From: Rufibacter roseus
GTDB taxonomy: Bacteria; Bacteroidota; Bacteroidia; Cytophagales; Hymenobacteraceae
Assembly: GCF_001647285.1 (NCBI RefSeq)
Contig: NZ_LRML01000012.1
Coordinates: 62,001 to 126,000, forward strand
Direction of reading: 5' to 3'
Length of the DNA: 64,000 nucleotides
Of this stretch, positions 1 through 64,000 are shown piece after piece. Below the pieces are notes generated by a model. The model was not told where the DNA came from and ran no database searches. It saw only the letters and a list, made by a program, of their open reading frames with translations. The position numbers and the translations under genes are program-made. The first letter of the stretch is position 1. Every line of letters begins with the position of its first letter.

Positions 1-42
1 TGCGCCAGAGAAAATTGCCTGAGTAAATCCACTGAAAAGATA

Positions 43-90
43 AAACCCGTTTTCAGCCTGTTTTCCATAAAACAGCCCGAAAACGGGTTT
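43..90. repeat. GGCC-palindrome family copy 1, probable helicase terminator
   Basis: The arms begin AAACCCGTTTTC and end GAAAACGGGTTT, with inner CCTGTTTT/AAAACAG pairs around a short loop. It lies just beyond the stop of the helicase gene on the minus strand, so it probably terminates that transcript. It shares its core with about 18 other gaps in this window. Confidence 0.75.
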
Positions 91-112
91 CCAAAAACTT
101 TCACCAAAACGC

Positions 113-1354
113 TTACTTCTTCTTATTCTTCTTCCCTTTCTTCTGATTCTCAAACTCCTCCACCTCACGCAGCAAACTCTTCAAATCTGGCTTTACCTCC
201 GCAGAGAAGTCAATGGTACTGGTGTAATCTTCCTTATTGATTTCTAGGACTTTGATGGGCTTGCCCAAGTATTCCTCAATCACGTCCAGAATGGGTTTTT
301 CCTCGGGGGCACAGAACGAGACCGATTTGCCTTTCTGGGTGCCGCGGCCGGTGCGGCCTACGCGGTGCACGTAGTTTTCGGGCACGTCGGGAAGGTCATA
401 GTTGACTACGTACTCTACGCTTGGTATGTCAATGCCGCGGGAGCTCACGTCAGTGGCGATGAGCACTTTCACGTCGCCGCGCTTGAAGCGGTTGAGCGAG
501 TTGAGGCGGTCTTTCTGGTCTTTGTCGCCGTGCAGGGTTTCGGTGATAATGCCCACGCGCTCCATGGCGTTGTGCACGCGTTCGGCCCGCACTTTGGTGC
601 GCACGAACACCAGTATTTTGCTGCCCTCGTTCTCTTTCACCACGCGCTCCAGAAAGTAGCGTTTGTCGTCCATGCCCACGTACGCCACGCTGTGGTCCAC
701 GTTCTTAGACACGGGGTCTTTGGGCGAAATCTGGATACGGATGGGCTTGGTCACGAGCGAGTACGCCAGGTCTTTGATGTGCTCATTGATGGTAGCCGAG
801 AAGAACAGCGTCTGCCGCTTGCGGGGCAGGTGGCGCAGCACGTCGCGGATGTCTTTGATGAAGCCCAAGTCCAGCATGTGGTCGGCCTCGTCCAAAATGA
901 GCATTTCTACGCGCTCCAGCCGGATGTGGCCCTGGCTCACGAGGTCAAACATGCGGCCGGGCGTGGCCACCAGCACGTCTATGCCGTCTTGCAATTTCTC
1001 TATCTGGGGCGCCTGCTCCACCCCGCCAAACACGGTCATGGTCTCTACGCGGGTGTGCTTGCCCAGCGTGTGGAACACCTCGGTAATCTGGATGGCCAGC
1101 TCGCGGGTGGGCACCATGACCAGGCACTTGATGCCGTCTTGCCGGCCGTACTGCTTGCGCTCATGCAGCAGGTGCAGCACGGGTATGGCAAACGCGGCGG
1201 TCTTGCCCGTGCCCGTCTGCGCGATGGCCAGCACGTCTTCGCCCTTCAAGATGGGCGGAATAGCCTTAAACTGGATATCGGTGGGTTTCTTGAAGCCCAG
1301 TTTGTCCAGGGCTTTCTTGATGGCGGGGTTGATATGGTAATCCTCGAATTTCAT
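113..1354 (-). CDS. DEAD-box ATP-dependent RNA helicase (RhlE type)
   Basis: This is an RNA-unwinding ATPase of the cytoplasm, likely active in ribosome assembly or RNA turnover. All helicase motifs are visible in order: the Q motif (PTDIQFKAIPPIL, about residues 25-37), Walker A AQTGTGKTAAF (about 44-54), PTRELAIQ, TPGR, DEAD, SAT, then in the second RecA lobe ATDVSSRGIDIP and HRVGRTGR. A short Lys-rich tail (KKGKKNKKK) replaces the long basic tail of some RhlE proteins. At 413 residues it is a compact bacterial DEAD-box protein. It is transcribed alone, with a hairpin just after the stop. Long open frames on the opposite strand are shadows of its GC-rich codons. Confidence 0.95.
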   Translation of the reverse strand: MKFEDYHINPAIKKALDKLGFKKPTDIQFKAIPPILKGEDVLAIAQTGTGKTAAFAIPVLHLLHERKQYGRQDGIKCLVMVPTRELAIQITEVFHTLGKHTRVETMTVFGGVEQAPQIEKLQDGIDVLVATPGRMFDLVSQGHIRLERVEMLILDEADHMLDLGFIKDIRDVLRHLPRKRQTLFFSATINEHIKDLAYSLVTKPIRIQISPKDPVSKNVDHSVAYVGMDDKRYFLERVVKENEGSKILVFVRTKVRAERVHNAMERVGIITETLHGDKDQKDRLNSLNRFKRGDVKVLIATDVSSRGIDIPSVEYVVNYDLPDVPENYVHRVGRTGRGTQKGKSVSFCAPEEKPILDVIEEYLGKPIKVLEINKEDYTSTIDFSAEVKPDLKSLLREVEEFENQKKGKKNKKK

Positions 1355-1677
1355 GGGCGCAATGGTTCCGGCCAGCGGCCGAGGTGGTGGCGGTTCTCCC
1401 CTTTTACGGTTCCCCCGCCGAAACTTCTACAAAGGTGCGATTTCTTTCTGGGTTTTGCAGGCGGAGGCGGTGGTTTTGCACTTCGGGGCTGTTTTTGGGG
1501 AAAGAAGTTGTAAACAAGATGAAATTTTATATATTGTATCTCGAAAATAATATATAATATTATCAAGGCTTATTTATTTCTTATTTTTAAAAACTGCACC
1601 GACCTCATTTGAGGTTATGTAAAAAAATTGAACCGGTGCATTATTTACGCGTTGGCAGCTACTTTAATAAGTTTGAA
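1355..1677. other. Intergenic region at the left edge of the AT-rich island
   Basis: The first 140 bases resemble the GC-rich flank, but composition drops abruptly at about 1500. At 1596-1639 GCACCG and CGGTGC enclose a smaller ACCTC-ATTT-GAGGT hairpin. This could be an operator or a junction remnant. No tRNA, integrase or direct repeat was found here. Short open frames on both strands look spurious. Confidence 0.4.
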
Positions 1678-2550
1678 ATGACAAAATTAACATTCACAAC
1701 AGCAGAAAAACTAAACTTAAAAACTCATCCTGACTTTAATGAAATATGGTTGCAAGATAGGATTGCAGAGAACCCTCAAATAATTGGATTAGGAGAATTA
1801 GAGCTTATTGACAGAGAAAGAAAACAACATAAATCTGGTCGGCTCGACCTTTTACTTGCAGATTTTGAAAATAATGCCAGATATGAAGTTGAGCTCCAAC
1901 TTGGGCAAACTGATGAAAGTCACATTATTCGCTGCATTGAATATTGGGATGTTGAAAAAAGGCGTTATCCTCAATACGACCATTGTGGAGTTTTGATAGC
2001 TGAAGATATAACTAGTAGGTTTCTAAATGTTTTAGGCCTTTTTAATGGGCACATACCTCTAATAATAATTCAAATAACAGCATTAAAAGTAGGTGGTAAC
2101 ATTGTTCTAAACTTTACAAAAGTTATGGACAGGTTTGCGTTAAGAAATGATGATATAGTTGAAAGTAAATTAGCAGAAACTGATAGAAATTATTGGAACA
2201 ATAGGTCAACTCCTAAAAATGTTGAAATAGTTGACAAGCTTTTAGAAATTATAAATGAAAAAGCAGAACCCAAGTTAAAGCTCAATTACAACAAATATTA
2301 CATAGGCCTGTCTGACGGGTATAAATCAAGAAATTTTATTCATTTTAAGCCAAAAAAGCAGTTTACAAACGTTCTGGCCGAAATTGAAAATCCTGATGAA
2401 TGGATTCAAAAATTAGAAGATGAGGGAGTATCAGCAGTAGTCAGAGACAAATGGTTGCGTTTTGCAGTAACAACTCAAAATTTTGACAAGAAGAAAAAAA
2501 TCGTAACTGATTTAATTCAATCCGCAGTTGAATTATATAATAAAGATTAG
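1678..2550 (+). CDS. PD-(D/E)XK-like nuclease-fold protein
   Basis: This is a 290-residue protein of unknown role. Its first 100 residues fit a restriction-endonuclease-like fold: Glu22 in an early helix, then GRLDLLL (Asp57) and a beta-strand ending EVELQ (Glu72-x-Gln74). In NucS/DUF91-type nucleases the equivalent stretch is usually D...ExK, so the usual lysine is replaced by Gln. Activity is therefore uncertain. The C-terminal 150 residues are basic and charged and were not recognised. The ATG at 1678 is preferred over an in-frame upstream start at 1609, which lies in a palindrome. Codon use is strongly AT-rich, unlike the helicase upstream, suggesting acquisition. It precedes a membrane protein/DndC-like pair by 88 bases and may or may not belong to the same module. 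Confidence 0.6.
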   Translation: MTKLTFTTAEKLNLKTHPDFNEIWLQDRIAENPQIIGLGELELIDRERKQHKSGRLDLLLADFENNARYEVELQLGQTDESHIIRCIEYWDVEKRRYPQYDHCGVLIAEDITSRFLNVLGLFNGHIPLIIIQITALKVGGNIVLNFTKVMDRFALRNDDIVESKLAETDRNYWNNRSTPKNVEIVDKLLEIINEKAEPKLKLNYNKYYIGLSDGYKSRNFIHFKPKKQFTNVLAEIENPDEWIQKLEDEGVSAVVRDKWLRFAVTTQNFDKKKKIVTDLIQSAVELYNKD

Positions 2551-2638
2551 AAAAGATTCAAATCAACTACATATAAATGTAAACTTCGGATAATTACTGA
2601 ACGTTATTCACACAAGACCCTACTTTAAATATTAACTT

Positions 2639-3277
2639 GTGGAAAGAAAAACACTTAAATTTCTAAGACTATTAATCCCTGGTCTTGCTTTGATTCTTGC
2701 ATTCCTTCCTCTCCTTTTCCAAATGGGTATTAAATACAAAATTGGTGAAGAATGGCTTGCCTACAGTCTTTTAACAATTCCTGCACTTGTTCTTGGAGCA
2801 GTTTATAATATGCTTAATACTAGATTCTTCATAACAAATTACTCCCATCGAAAAATAGATTTAAATATAACAAGTTCCTTACTAAAAATCTACAACAAGG
2901 AACTCACTCAAGAGCAAATTAATTTTTTAAAGCAAAAAAGACTTAAGCATATATTTTACAAAATCATAGACAATGATGCTTCGCTTACTGCAAAAAGTCA
3001 ATTAGTATACTCTAATGGAATCTTATGGACTTCTACTGCCGATGTGTTCTTGATTTCAATCTTTGCCTCTCTTATATACTTAGGAATTGGTGTACCCACA
3101 AAAAATACAAGTATTTGGATGACTGGTATTTTGTTAGCAGGAATAGGGCTTTTATCATTCTCATTACATATCTTAACTATATTTAAACATTTTAACCTTT
3201 CCAATGATCAACTTGAATATATAGAGACGCACTATATCAAAACTTTAAAAGAAAAAATTGATGAAATTTTGCAATAA
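2639..3277 (+). CDS. Four-helix membrane protein of unknown function
   Basis: This 212-residue protein was not assigned to a family. Hydrophobic segments are visible at about residues 8-30, 38-60, 130-152 and 158-180. The two helix pairs flank a soluble, Lys-rich middle region (about 65-128), and a short charged tail follows. The start is GTG; the next ATG (in FQMGIKYK) would delete the first helix. Its 3' end overlaps the DndC-like gene by 17 bases, so the two are probably translationally coupled. Paired helix hairpins on either side of a soluble core recall membrane effectors of bacterial immune systems, but that is inference from architecture and neighbour only. Composition is AT-rich like both neighbours. 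Confidence 0.65.
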   Translation: MERKTLKFLRLLIPGLALILAFLPLLFQMGIKYKIGEEWLAYSLLTIPALVLGAVYNMLNTRFFITNYSHRKIDLNITSSLLKIYNKELTQEQINFLKQKRLKHIFYKIIDNDASLTAKSQLVYSNGILWTSTADVFLISIFASLIYLGIGVPTKNTSIWMTGILLAGIGLLSFSLHILTIFKHFNLSNDQLEYIETHYIKTLKEKIDEILQ

Positions 3278-4349
3278 CTGTTTAACTCCAGATCTTGCAA
3301 AGGATCAAAACTCCATTAATATTATTAAGCAAGAATACTTAAAAGATGATTGCCCATGGTTTCTAGGATATAGCGGAGGGAAAGATTCTTCAGCACTATT
3401 AAAGCTAGTGATTATTGCATTGTCTGAATTAAATTCTTTTCATAAAGAAATCACGGTTATCTATTGTGATACAGGAGTCGAAAACCCTGTAATTACTAAA
3501 TATGTGTACCAAACCTTTGAAAGTCTTAAGGCGGAATGTACTGGTTTAGGATTACCTATAAAATATATAATCGCTATACCCAAATTAGACGACAGGTTCT
3601 TTGTTAAAGTAATCGGAAGAGGATACCCTACTCCAACTAATATTTTCAGATGGTGTACAGACAAATTAAGAATAAATCCTGTAAAGCAAATTATTGACAG
3701 TTACCCAAAAGCAACAGTATTGCTGGGAATTCGCAAGGGTGAAAGTGAACAACGGGATAGAGCTATATCTAAACACTCAAAGACAGAGTATTATTTAACT
3801 CAATCAGGATCTAAAAAAAACCAAATATTCAGTCCAATAATATATCATTCCATAAAAGATGTTTGGTCAACTCTAAAATTCAATAGTTTACCAAAAAGCA
3901 TAGATACACAAAAACTTGGAGAACTGTATAAAGACGCAGGCTCAGAGTGCCCTGTTTACAGGGAACTTCCAGGTAAATCCTGCCGCAGCAGTAGATTTGG
4001 TTGCTGGACTTGTACAGTTGTAAGAAAAGATAAATCAATATCAAAAATGATTGAAAATGGGTATTCTCAATTAACCCATTTGCATGAATTTAGAAATTGG
4101 GTAGCAGAGTTCAGAGATAATCCCAAATATAGGTGTAACCAAAGAAGAAATGGACAAAAAGGTTTAGGCCCCATAACATTGGAAGGGCGGAAAATTATTT
4201 TGGAAAAATTATTAGAAGTTGAATCAAAATCTAACACTGTCTTAATTCAAAAGGAAGAATTAGTTAGGATAAAAGAATTGTGGCAAAAAGATATAGACAA
4301 CCCTAATTATATTGAAAATACGCCTTTTAACAATGTTTTTAGTACATAG
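3261..4349 (+). CDS. DndC-like PP-loop ATPase / PAPS-reductase-family Fe-S protein
   Basis: This belongs to the PAPS reductase/PP-loop superfamily and most resembles DndC, which activates the DNA backbone for phosphorothioation. Visible landmarks are the PP-loop SGGKDSS (residues 38-44), YCDTGVENP, RWCTDKLRINP, LLGIRKGES, and a four-Cys set (Cys230, Cys241, Cys248, Cys251, the last two in FGCWTCTVV) matching the DndC iron-sulfur site, followed by LGPITLEGR. An N-terminal CNNC (4-7) is extra. At 362 residues it is shorter than typical DndC (recalled as about 500). No dndB, dndD or dndE is nearby. ATG 3261 is preferred over TTG 3258. The upstream membrane-protein gene overlaps it by 17 bases. 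Whether it modifies DNA, RNA or a small molecule is not known. Confidence 0.75.
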   Translation: MKFCNNCLTPDLAKDQNSINIIKQEYLKDDCPWFLGYSGGKDSSALLKLVIIALSELNSFHKEITVIYCDTGVENPVITKYVYQTFESLKAECTGLGLPIKYIIAIPKLDDRFFVKVIGRGYPTPTNIFRWCTDKLRINPVKQIIDSYPKATVLLGIRKGESEQRDRAISKHSKTEYYLTQSGSKKNQIFSPIIYHSIKDVWSTLKFNSLPKSIDTQKLGELYKDAGSECPVYRELPGKSCRSSRFGCWTCTVVRKDKSISKMIENGYSQLTHLHEFRNWVAEFRDNPKYRCNQRRNGQKGLGPITLEGRKIILEKLLEVESKSNTVLIQKEELVRIKELWQKDIDNPNYIENTPFNNVFST

Positions 4350-4409
4350 TACTCTTCGGCTGCTAAGACACCACACACGAATCCCTTATCTTACCATCTA
4401 CAACTAAAA

Positions 4410-5978
4410 ATGAAACCCCTCCTCCTCACCCTCTTCCTCCTCACTACCACCACCCTCGGTTTTACCCAAGGGCTCACCAGCGCGCAGATAGACGAGCTGG
4501 CGCAGCGCACCCTACAGGCGTTCAACGTGCCGGGCATTGCGGTGGGCGTGGTGAAAGACGGGAAAGTGGTGCACGCGGCAGGCTACGGAGTGCGGAGTTT
4601 GAACAGCCGCGAGAAAACCGATGCGCACACGCGCTTCGGGATAGCCTCTAACACCAAGGCGTTCACGGCCACGGCGCTGGGCATTCTGGTAGACGAGGGC
4701 AAACTGACCTGGGACGACAAGGTGCAGGACTATATTCCGGAGTTCAAGCTGTACAACCCCTACGTGACCGAGGAATTCACCATCCGGGACCTGCTCACCC
4801 ACCGCAGCGGCCTGGGGCTGGGCGCCGGTGACCTTATGCTCTGGCCAGACTCCAACAGCTTCACCCTCAAAGACATTATCTACAACCTGCGCCACCTTAA
4901 GCCCACCTCCAGCTTCCGGAGCCAATATGACTATGACAACAACTTCTACATTGTGGCCGGCGAAGTGGTGGCCCGCGTCACCGGAAAAAGCTGGGACCAA
5001 TTTGTGGAGGAACGCATTCTGCAGCCCCTGGGCATGCGTGAATCTGCGGCCAGTTATGAGCGCCTGAAAGACCAGACCAACGTGATAGACGGCCACGCCA
5101 TGGTAGAGGGCAAAGTGCGCGTGGTGCAGCGCCATAGCTCTGAGATAGACCACGCCGCCGGAAGCATTTACTCCAGCGTGGCAGATTTAAGCAAGTGGGT
5201 ACTCATGCACCTGAACCACGGCCAATACGGAAACGGGCAGCGGCTTATCTCTGAAACCGTGCACGAAGAACTCTGGACGCCGCAGACCATTATTCCGGTG
5301 CGCCACCCCGGCAACTACAACTCGCATTTCGCGGCCTACGGCCTGGGCTTTTTTGTGTCAGACGCCAAAGGCTACAAGCAACTGAGCCACACCGGCGGGC
5401 TGGAAGGCATGGTCACGCAAATCACCATGCTGCCGGAGCTGAACCTGGGCATTATTGTCCTGACGAACCAGCAGGAAGGCGGCGCGTTCCGGGCTATTAC
5501 TGACCAAATAAAGGACAGCTACTTTCACATGTCCGGCACCGACCGCGTGGCCCAGTACGCCAAAGCCCGCGCCGAGGCCCTGGCCGAAGCCGGAAACGAG
5601 ACCGATGCTATCTGGAAGCAAGTGGCCGCCATGCAGAAGCAGCAGAAAAAGAAACCCGACTACAGCGCTTTTCTGGGCACCTACCGAGACCCTTGGCTGG
5701 GCGAGGTGACCATTTCCCTGAAGAACGGCCAGCTCTGGTTCGATGCTAAGAAGTCGCCCAAACTCACCGGTCAACTGTTCGCCTACAAAGGCACCACCTA
5801 CGTTGTAAAATGGAAACACCGCAGCATGGACGCCGACGCCTTCGTGAATTTCTCCCTTGATTTTGAGGGCCGCGCCCAAGGCATTACCATGGCCCCCATC
5901 TCCCCGCTCACCGATTTCAGCTATGATTTTCAGGATTTGAATTTCACGCGGGTGCAAGAGCCGAAGGCAAATAAGTAA
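4410..5978 (+). CDS. Exported serine hydrolase (beta-lactamase/PBP-like) with DUF3471 tail
   Basis: This periplasmic or outer-membrane-facing serine hydrolase has the class C beta-lactamase/AmpH/esterase fold. A signal peptide (about 1-19, ending FTQG) is followed by the nucleophile motif SNTK (SxxK, in FGIASNTKAF), a Tyr-Asp-Asn motif (YDYDNN) and the third motif HTGG. Residues from about 415 form the C-terminal lipocalin-like DUF3471 domain (SAFLGTYRDPWLGEV onward), common in Bacteroidota members. The substrate is not predictable; peptides or esters are as likely as beta-lactams. It is a single gene at the right edge of the AT-rich island, where GC rises sharply. Long open frames on the opposite strand are shadows. 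Confidence 0.9.
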   Translation: MKPLLLTLFLLTTTTLGFTQGLTSAQIDELAQRTLQAFNVPGIAVGVVKDGKVVHAAGYGVRSLNSREKTDAHTRFGIASNTKAFTATALGILVDEGKLTWDDKVQDYIPEFKLYNPYVTEEFTIRDLLTHRSGLGLGAGDLMLWPDSNSFTLKDIIYNLRHLKPTSSFRSQYDYDNNFYIVAGEVVARVTGKSWDQFVEERILQPLGMRESAASYERLKDQTNVIDGHAMVEGKVRVVQRHSSEIDHAAGSIYSSVADLSKWVLMHLNHGQYGNGQRLISETVHEELWTPQTIIPVRHPGNYNSHFAAYGLGFFVSDAKGYKQLSHTGGLEGMVTQITMLPELNLGIIVLTNQQEGGAFRAITDQIKDSYFHMSGTDRVAQYAKARAEALAEAGNETDAIWKQVAAMQKQQKKKPDYSAFLGTYRDPWLGEVTISLKNGQLWFDAKKSPKLTGQLFAYKGTTYVVKWKHRSMDADAFVNFSLDFEGRAQGITMAPISPLTDFSYDFQDLNFTRVQEPKANK

Positions 5979-6170
5979 ACAGGTTTTCGGGTAAATCAAC
6001 TACTTACTGGCAAGTACAAAAGTAACACAAGCTTGCTTTAATATATTGTAATACAGTTATTTACGACCAAACAACTTACTACCAAAAGTAATGTTTTTGT
6101 AAATTTACTTTTTACCAGCCATGGGCTGCCGCATACTTTCGTGCTGTAATCAAAATTTAACACAGCTCAC

Positions 6171-6767
6171 ATGCGCAAATTATGTTACCTAGTGGCTCTT
6201 TTCATGGCCACTGCCTTTTTTCCTGCTATAGGGCAAGACACAACCGCTATTGTCACCACATTAAAGCAAGATTCCAGCATACTTGTAGCACCCACTGGAG
6301 ACTTCCCTACCTTAGCCCGCCGCTATACACCCAATCCTTTTCTGGTGCACACAAAAACGGACCTACTTCCTCCCCTAACCGATTCAATACCGGTTGTCCT
6401 GATTCCGGAACCCGAGGGGAAGAAGTTCAAAAACGTGTTAGGCGAGGCACTATTGGCAGAATCTATGATTTTACTCGTAAGCACACCTGCTTTTGCCAAA
6501 AACGGAGCCTATTGGTCGGCTGCCAGCTATCATGTCATGTCCCTAGGGGCGTTCAACGGGGGAAAGACATCTGAAAACAACCTCACTCGTCTTGTCACCT
6601 TCGGCTTGCTCAACGCCTTTGCCGCCCATCACTATTTTGTAAAACCCACCTCTGGCGCACCGGTATTCTGGAGAAATGTGGTGGGTTTGAACGCCGTTGC
6701 TTTTACTTCTCTCTTGGTAGACAAGACCATCAGCCACAAGAAAAAACGAAGCCTCTCCAAAACTTAA
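6171..6767 (+). CDS. Exported hypothetical protein
   Basis: This 198-residue protein begins with a clear signal peptide (about 1-21, MRKLCYLVALFMATAFFPAIG then QDTT). The middle is Pro-rich (about 55-85). The second half has three moderately hydrophobic stretches (LLAESMILLVSTPAFA, LVTFGLLNAFAAHHYF, VVGLNAVAFTSLLV) that may be membrane helices, and the C-terminus is basic (KKKRSLSK). No family was recognised. It stands alone, with a GGCC-family palindrome 45 bases after its stop. Confidence 0.65.
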   Translation: MRKLCYLVALFMATAFFPAIGQDTTAIVTTLKQDSSILVAPTGDFPTLARRYTPNPFLVHTKTDLLPPLTDSIPVVLIPEPEGKKFKNVLGEALLAESMILLVSTPAFAKNGAYWSAASYHVMSLGAFNGGKTSENNLTRLVTFGLLNAFAAHHYFVKPTSGAPVFWRNVVGLNAVAFTSLLVDKTISHKKKRSLSKT

Positions 6768-6813
6768 CCCTTGTGGTGCGCTACGTCATGGCCCATACTT
6801 TCTTGAGACCTGT

Positions 6814-6849
6814 GTTTTCGATTTATTTTCTGAAAAACAGGCCGAAAAC
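6814..6849. repeat. GGCC-palindrome family copy 2
   Basis: GTTTTCG and CGAAAAC arms surround TTATTTTCTGAAAAACAGGC. It lies 47 bases after the stop of the exported hypothetical gene and 132 bases before the HipA-like gene. Confidence 0.6.
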
Positions 6850-6980
6850 GTACCTTTACAGAAGTGTGCCTTGGGTTAGAGGTTTTTACATTGAAAAACT
6901 TCTCACGCTAAAAGATGTACCTCACCGTTGCCGGGTCAGCTAATGGCCTAGGGCATAACCGAAACTGGTAAAACAGAAGT

Positions 6981-7778
6981 ATGGAGACGATTCCCCCAGA
7001 AATAAGAACCGTTGACGTAACCCGCTACGTCACACCCCTCCGCGAAGGAGGCTCTTTGCCGGCCATTGTAGAAGCCGATGATGATTTTCTGTACGTCATT
7101 AAATTCAGAGGTGCCGGTCAAGGCGTGAAAGCGCTTATTGCCGAACTGGTAGCCGGTGAACTGGCTCGAGCGTTGGGCTTCAGAGTACCCGAAATTGTCT
7201 TCGCCAACTTAGATGAAGCCTTCGGCCGCACCGAACCCGACGAGGAAATACAGGATCTGCTTCGTTTCAGCGAAGGGCTTAATCTGGGTCTGCATTACCT
7301 GTCTGGTGCCATCACGTTTGATGCGCTGGTGAATTCAGTTGATGCCGCTCTGGCTTCTAAAATTGTGTGGCTAGACTGCCTCATCACGAACGTAGACCGC
7401 ACCCCGCGCAACACCAACATGCTCATGTGGCACAAAGAGCTCTGGCTTATTGACCACGGCGCAGCTTTCTATTTCCACCATTCCTGGAACAACATTGAAG
7501 AACAAGGCAAGAAGCCGTTTCCGCAGGTAAAAGACCACGTGCTGCTGCCCAAAGCATCTGAGTTAGAAGCCGCCGATGCCGAAGCCAAGAAAATACTCAC
7601 ACCTGAGCGGGTAGAAGCCATTGTCTCCCTAATTCCGGACGACTGGCTTTTAAAAGATGCCCCTTTTGAGACTTTTCAGGAGCACCGCCAGGCTTACCTG
7701 AACTTTTTACTTACCCGATTGGCCCATTCAGAAACCTTTGTCAAAGAAGCGCAACATGCAAGAAAAGCACTTATTTGA
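6981..7778 (+). CDS. HipA-like kinase-domain protein
   Basis: This is a 265-residue protein with a HipA/PI3K-like kinase fold, related to the toxin kinase domain of HipAB but lacking an N-terminal HipA subdomain. An N-terminal strand ends in YVIKF, a plausible ATP-binding Lys. The catalytic loop NVDRTPRNTNM and the metal-binding LIDHG (in place of DFG) are both present. No HipB-like antitoxin is adjacent. Instead a DUF3037 gene overlaps its 3' end by 23 bases. The HipA-like/DUF3037 pair recurs in many bacteria with unknown function. It may phosphorylate a protein or a small molecule; toxicity is not implied. The ATG is at 6981, and 130 bases of leader follow repeat copy 2. Confidence 0.8.
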   Translation: METIPPEIRTVDVTRYVTPLREGGSLPAIVEADDDFLYVIKFRGAGQGVKALIAELVAGELARALGFRVPEIVFANLDEAFGRTEPDEEIQDLLRFSEGLNLGLHYLSGAITFDALVNSVDAALASKIVWLDCLITNVDRTPRNTNMLMWHKELWLIDHGAAFYFHHSWNNIEEQGKKPFPQVKDHVLLPKASELEAADAEAKKILTPERVEAIVSLIPDDWLLKDAPFETFQEHRQAYLNFLLTRLAHSETFVKEAQHARKALI

Positions 7779-8139
7779 GTACGCCGTCATTCGGGTTGTG
7801 CCCCGGGTGGAGCGCGAGGAGTTTCTGAACGTGGGCGTGATTCTGTTCTGCTCTTCCAAAGGCTTTCTGAAAACCCTATACCATTTGCCGCAGGAACGAT
7901 TGCAGGCTTTCTCCAAAGAGGTAGACCTTAAAGAGCTAGAAGAACGCCTGCAGGCATTTGAGCGTATATGTGCCGGGCGCAGCCAAGGCGGCGTGATTGG
8001 GCAATTCGCCATTGCCAGCAGGTTCCGGTGGTTGGCGGCCAACCGCAGCACCATTGTGCAAACCTCGCCTATACACCCCGGCCTCTGCCAAGATCCTGAA
8101 GAGAAGCTTCGGCAGCTTTTTGAGCAGTTGGTGTTATAA
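7756..8139 (+). CDS. DUF3037 protein, partner of HipA-like kinase
   Basis: This 127-residue cytoplasmic protein opens with FEYAVIRVVPRVEREEFLNV, the characteristic DUF3037 start, and has a helical C-terminal half. Its function is unknown. Overlap of 23 bases with the kinase gene indicates coupled expression. ATG 7756 is preferred over an in-frame TTG at 7738. No toxin or antitoxin motif is visible. The pairing is the only clue to its job. Confidence 0.8.
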   Translation: MQEKHLFEYAVIRVVPRVEREEFLNVGVILFCSSKGFLKTLYHLPQERLQAFSKEVDLKELEERLQAFERICAGRSQGGVIGQFAIASRFRWLAANRSTIVQTSPIHPGLCQDPEEKLRQLFEQLVL

Positions 8140-8144
8140 TTAGG

Positions 8145-8184
8145 CTGTTTTACGGCTGGTTTTGGAAAATCACGCCTAAAACAG
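8145..8184. repeat. GGCC-palindrome family copy 3, probable terminator
   Basis: The outer arms are CTGTTTT and AAAACAG, with inner GGC/GCC and TTTT/AAAA pairs. It begins five bases after the DUF3037 stop and probably ends the HipA-like/DUF3037 transcript. Confidence 0.65.
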
Positions 8185-8284
8185 AAGGCTGTTTTTGTAG
8201 GATTCGGAAATGATTTCCCAACACTTTTAGTAGGCAGTATTTAAGTAAATTGCCTGACCACTACTTGAACTTTATACCTAAGCT

Positions 8285-9235
8285 ATGAAAATAAGAAAGG
8301 CTGTGATTACCGCAGCGGCACGCGGCGAAAGATTGTACCCCGTAGCTGATACCGTACAGAAAGCCATGCTTCCGGTTATTGATGTGGACGGACTGACCAA
8401 ACCAGCTATCCAGATTATTGCGGAAGAAGCCTTTGCCAGTGGCATTGAAGAAATTGCGGTTATTTGCGCCCCCGGCGATGGCCCTCGTTACCAAGAAGCT
8501 TTTGCCTCTTTAAGGAACAACTTGCTAGAGTCTTTCGCGAACACAGACTGGGCCCAGAAAGAGGCTGACAAAATAGACACCCTCAGAAGCAGAGTACAGT
8601 TTATTGAGCAAACCGAACCACTGGGTTACGGCCACGCCGTTTACCTAGCCCGCGACTTTGTAGCCAATGAGCCTTTCTTGTTACTGTTGGGTGACCACTT
8701 GTATGTGTCTTATGACCCTACTCAGCGCTGTGCAGCACAATTAATCAATCTTGCGCTGGAGCAAGAATGCGGCGCCTCGGCTGTGAACCCTACCATTGAA
8801 CACCAGATTCACCGCTACGGCACCTTAACGGGTAAACACTTGCCTAACCAAAAAGGCGTTTACCAGATTGAGAAAATCATTGAAAAGCCCTCTGTCAGCA
8901 CCGCTGAACTAGAGTTGCAAACTTCAGGATTACGGGCGGGTTATTACCTCTGCTTCTTCGGAATGCATGCGCTCCCTCCTACTGTGTTCCAGATTCTCCA
9001 GACACAAGTTGACAGCGGAAGCCATAACATTCAACTTACCCCCGCCATACAAGAACTCGCCTCTACCGATAAATATCTTGCCCTTGAAGTAAAAGGAAAC
9101 CGCTACGACCTGAGCAAAAAGCAGGGCTTACTACAGGCACAGATTGCTTTAGGATTGGCCGGACAAGCCCATGACGAAACCCTCACTACCATGGTAGAAC
9201 TTTTAGCCGAAGCAAACCAGCGTAACGCAAAGTAA
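8285..9235 (+). CDS. GalU-like sugar-nucleotide transferase
   Basis: This 316-residue protein has the layout of UTP-glucose-1-phosphate uridylyltransferase (GalU). Landmarks are an N-terminal nucleotide loop (TAAARGERLYPV), KAMLPVIDVDGLTKPAIQ, EAFASGIEEI, a metal-binding LLGDH, and IEKIIEKP. The loop departs from the usual AAGLGTRFLP, so nucleotide preference may differ. It would make a UDP- or dTDP-sugar in the cytoplasm. A gene for a kinase-like/UDP-sugar pyrophosphorylase fusion follows 56 bases later on the same strand, so the two probably form an operon handling the same sugar. An alternative view is a regulatory paralogue of GalU. Confidence 0.75.
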   Translation: MKIRKAVITAAARGERLYPVADTVQKAMLPVIDVDGLTKPAIQIIAEEAFASGIEEIAVICAPGDGPRYQEAFASLRNNLLESFANTDWAQKEADKIDTLRSRVQFIEQTEPLGYGHAVYLARDFVANEPFLLLLGDHLYVSYDPTQRCAAQLINLALEQECGASAVNPTIEHQIHRYGTLTGKHLPNQKGVYQIEKIIEKPSVSTAELELQTSGLRAGYYLCFFGMHALPPTVFQILQTQVDSGSHNIQLTPAIQELASTDKYLALEVKGNRYDLSKKQGLLQAQIALGLAGQAHDETLTTMVELLAEANQRNAK

Positions 9236-9291
9236 AATCTGCAGGAATATTTCCTGTTCTCTCAGGCTTTCAAGATTGATAAAACCGGCAG

Positions 9292-12200
9292 ATGAACATA
9301 TTCATACAAACCATCACGTCTACTGACCCCACGCAAAGAGACAGGTCCTTTTACGAGTTGAGCCGTAGCCTCTCCTCAAAGGAGCTATACCGAGCACTGC
9401 GTGAGTTAGACGATTTCCGCAAAGCAACTCCCAACTTATATGACAAAGTAAGGGCTATTCTGTTTCTGTTTGCCGGCTACCGGTTCTTTTTAATGGAAGC
9501 GACAGACACTCCGGCCACGGGCAAAATACCATATGCCGGCTTTGAAGATCTGCTGGCCAGAAGGTTTGAGCAGGCCATTGCTACCTTTCTAAAGGAAATA
9601 GATGCCACCGGCCCCAACGCTGCCCTCTTCAGTGGTTTAGCCGAAAGTTACCACCACCTGTCTTTCCAGATTCTGGCCGACCAGGTGCGAAAGAGTGTGC
9701 GCTCCAGCAAAGGCAATCAGTGGATGTTCCGGGTGGGCCATCAGGAAGAGCACCCCATCAAAATTCATCCGCAGTTACTGCAAAGACAGGAAGGCTCCCT
9801 CTTCTATCCTCTCTTAGAAGAAAAAACCTCTGTCCGGATGGACCTAACCCACAGCGGCTGGTCAGATATTTTCTTCCTAGGCATGGACTATCCAGAGGGT
9901 GCCCGTGTCTTGAACATTTCTATTGATCTGGGAGTGTTTGGCCGCGACAAAGACATAAAACCTCCGCTACAGTCTTACGTGCGGGTCATTCAGGAGCCAG
10001 TGCTACGGCTTACCAGCATAGACCTGAACACCACCAAAGACATCACGGAACTAGATGATCTTTTCAACTTCGGGAACGACTATTTAAGTTTAGTGAAAGC
10101 GGGTGTGATTGCCTCAAGTTTGATACCACCTTCTTTTGAAGGCACAAACCAATCTCTACCAGAAATTTTGGCTCGTATTGTGGCACCGGGTATGGGTATT
10201 GAATTGGTTACCAAAGTAAACGATATTCCGAAAGGCTCCCGCTTTGCGGTATCTACCAATTTATTGGGTTCTATCATTAGCTTGTTGATGCGGGCAACTG
10301 GTCAAACCAAGAACCTGGTGGGCAGCCTGGAAGAAAGTGAGCGACGGTTGGTAGCCTCCAGAGCTATCTTAGGCGAATGGATTGGCGGCTCCGGCGGAGG
10401 CTGGCAAGACTCTGGAGGCGTATGGCCAGGCATCAAAGCCATACAAGGCACCATTGCCCAACCCGGCGACCCTGAACACGGCATTAGCCGTGGCACCCTG
10501 CTACCAAAACACAGGGTGCTGAGAGGCGAAGATCTGCACCCAGAGATGGACAACAGACTTATGAACTCGCTGGTGCTCATGCACGGCGGCATGGCCTCTA
10601 ACGTAGGGCCAATTCTGGAAATGGTAACTGAGAAGTACCTGCTCCGCGGCGAAAAAGAATGGGATGCCCGCCAGAAAACCAACCAAGTTTTTGAAAACAT
10701 TTTAGCGGCTTTAAAAGAAGGAGACATCCAGAAGTTGGCCGTCAACACGGCTTATAATTTTGAGCATCCCATTAAGACCATTATCCCTTGGGCTTCCACC
10801 CACTTTACAGAAGAAATTATCAGGAAAGCCAAGAAAGCGTTTGGTGATAATTATTTAGGCTTCCTGATGCTGGGCGGCATGTCTGGGGGCGGCATGGGCA
10901 TGTTCGTGGCTCCTGAAAAGTACGAAGAGTACAAGCTGCGGGTACTGGAAATCTTACAGACCACAAAGAGTGAACTATCGGCTTCTTTACCGTTCGCCAT
11001 GGAGCCGATTGTATACAACTGGAGCATTAATCACAAAGGCTCTTGGTCTTATTTGCACGAGGGATCAGACGCCATGATGCCAGAGCAATATTACGGCATA
11101 CACGTTTCTGACCTGGTGAAGAAAGATCCGCAGTCCATTAACTACATCCGCCGGGCTGAGATAGACTTCTACACCACCAAATGCAGTCAAGACAATATAG
11201 CCTACCCGCTCCTGCGCACCATTGTCAGCAACCTGTTCAACGTATCAGACCCGTCTTCGCAAGGCAGCCGCAGTGCCGAAAATGAAAAAGCAGACCGTAT
11301 AAAAAAAGAGAACGGCTTTGATTACATTCAGCATGAAGAAATAAGAGAACAGCTACAGAAAGGTAACATTGGCCTCTCCAGAAACAGATTGCCCAACGAG
11401 ACTACCATTGAAGTCGTGCAGCCTCCAGACATTGCGTCACTGGCAGAACTAAATAAGTTTATTCCTGCGGGTGAGGAAGCTATAGGTGCATGTAAAGTAG
11501 CGGTTCTGAGTTTAGCCGCCGGAGTAGGTAGCCGCTGGACCAAAGGAGCCGGTGTGATTAAAGCTCTGAATCCGTTTGTAGAAATTGAAGGAGTACACCG
11601 TAGCTTTCTGGAGATACATATAGCCAAAACCAAAGCGGTTGCCTCTAAATATGGCGCGGTGATTCCGCACGTGGTAGCCACCAGTTATCTCACCCACGGC
11701 CCCATTCTGCACCAGTTACAGCAGACCAACAACTATGGCTACAATGGCCCTGTTTACCTATCGCCGGGGCGCTCTATTGGCCAGCGGTTTGTGCCCATGG
11801 AGCGTGACTTGCGGTTCTTATGGGAGGAAATGCCTCAGGAAACCCTGAACGAGAACAAACAAAAGGTGCGTGAAGCCAGCCGCAGAGCCTTGATTAACTG
11901 GGCGAAGTCGAAGGGAGAAGGCACAGACTACGTGGATAACATTGCCTCACAGCGCTTTTCGCCGCTGGGTCACTGGTATGAGGTCTCTAACCTGATCCGG
12001 AACGGGGTGTTGGCACAGATGCTGGAAGAGAATCCGCAGCTAGAAACACTGATGCTGCATAACATAGACACCTTAGGGGCAGACGTGAATCCGGCCGCTC
12101 TTGGGTATCATTTACAATCTGGCAATGTTCTCACCTTCGAAGTAGTCCCACGTAGGATTGAAGACCGTGGCGGTGGATTAGCTAGAGTAAACGGAAAACT

Positions 12201-12621
12201 CAGACTGCTGGAAGGGCTGGCCCAGCCTCGGGAAGAAGACGTGCTGAACCTGAGTTATTATAACACCATGACCACTTGGATTCAGATTGATCCGCTGCTG
12301 GCCCTGTTCGGGTTAACCCGTGCTGATTTGAGGCGCGAAGATGCTGTGTTGGCCAAGGCCGTCAGAAGTGTGGCGCACCGCATGCCCACATATGTCACCA
12401 TTAAAGAAGTAAAATTCCGTTGGGGCCATGCGCAGGAAGATATTTACCCAGTTGCCCAAATTGAAAAGCTGTGGAGCGACATGTCTGCCTTGCCAGATGT
12501 ACCCTGCGGATACATTGCCGTACCTCGTCAGCGCGGGCAGCAAATGAAAGATCCAGCACAGTTAGATGCCTGGGACATTGACGGTAGCAAAGACTATATT
12601 ATTTCATTGGGCAACTTCTAA
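9292..12621 (+). CDS. GHMP-kinase-like / UDP-sugar pyrophosphorylase fusion protein
   Basis: This large 1109-residue cytoplasmic protein appears to join two sugar-activating modules. Residues about 180-540 resemble a GHMP sugar kinase: RMDLTHSGWSD, a degenerate ATP loop at about 313 (PKGSRFAVST where PxGSGLGTSS is usual), GGGWQDSGG at about 370, and the Gly-rich MLGGMSGGGMGMF at about 525-538. Residues about 735-1000 resemble the eukaryote-type UDPGP pyrophosphorylase family: LSLAAGVGSRW, NIDTLGADVNP, and GGGLARVNGKLRLLEG. The order is the reverse of Bacteroides Fkp (pyrophosphorylase then fucokinase). A salvage route, phosphorylating a free sugar and then making UDP-sugar, is plausible, but the altered ATP loop questions kinase activity. 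It is the second gene after a GalU-like transferase. Confidence 0.65.
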   Translation: MNIFIQTITSTDPTQRDRSFYELSRSLSSKELYRALRELDDFRKATPNLYDKVRAILFLFAGYRFFLMEATDTPATGKIPYAGFEDLLARRFEQAIATFLKEIDATGPNAALFSGLAESYHHLSFQILADQVRKSVRSSKGNQWMFRVGHQEEHPIKIHPQLLQRQEGSLFYPLLEEKTSVRMDLTHSGWSDIFFLGMDYPEGARVLNISIDLGVFGRDKDIKPPLQSYVRVIQEPVLRLTSIDLNTTKDITELDDLFNFGNDYLSLVKAGVIASSLIPPSFEGTNQSLPEILARIVAPGMGIELVTKVNDIPKGSRFAVSTNLLGSIISLLMRATGQTKNLVGSLEESERRLVASRAILGEWIGGSGGGWQDSGGVWPGIKAIQGTIAQPGDPEHGISRGTLLPKHRVLRGEDLHPEMDNRLMNSLVLMHGGMASNVGPILEMVTEKYLLRGEKEWDARQKTNQVFENILAALKEGDIQKLAVNTAYNFEHPIKTIIPWASTHFTEEIIRKAKKAFGDNYLGFLMLGGMSGGGMGMFVAPEKYEEYKLRVLEILQTTKSELSASLPFAMEPIVYNWSINHKGSWSYLHEGSDAMMPEQYYGIHVSDLVKKDPQSINYIRRAEIDFYTTKCSQDNIAYPLLRTIVSNLFNVSDPSSQGSRSAENEKADRIKKENGFDYIQHEEIREQLQKGNIGLSRNRLPNETTIEVVQPPDIASLAELNKFIPAGEEAIGACKVAVLSLAAGVGSRWTKGAGVIKALNPFVEIEGVHRSFLEIHIAKTKAVASKYGAVIPHVVATSYLTHGPILHQLQQTNNYGYNGPVYLSPGRSIGQRFVPMERDLRFLWEEMPQETLNENKQKVREASRRALINWAKSKGEGTDYVDNIASQRFSPLGHWYEVSNLIRNGVLAQMLEENPQLETLMLHNIDTLGADVNPAALGYHLQSGNVLTFEVVPRRIEDRGGGLARVNGKLRLLEGLAQPREEDVLNLSYYNTMTTWIQIDPLLALFGLTRADLRREDAVLAKAVRSVAHRMPTYVTIKEVKFRWGHAQEDIYPVAQIEKLWSDMSALPDVPCGYIAVPRQRGQQMKDPAQLDAWDIDGSKDYIISLGNF

Positions 12622-12640
12622 CGTTACATTAGCTTAGCCA

Positions 12641-12676
12641 ACACAAAAAAGCTCCTGAACGGAGGCTTTTTTGTGT
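12641..12676 (+). terminator. Rho-independent terminator
   Basis: ACACAAAAAAGC-TCC pairs with GGA-GGCTTTTTTGTGT around TGAAC, with one bulge. It lies 20 bases after the fusion-protein stop. Confidence 0.85.
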
Positions 12677-12759
12677 ACAGATATTATTTAAACGCGATTT
12701 CCCACTGCCGCTTCCTCACATTATTTCTTCGACAAAATGAACACACATCCCTTTCTTTT

Positions 12760-12846
12760 GTCATCCTGAAAGGATCTTGGCGGCCAACTGCCGTAGCGGA
12801 GAGTAAGTGCTTTTCTTGCTTGCTCACAAGACCTTTCCAAGATGAC
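12760..12846. repeat. Imperfect inverted repeat, GTCATC element
   Basis: The left arm GTCATCCTGAAAGGATCTTG faces a right arm whose complement reads GTCATCTTGGAAAGGTCTTG. It is a degenerate relative of the perfect element at 24979-25133, sharing GTCATCCTGA and AAGGATCT. Confidence 0.6.
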
Positions 12847-12952
12847 AGAGGTGTAATTTTATTTGCCTATTTACTTTTCTTGAGCCGGTGAATGCCTTAT
12901 TTGAACAAGACGAATATTTAATATATTCACCACCTGAACTATTGCCTTTCCT

Positions 12953-14071
12953 ATGCGGCGCTTGACGAAACTCTCTCAGTTGGTCCTCCTAACAGTCACC
13001 TTTGCTTCGGTATTTTCCTCCTGCCAGTTGGGACGGTTTGTTTTCTACAATTTCGCTGACATCACGGATCATAAAATCTTCCCTGCAAGACCTTTGACCG
13101 CGAGCCCTCAGCCTTTTACCTTTTATGCGGCTAAAAACCCAAGGGCCCCAAAAGTGTTGACCGTTGGGGGGAATCGCGAAGTAGTTTTTGATGACTACCT
13201 AGCCAGCAACGAATCGGTCGCTTTCCTGATCATCCAAAACGACACCATACAGTATGAAAAGTACTTTAACGGGTATGAGCAGTCATCAGTGGTGGCGTCT
13301 TTTTCTATGGCCAAATCGGTGACTTCCATGCTCATTGGCTGCGCCATTGCTGACGGTTTGATAAAATCAGTAGACGAACCTATCACCAATTACCTGCCTG
13401 AGTTGAAAGACAACGGATTAGACAATGTGACTATTCTGCACCTGCTGCAGATGACCTCGGGCATTGAATTCAACGAAAGCTACGTGAACCCCTTCGGAGA
13501 TGCCGCCAGCTTTTACTACGGCCGTCACCTGCGCAAATACATGGCCAACATGAAGCCGGAAGTGCCGCCGGGGCAAAGGTACCAGTATACCAGTGGGAAC
13601 ACCCAGCTGCTGGGCGGCGTGCTGGAGAAAGCACTCAAGGGGAAGACCATTACGCAGTACCTGCAGGAGAAAATCTGGACGCCCCTGCAAATGGAGTACG
13701 ACGCCAGCTGGAGCCTTGACAAGTCTAAAGACGGTCTGGAGAAAACCTTCTGCTGCCTCAATGCCCGCGCCCGCGACTTCGCCAAACTAGGCCGTCTGTA
13801 CCTTAATGAAGGCAACTGGAACGGGCAGCAACTGGTGCCTGCGGAGTGGGTAAAAGAATCTACCAAAGTAGACACAAGCCAGGGCAGCGCCAGCCATTAC
13901 CAATACCAGTGGTGGTTACCCAGCCAAGAGGGTGATTACATGGCACAGGGAATTCTGGGGCAGTATGTGTATGTGAATCCAGCCAAAAACCTGATCATTG
14001 TGCGGTTGGGCAAAGACTACGGCAAAGCCAGCTGGCAAACCATTTTCAGAACGTTGGCCAAAAACTACTAG
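12953..14071 (+). CDS. Lipoprotein serine hydrolase (class C beta-lactamase-like)
   Basis: This 372-residue serine hydrolase is anchored by lipid: the leader ends in a lipobox (VFSSC, Cys at about 23). The nucleophile motif is SMAK (in FSMAKSVTS) and the tyrosine motif is YTSGN. The family resembles 6-aminohexanoate-dimer hydrolase/EstB-type carboxylesterases more than resistance enzymes. It probably faces the periplasm and cleaves esters, amides or cell-wall peptides. It is a lone gene followed within six bases by a palindrome of the GGCC family. Confidence 0.85.
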   Translation: MRRLTKLSQLVLLTVTFASVFSSCQLGRFVFYNFADITDHKIFPARPLTASPQPFTFYAAKNPRAPKVLTVGGNREVVFDDYLASNESVAFLIIQNDTIQYEKYFNGYEQSSVVASFSMAKSVTSMLIGCAIADGLIKSVDEPITNYLPELKDNGLDNVTILHLLQMTSGIEFNESYVNPFGDAASFYYGRHLRKYMANMKPEVPPGQRYQYTSGNTQLLGGVLEKALKGKTITQYLQEKIWTPLQMEYDASWSLDKSKDGLEKTFCCLNARARDFAKLGRLYLNEGNWNGQQLVPAEWVKESTKVDTSQGSASHYQYQWWLPSQEGDYMAQGILGQYVYVNPAKNLIIVRLGKDYGKASWQTIFRTLAKNY

Positions 14072-14076
14072 CCTTT

Positions 14077-14112
14077 GTTTTAGGCCTGCTTTTTAAAAAT
14101 CAGCCCTAAAAC
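14077..14112. repeat. GGCC-palindrome family copy 4, probable terminator
   Basis: GTTTTAGGCCTG faces CAGCCCTAAAAC around a T/A-rich centre. It starts right after the lipoprotein hydrolase stop. Confidence 0.7.
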
Positions 14113-14190
14113 AGAAAAAAATTAAAAGCACTTGTCCAAAATAAGAGACCGTAGTTGTCTTAGCTGCATACTTAACCTAAACCCTTTCTT

Positions 14191-14547
14191 ATGAAAAAAT
14201 TCATGCTCTTGCTTTACGACAACGTAGAGACTTTACAGGAAATGTCGGCTGAGGAAATGCAGCAACTGGTGCAGGCGCACATGCAATGGACCGAGAAACT
14301 TGCTCAGGCCGGTCATCTAGAGGGTGGAGACGGTCTAGAAGAAACAGGCGCCTACATTAAGGGCAAAAATGCTTTGGTGACAGACGGCCCTTTTGTTGAA
14401 ACAAAAGAACTTATTGGCGGCTTTTACCTGATTACAGCCGAAAGTCTGGAACAGGCAGTAGAAATTGCCAAGGAATGTCCTTGTCACCAGTGGGGCGGCA
14501 CCACCGAGGTTAGACCTATCATGGATTATGCCGCACCAACCGTCTGA
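14191..14547 (+). CDS. YCII/DGPF-domain protein
   Basis: This 118-residue cytoplasmic protein is of the YCII-related (DGPF) family. The name-giving motif is visible in TDGPFVETKELIGGFY (about residues 67-82). These proteins have a ferredoxin-like fold and unknown chemistry. They are the typical neighbour of ECF42 sigma factors, as here: the sigma gene starts inside its last 20 bases. The pair is likely translationally coupled, and DGPF genes are commonly ECF42 targets. Confidence 0.88.
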   Translation: MKKFMLLLYDNVETLQEMSAEEMQQLVQAHMQWTEKLAQAGHLEGGDGLEETGAYIKGKNALVTDGPFVETKELIGGFYLITAESLEQAVEIAKECPCHQWGGTTEVRPIMDYAAPTV

Positions 14548-15808
14548 AACTTTTTCTGAACATCTCTTCCGAGAAACTTACGGAGAGGTGTTCTCTGTTT
14601 TATTCAGAAAGTACGGACCTGCCCACCAATCAGACTTGGAAGACGCTTTGCAGGATGCTTTTTACACAGCGCTCAAAACATGGCCATTGTCGGGCTCTCC
14701 AGATAATCCGAAAGCGTGGCTGTTACAGGTAACCCAGAACAAACTGCTCAACACTTTAAAACAAGCAGGCCGTAGAGCCCGCCCCCTCTCCTGTGCAAGC
14801 GCAGAGGCTATGTTTGAACAGGCTACGGAACCTGACACCGAAGACAGTCAGCTTCGGCTGTTGTTCGCTTTGTGCCAGCCGACTTTGTCGCCGTCGGCAC
14901 AGATTATGTTTGCTTTGAAGTACCTGGGAGGATTTGGGGTACAGGAGATTGCGCAAGGGTTACAGCAAAGCAAAGAAGCCGTGTACAAAAGCCTGCAGCG
15001 CAGCAAAAGCTTCTTTCAACAACTGCCCCCTCATTTTTTGGAAGTGCCTGTTCAGCATAATGCACAGCGGCTGCCATGGGTGCTTAAATCCATTTACCTG
15101 CTTTTCAACGAAGGCTACGACACCGCCTCCGGCAATTCCCTTCTCAACCATGACATTTGTCTGGAAGCTGTACGGCTGACCAAACTGCTCGTAAATCCCT
15201 TCGGCGAACAGGCGCCCGAAGTGCACCACCTGCTGGCCCTGCTGTATTTCCAATGCGCCAGATTTGCAGCCCGTACGCAGTCAGACGGTGCTTTCGTTCC
15301 GCTTTCAGAGCAAGATCGTAACCTTTGGGACCGCAAACTGATGACGCTTGGCTTCAGGCACCTTCATCAAACTTTCCCAGCACAAGGTAACGCTTACTAC
15401 ACCCAAGCCTGCATTGCCGGACTGCACCTTACCGCCCCCACCTATGCCCAAACCGACTGGGCTGGTATTCTGCGGCTATATAACATTCTGGTGCAGCAGG
15501 AGCCTTCTTCTTTTGTAGTTCAAATAAACCGAGCGGTAGCGCTGGCCCATTGCCAAGGACCTACTTCGGCCATTGCACTATTACAGCAGCTTCCGCAGGA
15601 AGCTCATAACTATTACCTCTACCACACCGCCCTAGCCCACTTGTACACGCAGACCGGCCAACTCACTGAAGCCACGGCCTGCTACCAAAAAGCCTTAGCT
15701 CTGCCTCTTTCACCGGCTCACCAGAAAGTCATTCAGAATAAATTAGCCGCCTTGGCTCCAGCGGTGGTTAAACCTGAACCAACATCTGTTCCTATCTTTC
15801 TTCCCTAG
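14528..15808 (+). CDS. ECF42-type RNA polymerase sigma factor with TPR-like C-terminal domain
   Basis: This 426-residue sigma-70-family factor has sigma-2 (about 20-85, including DLEDALQDAFYTALKTWP), sigma-4 (about 115-165, VQEIAQGLQQSKEAVYKSLQR) and a long helical C-terminal extension with TPR-like repeats, the hallmark of group ECF42 (DUF6596). No anti-sigma gene is adjacent, in keeping with ECF42 factors being controlled through their own extension. ATG 14528 is chosen over a TTG further upstream because it gives the usual short N-terminus and a 20-base overlap with the DGPF gene. It probably directs transcription of that operon. Confidence 0.88.
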   Translation: MPHQPSETFSEHLFRETYGEVFSVLFRKYGPAHQSDLEDALQDAFYTALKTWPLSGSPDNPKAWLLQVTQNKLLNTLKQAGRRARPLSCASAEAMFEQATEPDTEDSQLRLLFALCQPTLSPSAQIMFALKYLGGFGVQEIAQGLQQSKEAVYKSLQRSKSFFQQLPPHFLEVPVQHNAQRLPWVLKSIYLLFNEGYDTASGNSLLNHDICLEAVRLTKLLVNPFGEQAPEVHHLLALLYFQCARFAARTQSDGAFVPLSEQDRNLWDRKLMTLGFRHLHQTFPAQGNAYYTQACIAGLHLTAPTYAQTDWAGILRLYNILVQQEPSSFVVQINRAVALAHCQGPTSAIALLQQLPQEAHNYYLYHTALAHLYTQTGQLTEATACYQKALALPLSPAHQKVIQNKLAALAPAVVKPEPTSVPIFLP

Positions 15809-15853
15809 TATTGCGTTAGGTACTTTTGATCACTACCTCCTACTTCTAAAAGA

Positions 15854-16744
15854 ATGGAAAAAGAATTTATCTGCTTCGGGGAAATGCTATGGGACATGTT
15901 ACCTACGGGCAAAATGCCGGGCGGCGCTCCTATGAACGTAGCCATACATCTGGCTTATGCCGGCCGAAAAGCATCGGTCATTAGTCGGGTGGGGCACGAT
16001 AACCTTGGGATGGAACTGGTTTCTTTTCTGCAGGAAAAAGAAGTTGACACTTAATTTGTACAGTCAGACCAGGAGCAGCCTACCGGAGTAGTGCAGGTAA
16101 ATGTGGAGAATAAATCAGAAGTCACTTATGACATTGTAGCCCCAGTGGCTTGGGATTTTATAGAGGCAGAGGAAGATGTAATAAAGGCTATCCGAGGCTC
16201 AGAAGCCTTTATTTTCGGTACGCTGGCCGCGAGACAAGAAACATCACGCAACTCGCTTTTAAGGTTGCTGGAGTTGGTACCCTACAAGATTCTGGACGTG
16301 AACTTCCGCCCGCCGTTTGTAGACCAACACATAACCCTACAGCTCCTGCACCACGCTCAGCTCGTGAAAATGAACCATCATGAACTAGCGCAGATCAGCT
16401 CCTGGTTCGGCACTGCTCAAAATGAGAAAGAAGCCATGCGTCTGTTGCAGCAGAAATTCAAATTAGAAACGGTAGTGGTTACCCGAGGGGCGAATGGTGC
16501 CGTGGTGCTGCACAATGACGCCTTTACCGAGCATGCCGGTTACAGCGTAGAAGTGGAAGATACCATTGGCAGCGGCGATGCTTTTTTAGTCACCTTCCTA
16601 CGCATTTTCTTGCAGAACGGCTCCGTAGCTGAGGCCTTAGACAATGCCTGCTTGATGGGGGCTTTGGTGGCCACGCACCAAGGGGCAACCCCTAAAATCT
16701 CTCCTTCTGAAATAGCCGCTTTAAGAGAGACAAAAGCCAGTTAA
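15854..16744 (+). pseudogene. PfkB-family sugar kinase (fructokinase-like) interrupted by a stop
   Basis: The reading frame codes for a ribokinase/PfkB-family kinase but is cut by TAA at 16052-16054 after 66 codons. The same frame resumes without any shift (FVQSDQEQPTG...) and runs to 16744. Residues before the stop give the family start (CFGEMLWDMLPTGKMPGGAP). Residues after it include the anion-hole and catalytic motif DTIGSGDAF with its catalytic Asp. A one-base change of CAA, AAA, GAA or similar to TAA would explain it. The rest is undecayed, so the lesion is recent, a read-through stop or a sequencing error. Intact, it would phosphorylate fructose or a related sugar. Confidence 0.8.
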
Positions 16745-16751
16745 GTTTTGC

Positions 16752-16787
16752 GTTTTTTGCCTCTTTTTGAGAAATCAGGGCTAAAAC
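16752..16787. repeat. GGCC-palindrome family copy 5
   Basis: GTTTTTTGCCTC and GGGCTAAAAC arms. It lies between the convergent sugar kinase pseudogene and amidase gene, so it may terminate both. Confidence 0.6.
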
Positions 16788-16811
16788 AAGTCCTGCTCAC
16801 TTTCAACAATG

Positions 16812-17816
16812 CTATTCTTCTTGAAGCCTGACATAGTATTCTTTGGCACGGGTAGCCTCTTGCTGGGCCTCTTCTTTCTTTCCTAGCTTCTGTAGAATAG
16901 CGGCGCGGTATTGGTGACTTTGCCTAGCCAAATATGAGTCTGGAAAAGAACGAACAGAACGGGTAAACAACTCATAGGCCTGCCGAAGAGCGGTAGTATC
17001 CGTTTCATTTTTCAGTAGCTTCTCCCCTTCCTCAAAATCTTGTCGCCAGCGGCGGGCGGTTTCGTTCATGCGTTCAGCTTCCTGAGCCGCTCTGAACGGC
17101 GGCAACTCCACTATAGACTTTTTGGGCTGAATGGCTGGAACAGGTTTACTGAAAAAAGCCTCTAGAGCGGCTACATAAGCCAAGGCTTCTTTCCGGTTAT
17201 GGCTTTCTTGTTTCAGACGTTCTTCCTCAGTGGGGTTGGTAAAGAAAGATGCTTCTGCTATGACTCCTGGAATTCCGTAGGTATCGCGCAACACCTTGGC
17301 ACCCGCCGTCGGGAAAATAGTATGGTCTGACACCACACTCACCGGAGTAGCTTTGGGGTAAAAGTTTTGAACCAAGGCTTGTCCCACATGTTTCGCTAGC
17401 ACCACGCTGCCCACATTTTCAGAAGCCGATCCGTGGAAGTAAATAATGGGGAAGTTGACCGTTGAGTCTGCGGTGGCATTATGGTGAATGGAAAGAAATA
17501 CCTCCGCTTTATTTTCTTTGGCCAATTTCACCCTATCATCAAACGGAACGTTGATATCTGCAGTGCGTGTCATAAGCACTTTGGCTCCTTTTTCCTCCAG
17601 CATTTTCTGCAGCAGCAAAGCCACCCGCAAGTTGATCCATTCTTCTCGTTCGCCGGTGGGCCCAACCCTGTAGCTATCTATTTGGGCGGTGCCTCCATGT
17701 CCGGCATCTAAACAAATGACTCTACCGGCTAAAGTACCCTTTTCTTGTTTTGGAGCAGAAGTGCAAGCCGCCAAACTTAGGAAAAGAACAAACCACAGGT
17801 ACAAATTTATCTTCAT
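16812..17816 (-). CDS. N-acetylmuramoyl-L-alanine amidase (lipoprotein)
   Basis: This zinc amidase (Amidase_3) cleaves the bond between muramic acid and the stem peptide in the periplasm. The lipobox LSLAAC (Cys at about 18) indicates a lipoprotein. Zinc and catalytic residues are visible: His in CLDAGHGG, Glu in EEWINLRVA, His in LSIHHNA, and the catalytic Glu in IAEASFFTNP. The last 90 residues form a helical, TPR-like tail (RWRQDFEEGEKLL onward), an addition to the basic domain. It lies 48 bases after a class A beta-lactamase-like gene on the same strand, so a wall-related operon is likely. Confidence 0.92.
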   Translation of the reverse strand: MKINLYLWFVLFLSLAACTSAPKQEKGTLAGRVICLDAGHGGTAQIDSYRVGPTGEREEWINLRVALLLQKMLEEKGAKVLMTRTADINVPFDDRVKLAKENKAEVFLSIHHNATADSTVNFPIIYFHGSASENVGSVVLAKHVGQALVQNFYPKATPVSVVSDHTIFPTAGAKVLRDTYGIPGVIAEASFFTNPTEEERLKQESHNRKEALAYVAALEAFFSKPVPAIQPKKSIVELPPFRAAQEAERMNETARRWRQDFEEGEKLLKNETDTTALRQAYELFTRSVRSFPDSYLARQSHQYRAAILQKLGKKEEAQQEATRAKEYYVRLQEE

Positions 17817-17864
17817 TTGGAGCAGACGGGATTAATGAAGGAATATTCAAAGAACAGATGAAAA

Positions 17865-18785
17865 CTATTTGATCAATTTTGGATCTACGTAGGTACCGTA
17901 ACGGGTGGCATTGCCTAAACGCCAAAAGTAATTGTACAGCACCTCGGACACCTCTTCCATGATCTTTTCTGCTTTCCCGCTTTGCTTGTAGCTTTCCATA
18001 ATGGCGATGGCGTATGGCCGCTCCGGCAATAGTACTATGGCCCACTCTGTTGATACCCCGTTCAAGATGCCGGGTTTGAAAGCCAGTGGTACATGCTGAG
18101 GAATTCCAGCGGATAACCTGCTGGTTTGTCTGTCGGTTTTGAGAAGGATGGAAAGTATTTCTTGGGAAGTGGCTTTATTTAAAAACTCGCCTTTGTAAAG
18201 CATCTGCAGCATTTTAGCGGCATCGGCAGGGGTAGAAATATTTTCTTCTCCGCGTCCGGAAGCCGCGGCTTGTATCATCTTGCGCTGCACCCTTGTCTGT
18301 TTGAGCCCCATGTTTTGCATCGTTTTATTGATGTTCTGCATCCCCACCAAATCAATGAGTGCATTGGTGGCGGTATTTTCACTAAGCGCAATCATAAGCA
18401 CGGCCAGGTTTCTGATGCTGAAAGAGGAAGTATCTACTAAATCTTTGATGATGCCGGTGCCTCCCACCACAGTAGCCGGTTCAATGGACAGAACATCAGT
18501 TAAGGCAAACTTTCCTTCCTGAGCTTGCTTATAGACCTCTAGTAGAATAGGAACCTTAATGGCGCTGGCCTGCGGAAACTGGACATCTTGGTTAAAGCTG
18601 AATGTTTCACCAGATGTTAAATCTACGGCCACCAGTCCTGTAACTGCCGGCGAGGCATCTATCATTTCTCTGAGTTGAGCTTCGGTCTTTAGCCGAAGAA
18701 CCTGTTGAGGCGATTGTTGCGCGTGGGTGTACATAGAATTGGTCAGGAACAAGAAACACAGGAACGGAAATAGTAGCTTTTTCAT
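17865..18785 (-). CDS. Class A beta-lactamase-like serine hydrolase
   Basis: This exported 306-residue protein is of the Beta-lactamase2 (class A) family. A signal peptide covers about 1-23 (ending YTHAQ). The nucleophile motif is SAIK (in FPQASAIKVPIL), the SxN motif is SEN (LSENTATN), RGEENISTP fills the omega-loop region, and KPG stands where KTG is usual. Many soil Bacteroidota carry such proteins without drug resistance, so hydrolysis of beta-lactams is possible but unproven. Two ATGs are in frame; the second (18785) gives a standard leader. The downstream amidase gene suggests a cell-wall role. Confidence 0.82.
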   Translation of the reverse strand: MKKLLFPFLCFLFLTNSMYTHAQQSPQQVLRLKTEAQLREMIDASPAVTGLVAVDLTSGETFSFNQDVQFPQASAIKVPILLEVYKQAQEGKFALTDVLSIEPATVVGGTGIIKDLVDTSSFSIRNLAVLMIALSENTATNALIDLVGMQNINKTMQNMGLKQTRVQRKMIQAAASGRGEENISTPADAAKMLQMLYKGEFLNKATSQEILSILLKTDRQTSRLSAGIPQHVPLAFKPGILNGVSTEWAIVLLPERPYAIAIMESYKQSGKAEKIMEEVSEVLYNYFWRLGNATRYGTYVDPKLIK

Positions 18786-19015
18786 AGAGGCAGGCATCTC
18801 ATTGGCTTCTTTTCAGAAAAGAGGAACTCTAAGGTAGCGCTTACCCCCAGAACTTCAAATTACATGCTACCAGTTGACCAGCCTATTAAGACTCAATTGA
18901 AAGCCTCTACCACACCCAAGGCCATTAGGCTTGTTGGTGAAAACACACAACAAAGGCGGACGGCAAAGCTTTAGTGACGGTGAGCTTTAGCCACAGATTA
19001 CCTACCACATCAGCC

Positions 19016-19039
19016 CTTGTTGGTGTTATCACCAACAAG
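19016..19039 (+). repeat. TTATCACC palindrome copy 1
   Basis: Perfect 10-base arms CTTGTTGGTG and CACCAACAAG enclose TTAT. It is preceded by CAGCC and followed by CAAAGC. Confidence 0.85.
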
Positions 19040-19092
19040 CAAAGCTGCTGTTTTAGGTCTGCAGTAATTACAAAACGGCACCTATACAAAAA

Positions 19093-19118
19093 TGAAAGGC
19101 CAGCTTGCGCTGGCCTTT
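19093..19118 (-). terminator. Rho-independent terminator of the DUF4890 gene
   Basis: AAAGGCCAGC and GCTGGCCTTT pair around a TTGC loop. On the minus strand, T-rich sequence follows. It lies 28 bases beyond the DUF4890 stop. Confidence 0.8.
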
Positions 19119-19146
19119 CTGCTTTCACCTTAACTACTAAAATCAC

Positions 19147-19626
19147 TTAGCTTTTCTGCTCTTGCTTTCTTTCGCCACCTCTTTTTGAGTAGCCTTTCTT
19201 CTTGCCTCTGTGCTCGCCATTGCCTTTGTTCTGACGGTCGGCTTGATACTGGGCATATTGCTCAGGAGTAAGGATGCTTTTTAACTCGTTGTTGTATTGC
19301 TCGTGTCTGGCTTTCATGGCCTCACGTTGCTGCTGGCTGATCTCCTGGCCTTGGCCGCGCTTGCCACGTAGGGCAGCCATTTCTCTGCCTTGCTTTTCGT
19401 GAAGGGCTTTGATTTTAGTTTGCTGAGAAGCGGAGAGATTATACTTTTTAGTCATCATCTCAGCTCTTTTAGCAGCTCTTTCTTCGGGGCTTTTGGCTTG
19501 ACGGTCGCCTTTGCCTTGTCCGGCTCGCTCAGTGCGTGGCTTTCTGTCTTTCTGCGGAGTGGTTTGGGCAAATGTGGTACCGGTTACCATGGCTCCAAGG
19601 GCGATCATTGCAACTAACTTTTTCAT
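19147..19626 (-). CDS. DUF4890/Spy-like periplasmic protein
   Basis: This 159-residue exported protein has a signal peptide (MKKLVAMIALGAMVTGTTFA then Q). The mature chain is highly charged and Gln/Lys-rich, with a helical core (KYNLSASQQTKIKALHEKQG ... LTPEQYAQYQADRQ) resembling DUF4890 and the LTxxQ repeats of Spy/CpxP chaperones. The tail is Lys/Arg/Gly-rich. It may be a periplasmic stress chaperone; this is by resemblance only. ATG 19626 is preferred because it starts the leader directly. The gene is flanked on both sides by copies of a 24-base palindrome. Confidence 0.78.
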   Translation of the reverse strand: MKKLVAMIALGAMVTGTTFAQTTPQKDRKPRTERAGQGKGDRQAKSPEERAAKRAEMMTKKYNLSASQQTKIKALHEKQGREMAALRGKRGQGQEISQQQREAMKARHEQYNNELKSILTPEQYAQYQADRQNKGNGEHRGKKKGYSKRGGERKQEQKS

Positions 19627-19813
19627 CTTGTTATCTTTTTGAGGGTTTGTTTTCAAGTCTTTGTTACTAAGCTCCAGAACTTTTCTAGCTTAGTTGCTAT
19701 GCTTTATTCAAACCACGTGCCAAAAAATAAAACCAACCTCCCCAATCTCAATTAACCACATCAATATTCTATGCACCAAGTATTTACAAATTTAAAAAAA
19801 AGAGTTTCCTGCC

Positions 19814-19837
19814 CTTATTGGTGTTATCACCAACAAG
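19814..19837 (+). repeat. TTATCACC palindrome copy 2
   Basis: It is identical to copy 1 except for one base in the left arm (CTTATTGGTG), so the stem has one mismatch. It shares the preceding GCC with copy 1. Confidence 0.8.
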
Positions 19838-19931
19838 CACAATGGCTTTTAAAATGGTAGTAGCGGGACTTTGTCTGCATTGATAAGCTATTGAAGGAAA
19901 AGCAAAGATTACCGCTTTGTCTGCAGTTTTA

Positions 19932-19955
19932 CTTGTTGGTGATAACACCAACAAG
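19932..19955 (-). repeat. TTATCACC palindrome copy 3 (inverted)
   Basis: Perfect arms, loop ATAA, hence opposite orientation to copies 1 and 2. The flanking GGGC mirrors GCCC of the other copies, so the repeat unit extends beyond the stem. Confidence 0.85.
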
Positions 19956-20131
19956 GGCAGGGGCCTGAATAAAACTATACACTTCAGGGCTTAGCCTGAC
20001 GGAAACTGTGAGAACACCAACTATTGCAGCGGCTTTCCTGAATTTGAGAGATTTTCTAAGCAGGTTCCACCTTCTTAATGTTTTTCTCAACAGATTCTAA
20101 CTTAAAACTGATCAAGCTACTGTTCCTAGAT

Positions 20132-20171
20132 CTGTTTTAGGCCTGATTTTTCTCAAACAGGCCTAAAACAG
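20132..20171. repeat. GGCC-palindrome family copy 6 (best conserved)
   Basis: Perfect 14-base arms CTGTTTTAGGCCTG and CAGGCCTAAAACAG surround a T/A-rich centre. It lies 14 bases beyond the stop of the flavin oxidoreductase gene (minus strand) and probably terminates it. Confidence 0.85.
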
Positions 20172-20184
20172 AAACCGCTCAAAC

Positions 20185-21147
20185 TTATTTCATGAGAACT
20201 GGTACCACTTTCTCCCCGAACACTTCAATAAATTGCTCTTGTTTCGTGTTCACATTATGTAAGTCTATGTCACTGAAACCAAGGTCAATGTAGCTCTGTA
20301 GCCACTCCAGGTGCTGCTCCGGTTCCGGCGACACATGTACGAATTCTCTTATTTCTTCAGGTTTCACAAACTTAGCGGCCTGCTCAAACTGTTCTGGCAA
20401 ACGCAAGTCGGCTAGCATGGCACTGCCGAAAACATTTGTTTTCCACTGTTCATGCGCACCAAGTAGCGCCTCCTGGTCTGTTTTGGCATAAGAAAGCTGC
20501 ACCTTTATTTTCATGGGCTTGTTTTCACCTCCGTTCGTTTTCCAGGCATCCACCACTTTCCGTAGTTTGTCCAGCGGTTGTGAAATGGTAATTAGCCCAT
20601 CAGCCCAGCTGGCTGCCCAGGCAGCTGTTTCTGAGGTAATGGCGGCGGCCACCAATTGTATATCTTTTTTAGGACGTGTGTAGAGCGTGGCTTCTTCTAC
20701 CGTTATCAGGCCATGGTGGTTCACGGTTTCCCCTTTCCAAAGGGCTCTTATAATGTCCACGCATTCTTTCAGGCGGTCATTTCTCTCTGGTTTAGATGGC
20801 CAGCGCATACCCGTAATGGCTTCATTCATGGCTTGCCCGCTGCCTACGGTCAGGAAAAACCGGCCCGGGAACATCTCGTCTAATGTAGCCGCCGCTTGGG
20901 CAATGATGGCCGGATGATACCGATACGCAGGACAGTTCACCACTCCATACCGCAGGCTGGTCGCGCTCATGGCGGCTCCTAACCAAGACCAGGCAAAACC
21001 AGAGTGACTCTGCTGGTTGCTCCAGGGGTGAAAATGGTCTGAGGAAATGGCAAAGGCAAACCCTGCCTCTTCTGCTCTTTTTGCCAATTGAAGCAATTTA
21101 CTTGGCGCAAACTGCTCATGTGAAATATGGTATCCTACGTTTATCAT
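20185..21147 (-). CDS. LLM-class flavin-dependent oxidoreductase
   Basis: This 320-residue TIM-barrel enzyme is of the luciferase-like monooxygenase family. It is closest in feel to the non-F420 flavin group that starts NVGYHISHEQFAPS. Other landmarks are SSDHFHPW, FLTVGSGQAMNEAITG, and a central GLITVEEATLYTRP. It probably uses FMN and an unknown organic substrate in the cytoplasm. ATG 21147 gives the family start; a GTG at 21162 is less likely. It lies downstream of two DUF421 genes on the same strand (28-base gap) and may be co-transcribed with them. Confidence 0.85.
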   Translation of the reverse strand: MINVGYHISHEQFAPSKLLQLAKRAEEAGFAFAISSDHFHPWSNQQSHSGFAWSWLGAAMSATSLRYGVVNCPAYRYHPAIIAQAAATLDEMFPGRFFLTVGSGQAMNEAITGMRWPSKPERNDRLKECVDIIRALWKGETVNHHGLITVEEATLYTRPKKDIQLVAAAITSETAAWAASWADGLITISQPLDKLRKVVDAWKTNGGENKPMKIKVQLSYAKTDQEALLGAHEQWKTNVFGSAMLADLRLPEQFEQAAKFVKPEEIREFVHVSPEPEQHLEWLQSYIDLGFSDIDLHNVNTKQEQFIEVFGEKVVPVLMK

Positions 21148-21175
21148 AATGTTTTTCTCCACTTGTCAATTTCTC

Positions 21176-21865
21176 TCAGCAATGCACCGCCTCAGACCAA
21201 TCCTCTTTCCCACATCGGTCACACGACTTGGTTGTACTTTGCTTTTGCATGAGTTTGCCGCAACTAGTACAGGCTAGTTTTTCTGCGGCTCTTGGTTGGC
21301 TCTCTTGCAGCTCAGGGTCCATGTTTGGGATCAAGGACAAACCGTCTCTTTCCTCTGGAAACTGCAGAATGCTGAAAGAACCATTCGCCTCTAGGTATAC
21401 CCGTTTCACTTTACCAAGGTTAAAAATCCCTTCATGCCGTAGCTGGGCGAACATGCGTTCCTGCGTTACCCGAGTTGTTTCCATTGCCTCTAAGTTCAGA
21501 CAACCATCCTCTACCAGAATATCTAGGTCATCCATCACCTTCTGCTCAAAATCAGAGCTTTGGGTGCCTCGCCAGGCAATGAAACGCTGAATGGTTACTA
21601 CCACTGCCGCAATAATGACTACTGGCAAAAGGCCTTTGGTAGGGTCTTGCAGAGACACCCCAATGGAGGCCGCCAATGAAACCAAAGCGGCCATTTCGGT
21701 ACGGCCTAACATGCCAGCCATCCGTTTGCCCATTGCCCGCATAGACACCATAAGCACCAGGTACATAAAAGCTATCCTGATGACGACCTCCAGCATGAAG
21801 CTACCGGGCACTTCACCTAAAAAGATGCGGCCCCAATCGGTTATTTGTATTTCTTCCGGGTTCAT
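21176..21865 (-). CDS. DUF421 (YetF-like) membrane protein with zinc ribbon, second of pair
   Basis: This 229-residue membrane protein has three N-terminal helices (about 20-45, 52-75, 78-100), a soluble YetF/DUF421 domain (DFEQKVMDDLDILVEDGCLN ... EGIFNLGKVKRVYLEANGSF) and a C-terminal zinc ribbon with two CxxC pairs (CTSCGK and CDRCGK). Its start overlaps the upstream DUF421 gene as ATGA. The family function is unknown. The ribbon is an addition to the standard DUF421 layout and is shared by both copies. Confidence 0.85.
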   Translation of the reverse strand: MNPEEIQITDWGRIFLGEVPGSFMLEVVIRIAFMYLVLMVSMRAMGKRMAGMLGRTEMAALVSLAASIGVSLQDPTKGLLPVVIIAAVVVTIQRFIAWRGTQSSDFEQKVMDDLDILVEDGCLNLEAMETTRVTQERMFAQLRHEGIFNLGKVKRVYLEANGSFSILQFPEERDGLSLIPNMDPELQESQPRAAEKLACTSCGKLMQKQSTTKSCDRCGKEDWSEAVHC

Positions 21866-22560
21866 TTTTTGTCGGTAACGGCAGGCACCCACTCATCGCA
21901 ACTACACGTGGGGCATGAATGCTTATCTTGATTTATATTTTCGAGCAGAGTACCACAGCGGACACAGGCTATTTTTTCCTGGGCATGGCTTTGGGCCTCT
22001 AGCAAGTTTTTGTCTTTTATGGGTAAGACAGAGAGGCCAGGCTTGGAATCTGGTTGCCGTATAACTGAAAACAACCCGCAGGCTTCCATGTATAGCCGCT
22101 TTACCTGCCCTAAGTGCATGATATTGTGGGTCCTGAGCGCTGAAAACACCTGCTCTTTAGAAAGATGGCTTTTCTCCATTTCCTCTATTTGCAGTACCCC
22201 ATTACGGACTATGATAGAATGATGCCCATGGGTGATCATTTCGGCTTTTCTTGATTTAACCGTAAGCCAGGTTAATCCCCGTTGAAAAACAAGAGCGCAA
22301 ACCAGAATAATGATGCCTTGCAAAATGCCACGTTCCGGAATTTGCATGGGTACCGCCACAATAGCTCCTAGTGTGAGCATGACGGCCAATTCAGAAATGG
22401 TAAGCTGCGCGTTCATGCGCTTGCCTAAAAGACGAAGCACCACAAGCAGCACTGCAAAAATCACCAGAGACCTCAGCAGCACTTCTAGCATAAATTCGGC
22501 AGGGGCATTGCCGAAGAGCAGGCGCTGCCAGTCTCCCAGATATATCTCTTCCTTTTTCAT
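21862..22560 (-). CDS. DUF421 (YetF-like) membrane protein with zinc ribbon, first of pair
   Basis: This 232-residue paralogue of the next gene has the same plan: three N-terminal helices (about 18-45, 55-72, 78-95), the DUF421 domain (HSIIVRNGVLQIEEMEKSHL ... HNIMHLGQVKRLYMEACGLF) and a C-terminal ribbon with CVRCGT and CPTCSC. Its stop overlaps the next start (ATGA), so the two proteins are co-translated and may form a heteromer. The role is unknown; some YetF relatives are linked to spore or envelope stress, which is not evidence here. Confidence 0.85.
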   Translation of the reverse strand: MKKEEIYLGDWQRLLFGNAPAEFMLEVLLRSLVIFAVLLVVLRLLGKRMNAQLTISELAVMLTLGAIVAVPMQIPERGILQGIIILVCALVFQRGLTWLTVKSRKAEMITHGHHSIIVRNGVLQIEEMEKSHLSKEQVFSALRTHNIMHLGQVKRLYMEACGLFSVIRQPDSKPGLSVLPIKDKNLLEAQSHAQEKIACVRCGTLLENINQDKHSCPTCSCDEWVPAVTDKK

Positions 22561-22741
22561 ACCTCCTCGAATACGAGTATCTCCTGCAAAAGAGTTATCT
22601 TGAGGGGGATGAATTAATACGGTTAATGAAAAGGTATCATACCTGAGAGTAAGTACGGAGCATGAAGGTTGCCCCTTTTAATACTACATCATCATACATT
22701 ATCTCCTTCGGAATAAGTTGAAAACAATGCGATAGTACTTT

Positions 22742-22876
22742 GTGGCCAAAGAGGAATATCTCTTTTTGCAGCAAGTGCACAATGGCAATTCAGAGGAGAG
22801 GCTAATAAAAGAAATGAAAAAGGACTGCCTTGGAAAAGCACTGGATACAATCTATGGGAATTATCCCTTCCGCTAA
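22742..22876 (+). CDS. Possible small protein or gene remnant
   Basis: A 44-codon frame starts with GTG and reads VAKEEYLFLQQVHNGNSEE and onward to YGNYPFR. Its composition looks protein-like (amphipathic, charged) and it ends before the tRNA terminator. It has no recognised family, no clear ribosome site, and could be the tail of a decayed gene. Chance is a real alternative. Confidence 0.2.
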   Translation: MAKEEYLFLQQVHNGNSEERLIKEMKKDCLGKALDTIYGNYPFR

Positions 22877-22939
22877 AGTTGCACCGGTTTAGAATCTAGC
22901 TGCCACCTTTACAGCACACCTATAATTCAGGGCAATAAA

Positions 22940-22970
22940 AAACCCCTTCCAGATGAACTAGAAGGGGTTT
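22940..22970 (-). terminator. Terminator of tRNA-Lys
   Basis: AAACCCCTTC pairs with GAAGGGGTTT around AGATGAACTA. On the minus strand it immediately follows the tRNA. Confidence 0.8.
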
Positions 22971-22975
22971 AGAAG

Positions 22976-23048
22976 TGATCCCGCTGGGATTCGAACCCAG
23001 GACCCATACATTAAAAGTGTATTGCTCTACCAGCTGAGCTACAGAATC
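22976..23048 (-). tRNA. tRNA-Lys (anticodon TTT)
   Basis: Read on the minus strand, it has the D-arm sequence AGCTCAGCTGGTAGAGC, an anticodon loop containing CTTTTAA, and a T-arm CTGGG-TTCGAAT-CCCAG. The acceptor GATTCTG pairs with CGGGATC through two G-T wobbles. CCA is not encoded. It is a single tRNA, with a terminator directly downstream. Confidence 0.95.
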
Positions 23049-23117
23049 TTTTTACTACCTTTGCTTATAAGGGCGTTACCCTCAATTGCGATGCAAAAGT
23101 AAAGTCTCTTTCACTAA

Positions 23118-23870
23118 ATGCCAAACATTTTCCGCAAATTCTGTTCGCTTTTTTGCGTACTCTGGTTTGGAATAGCCCAACCTGTTCTGTCTCAATCCGC
23201 TACAGATCGCTTAACAACTGCTGATTCTCTCTATACGCAACACCAATACACCAATGCTTTGCGCATATACGAGCAGTTGCTTGACCAGGAACAGGTGTAT
23301 ACCCCGCAAATGCTTTTAAAGATGGCCTACATTCACGAGGGCCTTCAACAATACACGCAGTCTATGAAGTACCTGCAACTGTATTACAGCAAGCACCCAA
23401 GCCGTTCTGTATTACGGAAAATGGAGGAAGTAGGTCTTGAGCAGCAACTGGAAGGCTATACCTATACCGACTGGGACTTTTTCAAAACACAGTTCTACAA
23501 GTACTACACCCAAATTTTAAACGGGTTAGTTTTTTTAGCCGCCTTGGGCTTGTTTATTATGCTGCTGCGCTGGCGAAAGAAATTGTATATAAGGCCTTAT
23601 ACCAAGGTGATCTTTTTTGTGTACTTGGTCTTTATTTTCTATTTCGCCAACTTCTTAACCTTGGGCAAACAAGGTATTATTCAAAGCACCAATGTGCCTA
23701 TCATGGCTGGCCCATCGGCGGGAGCCGCTCTAATTGCGTCGGTAGGCATAGGGCACAAAGTAGACATTTTGGGGGAAGAGGATATTTGGTACCGCATTGA
23801 GTGGAATGACCAAACTGCCTATATCCGGAAAAACAATCTGCTACTTCTCCCCCATCCGTTAAATAATTAG
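23118..23870 (+). CDS. TPR/SH3-domain membrane protein
   Basis: This 250-residue envelope protein has a signal peptide (about 1-25, ending PVLSQS) and two or three TPR-like helices (about 30-115, TADSLYTQHQYTNALRIYEQ and LKMAYIHEGLQQYTQSMKYL). Two transmembrane segments follow (about 133-152 and 163-182), then a C-terminal bacterial SH3 domain (about 190-245, PIMAGPSAGAALIASVGIGH onward, ending in IRKNNLLLL). This TPR-TM-SH3 plan is common in Bacteroidota and resembles the BatE end of aerotolerance operons, but no other bat genes are present. Its role is unknown. Confidence 0.78.
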   Translation: MPNIFRKFCSLFCVLWFGIAQPVLSQSATDRLTTADSLYTQHQYTNALRIYEQLLDQEQVYTPQMLLKMAYIHEGLQQYTQSMKYLQLYYSKHPSRSVLRKMEEVGLEQQLEGYTYTDWDFFKTQFYKYYTQILNGLVFLAALGLFIMLLRWRKKLYIRPYTKVIFFVYLVFIFYFANFLTLGKQGIIQSTNVPIMAGPSAGAALIASVGIGHKVDILGEEDIWYRIEWNDQTAYIRKNNLLLLPHPLNN

Positions 23871-23979
23871 GAATTAAGAATTAGGAATTAGGGAGTTTGT
23901 CAGCCTTATATTTTGGAAGGCATTATCAGCTATTGCTTTCTTATTCCAATCCTTCCGACACAGAGGTTCCTCAAGTTTT

Positions 23980-24015
23980 GTTTTAGGCCTCTTTTTTTGG
24001 AAGTAGCTCTGAAAC
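23980..24015. repeat. GGCC-palindrome family copy 7, probable terminator
   Basis: GTTTTAGGCCTC faces AGCTCTGAAAC, with several mismatches. It lies five bases beyond the SDR stop on the minus strand. Confidence 0.6.
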
Positions 24016-24020
24016 AGAAA

Positions 24021-24827
24021 CTACTTGAACGGGGAATTAGGTTCTTTCTTCATCTGGTTGTACACCAGTTTATCTGTCAGGCCTGGCAGGAATTTACCTA
24101 GCAACACCGCCAGTTTACCTTGTGTGGTGAGCACAAGATCTCGTTTGCGTTTGCGGGTGGCTTCCAGAATTCTCTCGGCTACTTCCTCAGCGGTCATCAT
24201 CTTGCCCTCATTCCGCGGCGACTCTCCCTGCTGGCTACCGTCGGCGGCCAAGGCGGTATTGCGGATGTTGGAAGAGGTAAAACCGGGGCAGGCTACCATG
24301 ACATGTATGCCCTGGTGCAGCGTTTCGGTACGGAGCGCGCCCAGGAAACCCTGCATGGCAAATTTTGAGGCAGAATAGCCCGTGCGCCCTGGCAAACCTT
24401 GATAACCAGCAATGGACGACACACCAATAACAGAACCTTTAGCCTCCAATATATACGGCAGCGCAAATTTGGTGCAGTACACAGTGCCCCAGAAGTTAAT
24501 GTCCATCAGTTGACGTATCACCTCCAGATCCACATCTTGAAACAGTGCCCGCATGCTTATGCCCGCGTTGTTCAACATCACATCAATCCGGCCATATTTG
24601 GCCACGGTTTGCTCAATTAATATACGGCAGTCTTCTTCTTTGCTCACATCGCCGGGCACGGCTAAATATTCTATTCCCGCGCTCTGCAGCTCCTGCCCTA
24701 CTTCCTGCAGTTTTTGGCTGTTGCGGCCGTTAATGACAATTTTACCACCGGCCTTCCCAAACGAAAAGGCACACGCCCGCCCAATACCTGATGACCCGCC
24801 GGTTATGATGATGACTTTATCTTTCAT
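24021..24827 (-). CDS. Short-chain dehydrogenase/reductase (SDR)
   Basis: This 268-residue classical SDR uses NAD(P)H for oxidation or reduction of an unknown alcohol/ketone. Landmarks are the cofactor loop TGGSSGIG (about 9-16), the NNAGIS motif, the catalytic Ser in GVSSIAGYQG, and YSASKFA with catalytic Tyr and Lys. The Asn-Gly-Arg-Asn (NGRN) after the second strand favours NADP(H). The last 40 residues are basic and hydrophobic (KLAVLLGKFLPGLTDKLVYN), which may bind membranes. It is a single gene with no pathway neighbours. Confidence 0.9.
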   Translation of the reverse strand: MKDKVIIITGGSSGIGRACAFSFGKAGGKIVINGRNSQKLQEVGQELQSAGIEYLAVPGDVSKEEDCRILIEQTVAKYGRIDVMLNNAGISMRALFQDVDLEVIRQLMDINFWGTVYCTKFALPYILEAKGSVIGVSSIAGYQGLPGRTGYSASKFAMQGFLGALRTETLHQGIHVMVACPGFTSSNIRNTALAADGSQQGESPRNEGKMMTAEEVAERILEATRKRKRDLVLTTQGKLAVLLGKFLPGLTDKLVYNQMKKEPNSPFK

Positions 24828-24978
24828 TTTCTCTTTGCTACTTTAAGGCCCTAAGGACCTTTGCAAAGCTACAAGAACTTTTTGGTTGGTATTACTCTGG
24901 CAGGAGAAGACGGCTTTATGATGCGTTTGTTATGACTGTAAGGCACTGACTTCCCAGACAAGTCTTCTACAGCTAACA

Positions 24979-25133
24979 GTCATCCTGAGCGCAGCCGAAG
25001 GATCTAACGGGTATTACAAGTAGAGAAAAGCAAGTCTCTTTCAGCGGCTCAAACTTTCCTTTACGCATCCATTAACACAGACTGAATGAGTTAAAACTTC
25101 TTCGTTAGATCCTTCGGCTGCGCTCAGGATGAC
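24979..25133. mobile_element. MITE-like element with 31-bp perfect inverted ends
   Basis: The left arm (24979-25009) begins GTCATCCTGAGCGCAGCCGA and ends GGATCTAACG. The right arm (25103-25133) is its exact complement. The 93-base centre has no open frame. It sits between divergent genes. A shorter degenerate relative is at 12760-12846. The size and ends suit a non-autonomous element or a REP/BIME-like unit; no target-site duplication was established. Confidence 0.7.
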
Positions 25134-25143
25134 CGTGGCACGA

Positions 25144-25184
25144 GCTGTTTTCAACTTGTTTTCTTGAAAATAGCTCCAAACAGC
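25144..25184. repeat. GGCC-palindrome family copy 8
   Basis: GCTGTTTT and AAACAGC form the ends, with TTGTTTT/AAAAT inside; the GGCC core is degraded. It lies upstream of both flanking divergent genes, where a terminator is not expected. Confidence 0.5.
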
Positions 25185-25221
25185 ATTCAACCTTATTGGT
25201 TACTGTGCAGAGTTTTCTTTG

Positions 25222-25229
25222 TATTTTTG
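25222..25229 (+). promoter_or_regulatory. Candidate -7 box of rlmD
   Basis: TATTTTTG matches TAnnTTTG. The transcript would start about five bases later, at or just before the GTG start, giving little or no leader. No well-spaced -33 TTTG was found. Confidence 0.4.
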
Positions 25230-25236
25230 CGGCACT

Positions 25237-26673
25237 GTGAGAAAATTCAAGAAGAAAAAACATAAATACGAAGAGATACTCCAACTGCGGGTAGAGGAAA
25301 TGGCTGCTGAGGGCAAGTGCCTTGGCCGCCACGACAACATGGTGGTGTTTATCTCTGACGTGGCACCCGGCGACGTGGTGGACGTGCGGGTGACGAAGAA
25401 GCGGAAGAATTACCTGGAGGCGGTGCCTATTCATTTTCATGAGCGGTCAGACCTACGCGTAGAGCCGTTCTGTGAGCACTTTGGCGTGTGCGGCGGCTGT
25501 AAGTGGCAACACATCAGCTATGACACCCAGCTGCACTTTAAGCAGAAGCAGGTAAATGACAACGTGGAGCGCATTGGCAAGATCAAAGGCCACGAGATGC
25601 TGCCTATTCTACCATCGGACCGCATTAGTTTTTACCGGAACAAGCTGGAATACACATTCTCTGACTACGGCTGGCTGACCAAAAAACAGATTGATAGCGG
25701 ACAAGATGTAGACCGCCGCGCACTAGGCTTCCATATTCCGCTGCGTTTCGATAAGATAGTGGACGTGCAGCATTGCTATCTGCAACCCTTGCCAAGCAAT
25801 GAGATACGACTAGCGGTAAAGAACTACGCCCGCGAAAATAACCTACCATTCTTTGACTTGGTGAAGCAGGAAGGCTACCTCCGCAACCTCATCATTAGAA
25901 CCGCCAATACCGGCGACCTGATGGTGATAGTGCAGGTTTTCCAGGACAGGCCGGAGTGGCTACACCCGCTGCTGGATTTCCTACTGCAGGAGTTCCCGCA
26001 GATCACCTCTTTGCAGTACGTGGTCAACAACAAAGGCAACGAGACTTTCCATGACCTGAACGTGGTGTGCTACCACGGCGAACCGTACATTCATGAGCAA
26101 ATGGAGGGGCTGCGTTTCAGAGTGGGGCCGAAATCATTCTACCAGACCAACTCTGAGCAGGCGTATAACCTGTACAAATTGGCCAGAGAATTTGCGCTGC
26201 TGAATGGTACCGAATCTGTGTATGACCTGTATACAGGCGCGGGCACCATTGCTAACTTTGTGGCCCGGAACTGCGCGCAGGTGGTAGGAATTGAGTATGT
26301 GGCCAGTGCCATTGAAGACGCCAAAATCAATTCGCAGATAAACGACATCACCAACACCCATTTTTACGCTGGAGATATGCGCGAGGTGCTGAATGATGAA
26401 TTGTTCGCGAAACACGGTCGACCGGATGTTATTATCACTGACCCGCCCCGCGCCGGCATGCACCCCGATGTAGTGGCCAAATTGCTGGAGGTGAAAGCAA
26501 ACCGCATTGTATATGTGAGCTGTAACCCCGCCACCCAAGCCCGTGACCTGGAGATGCTGGCTGAGCTGTATGACGTGGTGAAAATTCAGCCCGTAGATAT
26601 GTTCCCGCAGACCTACCACGTAGAAAGCGTGGCGCTGTTGGCATTAAAAGCTTCACCCACAACTCCTCTCTAG
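25237..26673 (+). CDS. rlmD: 23S rRNA (uracil-C5)-methyltransferase, RlmD type
   Basis: This 478-residue SAM-dependent enzyme makes 5-methyluridine in 23S rRNA (U1939 in E. coli numbering). An N-terminal TRAM domain (about 10-65, LQLRVEEMAAEGKCLGRHDN) is followed by an Fe-S site (CEHFGVCGGCKW) and the methyltransferase fold with the SAM motif YDLYTGAGTIANF. The catalytic Cys lies in YVSCNPATQARDL, and the DPPRAGMHP motif is present. A TTG at 25219 would place the start inside the -7 box, so GTG 25237 is preferred. Several RlmD/RlmCD/RumA relatives share this plan, so the exact uridine is inferred. Confidence 0.88.
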   Translation: MRKFKKKKHKYEEILQLRVEEMAAEGKCLGRHDNMVVFISDVAPGDVVDVRVTKKRKNYLEAVPIHFHERSDLRVEPFCEHFGVCGGCKWQHISYDTQLHFKQKQVNDNVERIGKIKGHEMLPILPSDRISFYRNKLEYTFSDYGWLTKKQIDSGQDVDRRALGFHIPLRFDKIVDVQHCYLQPLPSNEIRLAVKNYARENNLPFFDLVKQEGYLRNLIIRTANTGDLMVIVQVFQDRPEWLHPLLDFLLQEFPQITSLQYVVNNKGNETFHDLNVVCYHGEPYIHEQMEGLRFRVGPKSFYQTNSEQAYNLYKLAREFALLNGTESVYDLYTGAGTIANFVARNCAQVVGIEYVASAIEDAKINSQINDITNTHFYAGDMREVLNDELFAKHGRPDVIITDPPRAGMHPDVVAKLLEVKANRIVYVSCNPATQARDLEMLAELYDVVKIQPVDMFPQTYHVESVALLALKASPTTPL

Positions 26674-26696
26674 TAGAGAGCTGAGTTCCGATGATG

Positions 26697-26733
26697 CGTT
26701 TTTAGCCTGTTTTACAGAAAACAAGCCAAAACG
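26697..26733. repeat. GGCC-palindrome family copy 9, probable terminator
   Basis: CGTTTTTAGCCTGTTTT faces AAAACAAGCCAAAACG. It lies 23 bases after the rlmD stop. Confidence 0.7.
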
Positions 26734-26780
26734 AACCTGATATTAAATTTTGTACGTGCTACTTGATACTTGCTACCATT

Positions 26781-27149
26781 ATGCAGAACGACCCAGAACT
26801 GAACGGTAAATACCTAGGCACCATCACCAAGGACTTTGTGCAGGTGTCTGATACTTTGAAAGAAGCATCTTACCAGATTAGAAAGCGGGAGATTTCAAAG
26901 TACCCCATTTTCGTTTTCTCTCGGGAGATAACTAAAATAGGTGGTTTGTTGATTGCCGCTGAGGAGCGTGATTTGGAATGGAATATCAACGCTTCCTACC
27001 TCGATGACTTTGTGGGGCGGCAGTTAGTGCAAGCTGATAAAGTAGAGGAATTCCACCACGCCTACCGCGATCCAGATGAGTATTGCTGCCTCTTCGTGAT
27101 AGACCGCGACTTCATGAACTTCGTTTTTGTGCCGTATCCAGAAGACTAA
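26781..27149 (+). CDS. Conserved hypothetical protein, cytoplasmic
   Basis: This 122-residue acidic soluble protein has no signal peptide and no recognised domain. It has mixed alpha/beta character: KYPIFVFSREI, IGGLLIAAEERDLEWNINAS and CLFVIDRDFMNFVFVPYPE look like beta-strands. The uniform composition and ATG start (26781, rather than the TTG at 26763) suggest a real gene. It follows rlmD at a distance of 108 bases, after a palindrome, and is probably a separate transcript. Confidence 0.65.
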   Translation: MQNDPELNGKYLGTITKDFVQVSDTLKEASYQIRKREISKYPIFVFSREITKIGGLLIAAEERDLEWNINASYLDDFVGRQLVQADKVEEFHHAYRDPDEYCCLFVIDRDFMNFVFVPYPED

Positions 27150-27248
27150 TCTGATTGCTGGTTGTTGATTGTTGATTGTTTTTCTTTCAGGCAATAGCAG
27201 TCAGCCTCTAAAACAATATCACTTGCTCCTAAGACCTAGCAGTATCTT

Positions 27249-27272
27249 ACAGACCTGCTAGTGTCTGTGCCA
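27249..27272 (+). repeat. Short repeat GACCTGCTAGTGTCTGTGCC
   Basis: A 20-base unit. Related copies occur at 57418-57439 (plus) and 57054-57073 (minus strand, complement GCTAGTGTCTGTGAC). It lies in a gap between convergent genes. Confidence 0.45.
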
Positions 27273-27333
27273 GTAGCTTTTTCCTGAACAGCAAGCTCGC
27301 CTATATATAGGCTTTTAGCTTACAGTGATTTTT

Positions 27334-27376
27334 ATAAACAAGAAAGGCAGGAGTTTCTCCTGCCTTTCTTGTTTAT
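27334..27376. terminator. Bidirectional terminator with 20-bp perfect stem
   Basis: ATAAACAAGAAAGGCAGGAG pairs perfectly with its complement around TTT. It lies between convergent genes (hypothetical + and membrane protein -) and can serve both. Confidence 0.9.
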
Positions 27377-27378
27377 GT

Positions 27379-27639
27379 TTACCAAAAGAACGCGAGCCAG
27401 ATCATAAATACTGCCCATAAGCCTAGTGCTGCCACTCCTGCCCATTGTATGCCCCAGCCAATAGCTTTTGGAACTGGAACTACTGAATACCTCTGAAGTA
27501 GTTTGCCCAACACATAAAACCCAACTATCATCAGGTACAACCCCCAGGGGTGTGCAGCTAATTGCAGTGCTTCCAAAGCCAAAAACTGCAACCCAACTGC
27601 CGCAAACAGAGACAGTAGTCTTACCAGACCTAGTGACAT
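27379..27639 (-). CDS. Small membrane protein of unknown function
   Basis: This 86-residue protein has about three hydrophobic segments (about 4-22, 30-45 and 60-84) and no recognised family. Its ATG follows the thiL stop by one base, so the two are very probably co-transcribed and coupled. A strong terminator begins three bases after its stop. A role connected to thiamine is not supported by anything but position. Confidence 0.7.
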   Translation of the reverse strand: MSLGLVRLLSLFAAVGLQFLALEALQLAAHPWGLYLMIVGFYVLGKLLQRYSVVPVPKAIGWGIQWAGVAALGLWAVFMIWLAFFW

Positions 27640-27640
27640 T

Positions 27641-28669
27641 CTAACTAAAATGATTCCAGCCTTGTGCTTTAATAGGGAAGGTATTGCCGCTTGGAGTTAC
27701 GAGTCGCACGCCTTCGCCGGCATCCGTAATATTCCCGATAATAGTAATATCTGGGTGGTTACGGATTTTGTCAAAGTCAGCCATCTTCACGGTGAAAAGC
27801 AGTTCATAGTCTTCGCCACCGTTCAAGATGCACATGACAGGGTCTAACTTAAATTCTTCGGCTGTCTCTAGAGTTTGCTGGTCGGCAGGGAGTTTGTCTT
27901 GATAAATAGCGGCACCCACGCGGCTCTGGGAGCAGATGTGCAGCAATTCAGAACCCAATCCGTCAGATATGTCTATCATGGAAGTTGGGTGCACGCCCAG
28001 TTCCCTTAGCTCATGAATTACATCCATGCGGGCCTCTGGCTTCAGTTGGCGGCCTACCACGTAATCTTTGCCTTCCAATTCAGGTTGGGTTTCAGGGTCA
28101 GCCAGAAAAGCAGCCTTTTCACGCTCCAGCAGCTGCAGGCCTAAATAAGCGCCGCCTAAATCACCTGTTACGCAAATGAGATCATTAATACTGGCGGTAC
28201 TGCGCAATACAGCTTTGCCTTTCTCTACCTCGCCTAAAGCAGTAATACTAATAACCAATCCACCCCTAGAGGCAGTGGTATCTCCTCCCACCAAGTCAAC
28301 TTTGTAGTTCTCGCAGGCCAGGCGCATGCCGGCATATAGCTCCTCCAGTGCCTCTACGGTATAGCGTGCGCCCACCGCTAAACTCACCACAATCTGGGTA
28401 GGTGTGGCATTCATGGCGGCTATGTCAGAAACATTTACAGCCACGGCTTTATATCCCAAATGCTTGAGCGGGCAAAACGTTAGGTCAAAATGAACGTTTT
28501 CTACCAACATGTCAGAGGTCACCACAATTTGTTTTTGCCCCGGCTCTAGCACAGCGGCATCATCTCCTATGCCTACCACCGTAGAAGAATTCTGCAGCTC
28601 TATGTTTTCCTGCAACCTGCGTATCAAACCAAATTCCCCAAGTGAATCGAGTGAAGTATATTCAGACAT
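27641..28669 (-). CDS. thiL: Thiamine-monophosphate kinase
   Basis: This 342-residue enzyme phosphorylates thiamine monophosphate to the active cofactor thiamine diphosphate with ATP, in the cytoplasm. Family landmarks are VGIGDDAAVLEP (about 32-43), VTSDMLVENVHFDL, VNVSDIAAMNATP, GGDTTAS and MIDISDGLGSELLHIC, all with their metal-binding acidic residues. Length and order match PurM-like ThiL. It is followed without a gap by a small membrane-protein gene and lies divergent to the phenylacetate regulator. Confidence 0.93.
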   Translation of the reverse strand: MSEYTSLDSLGEFGLIRRLQENIELQNSSTVVGIGDDAAVLEPGQKQIVVTSDMLVENVHFDLTFCPLKHLGYKAVAVNVSDIAAMNATPTQIVVSLAVGARYTVEALEELYAGMRLACENYKVDLVGGDTTASRGGLVISITALGEVEKGKAVLRSTASINDLICVTGDLGGAYLGLQLLEREKAAFLADPETQPELEGKDYVVGRQLKPEARMDVIHELRELGVHPTSMIDISDGLGSELLHICSQSRVGAAIYQDKLPADQQTLETAEEFKLDPVMCILNGGEDYELLFTVKMADFDKIRNHPDITIIGNITDAGEGVRLVTPSGNTFPIKAQGWNHFS

Positions 28670-28726
28670 GACTATATTCGTTAAATAAATTTTAAAGCTT
28701 TTCCCTTACTAATGAACGTTTAATAT

Positions 28727-28762
28727 GTTTTAAGTCTATTTTTAGGAAAACTTGCTAAAAAT
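28727..28762. repeat. GGCC-palindrome family copy 10 (degenerate, divergent gap)
   Basis: GTTTTAAGTCTATTTTT faces AAAACTTGCTAAAAAT. It lies between the divergent thiL and regulator genes, so it cannot be a terminator of either. Confidence 0.45.
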
Positions 28763-28858
28763 CGTTTGGGTTACCCCGAGTAGTTGAAACGCAAAGATAG
28801 CTTTTTCTGCGGCGCTTGTCATGAGCCCGTAAGAACATAATAACTGAATAAACTTTTA

Positions 28859-28890
28859 TTTGCTAACGAGCGTTAGCTTTTGTAGATTTG
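28859..28890 (+). promoter_or_regulatory. Promoter of the paaR-paaABCD operon
   Basis: TTTG (28859-28862) and TAGATTTG (28883-28890) are separated by 20 bases, an excellent fit to the Bacteroidota consensus. Transcription would begin at about 28895, giving a leader of roughly 13 bases before ATG 28909. The spacer is filled by a palindrome. Confidence 0.8.
28862..28877. promoter_or_regulatory. Probable PaaR operator in the paa promoter
   Basis: The perfect palindrome GCTAACG-AG-CGTTAGC lies between the -33 and -7 boxes, an ideal place for repression. It fits the CNAACGNNCGTTNG pattern I recall for the TetR-type phenylacetyl-CoA sensor PaaR of Thermus. A one-mismatch copy precedes paaE. Confidence 0.75.
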
Positions 28891-28908
28891 AATATTAACT
28901 TTACCACT

Positions 28909-29475
28909 ATGTCGCGCAAAGAACAAATTGACCAAGTCGCCACTACCCTGTTCAAATCAAGAGGATTTGCCGCCACCACCATGCGGGACCTCGCCCTTGA
29001 GTTAGGAATTGAAGCTGGGAGCTTGTATTCCCACATCAAATCAAAGGAAGACATTCTGCAAAGAGTGTGTTTTAGAATGGCAGACGAGTTTAACGCAGCC
29101 TTTGACGAAGTGAAAAGCCAAGATGTGCCAGCCGGTGAAAAGCTCAGATTAGCCATTGCCGCCCACGTTCGCGTATTAACGAAGAACCCGCCGGCAGCTG
29201 GCGTGTTCCTGAACGAGTGGCGCCATTTGAGCGAGCCTTCTTTAAGCCAGTTCAATGGCATGCGTCATGCTTATGAAGAAAGCTTCAGAGAGATTGTACG
29301 GGAAGGCATTGCTACCGGTGAGTTCAAAGTAAACGATGAAAAATTTGTGGTGCTAACGTTGCTCTCTAGCCTTAACTGGCTCCACATGTGGTATAAACCC
29401 GAAGGGAAAATGAGCCCAGATGATATTGCCGAGTTCCTCTCGAACTTGCTATTGAACGGGCTCAAGAATTTTTGA
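28909..29475 (+). CDS. TetR-family regulator, probable phenylacetate repressor
   Basis: This 188-residue TetR/AcrR protein has an N-terminal helix-turn-helix (about 8-50: IDQVATTLFKSRGFAATTMRDLALELG then SLYSHIKSKEDIL) and a helical ligand domain. It is the first gene before paaA, 21 bases upstream. With the palindrome in its own promoter, it is likely an autoregulating repressor relieved by phenylacetyl-CoA, by analogy with PaaR. The ligand is inference. An upstream TTG (28888) is ruled out because it falls inside the -7 box. Confidence 0.85.
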   Translation: MSRKEQIDQVATTLFKSRGFAATTMRDLALELGIEAGSLYSHIKSKEDILQRVCFRMADEFNAAFDEVKSQDVPAGEKLRLAIAAHVRVLTKNPPAAGVFLNEWRHLSEPSLSQFNGMRHAYEESFREIVREGIATGEFKVNDEKFVVLTLLSSLNWLHMWYKPEGKMSPDDIAEFLSNLLLNGLKNF

Positions 29476-29496
29476 GAACCCAAAACGAATTAAATT

Positions 29497-30480
29497 ATGT
29501 ACGGAGGAGGAAACGTTTTCGAGGCGACCAAATTTGATGATTTGGAGCAGGAAGACCCAGTGAAGTTAGCCGAGTTTGAGGCCCGTATTGCCAGAGGTGA
29601 AAAAATAGAACCCTCTGACTGGATGCCGCAACTTTACCGCAAGCAGCTCATCAGAATGATTGAGCAGCACGCCCACTCCGAAATTATTGGCGCCTTGCCA
29701 GAAGGCACCTGGATTACCCGCGCCCCCGGCTTCCGCCGTAAACTGGCTCAAATGGCCAAGGTGCAGGACGAGGTGGGTCACGCGCAGCTGCTATATAGCG
29801 CTGCCGAAACTTTGGGTAAAACGCGTGAGCAAATGCTCACCGACCTCATTAACGGCAAAAGCAAGTATTCCAACGTATTCAATTACCCGGCCTTTACCTG
29901 GGCCGACTCTAATATTATTTCCTGGCTTATTGACGCCGGTGCCATTGTAAACCAAATGGCTAACGCCAAAGGCAGCTACGGCCCCTACTGTCGCGCCTTA
30001 GACAGAATCTGCGCCGAAGAGGCCTTCCACCTGAAATACGGGCATGATGCTGTGGTGCACATGGCGACTGGCTCGCCTATTCAGCGCAAAATGATTCAGG
30101 AGGCCCTTAACCGTTGGTGGCCACCTATCATGACTTTCTTCGGGCCGTCAGACAAAATGAGCATGCACACAGAAACGCTCATGCGCTGGAAAGTAAAAAT
30201 GGCCTCTAACGATGCTTGCCGTCAGCAGTTCCTGGACATGTACGTGCCCAAGATTTGGGAATTGGGCCTCACCGTACCAGACCCGAAGCTTCGTAAGAAC
30301 GAAGAAGGCGTGTGGGAATATACTGAACCAGATTGGGATGAATTCAAACGCGTGATCAACGGTGATGGCCCCTGCAACGCCGAGCGCCTGGCCGTACGCC
30401 GTACCGCAGAAGAACGCGGAGCTTGGGTAAGGCGCGCACTTTTGGCGCCAAAAGCTACTTACGTAAGGCCACTGGCTTAA
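29497..30480 (+). CDS. paaA: 1,2-phenylacetyl-CoA epoxidase, catalytic subunit A
   Basis: This is the catalytic di-iron subunit of the PaaABCE oxygenase, which epoxidises the ring of phenylacetyl-CoA. At 327 residues it has the usual length. The iron-binding carboxylate/histidine pairs of the ferritin-like bundle are visible, for example in [11 protein letters not shown] and [13 protein letters not shown]. It also has the family start ([16 protein letters not shown]) and end region ([20 protein letters not shown]). It is the second gene of the regulator-paaABCD cluster. A 130-base inverted repeat separates it from paaB. Confidence 0.96.
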
Positions 30481-30499
30481 GTGCGCCAAAAGCGCGCAA

Positions 30500-30629
30500 G
30501 TCCTGAGTTTTGAGTCATGAGTTTGCCTCTTGGTTTAGAAGTTGGGACATTACTCCTAAAGTGGCATCTGCAAAATACAAAAATTATTAAACCTTCTGAC
30601 TCAAGACTCGCGACTCAGAACTCAGGACC
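30500..30629. repeat. Inverted repeat inserted between paaA and paaB
   Basis: The left end reads TCCTGAGTTTTGAGTCATGA. The right end carries GACTCAAGACTCGCGACTCA and CTCAGGA, whose complement matches the left end with few differences. The length is 130 bases. It may fold in the transcript. A relative upstream frame through it is not the paaB start. Confidence 0.7.
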
Positions 30630-30636
30630 AACCAGC

Positions 30637-31251
30637 ATGTCAATTGAATCTTTAGATCCGCGGGTAACGCGGCTGCAAATTGAACCGGAACCAAATCCGT
30701 TGCCCAAGCCGGCGCTGGATCAGCTCATTACGTTTGAAGTCTTCCACCAGAAGAAAGAAGGGCTACCTTTTACGTATGTAGGTCCTGTGCACGCCGCCGA
30801 CGAGGAGATAGCATTTCTGTTTGCAAAGGAGCAGTACAGCCGCCGCGCCATGTGCTCCGGCATGTGGATTGCCAGTACCGAGCATGTGTTTGTTTCTGGC
30901 TACGCCGATGACAGCACTTCTGTATATGATACCATGCCTTCAGTGTATGTAACACCAGAGGGTCCAGAGCAGTCTTATGAAATTTTTCACCTGAAGAAAC
31001 GTGGTAAAGCCCATCAGCACGTGTGTACTGTTACCGCCCGGTCTTCTGAGCATGCCCTGGAAGTAGCACGGCAAACGCTAAACCCAGCGCCGCCCGTTGT
31101 GAGTGTATGGATAATACCCAGTATACATGTTCTGCGCCAGGAAGAAGACAGAGACATGTGGGCCACTACCCCAGAGAAGAAGTATCGTGAAGCCATAGCT
31201 TACCGCGTGCAAGATAAGATTGACCGTTTTAAAGCCGAACAAAAAGCATAA
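30637..31251 (+). CDS. paaB: 1,2-phenylacetyl-CoA epoxidase, structural subunit B (duplicated)
   Basis: This subunit is thought to bridge PaaAC units in the epoxidase. Typical PaaB is about 95 residues; this one has 204 and two PaaB-like domains. The first (about 31-100) runs from TFEVFHQKKEGLPFTYVGPV to ASTEHVFVSG. The second (about 115-175) runs from SYEIFHLKKRGKAHQHVCTV to IIPSIHVLR. Both share the F-E-(V/I)-F-H start and the A-x-(E)-A-L/I-x-(V/F)-A middle. ATG 30637 is chosen; an in-frame start at 30517 would translate the inserted repeat. The gene ends six bases before paaC. Confidence 0.88.
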   Translation: MSIESLDPRVTRLQIEPEPNPLPKPALDQLITFEVFHQKKEGLPFTYVGPVHAADEEIAFLFAKEQYSRRAMCSGMWIASTEHVFVSGYADDSTSVYDTMPSVYVTPEGPEQSYEIFHLKKRGKAHQHVCTVTARSSEHALEVARQTLNPAPPVVSVWIIPSIHVLRQEEDRDMWATTPEKKYREAIAYRVQDKIDRFKAEQKA

Positions 31252-31257
31252 GCTGCC

Positions 31258-32013
31258 ATGCTAGAAAACGCCATCAAAGACCTGCTTTATAAAATTGCCG
31301 ATGACCAACTTATTCTGGGGCACCGCAACTCTGAGTGGACCGGCTTTGGACCTATGCTGGAAGAAGACATTGCATTCTCTAGCATGGCTCAAGATAAACT
31401 GGGCCATAGCCTTGCCTTCTACACGCTTCTACACCAAATGGGTGAGGGCGACCCAGACACCGTGGCTTTTATGCGCAACGCAGACCAGTTCCACAACAGC
31501 CAGTTAGTAGAGCTACCTATTGGCGAATATGACTTCAGCCTCATTCGCCATTTTTTGTATGACAACGCGGAAATTCTTCGTTTTGAGTCTTTAAGCCAAT
31601 CAACCAACGAGGAGATCGCTAAAATAGCCACCAAATTAAAGGGCGAAGTAAGGTACCACGTGTTGCACGCTAACACGCTTGTAAAACAATTGGGCAGCGC
31701 CACGCAAGAAAGTATCAGCCGCCTGCAACAGTCTTTGGAGTATGCTTTACCGTTTGCTCTGGGAATTTTTGAGCCCTCCAAGCACGAGCAGGAACTGATT
31801 GATGCCGGTATCTACTCTGGCGAAGCTGCGTTGCAAAACCAATGGCTAGAGCGTATTTCGGCAGTTTTAGAAAAAACACACCTAAAACTCCCCGAGATTG
31901 CTAACCTACAGCCAGTGTACGGCGGCCGCTACGGGCAGCACACTGAACACCTACAGCCCCTGCTTGATGAAATGGCCGAAGTATTTAAGATTGACCCAAC
32001 AGCTGAGTGGTAA
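31258..32013 (+). CDS. paaC: 1,2-phenylacetyl-CoA epoxidase, subunit C
   Basis: This is the 251-residue non-catalytic ferritin-like partner of PaaA, which supports the epoxidase dimer. Landmarks are LILGHRNSEWTG, LEEDIAFSSMAQDKLGHSLA, FLYDNAEILRFESL, and the C-terminal YGGRYGQHTEHLQPLLDEM. It lacks the full iron-ligand set of PaaA, as the family does. It follows paaB after six bases. The next gene, paaD, is 214 bases away across a palindromic repeat. Confidence 0.95.
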   Translation: MLENAIKDLLYKIADDQLILGHRNSEWTGFGPMLEEDIAFSSMAQDKLGHSLAFYTLLHQMGEGDPDTVAFMRNADQFHNSQLVELPIGEYDFSLIRHFLYDNAEILRFESLSQSTNEEIAKIATKLKGEVRYHVLHANTLVKQLGSATQESISRLQQSLEYALPFALGIFEPSKHEQELIDAGIYSGEAALQNQWLERISAVLEKTHLKLPEIANLQPVYGGRYGQHTEHLQPLLDEMAEVFKIDPTAEW

Positions 32014-32073
32014 ATTGATTGTTTAGTGATTAGTTATTCGGTTTCAGTTTGAAGGCATTACAGGAAAGTATTA

Positions 32074-32146
32074 TGGCGCAAGCGTCCGCTTGTGTCTATC
32101 GGTTCCTGTTCAGCTGTCCGTGCGGACACAAGCGACGCTTGCGCCA
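32074..32146. repeat. Palindromic repeat between paaC and paaD
   Basis: TGGCGCAAGCGTCCGCTTGT faces a right arm with complement TGGCGCAAGCGTCGCTTGTG. It has one extra base in the left arm and a loop of about 25 bases. It looks like a dispersed REP-type unit inserted into the operon. Confidence 0.7.
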
Positions 32147-32227
32147 TTTAGAATTCACAACATTCTTCCCAAAAATCAGTTCAACACACTAATCACTACA
32201 AATTAAGCTCAAACAACTAAACCACCC

Positions 32228-32710
32228 ATGCTTACTCCTGAACATATCCGTGATTTCTTAGACGAGGTGAAAGACCCTGAGATTCCGGTATTGTCTCTGA
32301 ATGACTTGGGAGTGATCACTGGAATTGAGGTGGCCGAAGACGGGTTTGTAACGGTACGCATGACTCCTACGTTTGCAGGTTGTCCGGCCATGGAGTACAT
32401 GCGGGCAGAAGTAGAGCAAAGCTTAAAGCGTCATGGTGTGCAGGCATTTACGGTGCAAATGAGTTTCAGCGAGCCTTGGAATTCGAACAAGATTAGTGAA
32501 AAAGGTCGCAAGGCATTGAAAGAATTTGGTCTGGCCCCGCCGCAACCTTACCAAGGTATTTTGGTTCTGGATATTCTGGAGTATGCCGAATGCCCCAACT
32601 GCCACAGTACAAACACTGAAATGCGCACGCCCTTCGGGCCAACGCTTTGCCGCTCTATGCACTTCTGCCTTAATTGCCGGCAATTATTTGAACAGTTTAA
32701 GCCGTTATAG
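32228..32710 (+). CDS. paaD: Phenylacetate epoxidase assembly protein PaaD
   Basis: This 160-residue protein is of the MIP18/DUF59 family and is thought to insert or mature the iron centres of the epoxidase. The N-terminal domain carries VKDPEIPVLSLNDLGVITGI and TPTFAGCPAMEYM with its conserved Cys. The C-terminus has two CxxC pairs (CPNCHS and CLNCRQ) that bind metal. The order A-B-C-D matches the usual paa operon. E is displaced to 35280-36359 on the other strand. A lipoprotein gene follows after three bases. Confidence 0.94.
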   Translation: MLTPEHIRDFLDEVKDPEIPVLSLNDLGVITGIEVAEDGFVTVRMTPTFAGCPAMEYMRAEVEQSLKRHGVQAFTVQMSFSEPWNSNKISEKGRKALKEFGLAPPQPYQGILVLDILEYAECPNCHSTNTEMRTPFGPTLCRSMHFCLNCRQLFEQFKPL

Positions 32711-32713
32711 ACC

Positions 32714-33349
32714 ATGATGAAAAATATATACTCTATCGCATTTGCGCTGTTGGTAGCGTTAAGTGTCATGAGTTGCTCCAAAGATTCAGGCAAGTCAGGC
32801 AAATTGGCGCGCCCTATCTCTAACCAGGAGCTACAGAAACAGCTTATTACTCTTTCTGATACCCTCTCCAGTAAGTGGCAGGTCATGGTTGCCAGCGATA
32901 GCATGAAAACCCAGCAGATGGAAGAACTGTTAGGCTCCATTCCTCCTAATTCTATCTCTGCCCAAGAACGTGCTAATTTACAAAAAGCAATCCGTAGGCT
33001 GCCCACCCTGCGCTACGACCGCCGCACCATGCGTGATTCAGACATGATTGATTACTATGACCACGCGCATGACTCGGTATGGAATGCTTTACAGGCTTAT
33101 CTGCCTCCTGCAGAAGTAGAAACCGGAAACGCTTTGATTGACTCACTGCGAAATCAAATTAAAGAGCACCATAATGAGGTTGTTTTCTACCGGGCCCGCT
33201 ATGACATGAAGGCAAAGGAGATGAACACCCTGCTCCGCCGTTACCGCAAACGCCTTCCTAAACTAGGCAAACCTTATGATACACTGCAGCCCGCTCCCCT
33301 TTTCCAGTGGGTAGAGAAGAATGAGGTTGAGCCGGTGGAGGAGGAATAG
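32714..33349 (+). CDS. Lipoprotein of unknown function in the paa operon
   Basis: This 211-residue lipoprotein has a leader ending in the lipobox SVMSC (Cys at about 21), then SKDSGKSGK. The mature part is helical and charged, with no recognised domain. Its ATG is three bases after paaD, so it is very probably part of the operon. A role in phenylacetate uptake or unrelated carriage are both open. Confidence 0.75.
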   Translation: MMKNIYSIAFALLVALSVMSCSKDSGKSGKLARPISNQELQKQLITLSDTLSSKWQVMVASDSMKTQQMEELLGSIPPNSISAQERANLQKAIRRLPTLRYDRRTMRDSDMIDYYDHAHDSVWNALQAYLPPAEVETGNALIDSLRNQIKEHHNEVVFYRARYDMKAKEMNTLLRRYRKRLPKLGKPYDTLQPAPLFQWVEKNEVEPVEEE

Positions 33350-33423
33350 CCCTTTAAAGCAGAGAGTTTGCGAAGCATTGAAGGTGCTTTTAAGTATTCA
33401 AGGCTCTATCAAAGTACAGATGC

Positions 33424-33458
33424 GTTTTCACGCTAGTTTTCGAAAAACAGGCCAAAAA
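33424..33458. repeat. GGCC-palindrome family copy 11
   Basis: GTTTTCACGCTAGTTTTCG faces AAAAACAGGCCAAAAAG. It lies directly beside the strong terminator at 33455-33500. Confidence 0.55.
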
Positions 33459-33500
33459 GGGAAGAGCCGACGAATTATAATTCGGCGGCTCTTCCCTTTT
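33455..33500. terminator. Bidirectional terminator
   Basis: AAAAGGGAAGAGCCGACGAAT pairs with its complement with one mismatch, around a four-base AT loop. It sits between the convergent paa operon and the M3 peptidase gene. Confidence 0.88.
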
Positions 33501-33527
33501 AATAAGCTGAAACTAAAACAATTTCTA

Positions 33528-35261
33528 CTATTTCAGTTTCTCAAGTTCATCTTTAATGAAATCTACAAGTGACTGGATATACTCGCTGGAGAAGTCAAAC
33601 CGAATACCGGCGGCGGCATAGATTTCGCCAATAGTGGCGGTGTAGCCTAGGCTCAGAGCATTCTTATACCCCTCAAGAGCTGAGGCAGGCTCCTCTTTGA
33701 AGCGTTTCCAAACAGCTACGGCTCCTAGCTGAGCCATGGCGTATTCAATGTAGTAGAAAGGTACTTCGTAGAGGTGCAGCTGTTTCTGCCAGATGTACGG
33801 CTTCAGGTGCTCTAATCCGCTCCAGTCTACCTCATGCAGGTTGAACTCCTCAAAAATACGCACCCAGTTCTGGTGTCTTTCTTCAACGGTATGTTCAGGG
33901 TTTTCATACACCCAGTGCTGAAATTTATCAATAGTAGCTACCCATGGAAAAGTTTCCAAAACCCCCTCCAAATGCTGCCGCTTCGCCCGCACTAAATCTT
34001 CTTGGTTAGAGAAGAAAATGTCCCAATGATCAAGGGTCAGCAGCTCCATAGACATAGAAGCCAACTCCGCCACTTCTGACGGTGGATGTTTAGATGAATT
34101 CAACGGCAGGTCTCTGGTCAGGAACGAATGAACCGCATGTCCGCCTTCGTGCAGCAGGGTCACCACATCACGCAGCGAGGAAGTTGCATTCATGAAAATG
34201 AACGGAACGCCAATTTCGTCTAACGGATAGTTATACCCGCCCGGAGCTTTCCCTTTGCGGCTTTCCAAGTCTAAATGCCCCATTTCGCGCATAGTCACCA
34301 GACAGTCACCTAAGAAAGAATCAAGGCGGTAGAAGCATTCAATGGTTTTCTCCAACAACTCCTCACCCGTTTGGAAAGGCTCAAGCGGAGGAAGCTGGCT
34401 AGGATCAACTTCTAAATCCCAAGGGCGAAGCGTGTCTACCCCCAGTAACTCCTTATGCTCTCGATCAATCTGGCTTATGACAGGAACAACTTTTTCTCTG
34501 ATAGCCTGATGGAATGCAAATGTGTCCTCCGGACGATAGTCAAAGCGTCCCAAGGCAGCAAACATATAGTCTCTGAAGTTATCGAAACCGGCATTCTTGG
34601 CCACTTGGTGGCGCAACTGTATCAGCTCAGTAAACAGCTCGTCAAGCTTTTCTTTGTCCTGAAGGCGGCGTTCCTGAATGGCGCGGTAAGCCTCTTCCCT
34701 AACGGCGCGGTCTGTTTTCTTCAGTCGGTCTGCGGCGCGTTGCAGGGTCATTTCCTCGCCGTCTAACGTTACCATCATGGCACCGGCTATGGCTCCGTAT
34801 TGCTGCTGCTTTGTACTGATTTCAGTCTGCAGCGGAATATTCTCCTCGCGGAACAGTTCAATGGCTCTCTTTACGCCGCGCAGGTAAATGAAGAATCGTT
34901 CAGAATCTAACCCCTCGACGTACGGCGACTCTACCAACTTCCGGTTAAATGCATCATCATAAGGCGAGGCCTTGGGCTCAATTTCAGTCACGAAAAACTG
35001 AAACGCCTCTGTTAGTGCCTCATCCTGGGTGTCGCAGGTCATCCGGATATAACGCCAAGCCAGGTTCTCTGACAAAACGCTTTCCAGCTCACTCCGGTCA
35101 GAGATCCACTTCTCCAACTCTTTCTGAGAGTTGATGGGCCGGTTCTTGAGCTCTTCAAATATTGGCTCTAACGAAGCCCAGTCCTTTACCTCAAAATCTG
35201 CCGGAAGGTAAGCCCGGGGCTTTGCTTTTGGCAAGGCCAACGTTTTGGGGGTATTTTCCAT
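33528..35261 (-). CDS. M3-family oligoendopeptidase
   Basis: This 577-residue zinc metallopeptidase is of the thimet/PepF family and degrades oligopeptides in the cytoplasm. The active site HEGGHAVHSF (HExxH form) is present, with the downstream Glu ligand in SEVAELASMSMELL. The length fits PepF-like enzymes. No signal peptide is visible. ATG 35261 is preferred over an upstream in-frame codon. It lies six bases from the paaE stop on the same strand, so it is probably transcribed with paaE. That would link it to the phenylacetate regulon by position only. Confidence 0.92.
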   Translation of the reverse strand: MENTPKTLALPKAKPRAYLPADFEVKDWASLEPIFEELKNRPINSQKELEKWISDRSELESVLSENLAWRYIRMTCDTQDEALTEAFQFFVTEIEPKASPYDDAFNRKLVESPYVEGLDSERFFIYLRGVKRAIELFREENIPLQTEISTKQQQYGAIAGAMMVTLDGEEMTLQRAADRLKKTDRAVREEAYRAIQERRLQDKEKLDELFTELIQLRHQVAKNAGFDNFRDYMFAALGRFDYRPEDTFAFHQAIREKVVPVISQIDREHKELLGVDTLRPWDLEVDPSQLPPLEPFQTGEELLEKTIECFYRLDSFLGDCLVTMREMGHLDLESRKGKAPGGYNYPLDEIGVPFIFMNATSSLRDVVTLLHEGGHAVHSFLTRDLPLNSSKHPPSEVAELASMSMELLTLDHWDIFFSNQEDLVRAKRQHLEGVLETFPWVATIDKFQHWVYENPEHTVEERHQNWVRIFEEFNLHEVDWSGLEHLKPYIWQKQLHLYEVPFYYIEYAMAQLGAVAVWKRFKEEPASALEGYKNALSLGYTATIGEIYAAAGIRFDFSSEYIQSLVDFIKDELEKLK

Positions 35262-35279
35262 AAAATAGGTCAAAAACGG

Positions 35280-36359
35280 TTAGCCGATTTCAATCACCAC
35301 ATCGGCAGTTAGCGGGTGACCAACGCAGTTTAATACGTAGCCTTGGTCAATTTCAGAGTCTGAGAGACCTTCACGCTCATCTAAATGCACGCGGCCACTC
35401 AAACATTTGCCACGGCAAGCGGTACATAAACCAGCCTGGCAAGAATAAGGTAAATCTATATCGGCCTTCAGGCCAGCCTCTAAAATGGTTTCATCAGGCT
35501 TTACCTCCACCTGATATTCATCACCTTCATAAATAATAGTGACGGTACGGGTAATGATTTCGTCAGATTCCTCGGCCGACACATCTGCGCCGTGGTCTTC
35601 AACGGTAGTTGGGGCGGTAAAGCTTTCTTTGAATACTTGGCTAGACGGCACGCGCATAAACTGCAGCGCATCACGCACTTCGTTCATCATGCCCTCAGGT
35701 CCGCACATATAATAGCTTTCCTGCGTGTAACCAGGCACTTTCAGGTTCTCCAGCAATTGCAGCACCATGGTGCGGTCTAGCAGGCCAATATTCTCCTGTG
35801 GTTCCGTTGCATCGGCTATGGCCTCGTTGAAAACATGAATGATCTTCAAGCGGTCTGGATATTGCTTCTCCAGTTTTGACAACGCATTTTTGAAGATGAC
35901 ACAGTTCAGGTCTCGGTTACCGTAAATAAGGGTAATTCGGCTCTGAGGCTCATGCTTCAGTATGCTTTGCGTCATGGACATGAGCGGCGTGATTCCGCTG
36001 CCACCGCCAAAAAAGAAAAGGTGACGCTTCAGGTTAGCATCGGCTTTCACGTTGAAGTTCCCCAATGGGGCCATCACCTCTATCTCCTGCCCTACCTTCA
36101 CGTTATCGGCAATGTAGTTAGACACCAATCCGCCCTCTACCCGCTTAATGGTAACGGAGAAATAAGGGTCTTCCGGAATGCTGCAAAGGGAGTAAGAACG
36201 GCGTACTTTTTTACCGTCTATCGGGATGATCAGGGTCAAGAACTGACCTGGAATGTATGATATTTTGTTTTTCTCTGGATGTTCTAAATGAAGGGTGATA
36301 GCATCAGCTGTTTCTTGCGTAATGTCCGCTACCTTCATGTTGTAATAGGCGTTGCTCAT
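35280..36359 (-). CDS. paaE: 1,2-phenylacetyl-CoA epoxidase reductase subunit E
   Basis: This 359-residue reductase passes electrons from NADPH to the PaaAC di-iron site. It has an FAD domain (RRSYSLCS at about 54), an NAD(P) domain (GGGSGITPLMSM at about 118, then YMCGPEGMM) and a C-terminal plant-type 2Fe-2S domain with ligands in YSCQAGLCTACRGKC and LNCVG. In most genomes paaE adjoins paaD. Here it is on the opposite strand, 3 kb away, beyond a lipoprotein and an M3 peptidase. A palindrome similar to that before the regulator lies about 105 bases upstream. Confidence 0.95.
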   Translation of the reverse strand: MSNAYYNMKVADITQETADAITLHLEHPEKNKISYIPGQFLTLIIPIDGKKVRRSYSLCSIPEDPYFSVTIKRVEGGLVSNYIADNVKVGQEIEVMAPLGNFNVKADANLKRHLFFFGGGSGITPLMSMTQSILKHEPQSRITLIYGNRDLNCVIFKNALSKLEKQYPDRLKIIHVFNEAIADATEPQENIGLLDRTMVLQLLENLKVPGYTQESYYMCGPEGMMNEVRDALQFMRVPSSQVFKESFTAPTTVEDHGADVSAEESDEIITRTVTIIYEGDEYQVEVKPDETILEAGLKADIDLPYSCQAGLCTACRGKCLSGRVHLDEREGLSDSEIDQGYVLNCVGHPLTADVVIEIG

Positions 36360-36463
36360 AGTTTAGGGTAAGTAGAACAGATGCAGTTAATCTAGTCTAA
36401 ACTGATTTTAAACCGGAAAGTTACGATATTTAGGTTTCCAGCCGGTACGCAACCTAAAAAAAA

Positions 36464-36477
36464 CTATCGGGCGTTAG
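36464..36477. promoter_or_regulatory. Second candidate PaaR operator, upstream of paaE
   Basis: On the minus strand it reads CTAACG-CC-CGATAG, one mismatch from CTAACG-AG-CGTTAG at 28863-28876. On that strand TAGTTTTT (36466-36459) may serve as a -7 box. This predicts that paaE is co-regulated with paaABCD despite being split off. Confidence 0.55.
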
Positions 36478-36521
36478 CTTTTTACTGTAAATTGCTTTCC
36501 TGACTTACCTTTAGAATTTCT

Positions 36522-36557
36522 GTTTTTGGCCTCTTTTATGAAAAACGCCTCCAAAAT
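36522..36557. repeat. GGCC-palindrome family copy 12, covering a start codon
   Basis: GTTTTTGGCCTCTTTTATG is followed by AAAAACGCCTCCAAAAT. The centre of the palindrome contains the ATG (36538) of the M23 peptidase gene, so the stem would hide the start. It also encodes the first six residues. Confidence 0.6.
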
Positions 36558-37236
36558 AGCGCAGGTACTTGCCTCCAATGCTTCCTCTTTTGCACCTATT
36601 TTAGACCAAGACTTGAATGCCCCAGATGTAGCTCGTCTGGACTTTTCTGCCAGTAACCCTGCCCTGCTGCATGCTGACCTGAAAGACACGCCAGCCTTTG
36701 AGGAAGTTGTGCAACAGATGCTGCAAAAACAGAATGCCACTATAGGCGTGGGGGGTTATTTTGAAAATAGGGTCATCTACCGCCGTAGCGAACATTTTGA
36801 TGGAGCAGCCGAAGCCAGGTCTATTCATCTGGGAGTAGACATCTGGGCTCCGGCTCACGTGCCCATTTACGCACCTCTGGCAGGTACTGTGCACAGTTTC
36901 CAAGACAACAACAACTTTGGCGACTACGGCCCCACCATTATTCTTGAGCACGAGTTGGAGGGTGAGCGGTTTTACACTTTGTATGGTCACCTGAGTCGCG
37001 CCTCTTTGGCTGGTTTGGAAGCAGGAAAGTCTTTTGAGGCCGGACAGCAGGTAGCCACCATGGGCCCTTACCCAGAGAACGGCGATTGGCCTCCGCATCT
37101 GCATTTCCAACTGATGACTGACATGCTGGGCAAACATGGCGATTTCCCAGGTGTCTGCGCGCCTTCTGAGGAAGCTTTTTACCGACAGATTTGCTTAGAT
37201 CCAAATTTGGTTCTAAACTCAGAGAAGCTGCAGTAA
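36538..37236 (+). CDS. M23-family metallopeptidase (LytM-like)
   Basis: This 232-residue zinc endopeptidase domain is of the type that cuts peptidoglycan cross-links. Motifs are HLGVDIWAP (HxxxD), YGHLSRAS and HLHFQLM (HxH). The domain covers about 85-215. There is no clear signal peptide or membrane anchor, so the location is uncertain; it could be cytoplasmic in its present form or have another start. The ATG lies inside a GGCC-family palindrome. The next gene begins one base after its stop. Confidence 0.83.
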   Translation: MKNASKIAQVLASNASSFAPILDQDLNAPDVARLDFSASNPALLHADLKDTPAFEEVVQQMLQKQNATIGVGGYFENRVIYRRSEHFDGAAEARSIHLGVDIWAPAHVPIYAPLAGTVHSFQDNNNFGDYGPTIILEHELEGERFYTLYGHLSRASLAGLEAGKSFEAGQQVATMGPYPENGDWPPHLHFQLMTDMLGKHGDFPGVCAPSEEAFYRQICLDPNLVLNSEKLQ

Positions 37237-37237
37237 T

Positions 37238-38419
37238 ATGAGTGAGAATGTAAAGCTGCTCCTTTTATATGTAGCCATTTGTCTGGTAATTGTGGCGCGG
37301 GTGGCTGTAGAGAAAAACGGGTATACAACTCCAGACTCTGTTCATTACATCAATGCTGCTCAATCGATAGTTGATAAAGGAACATTATATTACGAGGACA
37401 ATGATGAAGTGCAGTTTTTTTCACTTTGGCCAGCAGGTTATCCCTTGTCCATAGCTTTTGTTCATTTTGTTACCGACTTCTCACTCCTGTGGTGCTCAAA
37501 AATTGTAAACTTGCTATGGCTGTTGCTTGCATTTTTTATAATAAAAAAGAATTATCCCGCTCATGCCACTTGGGTTGCCCTAGTCTTCTGCGCCAACTCC
37601 ATGTTAGAGAATTTTTCCTATACATGGTCAGAGGGTGGCTTCATGGTTTGTCTGCTTTGGTTTTGTTTAGAGGCTTATAAACTAGCAACAGACCAGAGAT
37701 CATCTACTATGAGAATTGTAAAGGTAATAGGTGCAGGCATCCTTGTTTTCTTGTACCGTTACGTTGGAGGTTTTGTACTGGCCCTGATATCCCTTCTAGG
37801 TATTTGGACTATCACTCAAAAAAAATATAAAAGGGTAATCTACTTGTGCTTTGCTGGTTTGCTGATTGCAGGGGGCATTGTAGCATATTTTTCATTCATC
37901 AGTGCGAACACAGGACATTATTCAGGAGCTACCAGAGTGTCACCTGATGAGACTGTCTCCTTTCTACTCACTAAATTATTTCAAGCACAGTTGAATGAGT
38001 TTTTACTAATCCGTAAAATTTCTTTTGTTTCCTTTGACCCATTAGCATTTCTGCTACTCCTCTTTCAGGTATTGCTTATAAGCATTAGTTTCTACAGAAT
38101 GAAAAATATCAATGAATGGCGCACCATTATTGCTGTTCGTTCGTCAGATTCCAAACCACTTTTTTTAGCACTTTCAGCACTTATTTATTGGTCAATTATT
38201 GTTGTACTAAGACTTTTTATAATGAAGTTTGATGTATTTGACTTTAGAATACTTGCCCCTGCTAGTTTATTATTACTGTTAGCCCTGCATATGTATCTTG
38301 CAGATTCATCACGAATTATCCTATTAAAAAAAATACAAGTGCCAATTAGCATAATTTATTTATTGGCACTGGCACATGGTTTATACAAGAAAAATCTATT
38401 TGAACTGCTTCTTGGGTAA
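37238..38419 (+). CDS. Polytopic membrane protein, GT-C glycosyltransferase-like
   Basis: This 393-residue protein has about ten hydrophobic segments. The early extracytoplasmic stretch DSVHYINAAQSIVDKGTLYY after the first helix resembles the start of GT-C-type (PMT/ArnT-like) lipid-linked sugar transferases. The family assignment is weak. Its composition is AT-rich compared with its neighbours. It starts one base after the M23 gene and is probably co-transcribed. Possible roles are surface glycan synthesis or export. Confidence 0.65.
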   Translation: MSENVKLLLLYVAICLVIVARVAVEKNGYTTPDSVHYINAAQSIVDKGTLYYEDNDEVQFFSLWPAGYPLSIAFVHFVTDFSLLWCSKIVNLLWLLLAFFIIKKNYPAHATWVALVFCANSMLENFSYTWSEGGFMVCLLWFCLEAYKLATDQRSSTMRIVKVIGAGILVFLYRYVGGFVLALISLLGIWTITQKKYKRVIYLCFAGLLIAGGIVAYFSFISANTGHYSGATRVSPDETVSFLLTKLFQAQLNEFLLIRKISFVSFDPLAFLLLLFQVLLISISFYRMKNINEWRTIIAVRSSDSKPLFLALSALIYWSIIVVLRLFIMKFDVFDFRILAPASLLLLLALHMYLADSSRIILLKKIQVPISIIYLLALAHGLYKKNLFELLLG

Positions 38420-38451
38420 ACTCAACTGCTATTAGCTTAACCCCACCTCCT

Positions 38452-39297
38452 ATGTTAGACACTGACTTTATTTTTACTCGCATTCAAGATTTTGCCCTCT
38501 TGTACGGCATCCGGATTCTAATAGCTCTTTTTATACTAATCATAGGGTTATGGCTCATTAACCGCATCACAACCCTTGTTTACAATGTGATGACCCGGCG
38601 GAATATGGATCCCTCCTTGCGGCCCTTCCTTCGGAACGTGTTGAAGGTACTGTTAATGGTTTTGCTCATAATTGTGGTAATAGGCCAGGTGGGGTTGGAG
38701 GTAACTTCATTTATCGCACTGCTCGGTTCTGCTGGTTTGGCCATTGGTTTGGCGTTGCAGGGTAGCCTCTCAAACTTTGCGGGTGGTGTGTTACTACTTA
38801 CTGTTAAGCCTTTTAAAGTAGGCGACTTTATAGAAACACAGGGGCAGAAAGGCACAGTGAGTGTTATCAATATTTTCAACACCGTTATTCGTACCGGTGA
38901 CAACAAGCACATTTACTTTCCGAACGGCCCATTGGCTTCAGCGGTAATTATTAATTACGATGCCCAACAAACCCGGCGCGTTGACATGGCGTTTACAGTA
39001 GACTATGGAAACAATCTGGCGCAGGTAAAAAACATATTGTTAGAAACTGCTTTGGCAGACCCAAGAGTGATGAAAGAACCAGCCCCAACTGCTGGTATTA
39101 GCATGTTAAACGAGCAATCGGTTACTCTTTACCTTCGGGCTTGGTGTGAAAGACCAAACTACTGGCCACTGTTTGAATCACTTGTTGAAAAGGCGAAAGA
39201 CAGATTGGTAGCGGAGAAAGTTACCCTGCCATACACTCGTCAGGAAATAAGAACAACCTCTGGTTCATCTCCTTATACAAGCACGCCGCAGCAATAA
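38452..39297 (+). CDS. Small-conductance mechanosensitive channel (MscS family)
   Basis: This 281-residue inner-membrane channel opens under tension to release solutes during osmotic downshock. Three helices are visible (about 20-40, 60-85, 90-115). The pore helix GSAGLAIGLALQGSLSNFAGG has the Gly/Ala pattern of MscS. The beta-domain KPFKVGDFIE and a C-terminal soluble domain follow. It is preceded by a membrane-protein gene and followed by a palindromic terminator. Confidence 0.93.
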   Translation: MLDTDFIFTRIQDFALLYGIRILIALFILIIGLWLINRITTLVYNVMTRRNMDPSLRPFLRNVLKVLLMVLLIIVVIGQVGLEVTSFIALLGSAGLAIGLALQGSLSNFAGGVLLLTVKPFKVGDFIETQGQKGTVSVINIFNTVIRTGDNKHIYFPNGPLASAVIINYDAQQTRRVDMAFTVDYGNNLAQVKNILLETALADPRVMKEPAPTAGISMLNEQSVTLYLRAWCERPNYWPLFESLVEKAKDRLVAEKVTLPYTRQEIRTTSGSSPYTSTPQQ

Positions 39298-39339
39298 AGT
39301 GTATTAGGGCTGATTTTAAAAATACAGTCCTAATACACT
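39298..39339. repeat. GGCC-palindrome family copy 13, bidirectional terminator
   Basis: AGTGTATTAGGGCTG faces CAGTCCTAATACACT with one mismatch around an A/T-rich loop. It lies between the convergent MscS and permease genes, right after the MscS stop. Confidence 0.8.
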
Positions 39340-39349
39340 AATTTTTCAC

Positions 39350-40564
39350 TCAGTCAAACTTAATTGATTTCACTGGACTGATTCTGGAAATCAGGAGTGT
39401 GGGGAGCATGACTGAAATCATGGTGAGTATTAAGGTCAGCGCATTGATACCTACCCAGATCTTCCAACTCCAGTAGATCGGAACGGTTTCCATGTAATAA
39501 TTCTCGGGATCTAACGGAATCAAATGAAAGTAGTCTTGTACAGCACAGAAAAACAAGGCCAACAAATTTCCTCCTATCAGTCCTTCAATCGTCAGACGCA
39601 ACCCACGGTGCAGGAAAATACTGCGGATCTGCCCATTCGTGGCTCCCATGGCTTTTAAGGCTCCTATCATGTTAGTGCGTTCCAAAATCATGATAAACAG
39701 CGTAGAAACCATATTGAACGTGGCTACGAACATGATCAAGATCAGAAAAATAATGACGTTCCTTTTCAGCAACTCCAGCCAATCAAAAAGCTGCGCATAA
39801 GTATCCGTGATCTTTTCCAGCTGTAGATCATAATTCATTTTATCAAAAACCTGGTTAGCTACTGTGTCTATTTGGTTGAAGTCTTTGAGCAAAATTTCAA
39901 ACCCGCCCACCAAGGTGTCTGGCCACTGGTTCAAATCTCTGATCTGCTGCAAATCACCCATTACGTACACGTTATCAAACTCCTCAAGGCCAGTTTTAAA
40001 GATACCAGCCACCTCAAAACGGCGCATGCGGGGCGGGTTCTGTATAAAATAAAACATAACCCTATCGCCTACGGCCAATCTTAATTTGTCAGCCATAAGC
40101 TGGCTCATCATAATTTGGTTGGAGGCCGCCGAATCAGAAAATTCCATGACAGCCCCGGAAGTAAGATTACGTTCCATTCCCCTAAAATCATAGGTAGAAT
40201 CTACTCCCTTCAGTACTACACCTAATACTTCCTCATCTGTTTTGATGATGGCTGTTTTACGGGCGAAAGGTTGCAACTTTGCCACACCTGGTATAGAGCC
40301 ATATTTTTCTAAGCCAGTAGTGGTGCCCATAGGGTACCCTTCAAATGAATTGTTGGTGTCAAATTTGCTTATTTGAAGGTGTCCGCCAAAGCTGAAGATC
40401 TTTGACTGAATCTCATGACGGAATCCTTCCAGTATGGCAAAAGACACAATCATGATAGCAATGCCCAGACCTACGCTGAACTTTGCTATTTTTGTGACCG
40501 ATGCCGTAAATGAGTCTGAACGGGCTCCAGCCAAGCGGCTGGCAATGTATCTGGAAAGGTTCAC
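39350..40564 (-). CDS. LolC/LolE-like ABC transporter permease
   Basis: This 404-residue inner-membrane permease is of the MacB/FtsX/LolCE superfamily. It has one N-terminal helix (about 25-48), a large periplasmic domain (about 50-265) and three C-terminal helices (about 275-300, 325-345, 370-395). The NMVSTLFIMILERTNMIGALKAMGA stretch (split here only in description) is the typical coupling helix region. In Bacteroidota such proteins are annotated as lipoprotein-releasing permeases. No ATPase gene is next to it. It is divergent from the NamZ-like gene. Confidence 0.87.
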   Translation of the reverse strand: MNLSRYIASRLAGARSDSFTASVTKIAKFSVGLGIAIMIVSFAILEGFRHEIQSKIFSFGGHLQISKFDTNNSFEGYPMGTTTGLEKYGSIPGVAKLQPFARKTAIIKTDEEVLGVVLKGVDSTYDFRGMERNLTSGAVMEFSDSAASNQIMMSQLMADKLRLAVGDRVMFYFIQNPPRMRRFEVAGIFKTGLEEFDNVYVMGDLQQIRDLNQWPDTLVGGFEILLKDFNQIDTVANQVFDKMNYDLQLEKITDTYAQLFDWLELLKRNVIIFLILIMFVATFNMVSTLFIMILERTNMIGALKAMGATNGQIRSIFLHRGLRLTIEGLIGGNLLALFFCAVQDYFHLIPLDPENYYMETVPIYWSWKIWVGINALTLILTMISVMLPTLLISRISPVKSIKFD

Positions 40565-40617
40565 TGCTTCAATTTTGTGCTTAAAGATAAGTTATTATCT
40601 GTTCTTAATTTTAATCT

Positions 40618-41859
40618 ATGTTATCAACCTTCCTCCGCTCGGCTGTGCTGTGCATCACACTTGCCGCTTGTAAACCTTCTGGAGTGGCGCCGGTTACTAC
40701 TAACCTAACAGCTACTTCCTCCATCACCTCAAATGCATCTGCTCAGTCCACACCACAGGTTGCTCCCCTGCTAACGGGTGCAGAACAGACAGAGTTGTAT
40801 ATACCGTATCTGCAAGGTAAGCGCGTGGGCATGGTTGTAAATCAGACCTCCACCATTGGCAAAACACATTTGGTAGATACGCTACTAAGCCGAGGTATTA
40901 AAATCACTATGATTTTTGCGCCTGAACATGGCTTTAGAGGTGATGCCGACGCTGGTGCTCATATTAGCAATTCGGTAGATTCAAAAACAGGTCTGCCCAT
41001 TTTGTCTCTGTACGGAAAAAACAAGAAGCCCTCTCCGGAGATGATGAAAGACGTAGATGTCATGCTTTTTGACATTCAGGATGTGGGGGTAAGGTTCTAC
41101 ACCTATAGCAGTACCATGCATTATGTAATGGAAGCATGCGCAGAACAAAATAAACCTATGCTGCTTCTTGACAGGCCAAACCCCATTGGCTACCTGATTG
41201 ACGGCCCTATGCTGGAACCAGAGTTAAAGTCGTTCGTTGGCATGAATACTATTCCCATTGCCCACGGCCTCACGCTAGGTGAATACGCAAAAATGATTAA
41301 CGGAGAAAAGTGGTTAAATAATGGTGTGCAGGCAGAAGTGAAGATTATTCCGGTAAAGAATTATGACCACAGCATGTTTTACTCTTTGCCCATCAAGCCT
41401 TCACCAAACTTGCCTAACGACCAAAGCATTAAACTGTACCCTTTCCTTTGTCTGTTTGAAGGAACAACCGTAAGCCAGGGCCGAGGCACTTTAATGCCGT
41501 TTCAAGTAATTGGTGCTCCTTATTACCCTGACAAGTCGTTTTCTTTTACCCCAAAACCCATACCTGGTATGTCTATGGATCCGCCCTATAAAGGGCAGGT
41601 CTGCTACGGGCATGATTTGCGCAATATAGAATTAGAAGAACCTTTCACTTTAAAGTACCTGCTGGAATATTATAAAGCTTCTGGGCAAGGTGAGAAGTTC
41701 TTCAACAACTTCTTCAAAAGTCTGGCTGGTACAGATAAGCTACAGAAGCAGGTAATGGCCGGCATGACAGAAAAAGAAATTGTTGCCTCTTGGCAGCCTG
41801 GCTTGAATGCCTACAAAAAAATGCGCCAGCAGTATCTCCTTTACCCAGAATCTAAGTAA
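40618..41859 (+). CDS. DUF1343 exo-beta-N-acetylmuramidase (NamZ-like) lipoprotein
   Basis: This 413-residue exported lipoprotein (lipobox LAAC, Cys at about 18) has a long Ser/Thr-rich linker (about 25-50) and then a DUF1343 domain (about 65-410). NamZ, the characterised DUF1343 enzyme, removes terminal N-acetylmuramic acid from peptidoglycan fragments. Family sequences seen here are MVVNQTSTIG, FAPEHGFRGDADAG, DVMLFDIQDVGVRFYTY and LPNDQSI. It probably takes part in cell-wall recycling. The fmt gene follows one base after its stop. Confidence 0.88.
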   Translation: MLSTFLRSAVLCITLAACKPSGVAPVTTNLTATSSITSNASAQSTPQVAPLLTGAEQTELYIPYLQGKRVGMVVNQTSTIGKTHLVDTLLSRGIKITMIFAPEHGFRGDADAGAHISNSVDSKTGLPILSLYGKNKKPSPEMMKDVDVMLFDIQDVGVRFYTYSSTMHYVMEACAEQNKPMLLLDRPNPIGYLIDGPMLEPELKSFVGMNTIPIAHGLTLGEYAKMINGEKWLNNGVQAEVKIIPVKNYDHSMFYSLPIKPSPNLPNDQSIKLYPFLCLFEGTTVSQGRGTLMPFQVIGAPYYPDKSFSFTPKPIPGMSMDPPYKGQVCYGHDLRNIELEEPFTLKYLLEYYKASGQGEKFFNNFFKSLAGTDKLQKQVMAGMTEKEIVASWQPGLNAYKKMRQQYLLYPESK

Positions 41860-41860
41860 A

Positions 41861-42802
41861 ATGCAGAAAGAAGACCTTCGGATCATTTTTATGGGCACAC
41901 CTGATTTTGCCGTGCCCGCGCTAGAAGCTCTGCTGCACAACAGCTATAAAGTAGTAGCCGTCATTACTGCGCCTGACAAGCCTTCTGGCAGAGGCCTGAA
42001 GCTAGTGCACTCTCCTGTGAAAGAAGTAGCCTTACAGCACAACCTATCAGTATTACAACCCACTAATCTTAAAGATCCGGTTTTTCAGGAAGAGTTAAGA
42101 AGCTTTAATGCCACCCTTCAGGTAATTGTGGCCTTCAGAATGCTTCCTGAAGCCGTATGGAACATGCCGCCATTAGGTTCTTTAAACATTCATGCCTCAC
42201 TCCTGCCCCATTACAGAGGAGCGGCCCCTATCAATTGGGCTATCATCAATGGAGACAAAGAAACTGGCGTAACCTCCTTCTTTCTTCAGCATGAAATAGA
42301 TACGGGTGATATTATTCTGCAAAAAAAGGTAGTCATTGACCACGATGATAATTTTGGTACGCTCTATGAGAAGCTGAAACATGCCGGCGCTGAGTTGCTT
42401 GTTGACACAGTTAATGCTATTGTAGAAGAACGTACCCAGCCTTTCCCGCAACCGCAACTCGAGGAACCGCTTAAAACGGCACCAAAAATATTCAAACAGA
42501 CCTGCGAGATAAACACCCATCAGACGGCTGACCAAGTCCATAATTTTGTTAGAGGATTGTCGCCTTACCCAGCGGCATGGCTGGTTTTAGATGGCAAAAC
42601 CTTCAAAATTTTTAAAGGCCATGCATCAGAAACAACATTAGGTAAAGAATCTGGCACCTACTCCACCGATAATAAAACTTATCTTCACCTAAACTGCGGA
42701 GAAGGCACCACCTACTCAATTGAGGAACTTCAAATGGAAGGAAAAAAGCGTATGGGTGTGCAGGAGTTTTTAAGAGGATTTAATTTTCAGAATTCCCAAT
42801 GA
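41861..42802 (+). CDS. fmt: Methionyl-tRNA formyltransferase
   Basis: This 313-residue enzyme formylates initiator Met-tRNA in the cytoplasm using 10-formyl-tetrahydrofolate. Landmarks are IIFMGTPDFAVPALEAL, the catalytic region LNIHASLLPHYRGAAPINWA (Asn, His and following Asp in HEIDTGDI) and the C-terminal OB-like domain (about 205-313). ATG 41861 is chosen because an upstream frame would lie inside the NamZ-like gene. Its stop overlaps the folA start as ATGA. Coupling a folate-using enzyme with dihydrofolate reductase makes functional sense. Confidence 0.96.
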   Translation: MQKEDLRIIFMGTPDFAVPALEALLHNSYKVVAVITAPDKPSGRGLKLVHSPVKEVALQHNLSVLQPTNLKDPVFQEELRSFNATLQVIVAFRMLPEAVWNMPPLGSLNIHASLLPHYRGAAPINWAIINGDKETGVTSFFLQHEIDTGDIILQKKVVIDHDDNFGTLYEKLKHAGAELLVDTVNAIVEERTQPFPQPQLEEPLKTAPKIFKQTCEINTHQTADQVHNFVRGLSPYPAAWLVLDGKTFKIFKGHASETTLGKESGTYSTDNKTYLHLNCGEGTTYSIEELQMEGKKRMGVQEFLRGFNFQNSQ

Positions 42803-43305
42803 TAGCCTTAGTAGTAGCTATAGCAGAGAACAGAGTAATAGGAAAAGACAATCAGCTTATCTGGCATTTGCCCGAAGACTTAAAACACTTTAAACGCCTT
42901 ACCATGGGTCACCCTATGGTAATGGGCCGTAAAACGTTTGAGGCAATTGGTAAGCCACTGCCTGGTCGTACCTCAGTTATCATCTCTAGTCAGCCTGACT
43001 ACAAAGCACCTGGCGGATGTATAGTAGTTGGATCCATTGAAGATGCGTTGAAAACTGGTTTGGCTATAGATGAGCATGTAATGGTTGTGGGTGGAGGCGA
43101 GGTCTATCGTCAAACCCTTCCTTATGCAGAAGTAGTGTACCTGACACTGGTGCATGAGTCCTTTGACGGTGATGTATTTTTCCCTGACCTAGACCCTGAC
43201 ACATGGGAAGTAACAGAACAAGAAGAACACCCAGCCGATGAACGGCATGCATATCCTTATACATTCTTAACTTTCCGTAGGAGGGTGGGTTTTAGCCAAA
43301 ATTAG
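42799..43305 (+). CDS. folA: Dihydrofolate reductase
   Basis: This 168-residue enzyme reduces dihydrofolate to tetrahydrofolate with NADPH. Signature elements are IALVVAIAENRVIGKDNQLIW (active-site loop, split by motif: RVIGKDNQLIWHLPEDL), PMVMGRKTFEAIGKPLPGR, VMVVGGGEVYRQTLPYA and the final FLTFRRR. It is translated through a 4-base overlap (ATGA) with fmt. Confidence 0.96.
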   Translation: MIALVVAIAENRVIGKDNQLIWHLPEDLKHFKRLTMGHPMVMGRKTFEAIGKPLPGRTSVIISSQPDYKAPGGCIVVGSIEDALKTGLAIDEHVMVVGGGEVYRQTLPYAEVVYLTLVHESFDGDVFFPDLDPDTWEVTEQEEHPADERHAYPYTFLTFRRRVGFSQN

Positions 43306-43390
43306 GTTCAATCGAGCTTGTATAGTTATCGCTTTGAATTTTCTAACCTATGAAGTATTTGATAATTTAATTACTTTTTAGTGAGAATAT

Positions 43391-44500
43391 CTATTTTTCG
43401 AGCACTTTCACCTTTCTATCCGTTAATCTCCTTCCAACCCCTACGAAAGGCCTCTCAAAGAAATAATAAAACAAATTACTTACCCCAAAAGCCATAATTA
43501 CATATAGCACAAATAAATATCTGATTTTCAAATTCAGACCCGCATTGTTCAGTTTAATAAGAAGCATAAAACATATAGGGTGCAATAAGTAAATTGAATA
43601 TGACACCTTACCTATATTTGACAATGGAAGGTGTACCCAATTAGGCAATTTCCATGGCACATTATATACAGTAAAACAGATAATACAAGAACAGATAACA
43701 AGAAATATTCTTTCCCAACCTTGAATTATCTTTATCAAATCTCCAGACACTGGATAAAAAAATAAACCTATCACACCAAGCAATAAAAATAACTTTAGAG
43801 TTCCATTACTTATCACAGCATTGTTCTTCAAGGTGCTTAATCCCATAAAAACTCCAAAAACGAACAACATTATATGATTCAAAGGATTCACGTACTCCCC
43901 CCATTGAACATGCAGTGTAGACAAGGCATCAAATACAAAAAAAGTATAGTAAAAATTTACGAGAACAAGACTAGTGGTTAAGGTAAAAAAGAGTGGCCTA
44001 TTTTTTTTAAACAAAATTATAAGCAGCGGGAATAAGCTATAGAACACTAACTCATTTCCAATAGACCATGTTACTAAGCCTATGTATTTAGTTGGATCAA
44101 CAAAACCAAAAAGTCCTGTTAAACTTAAAAACAGATGAGAGTTGGAGTAAACACTTCTTGCATCTAGCAGTAAGGTTAATAGCATACTAACCCAAAGCAA
44201 AGGATAAATTCTAAAAAAACGCCTGATAAAAAAAGAACTAATGGATGACGATGTGAAAGACAAGCTATTCTTATAAACTAAACAGAGAGTCATACCGCTT
44301 ATAATATAGAAGATAGAAACCCCATAAACTCCTATTCTACCAAAAAAAGTCTCAGCTCCATAAAGATCTGATACCCAAATAAGGTAATGATAGATCATGA
44401 TCATAAAAGCCATCATTCCTCGTAGATAGTCTAAAGAATGTACCCGAGGGCCCTCTTCTTTATTTCCTACAAAAGACCTCATCTTGTTTAGGTAGTCCAT
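43391..44500 (-). CDS. Membrane acyltransferase (Acyltransferase-3/OafA-like)
   Basis: This 369-residue polytopic protein has about ten helices and transfers acyl groups (often acetyl) to surface sugars or lipids. The family start is visible (VHSLDYLRGMMAFMIMIYHY, with the catalytic-type His later in the first helix), along with SYSIYLLHPICF near the C-terminus. Its composition is AT-rich relative to neighbours, a frequent mark of exchangeable surface-glycan genes. ATG 44500 is chosen over a GTG at 44506. It is downstream of porU2, separated by that gene's terminator, and stands alone. Confidence 0.88.
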   Translation of the reverse strand: MDYLNKMRSFVGNKEEGPRVHSLDYLRGMMAFMIMIYHYLIWVSDLYGAETFFGRIGVYGVSIFYIISGMTLCLVYKNSLSFTSSSISSFFIRRFFRIYPLLWVSMLLTLLLDARSVYSNSHLFLSLTGLFGFVDPTKYIGLVTWSIGNELVFYSLFPLLIILFKKNRPLFFTLTTSLVLVNFYYTFFVFDALSTLHVQWGEYVNPLNHIMLFVFGVFMGLSTLKNNAVISNGTLKLFLLLGVIGLFFYPVSGDLIKIIQGWERIFLVICSCIICFTVYNVPWKLPNWVHLPLSNIGKVSYSIYLLHPICFMLLIKLNNAGLNLKIRYLFVLYVIMAFGVSNLFYYFFERPFVGVGRRLTDRKVKVLEK

Positions 44501-44715
44501 AGTCACAAAATCACGTTAAGCTGTGATCCATGTTAATTTAAATTCATTTTTAGTTTATAATCTGCAAAAATTGGCAACTAAACTCTCCCCCCTTTTTACC
44601 TTCACCTTTGAAATATTGAATATTAAGCATCAAGATTTATCTCTTATAGTAACTCTGAAACTTGCTTTGAAGGAATATTTCCTCTATCATCTACTATAAT
44701 CTAGCTGCATTACAA

Positions 44716-44775
44716 ATGACGTTGAAATAGAAAAAGGCTACAAGTATTTGTAGCCTTTTTCTATTTCAACGTCAT
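44716..44775. terminator. Terminator with 28-bp perfect stem after porU2
   Basis: The arms start ATGACGTTGAAATAG and end CTATTTCAACGTCAT, and all 28 bases pair around GTAT. It includes AAAAAGGCTACAA/TTGTAGCCTTTTT near the loop. Strong in either direction. Confidence 0.92.
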
Positions 44776-44795
44776 AAGACGCACAATTAGACAAC

Positions 44796-47700
44796 TTATC
44801 TCAGAATATAAACTTTGCCATATTCCTTTTGGAAAGCTTTATCTCCTTTTGTTGATCTATGCTTCATTTCATCCTGACCATTATCCATTATCACTCGGTA
44901 TAAGTAAACACCATTGGCTAATCTATCCCCAAATTCGTCTGTACCATCCCAAGCAAATTCAGTCACATTATTACCTATTTTAATAGGACCTAATTCCTGT
45001 TTCTGAATTTCTCTAATCACTTTTCCTGTAACAGTCATAATTTGGAGCCTCATATTCTCTGGAACAGTGGTACCAGTCAAAGTAAACACAAATCTAGTTT
45101 TAGAGGAAAAAGGATTCGGGTATGGATAGAAGTTTGTAATGCTTGACTCGTTGATCACCTTAAAGTTGATACTGAAACGCTCGGTACCAGCTCTTTGTCC
45201 CAAAGCATCCTCACCCTGCACTTCTAAAGTATATTCTCCGTCTTCTAATTGTGGCTGATACTCGACGCGGAAGTCGTTTTTATCATCAGCAGGAAACCAT
45301 TTTACTCTTGAATCACTGCTCACATTTATTTCCTCGAAATCACCTCCTTCTTTCTTCAAATATACTTTTACAGAGGCTGGATCTGTAATAGGAATCTTAT
45401 TTGTATTATCCTTTAACACCATGTTAATCACAGGCCTAGGAGACACTATATCACCATCAAGAATCCTGTTTCCATCAAAAACAATATCCAAGGTCGGAGG
45501 CATTCCTACATATTGCCCAACGGTAAAAGGGACCTCCAGCACATTATTAAGGTAATTCTGCTCCGGTAATGTCTCTGGAATTCCTCTAGGATTTACCGTT
45601 ACCCGTAACCTATTATTCCCCTTCATCTTTAAAGTAGAGAATGCATGAGTGAAATATAAAAGCTCCTCCTTTTGCAAAGGTTTTACCTTAAACGATTTTT
45701 GCTCTTTGCCCCCATTTTCTAAAAATACCACAGCCTCAACAGTCAAAGAGTCATTAAAACTATTGCTGCTAATGTTATGGAAAGCAAATTGTAAATTTAA
45801 TTGTCCGTTTGTTGCCTGTTCAGAAAGAGTCTCTAATTGATACTTATCTAAGCCTACCAAATCTGGACGCATCAATCCTTCTGGTACTCCCTCAAACAGT
45901 ACCGTCCAATAATTTAACTTAGGTGCTGAACGTTGCACTTCATCTTTTAAGATTAATTTTAATTTTAGATAAGGAAAAGTTGTTGCATTTACACTAGAAA
46001 TATCAAAATCAGTAGCTTTGACATCTCTCCAAAGCACAATCTCCTCTTGATTATTATTCACGCCAACAATATCTAATTGATATGAGTCTGAATCTTCTAA
46101 ATCTAATTGAAGTTGTAAGGATTGCCATTTATTTGCGGGACCTATAAGAGAAGAAGTCAATGTGCCTTGCCCCACTTTAGAAATGACCTCTTTCTCCATA
46201 CTTATGGTCTGCAAGTTTGCGGGCGTTGGGTCAGTATCAGAGGGGCCTACTTCAACTGCAGTTCCAGGCACAGAGCCCTTACGACCAACAATAGCAAACG
46301 GCTCACCTGTTTTAAGTTTATCTATCAAAGAAGATCCTATGTTTCTAAAGGCCTCTTTCAAACTTTCTGGGAAAGTAGTGAAAGGTACATTGTACATACT
46401 TAGCATAGCAACATGATAACCTTCTGGAATAGCTCTCAAAAACTCTTCCAACTTAGTTCTATCAGCTGCGGTTGTTAGATTTCCAAAATGGTATACAAAT
46501 TTTGGTTCTGTCCCACAAATTCTTCCTAAACCGGCTGGCATACCAAGAAATGGTTCTAGTGTCTTATCGTTCAAGACAATAGCCATGAAATTTGCACTAC
46601 GCCCAGCACAATCTGCCTCAATAGTTTTAAAGTTATCTAAGAAAATTCCATACGGAGGATAACCAAAGGTGCCGCCGCCTCCAACACCTTTCAACTCAAA
46701 GATCCTGTACATGGGTGAGAAAGAAAGCTCTTCCTTCTCAGGATCATCAATCAAACTTTGCTTAACAGCCTTCTGTAATTGACCAATTCCTTTTTGCGAC
46801 CATCCTGGTTGACTGTTTGGTATGTATCGGAAGGAGCTGCTAGCCCACACCAATTCCTCACCTGCTGCTGCCGTTTCATATCTAAGCCTCCAGAAGTACA
46901 CCCCACTTTCAGGAAGGGTTACCTCCCACTCAGGCATCAAATCAGCCTGTACAACATTTATCTTCTTCCAAGGGCTATTAAAAGTATAAACAGTATCTAT
47001 TTCAAAGTAATAGCCCCGCCGGCCAACCAACAAATCAGTGGAATGCCCAATTAGCTTCACTTTATTTTCGCTTATAATTGAATATTCCTTAGGACCAATG
47101 GCCAAAACTCCGCTTTTAGAGAAGAAATATTCTAATGTAGCTGTATTATTATTTTCTTCTAGCTCCTCAATGTCATTATTCGGGTCTAGTTTTACTTCAA
47201 ATACATTAACCCCAAAGCCGTTGGTGGTTTTAGCTTCTAATTCAAGTTCAACAGTGTCTCTGTAATAAACTGCCTGTACTTCCTGTGGATCATATTCTAT
47301 AGAAGTACCATTCTCCAGTTTACGGGTTACAGATATTTGAAACGGTTTATCATTTACTTTGCCAAGATTCCTTACGTCTACCTTCAACAGAAATTTTTCC
47401 GAGTTGGCGGTAACTTTTGTTGACCCATCTAATGAGTGCAAGCTTAAACCACCATCGGTTACAGTGTAATCTGCTTTATCAGGAGCAATTACATGTAAGG
47501 CCGGATCTGCCTGCAAAATCATTTGCATGTTCATGGCAATAGCATTATCCCCCTTTACTTTCTGCTCTGTAAGTTCAATTGCTCTTTTATGCTGAATACC
47601 TATTGGTTTTAAGAGATATTCTTCATTAGCGAAAGCGGTAGTATAAAAATTAGACGAATACACATTCATCAGTGACGGATATCCATAACTGACATGTGCT

Positions 47701-49778
47701 AAAAACCCTATGGTTCCTTTATTAGGTGTTAGAAGCCAGTCTTCGCCAAAGGAACGTTGTGTAGTAAAAATATTACCCGCATTACATCCGTTCATAAGAA
47801 GCATAGGGTACTTATTTTCATTATTGTACCCATTTACTACATCTGAAACCCTACCAATATCTAAATCAGAAACTGTTCCAGAACTGTGTCCAAAGAAGGT
47901 TATCAAAGACAATCCATTATTTAGTTCCCTTGCAATATTTACTGTCTCTAAGCCCCCGGTAGAACTTCTTATGACGGATTTAACATTAGCACCCAACCAT
48001 TTGTCTTCAATGATACGTTCATAGCTCCTCATGTAAGACAAAATAGTATTCTGCTCACTTCCATGGCTACCTATTAGGTGTAGAATGTTTTTACGCCAAT
48101 CCAAATTCTGGGGCAGCGCCTCATGTGTTTTTACCTTATCAAGATAGGCTAATACTTCTGCGGCAGTATTGGCAGGCACCCTTCCGGTAGCTACTTTAGG
48201 GGCATAATTGCCTTTCTCCCAATCAGCAGTAAAGAAAATATCTGAACCAGGAGTACCGCCAGTTGGAACTAAGTCTTTGTAAGCTAATGAATTCGGATTT
48301 TTTCTTACATTAACATTATCCGCCTCTAAACCTTTACCCAATAGAAGCAGGTATTCTGGCTTGCCGTTTGCCATCATATACTTCATATATCTTCGTAAGG
48401 CTGCTGCAGATTTGTCACCGAAGAAGAACTGATTGTAAATCAAATCTACATCCATCACTAAAGTGTCATATCCTCCTCCAACACCTGAGGCTCTATAAGA
48501 GGCATAATCCTTTATTGGGTTAGTAGACGATGAAGTAGGTTGCATCAATACCTTATGTGAAATAATCAGATAATTGGCTTTATTACCAGCCAAATTCCTG
48601 AACTTCACTTCATGTGCAGCAGGTGGCACCAAATTGGCTCCTGACCATAAAATTGCTTTAGAAAAAGAGGGAGGAAAAACAAATCCTTTGTGCGCTCCAT
48701 TTACCGTACCCTGAATGCGTTTAATATTGTCAACTGATGTAATATCATAAGCAATGGCATTTGCTGCAGTACTTCCTTCAAACAAATAGGATAAAGGCGA
48801 AGGCGAAGGCGAAGCATTGACAAATGGCAATTTATTAGTGGAAATAACATTACGCTGAGGATAGATAGTTTTAAAATAAAAAGCTCTATATCCATTAGTT
48901 GATTTCCGAGCAGTTACCCGTACAATCAATCTCCCATCACTAGCAAAGTCAGTGTGAGCTATAGTGAAAACTTGTTTTTTAGATTCATGATCAGCAAGTT
49001 GAATGGTACCCACTAATCTTTCTGCGCCTGTAGGAGGTTTAATAAATACGTCAACATCATTCGCGTCACCTACTCCAAAAATGGCTACCTCTAACTTTGG
49101 CGAGGGGCCACCAGCATGGGGATTAGTAACCATATTCGGTAGGGTAAAAGTCCAACCAGCGGTTAATCCTCCTGTGAACCCTTCACCCGCGTCCATCCAT
49201 GACATATAATTCTCTCCGAACCTTCTTCCTCTAGAGTACAAGCCATTGTCAAAAAAGAAGTTTTCTTGCCAGTGCCAAGGCTCTGGATTTAAACTAGCCG
49301 GATCTTGTGCATAAGTATCCATCCTCTTGCCTGGAGCAGCAGACCAAGTTAAGAAGTAGGCCGCAGTGTCAGTATATAAGCTATAGTATGTATTAATATG
49401 ATCTGCATCTGGATTCTTATATAATTCACGATCTAAGGCACCATCATTATGCTCTCCATAAAACTCGATAAAATCACCTGTGTCAAAAGAACCGTCTGCC
49501 TCACCAGAAACATGAATAGAAACTTCCTTACCTCTGCGGTAAAGCTGAAAGTTTCTAGGATCTACTCCTGAAATACCGGCTGCCTGCAAATAACCATGAT
49601 CAAGACGATAAATACCTGTGGCAGGTACTTTGATCTTGTAATACTTCTGGTTGTAGTTTATCCACTCATTTCCGTAAATAAACTGCTGGCCAAATGATTG
49701 CTGCGCTTTACCGAACAGAACAGTCAGTAAAAGCAAGGCCAAGAAGTAAATTTTGCTAGGATAAATAGTTGTCTTCAT
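44796..49778 (-). CDS. Type IX secretion sortase-like protein PorU2
   Basis: This is a giant 1660-residue exported protein with a gingipain-type (C25) peptidase domain. PorU-type sortases cut the C-terminal signal of T9SS cargo at the outer membrane. A signal peptide covers about 1-25. The C25 domain lies at about 410-790, with the catalytic pair in FFGHSSGTVSDLDIG (His) and LLMNGCNAGNIF (Cys). CARDB/Ig-like domains follow. The C-terminal ~90 residues form a T9SS sorting-like domain (FYPYPNPFSSKTRF ... NGVYLYRVIM). The length exceeds PorU (recalled as about 1150), which is why PorU2 is preferred. porV2 lies 17 bases upstream. ATG 49778 gives the leader; a TTG upstream is rejected. Confidence 0.85.
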   Translation of the reverse strand: MKTTIYPSKIYFLALLLLTVLFGKAQQSFGQQFIYGNEWINYNQKYYKIKVPATGIYRLDHGYLQAAGISGVDPRNFQLYRRGKEVSIHVSGEADGSFDTGDFIEFYGEHNDGALDRELYKNPDADHINTYYSLYTDTAAYFLTWSAAPGKRMDTYAQDPASLNPEPWHWQENFFFDNGLYSRGRRFGENYMSWMDAGEGFTGGLTAGWTFTLPNMVTNPHAGGPSPKLEVAIFGVGDANDVDVFIKPPTGAERLVGTIQLADHESKKQVFTIAHTDFASDGRLIVRVTARKSTNGYRAFYFKTIYPQRNVISTNKLPFVNASPSPSPLSYLFEGSTAANAIAYDITSVDNIKRIQGTVNGAHKGFVFPPSFSKAILWSGANLVPPAAHEVKFRNLAGNKANYLIISHKVLMQPTSSSTNPIKDYASYRASGVGGGYDTLVMDVDLIYNQFFFGDKSAAALRRYMKYMMANGKPEYLLLLGKGLEADNVNVRKNPNSLAYKDLVPTGGTPGSDIFFTADWEKGNYAPKVATGRVPANTAAEVLAYLDKVKTHEALPQNLDWRKNILHLIGSHGSEQNTILSYMRSYERIIEDKWLGANVKSVIRSSTGGLETVNIARELNNGLSLITFFGHSSGTVSDLDIGRVSDVVNGYNNENKYPMLLMNGCNAGNIFTTQRSFGEDWLLTPNKGTIGFLAHVSYGYPSLMNVYSSNFYTTAFANEEYLLKPIGIQHKRAIELTEQKVKGDNAIAMNMQMILQADPALHVIAPDKADYTVTDGGLSLHSLDGSTKVTANSEKFLLKVDVRNLGKVNDKPFQISVTRKLENGTSIEYDPQEVQAVYYRDTVELELEAKTTNGFGVNVFEVKLDPNNDIEELEENNNTATLEYFFSKSGVLAIGPKEYSIISENKVKLIGHSTDLLVGRRGYYFEIDTVYTFNSPWKKINVVQADLMPEWEVTLPESGVYFWRLRYETAAAGEELVWASSSFRYIPNSQPGWSQKGIGQLQKAVKQSLIDDPEKEELSFSPMYRIFELKGVGGGGTFGYPPYGIFLDNFKTIEADCAGRSANFMAIVLNDKTLEPFLGMPAGLGRICGTEPKFVYHFGNLTTAADRTKLEEFLRAIPEGYHVAMLSMYNVPFTTFPESLKEAFRNIGSSLIDKLKTGEPFAIVGRKGSVPGTAVEVGPSDTDPTPANLQTISMEKEVISKVGQGTLTSSLIGPANKWQSLQLQLDLEDSDSYQLDIVGVNNNQEEIVLWRDVKATDFDISSVNATTFPYLKLKLILKDEVQRSAPKLNYWTVLFEGVPEGLMRPDLVGLDKYQLETLSEQATNGQLNLQFAFHNISSNSFNDSLTVEAVVFLENGGKEQKSFKVKPLQKEELLYFTHAFSTLKMKGNNRLRVTVNPRGIPETLPEQNYLNNVLEVPFTVGQYVGMPPTLDIVFDGNRILDGDIVSPRPVINMVLKDNTNKIPITDPASVKVYLKKEGGDFEEINVSSDSRVKWFPADDKNDFRVEYQPQLEDGEYTLEVQGEDALGQRAGTERFSINFKVINESSITNFYPYPNPFSSKTRFVFTLTGTTVPENMRLQIMTVTGKVIREIQKQELGPIKIGNNVTEFAWDGTDEFGDRLANGVYLYRVIMDNGQDEMKHRSTKGDKAFQKEYGKVYILR

Positions 49779-49795
49779 AAAACTCGTACTCAAAA

Positions 49796-50875
49796 TCAAT
49801 CAAAACTATAGGCAACGGAAACTATTACAGAAGACATCTGGGAATTATCAGACACTTTTGAAAGTGCTAAGTCCAGCATCAAGCCATGGGCGGCAACGCC
49901 AATGCCAAAATTAGGCTGCACTTTCCAGCTTTTCTCACCACTAAAGTCTTCAAACTGTTGAAGGTTGTTCAAGCCCCCACGCAGAAAAACAGAATTGGCG
50001 TAGCCAAATTCTACCCCAACTCGTGGATCAATTGAAGCAAACTTGGAGGAAATCAAGGTATTTCTTTTCCCGTCAAAAGTGACATCTAAATCAGTGGCCA
50101 CTAAGGCAGAAAACTTCTGACCCATTTGGAAAGAACGCCCTACACCTAACACAAGTCGGGGTAGGGTTATTTCAATACTGTTGGTGTTGAAGGAAGTCTC
50201 TTCCTGAAGGTAAGTATCTTCTAGCTCTTCAGCATTAAGTTTCCAGGCAGTAAAAGTGGTGGTAATGTCACGGGCCATCAACCCGAATTGCCAGTTACCG
50301 CGACGCAATTGGGCACCAGCATCAATTCCAAATCCCCAGGCATTGGCAAAATCACCTACGTTACGGTAAATAATTTTTGCATTAGCACCCAAAGTCAAGC
50401 CTTTAATTAAATTGCTCTGCCGGGCGTAAGAAGCCAGAAAAGCATAATCGGCTACTGAGAAAAACTCTATACTGTCATATTGTATAGCTCCATATTCGTT
50501 TTGGAGGCGTCTGGTATCAGCAATATCATCTACCCCAACTCTAATAACCGAAAAAGAAAGCGCGCTGCTGGAATCTAACTTTGCGGCATATGACCCAAAA
50601 TCGTTTTTGATAATTCCAGCGAAGAGTTCTGAGTGCATGTATGAGGCATTGTGTTTATTTTTCAAGCCCACCAAACCCGCAGGGTTCCAGTAACCGGCAG
50701 TGGCATCGCGCACAATGGCTGACTGTACTCCGCCCATGCCTAATGCTCTAGCCCCAATACCAATGTTCATAAACTCATTGCTGTATTTTGGCGCAGAAAC
50801 TTCTTGGGCATTACTTTCAGTCAAGCCCAGGCAAAAGATGCTTAGGGCCAAGAGAATAGATAATCGTTTAAACAT
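49796..50875 (-). CDS. PorV/PorQ-family outer-membrane protein (PorV2)
   Basis: This 359-residue beta-barrel protein is of the PorV (LptO/FadL-like) family, the partner that presents T9SS cargo to PorU. A signal peptide (about 1-23, ending SNAQ) is followed by the family start SNEFMNIGIGARALGMGGVQ and DATAGYWNPAGL. Barrel strands fill the rest and the last residues (VIVSVAYSFD) end in an aromatic/acidic barrel signature. It is immediately upstream of porU2 on the same strand, so the two form an attachment-complex pair. Confidence 0.88.
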   Translation of the reverse strand: MFKRLSILLALSIFCLGLTESNAQEVSAPKYSNEFMNIGIGARALGMGGVQSAIVRDATAGYWNPAGLVGLKNKHNASYMHSELFAGIIKNDFGSYAAKLDSSSALSFSVIRVGVDDIADTRRLQNEYGAIQYDSIEFFSVADYAFLASYARQSNLIKGLTLGANAKIIYRNVGDFANAWGFGIDAGAQLRRGNWQFGLMARDITTTFTAWKLNAEELEDTYLQEETSFNTNSIEITLPRLVLGVGRSFQMGQKFSALVATDLDVTFDGKRNTLISSKFASIDPRVGVEFGYANSVFLRGGLNNLQQFEDFSGEKSWKVQPNFGIGVAAHGLMLDLALSKVSDNSQMSSVIVSVAYSFD

Positions 50876-51083
50876 AATGTACTTGTAACGAAATTATAAT
50901 CCGTAATTATGATGTAAAGATAAAAGGCTTCTTCTAAATATCAGTATAGTCAATTCTATAAACATTACAATTATAAAATTTAATATAATCTAATGAAGTA
51001 CTTAAGCCTAAATCTCAATACCACAGGCTCTTTTCACTTCTCAAATCACCAACACTAGCTCATAAAATATTCTGGCACAATAT

Positions 51084-51119
51084 GTTTTAAGCCTATTTTC
51101 TCTAAAACAGCTCCCAAAC
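51084..51119. repeat. GGCC-palindrome family copy 14 (divergent gap)
   Basis: GTTTTAAGCCTATTTTCTC faces AAAACAGCTCCCAAAC. It lies between divergent genes, away from any gene end. Confidence 0.55.
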
Positions 51120-51243
51120 GGAATTCTGCTGCAATGCTAAGGCATTGGCAAAAAGTTTAGTTCCAAATAAAGCCAAAGAAATTACAATTGAAGTCAGCTC
51201 AATCTAGAAAATACTGCAACAAAAAATAAATTTTAACAGTACC

Positions 51244-51274
51244 TTGTTTTACATAGTACCTTACAATATCTTTG
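51244..51274 (+). promoter_or_regulatory. Promoter of the padR-pspC operon
   Basis: TTG (51244-51246) and TATCTTTG (51267-51274) are 20 bases apart, matching the Bacteroidota consensus. The start point would be near 51280, 20 bases before ATG 51300. The spacer holds the direct repeat-like ACATAGTACC/TTACAATA, a possible PadR site. Confidence 0.65.
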
Positions 51275-51299
51275 CATCAATAATTCAGACTCACAGACC

Positions 51300-51638
51300 A
51301 TGAAAGTAGAAAACACACAAGTGCAGATGCGGAAAGGGATTCTGGAGTACTGCATTCTGGAAATCATAGCCCGCGGTGAAGTCTATGCCTCTGATATGCT
51401 AGAGGAATTGACAGCCGCCAAGATGATAGTAGTGGAGGGGACGCTCTACCCACTGCTGACCAGACTGAAGAACGCCGGACTTTTAGACTACTCCTGGGTA
51501 GAATCTACCTCGGGGCCGCCCCGCAAGTATTACAAACTCACCGCCTCCGGCACCGAGTTTCTGGAACAGCTTCGCCTGACCTGGCAAGAACTGGTCGATT
51601 CCACCACCTTCATCATCAACCGCAAGAAATCCAATTAG
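51300..51638 (+). CDS. PadR-family transcriptional regulator
   Basis: This 112-residue winged-helix regulator has an N-terminal helix-turn-helix (about 10-80, including ILEYCILEIIARGEVYASDM and EGTLYPLLTRLKNAGLLDY) and a short dimerisation helix. It is two bases upstream of a PspC/GIN membrane protein gene. The PadR/PspC pair is common in Bacteroidota. It is likely an autoregulating repressor of the operon responding to envelope stress; the ligand is not known. Confidence 0.92.
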   Translation: MKVENTQVQMRKGILEYCILEIIARGEVYASDMLEELTAAKMIVVEGTLYPLLTRLKNAGLLDYSWVESTSGPPRKYYKLTASGTEFLEQLRLTWQELVDSTTFIINRKKSN

Positions 51639-51640
51639 TC

Positions 51641-54118
51641 ATGAAAAAGAATATAAGTGTCAACTTGCAAGGCATGATCTTCCACGTGGAGGAAGATGGC
51701 TACGAGATGCTTAGCCAGTACCTTGCCGCCGTAAAGGCGTACTTCTCGTCTTATGAGGGACACGAAGAAATAGTGGCCGACATCGAATCACGCATCGCGG
51801 AGATCTTTTTCTCCAGATTGAACCCTGCCAAGCAGGTGATCACCCGTGAAGATGTGCAGGCCCTAATCGCCCAAATGGGTACCGTGGCCGATTTTGAATT
51901 GGTAGTTGAGCCTGAAGAGGCAGAGCCAACTGCTTCAGGAAGCACTCATAACTCAACGCCGCCACCTTTTACGGCAGAATCTTCTGAGCAGAAGCGCCTT
52001 TACCGCGACGTGAACCGGAAAGTTCTGGCTGGCGTAGCGGCCGGAATAGCCAACTACCTGCAAACAGACCCGCTCTGGATAAGACTGGCTTTTGTGTTCC
52101 TGGTGATAGGAATGCCTTTCTCTGGCGGAATTTCAGGGTTTGGCGTGCTCCTGTACATCGTCTGCTGGATTGCCTTGCCCAAAAGCGAAGTCTTACCTGA
52201 AATTCCGGTGCGCAAGCTTTTCCGAGACCCAGTTGATAAGAAGTTAGGCGGTGTGGCCAGCGGTATAGCTATTTACTTCGGCGCTGACGTTGCCATTATT
52301 CGGTTGCTTTTCCTGCTGTTATTCTTTTTTGGAATAGGGTTACTTGCCTATGTGGTACTGTGGATTGCAGTACCCGAGGCTAAGTCTATAACCGAGCGGG
52401 TGCAAATGCAGGGAAACCCCGTCACGCTCTCAAGCATTGAAGAATCTGTTAAAAACAACCTGAACATGAGAGACGCCAACGGACAAGAGAGCACCTTGGC
52501 TAAAGTCCTTTTGTTTCCGGTACGCTTAGTGTCACAGATTATTCAGGTATTATCTAAAATACTTAACCCCTTCCTAGCCTTTCTGATTACCATGGCACGT
52601 GTGCTGGCCGGCTTACTCATGATGGTCTTTGCCGGGGTGTTGATGGTGAGTTTTATGGTTGTCTTAACCGTTGGCTTAGGAATCATCAATCAACCTGAAT
52701 TTGTACAGTTAGGAGAGATTCCGGCTTCGGCTTTCTTTAACGCCATACCTTCTTGGCTAGTGTGGGCAGGCTTTTTTGTTGGAATTATACCGGCTATTCT
52801 GCTCTTCTTGTTAGGCATTGGGTTACTGGCCCGGCGCTATTTATTACGGCCAACAGTGGGGTGGTCAATGTTAGGTATTTGGTTAATAGCGGTAGTGGCT
52901 CTTATTTCTGGCATTACCCTTACCACACGCTACTTCCAAGAAACCGGTGAGTATACAACTGAGCAGACTTTCCCCGCAAACACCAACACCATTATGTTCA
53001 ATGTACGTGAGTCTTCACATGACTACGGCCACCGTATGAACTTAGAGCTGGAAGGCTACACTGGCAATGAAATCAAGATCATCAAAACATTTACTGCCCG
53101 AGGCTTAAACGAAGCAGACGCTATCAAAAACGCCAGAATGGTTTCTTACAAGGTGAATCAGCAGGATTCCACCCTGCGTTTTGATGATGCCTTCACTTTC
53201 AACGAGAATGCCATTTTCCGTGATCAGGACTTGAATGTGAAAGTATTGGTACCGGAGGGCAAAATGCTTCAGTTCTCCAGCGGTTTCGCAAACCATTTCA
53301 GCCATGACGTCACCAATGGGGAGTATTACTCTGAAGACCTGGAAACCAATACTTGGCAGATCAAGGATGGTCGTTTGGTATGCCTCACCTGCAGCGTGGT
53401 GGATTCCACCGCCAGACCATCTGGCGCTCGTACCGCTGCAGCCTTAGATGATGACTTGGCCATTTTGAAAGATGAATACTCCGGCATCTCAAAGATCTAC
53501 AAAGTTCGTGAATTTAACGAAGTAGAAGCCGGCGGAGGCTATCACTTGCGTATTCGGTACTCACCACGCCACAACGTGAGAGTAACCGGTTCTGAAAAAG
53601 AGCTGGACAAACTGCAGGTGCGGGTTCAGAATGGAGTTCTAAAAGTGAAGCGCGACAATGATTTATTCAAGCTGTGGGGCAACAATTCTCGCCCAGTACT
53701 TATTGAGGTAGAAACCCCAGACTTGAGACTGGTAGACATTAGTGGTGCCGCAAAAGCTGAGATTTCTGGTTTCGCGCCAGACCAGTTCCAGCTAAAGCAG
53801 TCTGGTGCCAGCGAAGTAGCCATTAGCATTAGTACCAGTCGTTTAGAAGTTGATTTAAGCGGTGCCGCAAAAGTTACCATGAAAGGCCACGCTGATGATC
53901 TGAATGTAGACGGCAGCGGCGCCAGCGAGATCATAGCCGATAAAATGCAGGCACAACGTGCTTTCGTTGACCTAAGCGGCGCCAGCAGTGCAGTGGTAAA
54001 CGTAAAAGAACACTTACGGGCCGAAGCCAGCGGAGCCAGCTCAATTGAATATGTGGGCGCGGTGCAGCAAGTAGATATGGATCAGTCTGGCGGCTCTAGC
54101 ATAAACCGCCGAAGATAA
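51641..54118 (+). CDS. PspC-domain membrane protein with C-terminal GIN (DUF2807) domain
   Basis: This 825-residue inner-membrane protein probably senses or buffers envelope stress. Residues 1-110 form a HAAS-like soluble part (IVADIESRIAEIFFSRLN). Two PspC domains follow: about 125-185 (VNRKVLAGVAAGIANYLQ) and about 190-250 (VDKKLGGVASGIAIYFGA). Further helices lie at about 300-440. The last ~200 residues are the GIN/DUF2807 beta-helix, with recurring SGAAKAEISG, SGASEVAIS, SGAAKVTM, SGASEII, SGASSAVV and SGASSIEY turns spaced about 20 residues apart. It is co-transcribed with padR. A GGCC-family palindrome follows its stop. Confidence 0.9.
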   Translation: MKKNISVNLQGMIFHVEEDGYEMLSQYLAAVKAYFSSYEGHEEIVADIESRIAEIFFSRLNPAKQVITREDVQALIAQMGTVADFELVVEPEEAEPTASGSTHNSTPPPFTAESSEQKRLYRDVNRKVLAGVAAGIANYLQTDPLWIRLAFVFLVIGMPFSGGISGFGVLLYIVCWIALPKSEVLPEIPVRKLFRDPVDKKLGGVASGIAIYFGADVAIIRLLFLLLFFFGIGLLAYVVLWIAVPEAKSITERVQMQGNPVTLSSIEESVKNNLNMRDANGQESTLAKVLLFPVRLVSQIIQVLSKILNPFLAFLITMARVLAGLLMMVFAGVLMVSFMVVLTVGLGIINQPEFVQLGEIPASAFFNAIPSWLVWAGFFVGIIPAILLFLLGIGLLARRYLLRPTVGWSMLGIWLIAVVALISGITLTTRYFQETGEYTTEQTFPANTNTIMFNVRESSHDYGHRMNLELEGYTGNEIKIIKTFTARGLNEADAIKNARMVSYKVNQQDSTLRFDDAFTFNENAIFRDQDLNVKVLVPEGKMLQFSSGFANHFSHDVTNGEYYSEDLETNTWQIKDGRLVCLTCSVVDSTARPSGARTAAALDDDLAILKDEYSGISKIYKVREFNEVEAGGGYHLRIRYSPRHNVRVTGSEKELDKLQVRVQNGVLKVKRDNDLFKLWGNNSRPVLIEVETPDLRLVDISGAAKAEISGFAPDQFQLKQSGASEVAISISTSRLEVDLSGAAKVTMKGHADDLNVDGSGASEIIADKMQAQRAFVDLSGASSAVVNVKEHLRAEASGASSIEYVGAVQQVDMDQSGGSSINRRR

Positions 54119-54436
54119 GTGGCTACTTTAGCCTTGTTTTCCAGAAATAAGGCTAAAGCACAAAATTTCAAGAGCCCGCTTTTTACGGATTTCGAAGCGA
54201 GGTTTTTGTACAAGGAGGACGCGCCTTTGGCAAAGTCCTCCTTTCTTCCACCTTCGGTTAACTATTGAGGACCGGTTTAACTACATCAGTTTTCCACTGA
54301 CAGACCCGGTCCTTATTTTCCCTCTCTGCTTCTTCACCTCTCCTTTACTCCTTTTTTGGGATTCACTTTTTTTTCTGACAGCCCTTAGTTCCTTCTACAG
54401 CGCCATCATTTATTTGAATCTTCTATCCATCTAACT
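54119..54436. other. Intergenic region after the PspC gene
   Basis: It contains the GGCC-family hairpin at 54126-54158 and a pyrimidine-rich stretch at 54300-54430. No -7 box of good quality and no gene was recognised. Confidence 0.5.
54126..54158 (+). repeat. GGCC-palindrome family copy 15, probable terminator
   Basis: CTTTAGCCTT and AAGGCTAAAG are perfect 10-base arms around TGTTTTCCAGAAAT. It starts eight bases after the PspC stop. Confidence 0.75.
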
Positions 54437-55330
54437 ATGAAATTTTCTTCAGCAAACACACTTCTAGTGACTTTCCTTTTGCTGGCAAACCATTCGTTTG
54501 CCCAAAACACACCTTCAAGTTGTGAGACAAAACTTAAGACTTATAAAGACTGGAAAGAGACTGCTCAGACTCAGTGGAGCCTTTTCCTGAAAAGCCAGAA
54601 CTCAGGAAGCTTGCAGTATATAGGCGCTTTCCATTCCACAGACCCTACACATCAGCAATTTACCCAGATAAAAGAAGCGTGGAACCAGCAGAAACCCACG
54701 CTGGTATTTTTTGAAGGCCCTGACCGCGGCACTGCCGCCTCTGAGACAGAAACCATACAGAAATTGGGTGAATCAGGTTTTGTTCGCTATTTAGCAAAGG
54801 CCAACGGGGTTAAGACGCAGTCCCTAGAAATGTCTCCTCAACAAGAGATAGACCAGCTGGTAGCTTCAGGAAAATTCACCCCAGAGCAGGTCAAATTGTT
54901 TTTTGTCTTAAGGGAGGCCAGCCGGTTAAGAGACCGAAAGGGACTGAAGGGAGAGCAACTGACAGAGGCCGTGGCACAATTACTTGTCAAAGTGAACACC
55001 GTCATCAGAGGCTATGAGAAAGTAATACCAGATGTTCCGGCATTGCAGGAGGCATTCGGCAAATATTGGGCCTCGCCTGCCAACTGGCAAGAGGTCCCTG
55101 CTGCTTGGTTTGACCCTCTAGGAGACGGTCAGAAAACCGGAGGAAAATTCACGAATGAGATCAACCGCTTGAACAGCGAGCACCGGAACCTTCATATGTA
55201 CAGGCTCCTTTCTGCTGCCGTGCTCAAGGGCGAACACGTTCTGGCGGTGGTAGGCCGGAACCACGTACCAATGCAGGCAGATGCGCTGCAATGTGCCTTA
55301 GGAATAAGCACACCTCAGACGAAAAAATAG
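54437..55330 (+). CDS. Exported TraB/Tiki/EreA-like protein
   Basis: This 297-residue periplasmic protein has a signal peptide (about 1-22, ending NHSFA). The fold of the TIKI/TraB/EreA-like superfamily is suggested by an early metal-ligand pattern YIGAFHSTDPTH, a central FFEGPDRG with Glu, and a late VVGRNHVPM with His. Members are metallo-hydrolases of several kinds; the substrate here is unknown. It is a lone gene with a perfect 25-bp hairpin overlapping its stop. Confidence 0.65.
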   Translation: MKFSSANTLLVTFLLLANHSFAQNTPSSCETKLKTYKDWKETAQTQWSLFLKSQNSGSLQYIGAFHSTDPTHQQFTQIKEAWNQQKPTLVFFEGPDRGTAASETETIQKLGESGFVRYLAKANGVKTQSLEMSPQQEIDQLVASGKFTPEQVKLFFVLREASRLRDRKGLKGEQLTEAVAQLLVKVNTVIRGYEKVIPDVPALQEAFGKYWASPANWQEVPAAWFDPLGDGQKTGGKFTNEINRLNSEHRNLHMYRLLSAAVLKGEHVLAVVGRNHVPMQADALQCALGISTPQTKK

Positions 55331-55382
55331 TATCTGCGTTTTGTGCCTGTTTTGCGGAAAACAGGCACAAAACGCAGATACT
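55329..55382. repeat. GGCC-palindrome family copy 16, perfect 25-bp stem
   Basis: The arms begin AGTATCTGCGTTTTGTGCCT and all 25 bases pair around GCGG. It overlaps the stop of the TraB-like gene and faces the convergent nucleotidyltransferase gene, so it is an obvious two-way terminator. Its core GTTTTGTGCCTGTTTT is the family core with one change. Confidence 0.92.
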
Positions 55383-55414
55383 ATCACTTGTTACCTTTGT
55401 AAGGCTTTAAAAAG

Positions 55415-56839
55415 TTAGGCCACTGGAGTAAGCCCTAGCTTTTTTCCCTGCACCAGCAGGTAAGCAAAAGCTTCGTCATACTCATTCCTTATTTCGCCTT
55501 CCAGAATAGCTTCAGTGATAGCATTCTTCAGAATACCCACTTCTTTTGACGGCGAGATGCCGAAAGTTTTCATGATCAAGTCACCGGTTATAACTGGTTG
55601 GAACCTCCGTAACTGATCTTTCTCTTCCACCTCCTTCAATTTTTGCTCAACCCGCTCAAAGTTCTGCAGGTAACGCTTTACTTTATCGTGGTTTTTAGAG
55701 GTGATGTCTGCCTTGCAGAGTTGCATAAGCAGGTCTATATCATCGCCGGCTTCAAAGAGAAGACGCCGTATGGCTGAGTCTGTTACTGTTTCTTTTACCA
55801 GCGCAATTGGCCTTAGGTGCAAGCGTACTAACTTCTGTACCTGTTTCATGTGCTCGTTTAGGGGCAAGCGCAAATCGGCAAAAATTTTGGGAACCTGCCG
55901 CGCACCTTTGTCCTCGTGGCCATGAAAGGTCCAGCCAACTTTCTCATTATAGCGCTTCGTTTCGGGTTTGGCAATGTCGTGCAGAATGGCGGCCCAACGG
56001 AGCCAAAGGTCATCAGACACCTGCGCCACATTATCCAGCACCTGCAGGGTATGGTAAAAGTTATCTTTATGAGAGTTTTTGTTGATGGTATCCACCCCGT
56101 GCAGCTTTACCATCTTCGGGAAGATGAGGTGCAAAAGTCCCGTCTGAAACAGTAGCTTGAAGCCATAAGACGGAGTTTTAGACAAGACTATTTTGTTCAG
56201 TTCATCCGTTATCCGCTCCTGCGACACAATTTTTATCCGCTCCTTGTTTTCACCAATGGCATCAAATGTGTCTGGGTCTATGTCGAAATCCAATTGGCTG
56301 GCAAACCGAATGGCACGCATCATGCGCAAGGGGTCATCAGAAAAGGTGATGCCTGGCTCCAGCGGCGTTTTGATGTTTTTACGGCGGATGTCTTTCAACC
56401 CGTCAAACCGATCAATTAGCTGTCCATAACTGCCTTGGTTCAGGCTGATACCCATGGCGTTGATGGTAAAGTCACGGCGGTTCAGGTCGTCTTCCAACGT
56501 TCCCTGCTCCACCTCCGGCTTGCGGCTCTCCGCACGATATGACTCTTTCCGCGCCCCTACAAACTCCACTTCCCAACCATCATCGGTGCGCAACATGGCC
56601 GTACCGAAGTTTTTGAACACCGCTACTTTAGGCTTATTGGGCAATTTGTCTGCCACCCGCTGCGCCAGCTCAATGCCGTTGCCAATGCAGACCACGTCTA
56701 TGTCTTTGGAAGGTCGCTTCAGCACCAGGTCCCGCACGAATCCACCAATCACGTACGCTTCTGTATTCAATTCTTTGGCGGCACTGGCCACAACGGCAAA
56801 AACAGGATGATCTGGAAGCGTTATGTCTGGGGTAGTCAT
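55415..56839 (-). CDS. CCA tRNA nucleotidyltransferase / poly(A) polymerase family, HD domain
   Basis: This 474-residue class II nucleotidyltransferase builds or repairs the CCA end of tRNA. The catalytic head has YVIGGFVRDLVLKRPSKDID (GG and DxD metal site, about 31-50), then RRDFTINAMG and FSDDPLRMMRAIRFA. A C-terminal HD domain (AAILHDIAKPETK) suggests added phosphohydrolase activity. The phylum's CCA enzymes look like this. ATG 56839 is chosen; an upstream TTG is unlikely. It is a single gene, convergent with the TraB-like gene. Confidence 0.9.
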   Translation of the reverse strand: MTTPDITLPDHPVFAVVASAAKELNTEAYVIGGFVRDLVLKRPSKDIDVVCIGNGIELAQRVADKLPNKPKVAVFKNFGTAMLRTDDGWEVEFVGARKESYRAESRKPEVEQGTLEDDLNRRDFTINAMGISLNQGSYGQLIDRFDGLKDIRRKNIKTPLEPGITFSDDPLRMMRAIRFASQLDFDIDPDTFDAIGENKERIKIVSQERITDELNKIVLSKTPSYGFKLLFQTGLLHLIFPKMVKLHGVDTINKNSHKDNFYHTLQVLDNVAQVSDDLWLRWAAILHDIAKPETKRYNEKVGWTFHGHEDKGARQVPKIFADLRLPLNEHMKQVQKLVRLHLRPIALVKETVTDSAIRRLLFEAGDDIDLLMQLCKADITSKNHDKVKRYLQNFERVEQKLKEVEEKDQLRRFQPVITGDLIMKTFGISPSKEVGILKNAITEAILEGEIRNEYDEAFAYLLVQGKKLGLTPVA

Positions 56840-56988
56840 GGGCAAACGTGTCTTAGCTCTCTATTAGAAGCAGCTCCGCCAAATGACGATGCGCTTGCAT
56901 AGTCTGCAAAGGTAGCGGAACAGGTAGGCTTTGGCAAATGAACATGCCCCCCAGCTGTCTTCTATGGAGAGGGAAAGTTCTCTCTTGC

Positions 56989-57024
56989 GTTTTCGGCCTG
57001 TTTTTAAGAAAGTAGGCCAAAAAC
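56989..57024. repeat. GGCC-palindrome family copy 17
   Basis: GTTTTCGGCCTGTTTTT faces AAAGTAGGCCAAAAAC. It lies 150 bases upstream of the tRNA nucleotidyltransferase start, not at a gene end. Confidence 0.7.
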
Positions 57025-57166
57025 AGGAAAGGATAATTGCATTGACCGGCTAATGTCACAGACACTAGCAAGTTTGGGAAACACTGCGAGGTCTTTTGAG
57101 CGGACTTCTTTGCGAAAGCAACCAGCTTAATTTTTTAAGAACAGCCTGAAGAAGTAAAAGACTATT

Positions 57167-57187
57167 CCTTCTCCCCGAGGGAGAAGG
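57167..57187. repeat. CCTTCTCCC hairpin repeat
   Basis: CCTTCTCCC and GGGAGAAGG pair around CGA, followed by CTAGGATGAGGGG. This resembles a dispersed repeat I recall from other Bacteroidota; only one copy is in the window. Confidence 0.4.
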
Positions 57188-57443
57188 CTAGGATGAGGGG
57201 CTGCAGTTGAAGAAGCAAGAGTAACTGCTACAAGAATGAGCCGCAGTAGATACCGCTACTGCCAATTACCCTATTTAGCACCTTTACTTCACCTAGTATA
57301 CTTTAGGAAAGTACAGAGTAAAGCAAAATCTAGCAGAGACACTTCTCAACAAAACCAGACCTGATTCCCTCTCCTCCACAACAACCATTTACTCCACAGA
57401 CCTTGATGCTTCCGAAGGACCTGCGAGGGTCTGTGCCACTAAT

Positions 57444-57479
57444 GTTTTAGGCCTACTTTACCAAAAACAAGCCTAAAAC
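57444..57479. repeat. GGCC-palindrome family copy 18, probable mce terminator
   Basis: GTTTTAGGCCTACTTTACC faces AAAAACAAGCCTAAAAC. It lies 13 bases beyond the epimerase stop on the minus strand. Confidence 0.75.
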
Positions 57480-57491
57480 GCACTATAACAG

Positions 57492-57893
57492 CTATTCTCG
57501 TATCTCCTGACACAGCTCTACCAGCACTCCGTTAGCGGTTTTGGGGTGCACGAAACATACCAATTTGTTGTCGGCGCCGCGTTTGGGAGCCTCATTTAAC
57601 AGCTGGAACCCTTGGCTTCTAAGGCGCTCCATTTCAGCGTGAATGTCTTCTACCTCAAAGGCTATATGGTGAATGCCCTCCCCTTTCTTCTCTATAAACT
57701 TAGCTATGGCGCTATGCTCGGCAGTAGCCTCTAAAAGCTCAATTTTGGTGTTGCCTACTGAGAAAAAGGAAGTATTTACGGCTTCACTTTCCACTTTTTC
57801 TGCTTTATAAGGCTCTACACCTAATAATTTTTCAAACAATTGGTTTGCGTCTTGACAATTTTTCACGGCAATGCCGATATGTTCTACATGCAT
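57492..57893 (-). CDS. mce: Methylmalonyl-CoA epimerase
   Basis: This 133-residue enzyme of the glyoxalase/VOC superfamily interconverts (R)- and (S)-methylmalonyl-CoA, linking propionyl-CoA and succinyl-CoA metabolism. Metal-binding landmarks are VEHIGIAVKN (His), EGIHHIAFEVED (His) and the C-terminal VLVELCQE (Glu). The length is typical. It is divergent from the isc operon. The mutase genes are not in the window. Confidence 0.93.
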   Translation of the reverse strand: MHVEHIGIAVKNCQDANQLFEKLLGVEPYKAEKVESEAVNTSFFSVGNTKIELLEATAEHSAIAKFIEKKGEGIHHIAFEVEDIHAEMERLRSQGFQLLNEAPKRGADNKLVCFVHPKTANGVLVELCQEIRE

Positions 57894-57932
57894 ACTGGTT
57901 ATTTAAAGATATTCTAAGTGATCTTTTTTATG

Positions 57933-57940
57933 TATTTTTG
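57933..57940 (+). promoter_or_regulatory. Candidate -7 box of the isc operon
   Basis: TATTTTTG fits TAnnTTTG, about 62 bases before the iscS ATG. No matching -33 TTTG was found at the right distance, so a regulator may be needed. No iscR gene is in view. Confidence 0.4.
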
Positions 57941-58002
57941 CGCCAACATCAAACTAACTGACAGAGAATTCTGTTTTTTAGATAAGTAAAACACTGACGA
58001 AG

Positions 58003-59217
58003 ATGCTGAAATTACCGATTTATTTAGATAATAATGCCACTACGCCCATGGACCCACGGGTGTTGGAGGCTATGTTGCCCTATTTCACCAACCACTTCGG
58101 GAACGCTGCCTCCCGTAACCACCCATTTGGTTGGGCTGCCGAGGAAGCCGTTGACTACGCCCGTGAGCAAATTGCCGCGTTAATCAATTGCAACCCTAAA
58201 GAATTGATTTTCACCTCTGGTGCCACTGAGTCTGACAACCTGGCTATCAAAGGAGTGTTTGAGATGTATGCTTCTAAAGGGAACCATATCATCACAGCCA
58301 CTACTGAGCACAAAGCAGTTTTAGATACTTGTAAGCACATTGAGAAACTGGGCGGACAGGTAACTTATCTTCAGGTAAACTCTGAAGGTTTAATTGACCT
58401 TAAAGAACTGGAAGCGGCCATCACCGACAAAACCATCTTGATTTCCATCATGTACGGAAACAACGAGGTGGGTGTGGTGCAGCCTATCAAAGAGATTGGA
58501 CAGATTGCCAAGAAACATGGCGTGTTGTTCTTCTCAGATGCTACTCAGGCCGTAGGTAAAATTCCAGTAGACGTAGAAGCCGATGGTATCGACTTGATGG
58601 CTTTCTCAGGCCACAAAATGTACGGACCTAAAGGTGTGGGTGCTCTATATGTGCGCCGTAAAAACCCAAGGGTTAAAGTTACTGCCCAAATGGACGGTGG
58701 CGGACATGAGCGCGGTATGCGTTCCGGAACGCTGAACGTACCTGGTATTGTAGGTTTAGGCAAAGCCTGCGAAATCTGCCGTGTAGACATGGAGTCTGAT
58801 ACTAAGCGTATTGTGGCTATGCGTGACCGTTTGGAAAATGAGTTGCTGCAAGTAGAGGAGTCTTACCTGAACGGGCCTAAAAACCAGCGTTTACCGCACG
58901 TAACTAACATTTCCTTTAAATATGTAGAAGGCGAAGGCCTTATGATGGGTGTGAAAGATTTGGCTGTATCGTCTGGTTCGGCCTGTACTTCTGCCTCCCT
59001 GGAGCCTTCTTATGTATTGAAAGCAATGGGCATGAGCGATGACTTGGCGCACTCTTCATTACGTTTCGGTCTAAGCCGTTTCACTACTGAAGAAGAAATT
59101 GATTTCGCCATCAACCACGTGAAAGAGGCTGTTGCCAAACTACGTGAACTAAGTCCGCTTTGGGAAATGTTCAAAGAGGGTATAGACCTTGACTCTGTAG
59201 AGTGGGCAGAACACTAA
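58003..59217 (+). CDS. iscS: Cysteine desulfurase
   Basis: This 404-residue PLP enzyme takes sulfur from cysteine and hands it to IscU for Fe-S cluster building, in the cytoplasm. Landmarks are [14 protein letters not shown] at the start, the PLP Lys in [11 protein letters not shown] (about 205), and the persulfide Cys loop [10 protein letters not shown] (about 325). The mobile loop and C-terminal length match IscS rather than SufS. It is the first gene of iscS-iscU-unknown-iscA. A 124-base AT-rich repeat gap separates it from iscU. Confidence 0.96.
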
Positions 59218-59218
59218 G

Positions 59219-59336
59219 ATTTCAATTAGAAATTAGGAATTAAAAATTAGAAATTTATCGCAAATCATTTAACTGCGTATATTCTAATAAGTTAACCTAA
59301 TTTCTAATTCATAATTTCTAATTTTTAATTAACATA
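59219..59336. repeat. AT-rich inverted repeat between iscS and iscU
   Basis: Sequences of the TTAGAAATTAGGAATTAAAA type on the left are mirrored by CTAATTTCTAATTC and TTTCTAATTTTTAATTAA on the right. It could fold into a long weak stem. A related AATTAGGAATTAAGAATTAG tract is at 23868-23890. Confidence 0.6.
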
Positions 59337-59341
59337 GAGCT

Positions 59342-59755
59342 ATGGCTTATTCAGATAAAGTAATCGATCATTACAGCAACCCACGCAACGTAGGTACGCT
59401 GGACAAATCAAAAAATAACGTAGGTACCGGTTTAGTAGGTGCCCCTGAGTGTGGTGACGTAATGCGCCTGCAGATTGAAGTTGATGAGAACCAGGTAATC
59501 ACTGATGCCAAGTTCAAAACCTTCGGCTGTGGTTCGGCAATTGCATCTTCTTCTTTGGCTACTGAGTGGTTAAAGGGCAAGACTGTAGATGAGGCTTTGG
59601 CTATTGATAATATGGAGATTGTGGAAGAATTGGCTTTACCGCCTGTTAAAATTCACTGCTCTGTTTTAGCCGAGGATGCCATCAAGTCTGCTATCAACGA
59701 CTACCGCGTAAAGAACGGTTTAGAGCCATTGGTAGAAGCTAAATCGCACCACTAA
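59342..59755 (+). CDS. iscU: Fe-S cluster scaffold protein
   Basis: This 137-residue protein is the assembly scaffold for 2Fe-2S clusters. The three ligand cysteines are in GAPECGDVMRLQ, TFGCGSAIASSS and VKIHCSVLAED, and the LPPVKIHC stretch for the HscA chaperone is present. The length is standard. It lies between iscS and an unknown 135-residue gene. No hscAB or fdx follows. Confidence 0.96.
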   Translation: MAYSDKVIDHYSNPRNVGTLDKSKNNVGTGLVGAPECGDVMRLQIEVDENQVITDAKFKTFGCGSAIASSSLATEWLKGKTVDEALAIDNMEIVEELALPPVKIHCSVLAEDAIKSAINDYRVKNGLEPLVEAKSHH

Positions 59756-59770
59756 TCTAGACGCGGCGCA

Positions 59771-60178
59771 ATGGAGGCATCTACCAATGTGCACGTAGAG
59801 AGCGCGCGGATTCAACGGCAAATTGAAGACCATTTGGGTCTGGAAGGAAGTCAGCTTTTGTTTGACTTCCGCCCCATGGAAGACCGAATGCGGCTTGATT
59901 TGATCACTGTGAACCCACGCCACCACCAGTCTTTTCTGTTCCACACGGTAACAGGTTATGACCGGATAGATGCACTCCGGAAGATGCTGGAGTACGTACG
60001 TCAGTCGCGCGACGAGGAGAGCTCCTTTACCATTCAGTGGGTGGCAAGGGGCGAACGGGAGTTAAACACTTCCTACTTTAGGGCGAAGAATATGTATGAA
60101 GCACTGGATAAATTATATTATGGGCGGGACATCAATACTATCACGGTTTTTAGTGTGGTGCTGAACCCAGTCTCTTAG
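59771..60178 (+). CDS. Conserved hypothetical protein of the isc operon
   Basis: This 135-residue cytoplasmic protein has no recognised family. It seems alpha/beta, with LLFDFRPMEDRMRLDLITVN, a His pair in NPRHHQSFLFHTVTGYD, and helices DALRKMLEYVRQ and MYEALDKLYY. It has no cysteines, so it does not carry a cluster itself. It lies 15 bases after iscU and 23 bases before iscA, so it is certainly co-transcribed. The position suggests an accessory factor for Fe-S assembly. Confidence 0.75.
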   Translation: MEASTNVHVESARIQRQIEDHLGLEGSQLLFDFRPMEDRMRLDLITVNPRHHQSFLFHTVTGYDRIDALRKMLEYVRQSRDEESSFTIQWVARGERELNTSYFRAKNMYEALDKLYYGRDINTITVFSVVLNPVS

Positions 60179-60201
60179 AAAAAAGAAAGGAGGATACGCG
60201 T

Positions 60202-60528
60202 ATGATTACCGTTTCTGATAAAGCAAAGGAAAAAGTAGAGAAGCTAAAGAAGGAGTCTAATATAGACGACAGCTTCCGTTTGAGAGCCTCTGTGGCTGGT
60301 GGCGGTTGCTCTGGCCTGTCTTACAAGCTTGACTTTGATGATGAGGTAAAGCCTATGGACCAGGAGTTTGAGGACAAAGGCGTAAAGGTAGTGGTAGACA
60401 TGAAAAGCTTCCTTTACCTGGCCGGTACTGAGTTGGACTTTTCTGACGGCTTGAACGGCAAAGGCTTCTTCTTCAACAACCCTAACGCCAGCCGTACCTG
60501 CGGCTGCGGCGATAGTTTCTCGGTTTAG
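60202..60528 (+). CDS. A-type iron-sulfur carrier (IscA/ErpA/HesB family)
   Basis: This 108-residue carrier moves Fe-S clusters to target proteins. The three conserved cysteines are in GGGCSGLSYKL (about 35) and TCGCGDSF (about 101 and 103). It has the family length. The gene has an AGGAGG-type stretch (AAAGGAGGATACG) before ATG 60202, one of the few clear Shine-Dalgarno-like sites in the window. It closes the isc operon, followed by a strong terminator. Confidence 0.93.
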   Translation: MITVSDKAKEKVEKLKKESNIDDSFRLRASVAGGGCSGLSYKLDFDDEVKPMDQEFEDKGVKVVVDMKSFLYLAGTELDFSDGLNGKGFFFNNPNASRTCGCGDSFSV

Positions 60529-60540
60529 TTTTAGCTATTT

Positions 60541-60586
60541 CATAAAATAAAAAAGGCACCTCTAGAGGTGCCTTTTTTATTTTATG
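60541..60586. terminator. Terminator of the isc operon, 46-base perfect palindrome
   Basis: It reads the same on both strands: CATAAAATAAAAAAGGCACC then TCTAGA in the centre and the mirrored GGTGCC and T-rich arm. The poly-A and poly-T arms allow use in either direction. Confidence 0.92.
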
Positions 60587-60663
60587 AGGTATGCATTGTT
60601 AAGTTGTTTTGAAGCCTCATTCAATAAAGATCCATTAAAAATAGCACCGAGCAGCTAGTGTAC

Positions 60664-60699
60664 GTTTTCGGCCTCAATTCCTAAAAATAGGCTAAAAAC
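60664..60699. repeat. GGCC-palindrome family copy 19
   Basis: GTTTTCGGCCTCAATTCCT faces AAAAATAGGCTAAAAAC. It lies 80 bases after a complete terminator, so it is not needed for termination here. Confidence 0.65.
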
Positions 60700-60854
60700 A
60701 ACCCATTTACAGTTCAGCCTCACTCGTTCACCGAGAAAACAGAGGCATTGATCTAATTTCGTTCCTAGTTCTGAACTGCCACACTTTTCCTTTAGTTAGC
60801 CTTGAAATATTTCAGATAACAGCCTCTGTACGAGGCATCAAAGGAATCACCCCT

Positions 60855-63800
60855 ATGGTTCAGTTATTCATTAGACAAAAGAATTCACAGTACCCCATCA
60901 TCAATAATTTGTTGTTTTGGGTTTTCGCTTTGTTGGCGAGTCATCAACTACAGGCACAAACAAATTTGGCATATCCCGGAGGTGAGTACAGAACAACATC
61001 TACCGGTACAGTAGGTCAATCTGCTGGCACAGCCAGCCTTGAAAAACTTACTACAGATGGCACTTGGGCACCCGCCTCTTACCCTCTTCCCTCAGATGCC
61101 ACGCTGCACATTGCCCATAGTACTCACATTACCGGTACACTTACTCTCGCAAATCTAAATGTTGCCTCTGAAAGAGTGTTGACAGTTGCTTCCACTGGGC
61201 AGCTTACTACCTCAAACAGATTGACAGTAGCCCCTTCGGCAGAACTAAAACAAGTAGGCGCGGTAGAGTCATTAGGCCTTTTACAACTACAAGCTAACTC
61301 TAAACTATGGATACAGTCTTCTTCTTACCACGCAAACTCCACATTATGGTCTGGAGTAGAGGAAATTGATATTGACTCTGAAGTACAAGTAGAACAAGCC
61401 GCAGCCAACAGTGTACTTTTCAATCCGGCAAACCTAACACAGCAAGCCTATGGTTATGCCTTTGGCAAACTAACGGTCACTCCTGGCACCACTTCCAGCC
61501 AATGGCAACTCCTGAACGCCAGCAGTAATTTGGCTTACGCCGCCACTTTACAGACAGCCGGTACTTCTTCTATAACAGTAGCTGGTGGTAACACCACAGT
61601 TGCTTTTGGGCAGAGTTTGCATTTTGCGGGTGGCTCATTTTTTGTGCAAAATCAAAGCTCTGGCACCTCAACACTAACAGTGGCCGGAAACCTTACCTTA
61701 CAGAACACTTTCCTCACGCTTAATCAAACCTCAAGTAGCGCCGCGATTACGTATATAGACCTACAAGGGAATTTACATACAAACTCTACCTCCACTATTA
61801 CCAACAGTAGCACCGTCAGCACCAGTACTAGCGGAATACGCCTGAATGGCACCAGTTGGCAGGAACTTCAAGTAGCTGGACCTATCAACCATGTGTCAGT
61901 AGCGGTCAAGACAGGGGCTATGGCTCGTCTGAAGCAAAACTTGGTTCTTAACCCTTCCAATTCTGTTTACGCGGGTACTTTCACGGTTGAAAACGGATCA
62001 ACCTTAGACTTTGGGACTGACGCCTCTGGCGTAGGGCACACCATTTCAGGGCAAGGATACTTCAGGCTAGACCAGGGAGGCACGCTTTATGTCACAAGTG
62101 CCCAAGGCATCAATGCCACTGGTGCAACCGGCAACGTTCAGGTGTCCGACAGCCGGAGAACCTTTAACCAAGTAGCCACTTTTGTTTACAATGCACAGGT
62201 GCCTCAGTTAACAGGTAATGCTTTTACCACTACTTCAAACGGTAAAATAATTATCATTGACAACCCTACCTCCGTTACCATTACCCACAGCACAGGCATT
62301 ACCAGCAACACCGCCCTATCTGCACAGGGAGGCCGTCTGGAAATCCGTCAAGGTCGTTTAATTGGCACAGCCACAGCCGACATCTCCAGTTCTGGTAGAC
62401 TTGTCATGAGCGGGGGAGTGTATCAGATCGGGATGCTGAACACTACAGTACCTCTGTTGACCGGCACCTATGAATTGACAGGGGGCTCCATTGAACTAGC
62501 CGGCGATGGTGAGCAGACCTTGAGAGGTAAAACCTATCATAGCGTAACAGTTGGGGGCTCTAATGCAGGAGGCACGGCCAAAACAATCTCCACCACCACT
62601 ACCATCAACCAGAACCTTACCATTTTACCCAATGCTACATTTGATGTTGCCAATAAGACCTTGAGAGGAGACGGTGGCTTAACCATGACTGGTGGCTTGT
62701 TCCGTATTGGAAAAGCAAGCGGCACTTTGCCAGAATTAACTGGTAAAACAGAAGGATATATTTTAACAGGCGGCACCATTGAGTTGTATGGCACCGTGAA
62801 CGGCCAAAGCCAATCCATCAGAGGTACGTTCGGAACTTCACAGAAAATAGTTTACCATCAATTGCTGTTGAGTGCCGCACAGGCCAATACTCTGAATGAA
62901 TTAGGTAATCATTTACTAAGCGGAAACTTTGATGTAGCCGGCACTTTAACTGTACAATCGCCGGCGGTGCTGCAAATTGCCAGCAACAGAGCCATTGGCG
63001 GCAGCGGAAACTTCATTTTATCACCCGGCGCTACATTATTATATGGATCAGCGCAAGGTATAAAACTGAGCGGAACTGGTACATCAGATGGCAACATCAG
63101 GGTGAGTGGCAACCGCAGCTTTTCACCACAAGCCAACTATGGATTCATAGGTAACTCAGAAATGGTGACAGGAGACGGTTTACCTGCCCAAGTAGCTAAT
63201 TTACTAGTGGCTAAACCTGCTCTGGGTGTTACCCTTACCAACTCAGTTACCGTTACTGGTACCTTCACCTATAAAAGCGGAGTGTTCAAAACTGAGGCAC
63301 AAGAGTTGTTTTTAGCAAACGCTTCTTCCTCTTCTCTCCTATTGGCAGATCAAAGCCTGTACGTTCAGGGGAACCTAAGAAGGGCCGTAGGCAGTAGCGG
63401 CTCCTACTCTTTCCCCGTTGGTACTGCGAATGGGAAAAGGCAACTGGACCTCAACTCCAACGGATTGTCAGGCAATGGTTTCAACAGTATTGCCGTCAGC
63501 TTTATGCCCCTTACCAATCATCAAGACCGTGATTTGAATGTGATTGAAAATGGATATAGATATCTGCAGGTGGTGCCAGAGGGCGTGTGGCACGTATCGC
63601 CTAATGCCCAGCCTTCTGAAGGCAGCTATACCGCCATGGCATCGTTGCAGGGCTTCATGAACCTAACTGATAATCAATTCGCACTGTTGATAAGACCTCT
63701 TACCTCAGTATCTGGGAAAGATTGGACCACGGGCAACGGGGTTTTAGACGCACCCAACAAAGAAGGCCGCACCGTGGAGAGCGGGTTTGCCAAACGTAAT

Positions 63801-64000
63801 TTTGTAGGACAATTTGGCCAAATGGGCATTGCCACCATGGAAGCCACCCTACCTGTAAGCTGGCTGTATGTTAAAGCAGAACCTACTACACAGGGGGTTG
63901 AGGTCAAGTGGGCAACTTCCATTGAATTGAATAATGAAAGATTTGAAGTGGAATACTCCTTTGATGGGAAAACCTTTGCCACCGCTGGCGTAGTGACTGG
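60855..64000 (+). CDS. Large secreted repeat protein, probable T9SS substrate (3' end missing)
   Basis: At least 1048 residues of an open frame run off the right edge. A signal peptide (about 1-35, ending HQLQAQ) is followed by a very long Thr/Ser/Gly-rich chain with recurring short strands of beta-helix/adhesin type, such as GTLTLANLNV, ITVAGGNTTVAFG, LTGGSIELAG and TMTGGLFRIG, each rung about 20-30 residues. Near the edge, WLYVKAEPTTQGVEVKWATS and NNERFEVEYSFDGKTF is the module that commonly precedes the T9SS sorting domain in Bacteroidota. It is probably a cell-surface or released adhesin or matrix protein. ATG 60855 is the first in-frame start before the leader. Confidence 0.85.
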   Translation, partial: MVQLFIRQKNSQYPIINNLLFWVFALLASHQLQAQTNLAYPGGEYRTTSTGTVGQSAGTASLEKLTTDGTWAPASYPLPSDATLHIAHSTHITGTLTLANLNVASERVLTVASTGQLTTSNRLTVAPSAELKQVGAVESLGLLQLQANSKLWIQSSSYHANSTLWSGVEEIDIDSEVQVEQAAANSVLFNPANLTQQAYGYAFGKLTVTPGTTSSQWQLLNASSNLAYAATLQTAGTSSITVAGGNTTVAFGQSLHFAGGSFFVQNQSSGTSTLTVAGNLTLQNTFLTLNQTSSSAAITYIDLQGNLHTNSTSTITNSSTVSTSTSGIRLNGTSWQELQVAGPINHVSVAVKTGAMARLKQNLVLNPSNSVYAGTFTVENGSTLDFGTDASGVGHTISGQGYFRLDQGGTLYVTSAQGINATGATGNVQVSDSRRTFNQVATFVYNAQVPQLTGNAFTTTSNGKIIIIDNPTSVTITHSTGITSNTALSAQGGRLEIRQGRLIGTATADISSSGRLVMSGGVYQIGMLNTTVPLLTGTYELTGGSIELAGDGEQTLRGKTYHSVTVGGSNAGGTAKTISTTTTINQNLTILPNATFDVANKTLRGDGGLTMTGGLFRIGKASGTLPELTGKTEGYILTGGTIELYGTVNGQSQSIRGTFGTSQKIVYHQLLLSAAQANTLNELGNHLLSGNFDVAGTLTVQSPAVLQIASNRAIGGSGNFILSPGATLLYGSAQGIKLSGTGTSDGNIRVSGNRSFSPQANYGFIGNSEMVTGDGLPAQVANLLVAKPALGVTLTNSVTVTGTFTYKSGVFKTEAQELFLANASSSSLLLADQSLYVQGNLRRAVGSSGSYSFPVGTANGKRQLDLNSNGLSGNGFNSIAVSFMPLTNHQDRDLNVIENGYRYLQVVPEGVWHVSPNAQPSEGSYTAMASLQGFMNLTDNQFALLIRPLTSVSGKDWTTGNGVLDAPNKEGRTVESGFAKRNFVGQFGQMGIATMEATLPVSWLYVKAEPTTQGVEVKWATSIELNNERFEVEYSFDGKTFATAGVVT

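Follow-up and report, generated by a model that had tools for sequence, protein, structure and literature searches.

The window, a 64,000-nt stretch of the Rufibacter roseus genome, carries many copies of a recurrent 36-nt palindrome with the plan GTTTTnGGCCTGTTTT-nnnn-AAAACAGGCCnAAAAC (Table 1). The initial annotation had listed 19 such stretches, and as a recurrent family they stand: 18 of the 19 score 25-49 bits with a symmetric 36-nt matrix, which was trained on 14 of them and is thus circular for those 14, against a best score of 14.2 in ten order-2 random windows. The remaining stretch, at 54126-54158, scores below that best random value when taken alone, and is accepted as a copy because the orthologous site carries copies in 16 of 16 genomes. 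The scan of the window also recovered two unlisted copies, at 31853-31888 and at 35242-35277. The match at 1480-1515 is borderline (score 15.8) and was left out of the copy set.

Table 1. Palindrome copies in the window, with matrix scores
Feature	Position	Strand	Score	Remarks
palindrome copy	49..84	.	46.1	arms reach 43-90
palindrome copy	6814..6849	.	41.2	
palindrome copy	8147..8182	.	40.3	
palindrome copy	14077..14112	.	48.7	5 nt past stop of gene ending 14071
palindrome copy	16752..16787	.	41.1	convergent gap
palindrome copy	20134..20169	.	46.0	
palindrome copy	23980..24015	.	35.1	convergent gap
degenerate copy	25147..25182	.	25.5	divergent gap; 11/16 pairs
palindrome copy	26698..26733	.	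38.4	
degenerate copy	28727..28762	.	31.3	divergent gap; 12/16 pairs
degenerate copy	31853..31888	.	29.1	within predicted gene; unlisted earlier
palindrome copy	33424..33459	.	38.5	convergent gap
palindrome copy	35242..35277	.	39.1	joins two minus-strand genes; unlisted earlier
degenerate copy	36522..36557	.	32.8	divergent gap, at gene's predicted start; 12/16 pairs
variant copy	39301..39336	.	27.8	GTATT..AATAC; arms reach 39298-39339
degenerate copy	51084..51119	.	37.6	divergent gap; 11/16 pairs
weak copy	54126..54158	.	12.5	3' of PspC-domain gene; orthologous site filled in 16/16 Rufibacter
palindrome copy	55338..55373	.	36.2	palindrome reaches 55329-55382; locus-specific flanks
palindrome copy	56989..57024	.	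47.3	
palindrome copy	57444..57479	.	45.9	12 nt past stop of glyoxalase-family gene (gene on minus strand)
palindrome copy	60664..60699	.	39.5	downstream of gene 60202-60528

Independently of the matrix, the exact half-site GTTTTNGGCCTNTTTT has 242 matches genome-wide versus one for the reversed control. With a refined matrix, 464 kb (the window and 400 kb from a second contig) yield 135 copies, whereas order-4 random sequence yields none at the same cut-off, and few scores fall in between. This bears out the claimed density of one copy per 3.4 kb; extrapolation in eight genomes gives approximately 1,650-2,900 copies per genome. Among the refined-matrix copies the T/A runs (positions 3, 4 and 14-16) are constant at 95-99%, while position 6 has no base preference and position 9 is C in 53% and G in 34%. 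The family had been described as GGCC-centred, with a persistent GGCC core. GGCC is indeed present, but it sits within each arm and not in the middle of the palindrome; constancy is highest in the T/A runs, and GGCC is limited to the dialects of some species.

Distribution, old positions and species dialects

The family is present in all 16 Rufibacter (Hymenobacteraceae) genomes examined, and 394 genomes sampled from the rest of the class all lack a strict pattern of the same plan, in agreement with the lineage-specific character proposed for it. A covariance model, which had been suggested as a check, gave matches in 3 of 118 genomes including its own; the other two, from the same order, were weak. 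One (G536) has six matches at four places (best 34.2 bits) and carries one palindrome of the same plan besides related, less symmetric repeats, and the other (G499) has a single place matched on both strands (31.1 bits). Within the samples searched, the family thus appears limited to Rufibacter. Four copies are found in a phage record; judged by eye, three of them begin inside the T-run belonging to a terminator-like hairpin. No description of the family was found in the literature searched, which lies largely outside subscription journals.

The positions of the copies are old and their offsets conserved. Downstream of the PspC-domain gene a copy lies 4-10 nt past the stop in 16 of 16 Rufibacter genomes, and downstream of the glyoxalase gene 6-16 nt past the stop in 14 of 15. 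Gap occupancy in two genome pairs was shared in 14 cases and single in one, and shared in 15 and single in one, respectively; in a check for MITE-like empty sites and target duplications, the one of these only two presence/absence gaps that is shown does not align cleanly. Judged from sequence comparison, the well-sampled species each have their own palindrome dialect. Locus memory is lost between species when dialects are compared at the same locus (2-5 loci per pair), with same-locus identity exceeding random-locus identity in some pairs (most in G051-G048, 0.719 vs 0.676, and in G000-G012, 0.773 vs 0.734). The T/A runs come out of the sequence alignments as the slowest-changing part of the palindrome: orthologous copies, here only those detectable by a matrix dominated by these very runs, diverge by 0.086-0.147 in the T/A runs, 0.25-0.35 in the middle, 0.40-0.48 in the loop and 0.49-0.51 in the flanks.

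Placement at gene ends and the question of termination

The copies lie at the ends of transcription units. Of the convergent gaps 121 of 147 hold a copy, of the tandem gaps 236 of 447 and of the divergent gaps 61 of 163; their commonest place is after stop codons, which many copies had been said to follow, and few fall within well-supported genes (52 of 942).

A lineage-specific terminator design, as put forward in the initial annotation, would act in one or both directions, either as a hairpin alone or by supplying the U-tract to an intrinsic terminator upstream. Several observations are consistent with this: the higher occupancy of convergent than of divergent gaps, the stability of the near-stop copies, which is the greatest (mean dG -14.7), and an excess of G.U over A.C pairs in copies at most 35 nt past the stop (134:90; p 0.004 in this one stratum of six). 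Of 203 sense terminator-like hairpins, 25 have a palindrome that begins at -8 to +1 nt from the stem end, where its first T-run can act as their U-tract, and a canonical terminator within 250 nt is found in 6 of 156 tandem gaps with a near-stop (≤35 nt) palindrome, against 34 of the 225 that lack one. However, this depletion is a matter of room, since it is gone when only terminators starting 45-250 nt past the stop are counted (4 of 156 versus 5 of 225). In this fair, room-corrected comparison an apparent substitution of terminators by palindromes (a terminator in 2 of 102 gaps versus 36 of 188) vanished.

Other evidence is at variance with termination. No U-run follows the palindrome stem, the bases there are not T-rich, and divergent gaps are also filled. 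Copies more than 35 nt from the stop are without strand bias (G.U:A.C 74:77, 61:68 and 84:88), and palindrome stems overall show none (275:248, p 0.26), against 45:13 for ordinary terminator-like hairpins, used as a positive control. In G000 canonical terminators are found at 16 of 109 ends with a palindrome and 17 of 114 without; in four other genomes, too, the two rates do not differ significantly (for instance 11 of 26 versus 4 of 21 in G051, p 0.12). U-tract terminators coexist with the palindromes, usually upstream of them, and a palindrome often starts at the T-run of such a terminator. In tandem gaps holding both, 31 of 34 copies lie past the terminator, so that these copies are not the first to stop transcription. 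Such an order is to be expected, as uniform placement in the gap already puts 91% of copies "after" (49% under a stop-offset null); a first count had given 30 after and 2 before.

On the occurrence, base-pair and room-corrected tests, termination was therefore dropped as the general function, and we regard it as an unlikely explanation of the family. Copies within 35 nt past a stop may nevertheless have an RNA role, which is kept in view because of their weak strand bias. Bidirectional intrinsic terminators (A-run, GC stem, T-run) also sit after stops and between convergent genes, but the palindromes have the opposite polarity, with the T-run in the 5' arm and the A-run in the 3' arm, lack a trailing U-tract and are strongly conserved in sequence, beyond the needs of termination, as had been pointed out initially. 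As a further point of likeness, in 2 of 6 genomes of other genera a hairpin with a T-run was found behind the corresponding gene.

Candidate readers and mobilisers

Unit ends are where supercoils are expected to collect. The copies could be immobile sites for a dimeric or tetrameric protein which binds duplex DNA (gyrase/BIME-like, or a nucleoid protein) and organises the chromosome or insulates units. In line with such a protein, the dyad T/A runs are equally constant near stops and in convergent and divergent gaps (0.93 each), and the 47 top-scoring places among the matches listed are evenly spread on the G012 chromosome (KS p 0.71). However, each copy has two half-sites carrying 11-23 bits apiece, whereas finding a site needs about 11 bits; copies occur in the phage record, no such protein was found, and position 6, though free of base preference, is complementary between the arms. 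Among copies detectable by the matrix dominated by T/A runs, this complementarity amounts to 0.66 near stops, 0.62 in convergent gaps, 0.55 downstream of terminators, 0.50 in tandem gaps at least 80 nt past the stop, 0.46 in divergent gaps and 0.25 in genes. Superfluous for a duplex-binding protein, it may stem from hairpin selection or templated repair. We consider sites of this kind distinctly unlikely to account for the family.

That a RAYT (Y1 HUH) transposase spreads the family as a selfish REP/REPIN-type element is, in our judgement, very unlikely. The Rufibacter palindromes are extragenic with compensated changes, and share with REPINs, as portrayed in part of PMC3116915, a short many-copy design with conserved ends, a compensated middle and a variable loop. 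Y1_Tnp genes are present in 15 of 16 Rufibacter genomes; the 33 Y1_Tnp loci contain 74 copies where genome density predicts 45.3, a GTTTT-type hairpin (at least 10 paired bases) lies within 300 nt of the gene at 4 of these 33 loci as judged by eye, and copies in the phage record would also suit a mobile element. The check for such a transposase gene, which the initial annotation had recommended, nonetheless gave no convincing link to the palindromes. The single-contig genome G017 has no Y1_Tnp at E≤0.001, a cut-off below which a diverged protein could fall, yet an estimated 1,742 copies. Other short palindromes, e.g. CTTCCGGATT-AATCCGGAAG, occur at 11 of the 33 loci, from which the list of their arms was itself drawn up. 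The local excess is mild (2.24 copies within 1.6 kb at Y1_Tnp loci versus 1.76 at ordinary genes of 400-800 bp). On these three grounds RAYT was rejected as the mobiliser; the stable positions in the two genome pairs also speak against it. Unlike REP sequences and REPINs, moreover, the family lacks a GT[AG]G foot (127 of 133 copies are preceded by T or C, and R. ruber flanks are TTCT-like) and keeps genus-wide conserved positions strongly biased to unit ends. According to passages of PMC6006769, the subclass 2.6 TnpA-REP genes of Bacteroidetes adjoin atypical structures, palindromes without the GT[AG]G foot; these resemble the Rufibacter family as dispersed, footless palindromes of Bacteroidota. 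Compared by description, however, the palindromes of 22-25 nt next to the RAYT-type genes of Rufibacter seem to match them better than the GTTTT family does.

The species dialects are also reminiscent of DNA uptake signals. Passages of PMC3630211 report that the DUS of Neisseriaceae, short sequences found genome-wide, come in dialects and occur close to terminators as inverted pairs of half-sites, and the palindromes could be a comparable watermark, paired as hairpins at unit ends. Yet all 18 exact half-sites in the 400 kb lie within palindromes, so that no lone exact half-site was seen there; few copies lie in well-supported genes, and no uptake receptor is known. Such a watermark is extremely improbable.

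The reading we prefer, to which we give an even chance, is a Rufibacter-specific, REPIN-like element acting at the DNA level, in which extragenic palindromes at transcription-unit ends are read by a putative trans-acting factor. We infer a trans-acting protein, which would be a DNA-binding or single-strand-processing factor recognising either the duplex, as a dyad of two TTTT...TTTT half-sites, or the single-strand hairpin. This putative reader would keep the T/A runs constant, and the dialects would follow from its shifting specificity or from copying or conversion between copies. New or retained copies would favour the slot right behind the last transcribed feature, be it a stop codon or an intrinsic terminator's T-run; those directly past a stop codon would be transcribed and may add an RNA-hairpin role, in 3'-end protection or as a termination aid. 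In favour of this reading we count the restriction to the genus in the samples searched, the placement, the old positions, the dialects, the slow T/A runs, the lack of an overall RNA-strand bias, the dependence of position-6 complementarity on context and the phage copies. Counting against it are that the trans-acting factor was not found, the RNA-strand bias near stops, the complementarity at free positions, which duplex binding would not require, and the excess of same-locus over random-locus identity in some genome pairs.

A bolder possibility, which we hold only tentatively and think doubtful, is a genus-wide DNA punctuation code, in which some two thousand dyad sites per genome mark unit ends, their positions kept since the common ancestor of Rufibacter while within each species their sequence changes jointly so as to track a fast-evolving, putative non-RAYT DNA reader. 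Known REP biology offers no easy account of concerted change at perhaps two thousand conserved positions when an obvious mobile-element enzyme is lacking. In practice, terminator predictors based on hairpins could take such palindromes for terminators. With 16 genomes and several dialects, Rufibacter allows a direct test of whether extragenic palindromes act as signals of the host or as parasites.

Detection and distribution of the palindrome family

The symmetric 36-nt matrix used here (two arms around a 4-nt loop, a T-run in the 5' arm and an A-run in the 3' arm; the GTTTT family) was trained on 14 of the 19 palindromes of the initial annotation and is thus partly circular, so that independent tests weigh more. 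Eighteen of these 19 stretches scored 25-49 bits, against a maximum of 14.2 in ten random windows; the copy at 54126 reached only 12.5 bits, and two copies had gone unlisted (see table). The claim that the copies are commoner than chance was borne out: the 5.12-Mb genome contains 242 exact matches to the half-site GTTTTNGGCCTNTTTT versus one to the reversed control, and 464 kb of this genome hold 135 copies versus none in order-4 random sequence. By extrapolation from the stretches read, the whole genome would contain ~1,650 copies. The palindrome is a real element. The longest palindrome-free stretch of the window (39337-51083) includes the gene of a 1667-aa protein with Peptidase_C25 and Ig-like domains (44796-49799).

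Additional palindrome copies and short-palindrome loci
Feature	Position or locus	Source
Additional palindrome copy	31853	Matrix scan of window
Additional palindrome copy	35242	Matrix scan of window
Short-palindrome loci beside Y1_Tnp genes	L005, L006, L171, L174, L175, L176, L179, L180, L193, L194, L195	

The perfect palindrome, searched in 84,980 species (one genome each), returned 89 stretches, 89/89 from six species of Rufibacter, a genus within the Hymenobacteraceae. Each of 15 other Rufibacter genomes has the half-site 13 to 879 times, against 0-2 times in each of 134 non-Rufibacter genomes of the family and each of the remaining 295 of the phylum sample; of the 395 genomes sampled from the class, a broader pattern of the same plan matched one, namely the source genome itself (101 times). 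A covariance model of the kind proposed initially, made from 61 copies and scored on at most 150 candidates per Rufibacter genome, matched 16/16 Rufibacter genomes and 3/118 genomes of the order, two of these weakly. No GTTTT-family palindrome was found in 119 kb read from six genomes of other genera. An incomplete genome from another family of the order (G536, L237) carries GCGTTTTGGGC-type repeats, some palindromic and with a similar T/A-run plan, which are possibly an independent family.

Relation to genes, terminators and RNA

In a survey of 1.45 Mb from 16 genomes (601 copies, simple gene caller), palindromes occupied 121/147 convergent, 236/447 tandem and 61/163 divergent gaps of at least 60 nt; 48 copies fell inside genes, and 156/419 copies in tandem gaps lay within 35 nt of the stop. 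The initial reading as a lineage-specific terminator design found no support as a general account. Canonical terminators stand at 16/109 ends with a palindrome versus 17/114 without in the source genome, and at 11/26 versus 4/21 (G051), 10/40 versus 5/20 (G048), 6/21 versus 7/22 (G006) and 4/31 versus 3/13 (G022) in four other Rufibacter genomes, none of these differences being significant. Tandem copies sharing a gap with a terminator lie beyond it in 31/34 cases (uniform placement predicts 91%, stop offsets 49%), and among the six genomes of other genera, two carry a T-run hairpin directly 3' of the same gene and a third has a hairpin without T-run. The palindrome is therefore not a general replacement for terminators.

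The palindrome can, however, be joined to a terminator. At 25 of 203 post-stop sense terminator-like hairpins it begins between -8 and +1 relative to the stem end; in such abutting pairs the U-tract of the terminator can be the palindrome's first T-run. With convergent gaps included, 89/203 sense hairpins have a palindrome start within 150 nt, the starts per 10 nt declining (25, 16, 10, 7, 9, 3, 4, 2), and on the upstream side a palindrome ends within 150 nt of 48 hairpins, the nearest bin accounting for 18. Of 162 tandem copies at least 35 nt from the stop, 17% stand just behind a strong hairpin and 5% just before one (8% and 7% at control positions). A phage record of unknown host (IMGVR_UViG_2839759663_000002; L098, L249-L253) contains GTTTT-family palindromes at two strong and two weak places in 39 kb, a lower density than in Rufibacter chromosomes; by eye, 3/4 abut a terminator-like hairpin as in chromosomes, and one lies among phage genes, a neighbouring gene matching the terminase family.

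Mismatches in tandem copies, read on the upstream gene's sense strand, were balanced overall (G.U 275 versus A.C 248, p 0.26), compared with 45 versus 13 in 141 ordinary terminator-like hairpins. A stratified count, which adds 80 of 89 named loci, partly from the G048, G027, G037 and G060 genomes, so that a few copies are counted twice, gave 134:90 below 35 nt from the stop (p 0.004, one of six strata), 74:77 at 35-80 nt, 61:68 at 80-200 nt, 84:88 beyond 200 nt, 38:47 behind a terminator and 315:276 without a preceding one. Near-stop copies therefore carry some RNA signature and the rest none, although the near-stop excess could instead reflect transcription-linked mutation. The palindrome behaves mainly as DNA.

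Constraint, age and species dialects

In two close genome pairs, with 31 and 30 orthologous copies compared, the fraction of differing sites is 0.147 and 0.086 in the T/A runs, 0.353 and 0.250 in the middle, 0.484 and 0.400 in the loop and 0.492 and 0.512 in the flanks, a comparison biased towards the T/A runs by taking in only copies matrix-detected in both genomes. Position 6 of the arm shows little preference for any base in several genomes, but its complementary fraction (shuffled value in brackets) is 0.66 (0.37) near stops, 0.62 (0.44) in convergent gaps, 0.55 (0.37) behind a terminator, 0.50 (0.35) in tandem gaps at least 80 nt from the stop, 0.46 (0.36) in divergent gaps and 0.25 (0.30) inside genes. 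Among 54 perfect-arm copies of R. ruber, all four pairs occur at position 6, 44/54 complementary; loops vary, two types making up 28/54. The palindrome is under constraint.

Along an orthologous 20-kb stretch compared across Rufibacter, a palindrome lies 4-10 nt past the stop of a PspC-domain gene in 16/16 genomes and 6-16 nt behind a glyoxalase-family gene in 14/15, and short intra-cluster gaps are empty in every genome compared. Two closer pairs share 14 and 15 occupied gaps and 9 and 15 empty ones, one gap in each being occupied in one genome only. The element is old within Rufibacter. A non-coding stretch 3' of the PspC-domain gene (window 54150-54250; GGATTTC...AAGGAGGACGCGC..GGCAAAGTCCTCCTT) is kept, by eye, in 16/16 Rufibacter genomes and terminates in a terminator-like hairpin; an Rfam scan of the window matched only tRNA.

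Although positions are shared, the spelling differs with the species: in G051 arms position 12 is C in 86% and position 13 is A in 72%, in G048 position 5 is A in 76% and position 6 is G in 84%, and in G022 position 6 is T in 91%. Across five species (ten pairs, 2-5 loci each), same-locus identity (0.58-0.77) roughly equals that of random copies (0.68-0.75), copies of one genome sharing 0.73-0.81; the closest pairs keep a locus memory (0.83 and 0.73 versus 0.76 and 0.66; 8 and 11 loci).

Mobilisation and classification

Mobilisation by a RAYT (TnpA-REP) transposase, the gene check proposed initially, received a largely negative answer. Y1_Tnp, the domain of these enzymes, is matched in 15/16 Rufibacter genomes, and its loci hold a mild excess of GTTTT copies (74 versus 45.3 expected; 2.24 per locus versus 1.76 at other small genes), 4/33 having a GTTTT-type hairpin nearby. 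However, no Y1_Tnp match was found in the single-contig genome G017, with an estimated 1,742 copies, and 11/33 loci bear a different short palindrome arm; there are six such arms, together present eight times in 464 kb of the source genome, both strands counted. These second, shorter palindromes beside RAYT-type genes (CTTCCGGATT-AATCCGGAAG, GTTCGGGATT-AATCCCGAAC, GGCGCGGAAG-CTTCCGTGCC) look like their cognate REPs. PMC6006769 reports atypical structures beside Bacteroidetes subclass 2.6 TnpA-REP genes, which, as described there, the short palindromes fit better than does the GTTTT family; we infer that the Rufibacter Y1_Tnp proteins fall in this subclass.

Compensated changes, a REPIN feature, are present (covariation 0.312 versus 0.131 shuffled, in the 61-copy alignment, taken from 78 candidates that had been picked as well paired). 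REPIN and terminator were both dropped as classes, because defining features that were tested are lacking. We place the palindrome among extragenic palindromes, as a new variant that resembles REPINs in its working but is without their transposase; alternatively, it works like a binding site with dialects. In G006 (L157, L210-L212) the family is strongly degenerate (about 11 bits per half versus 19-23 in five other genomes and 14-15 in two), and this species may have lost the reader, the supposed trans-acting factor, so that genes missing from it would be candidates.
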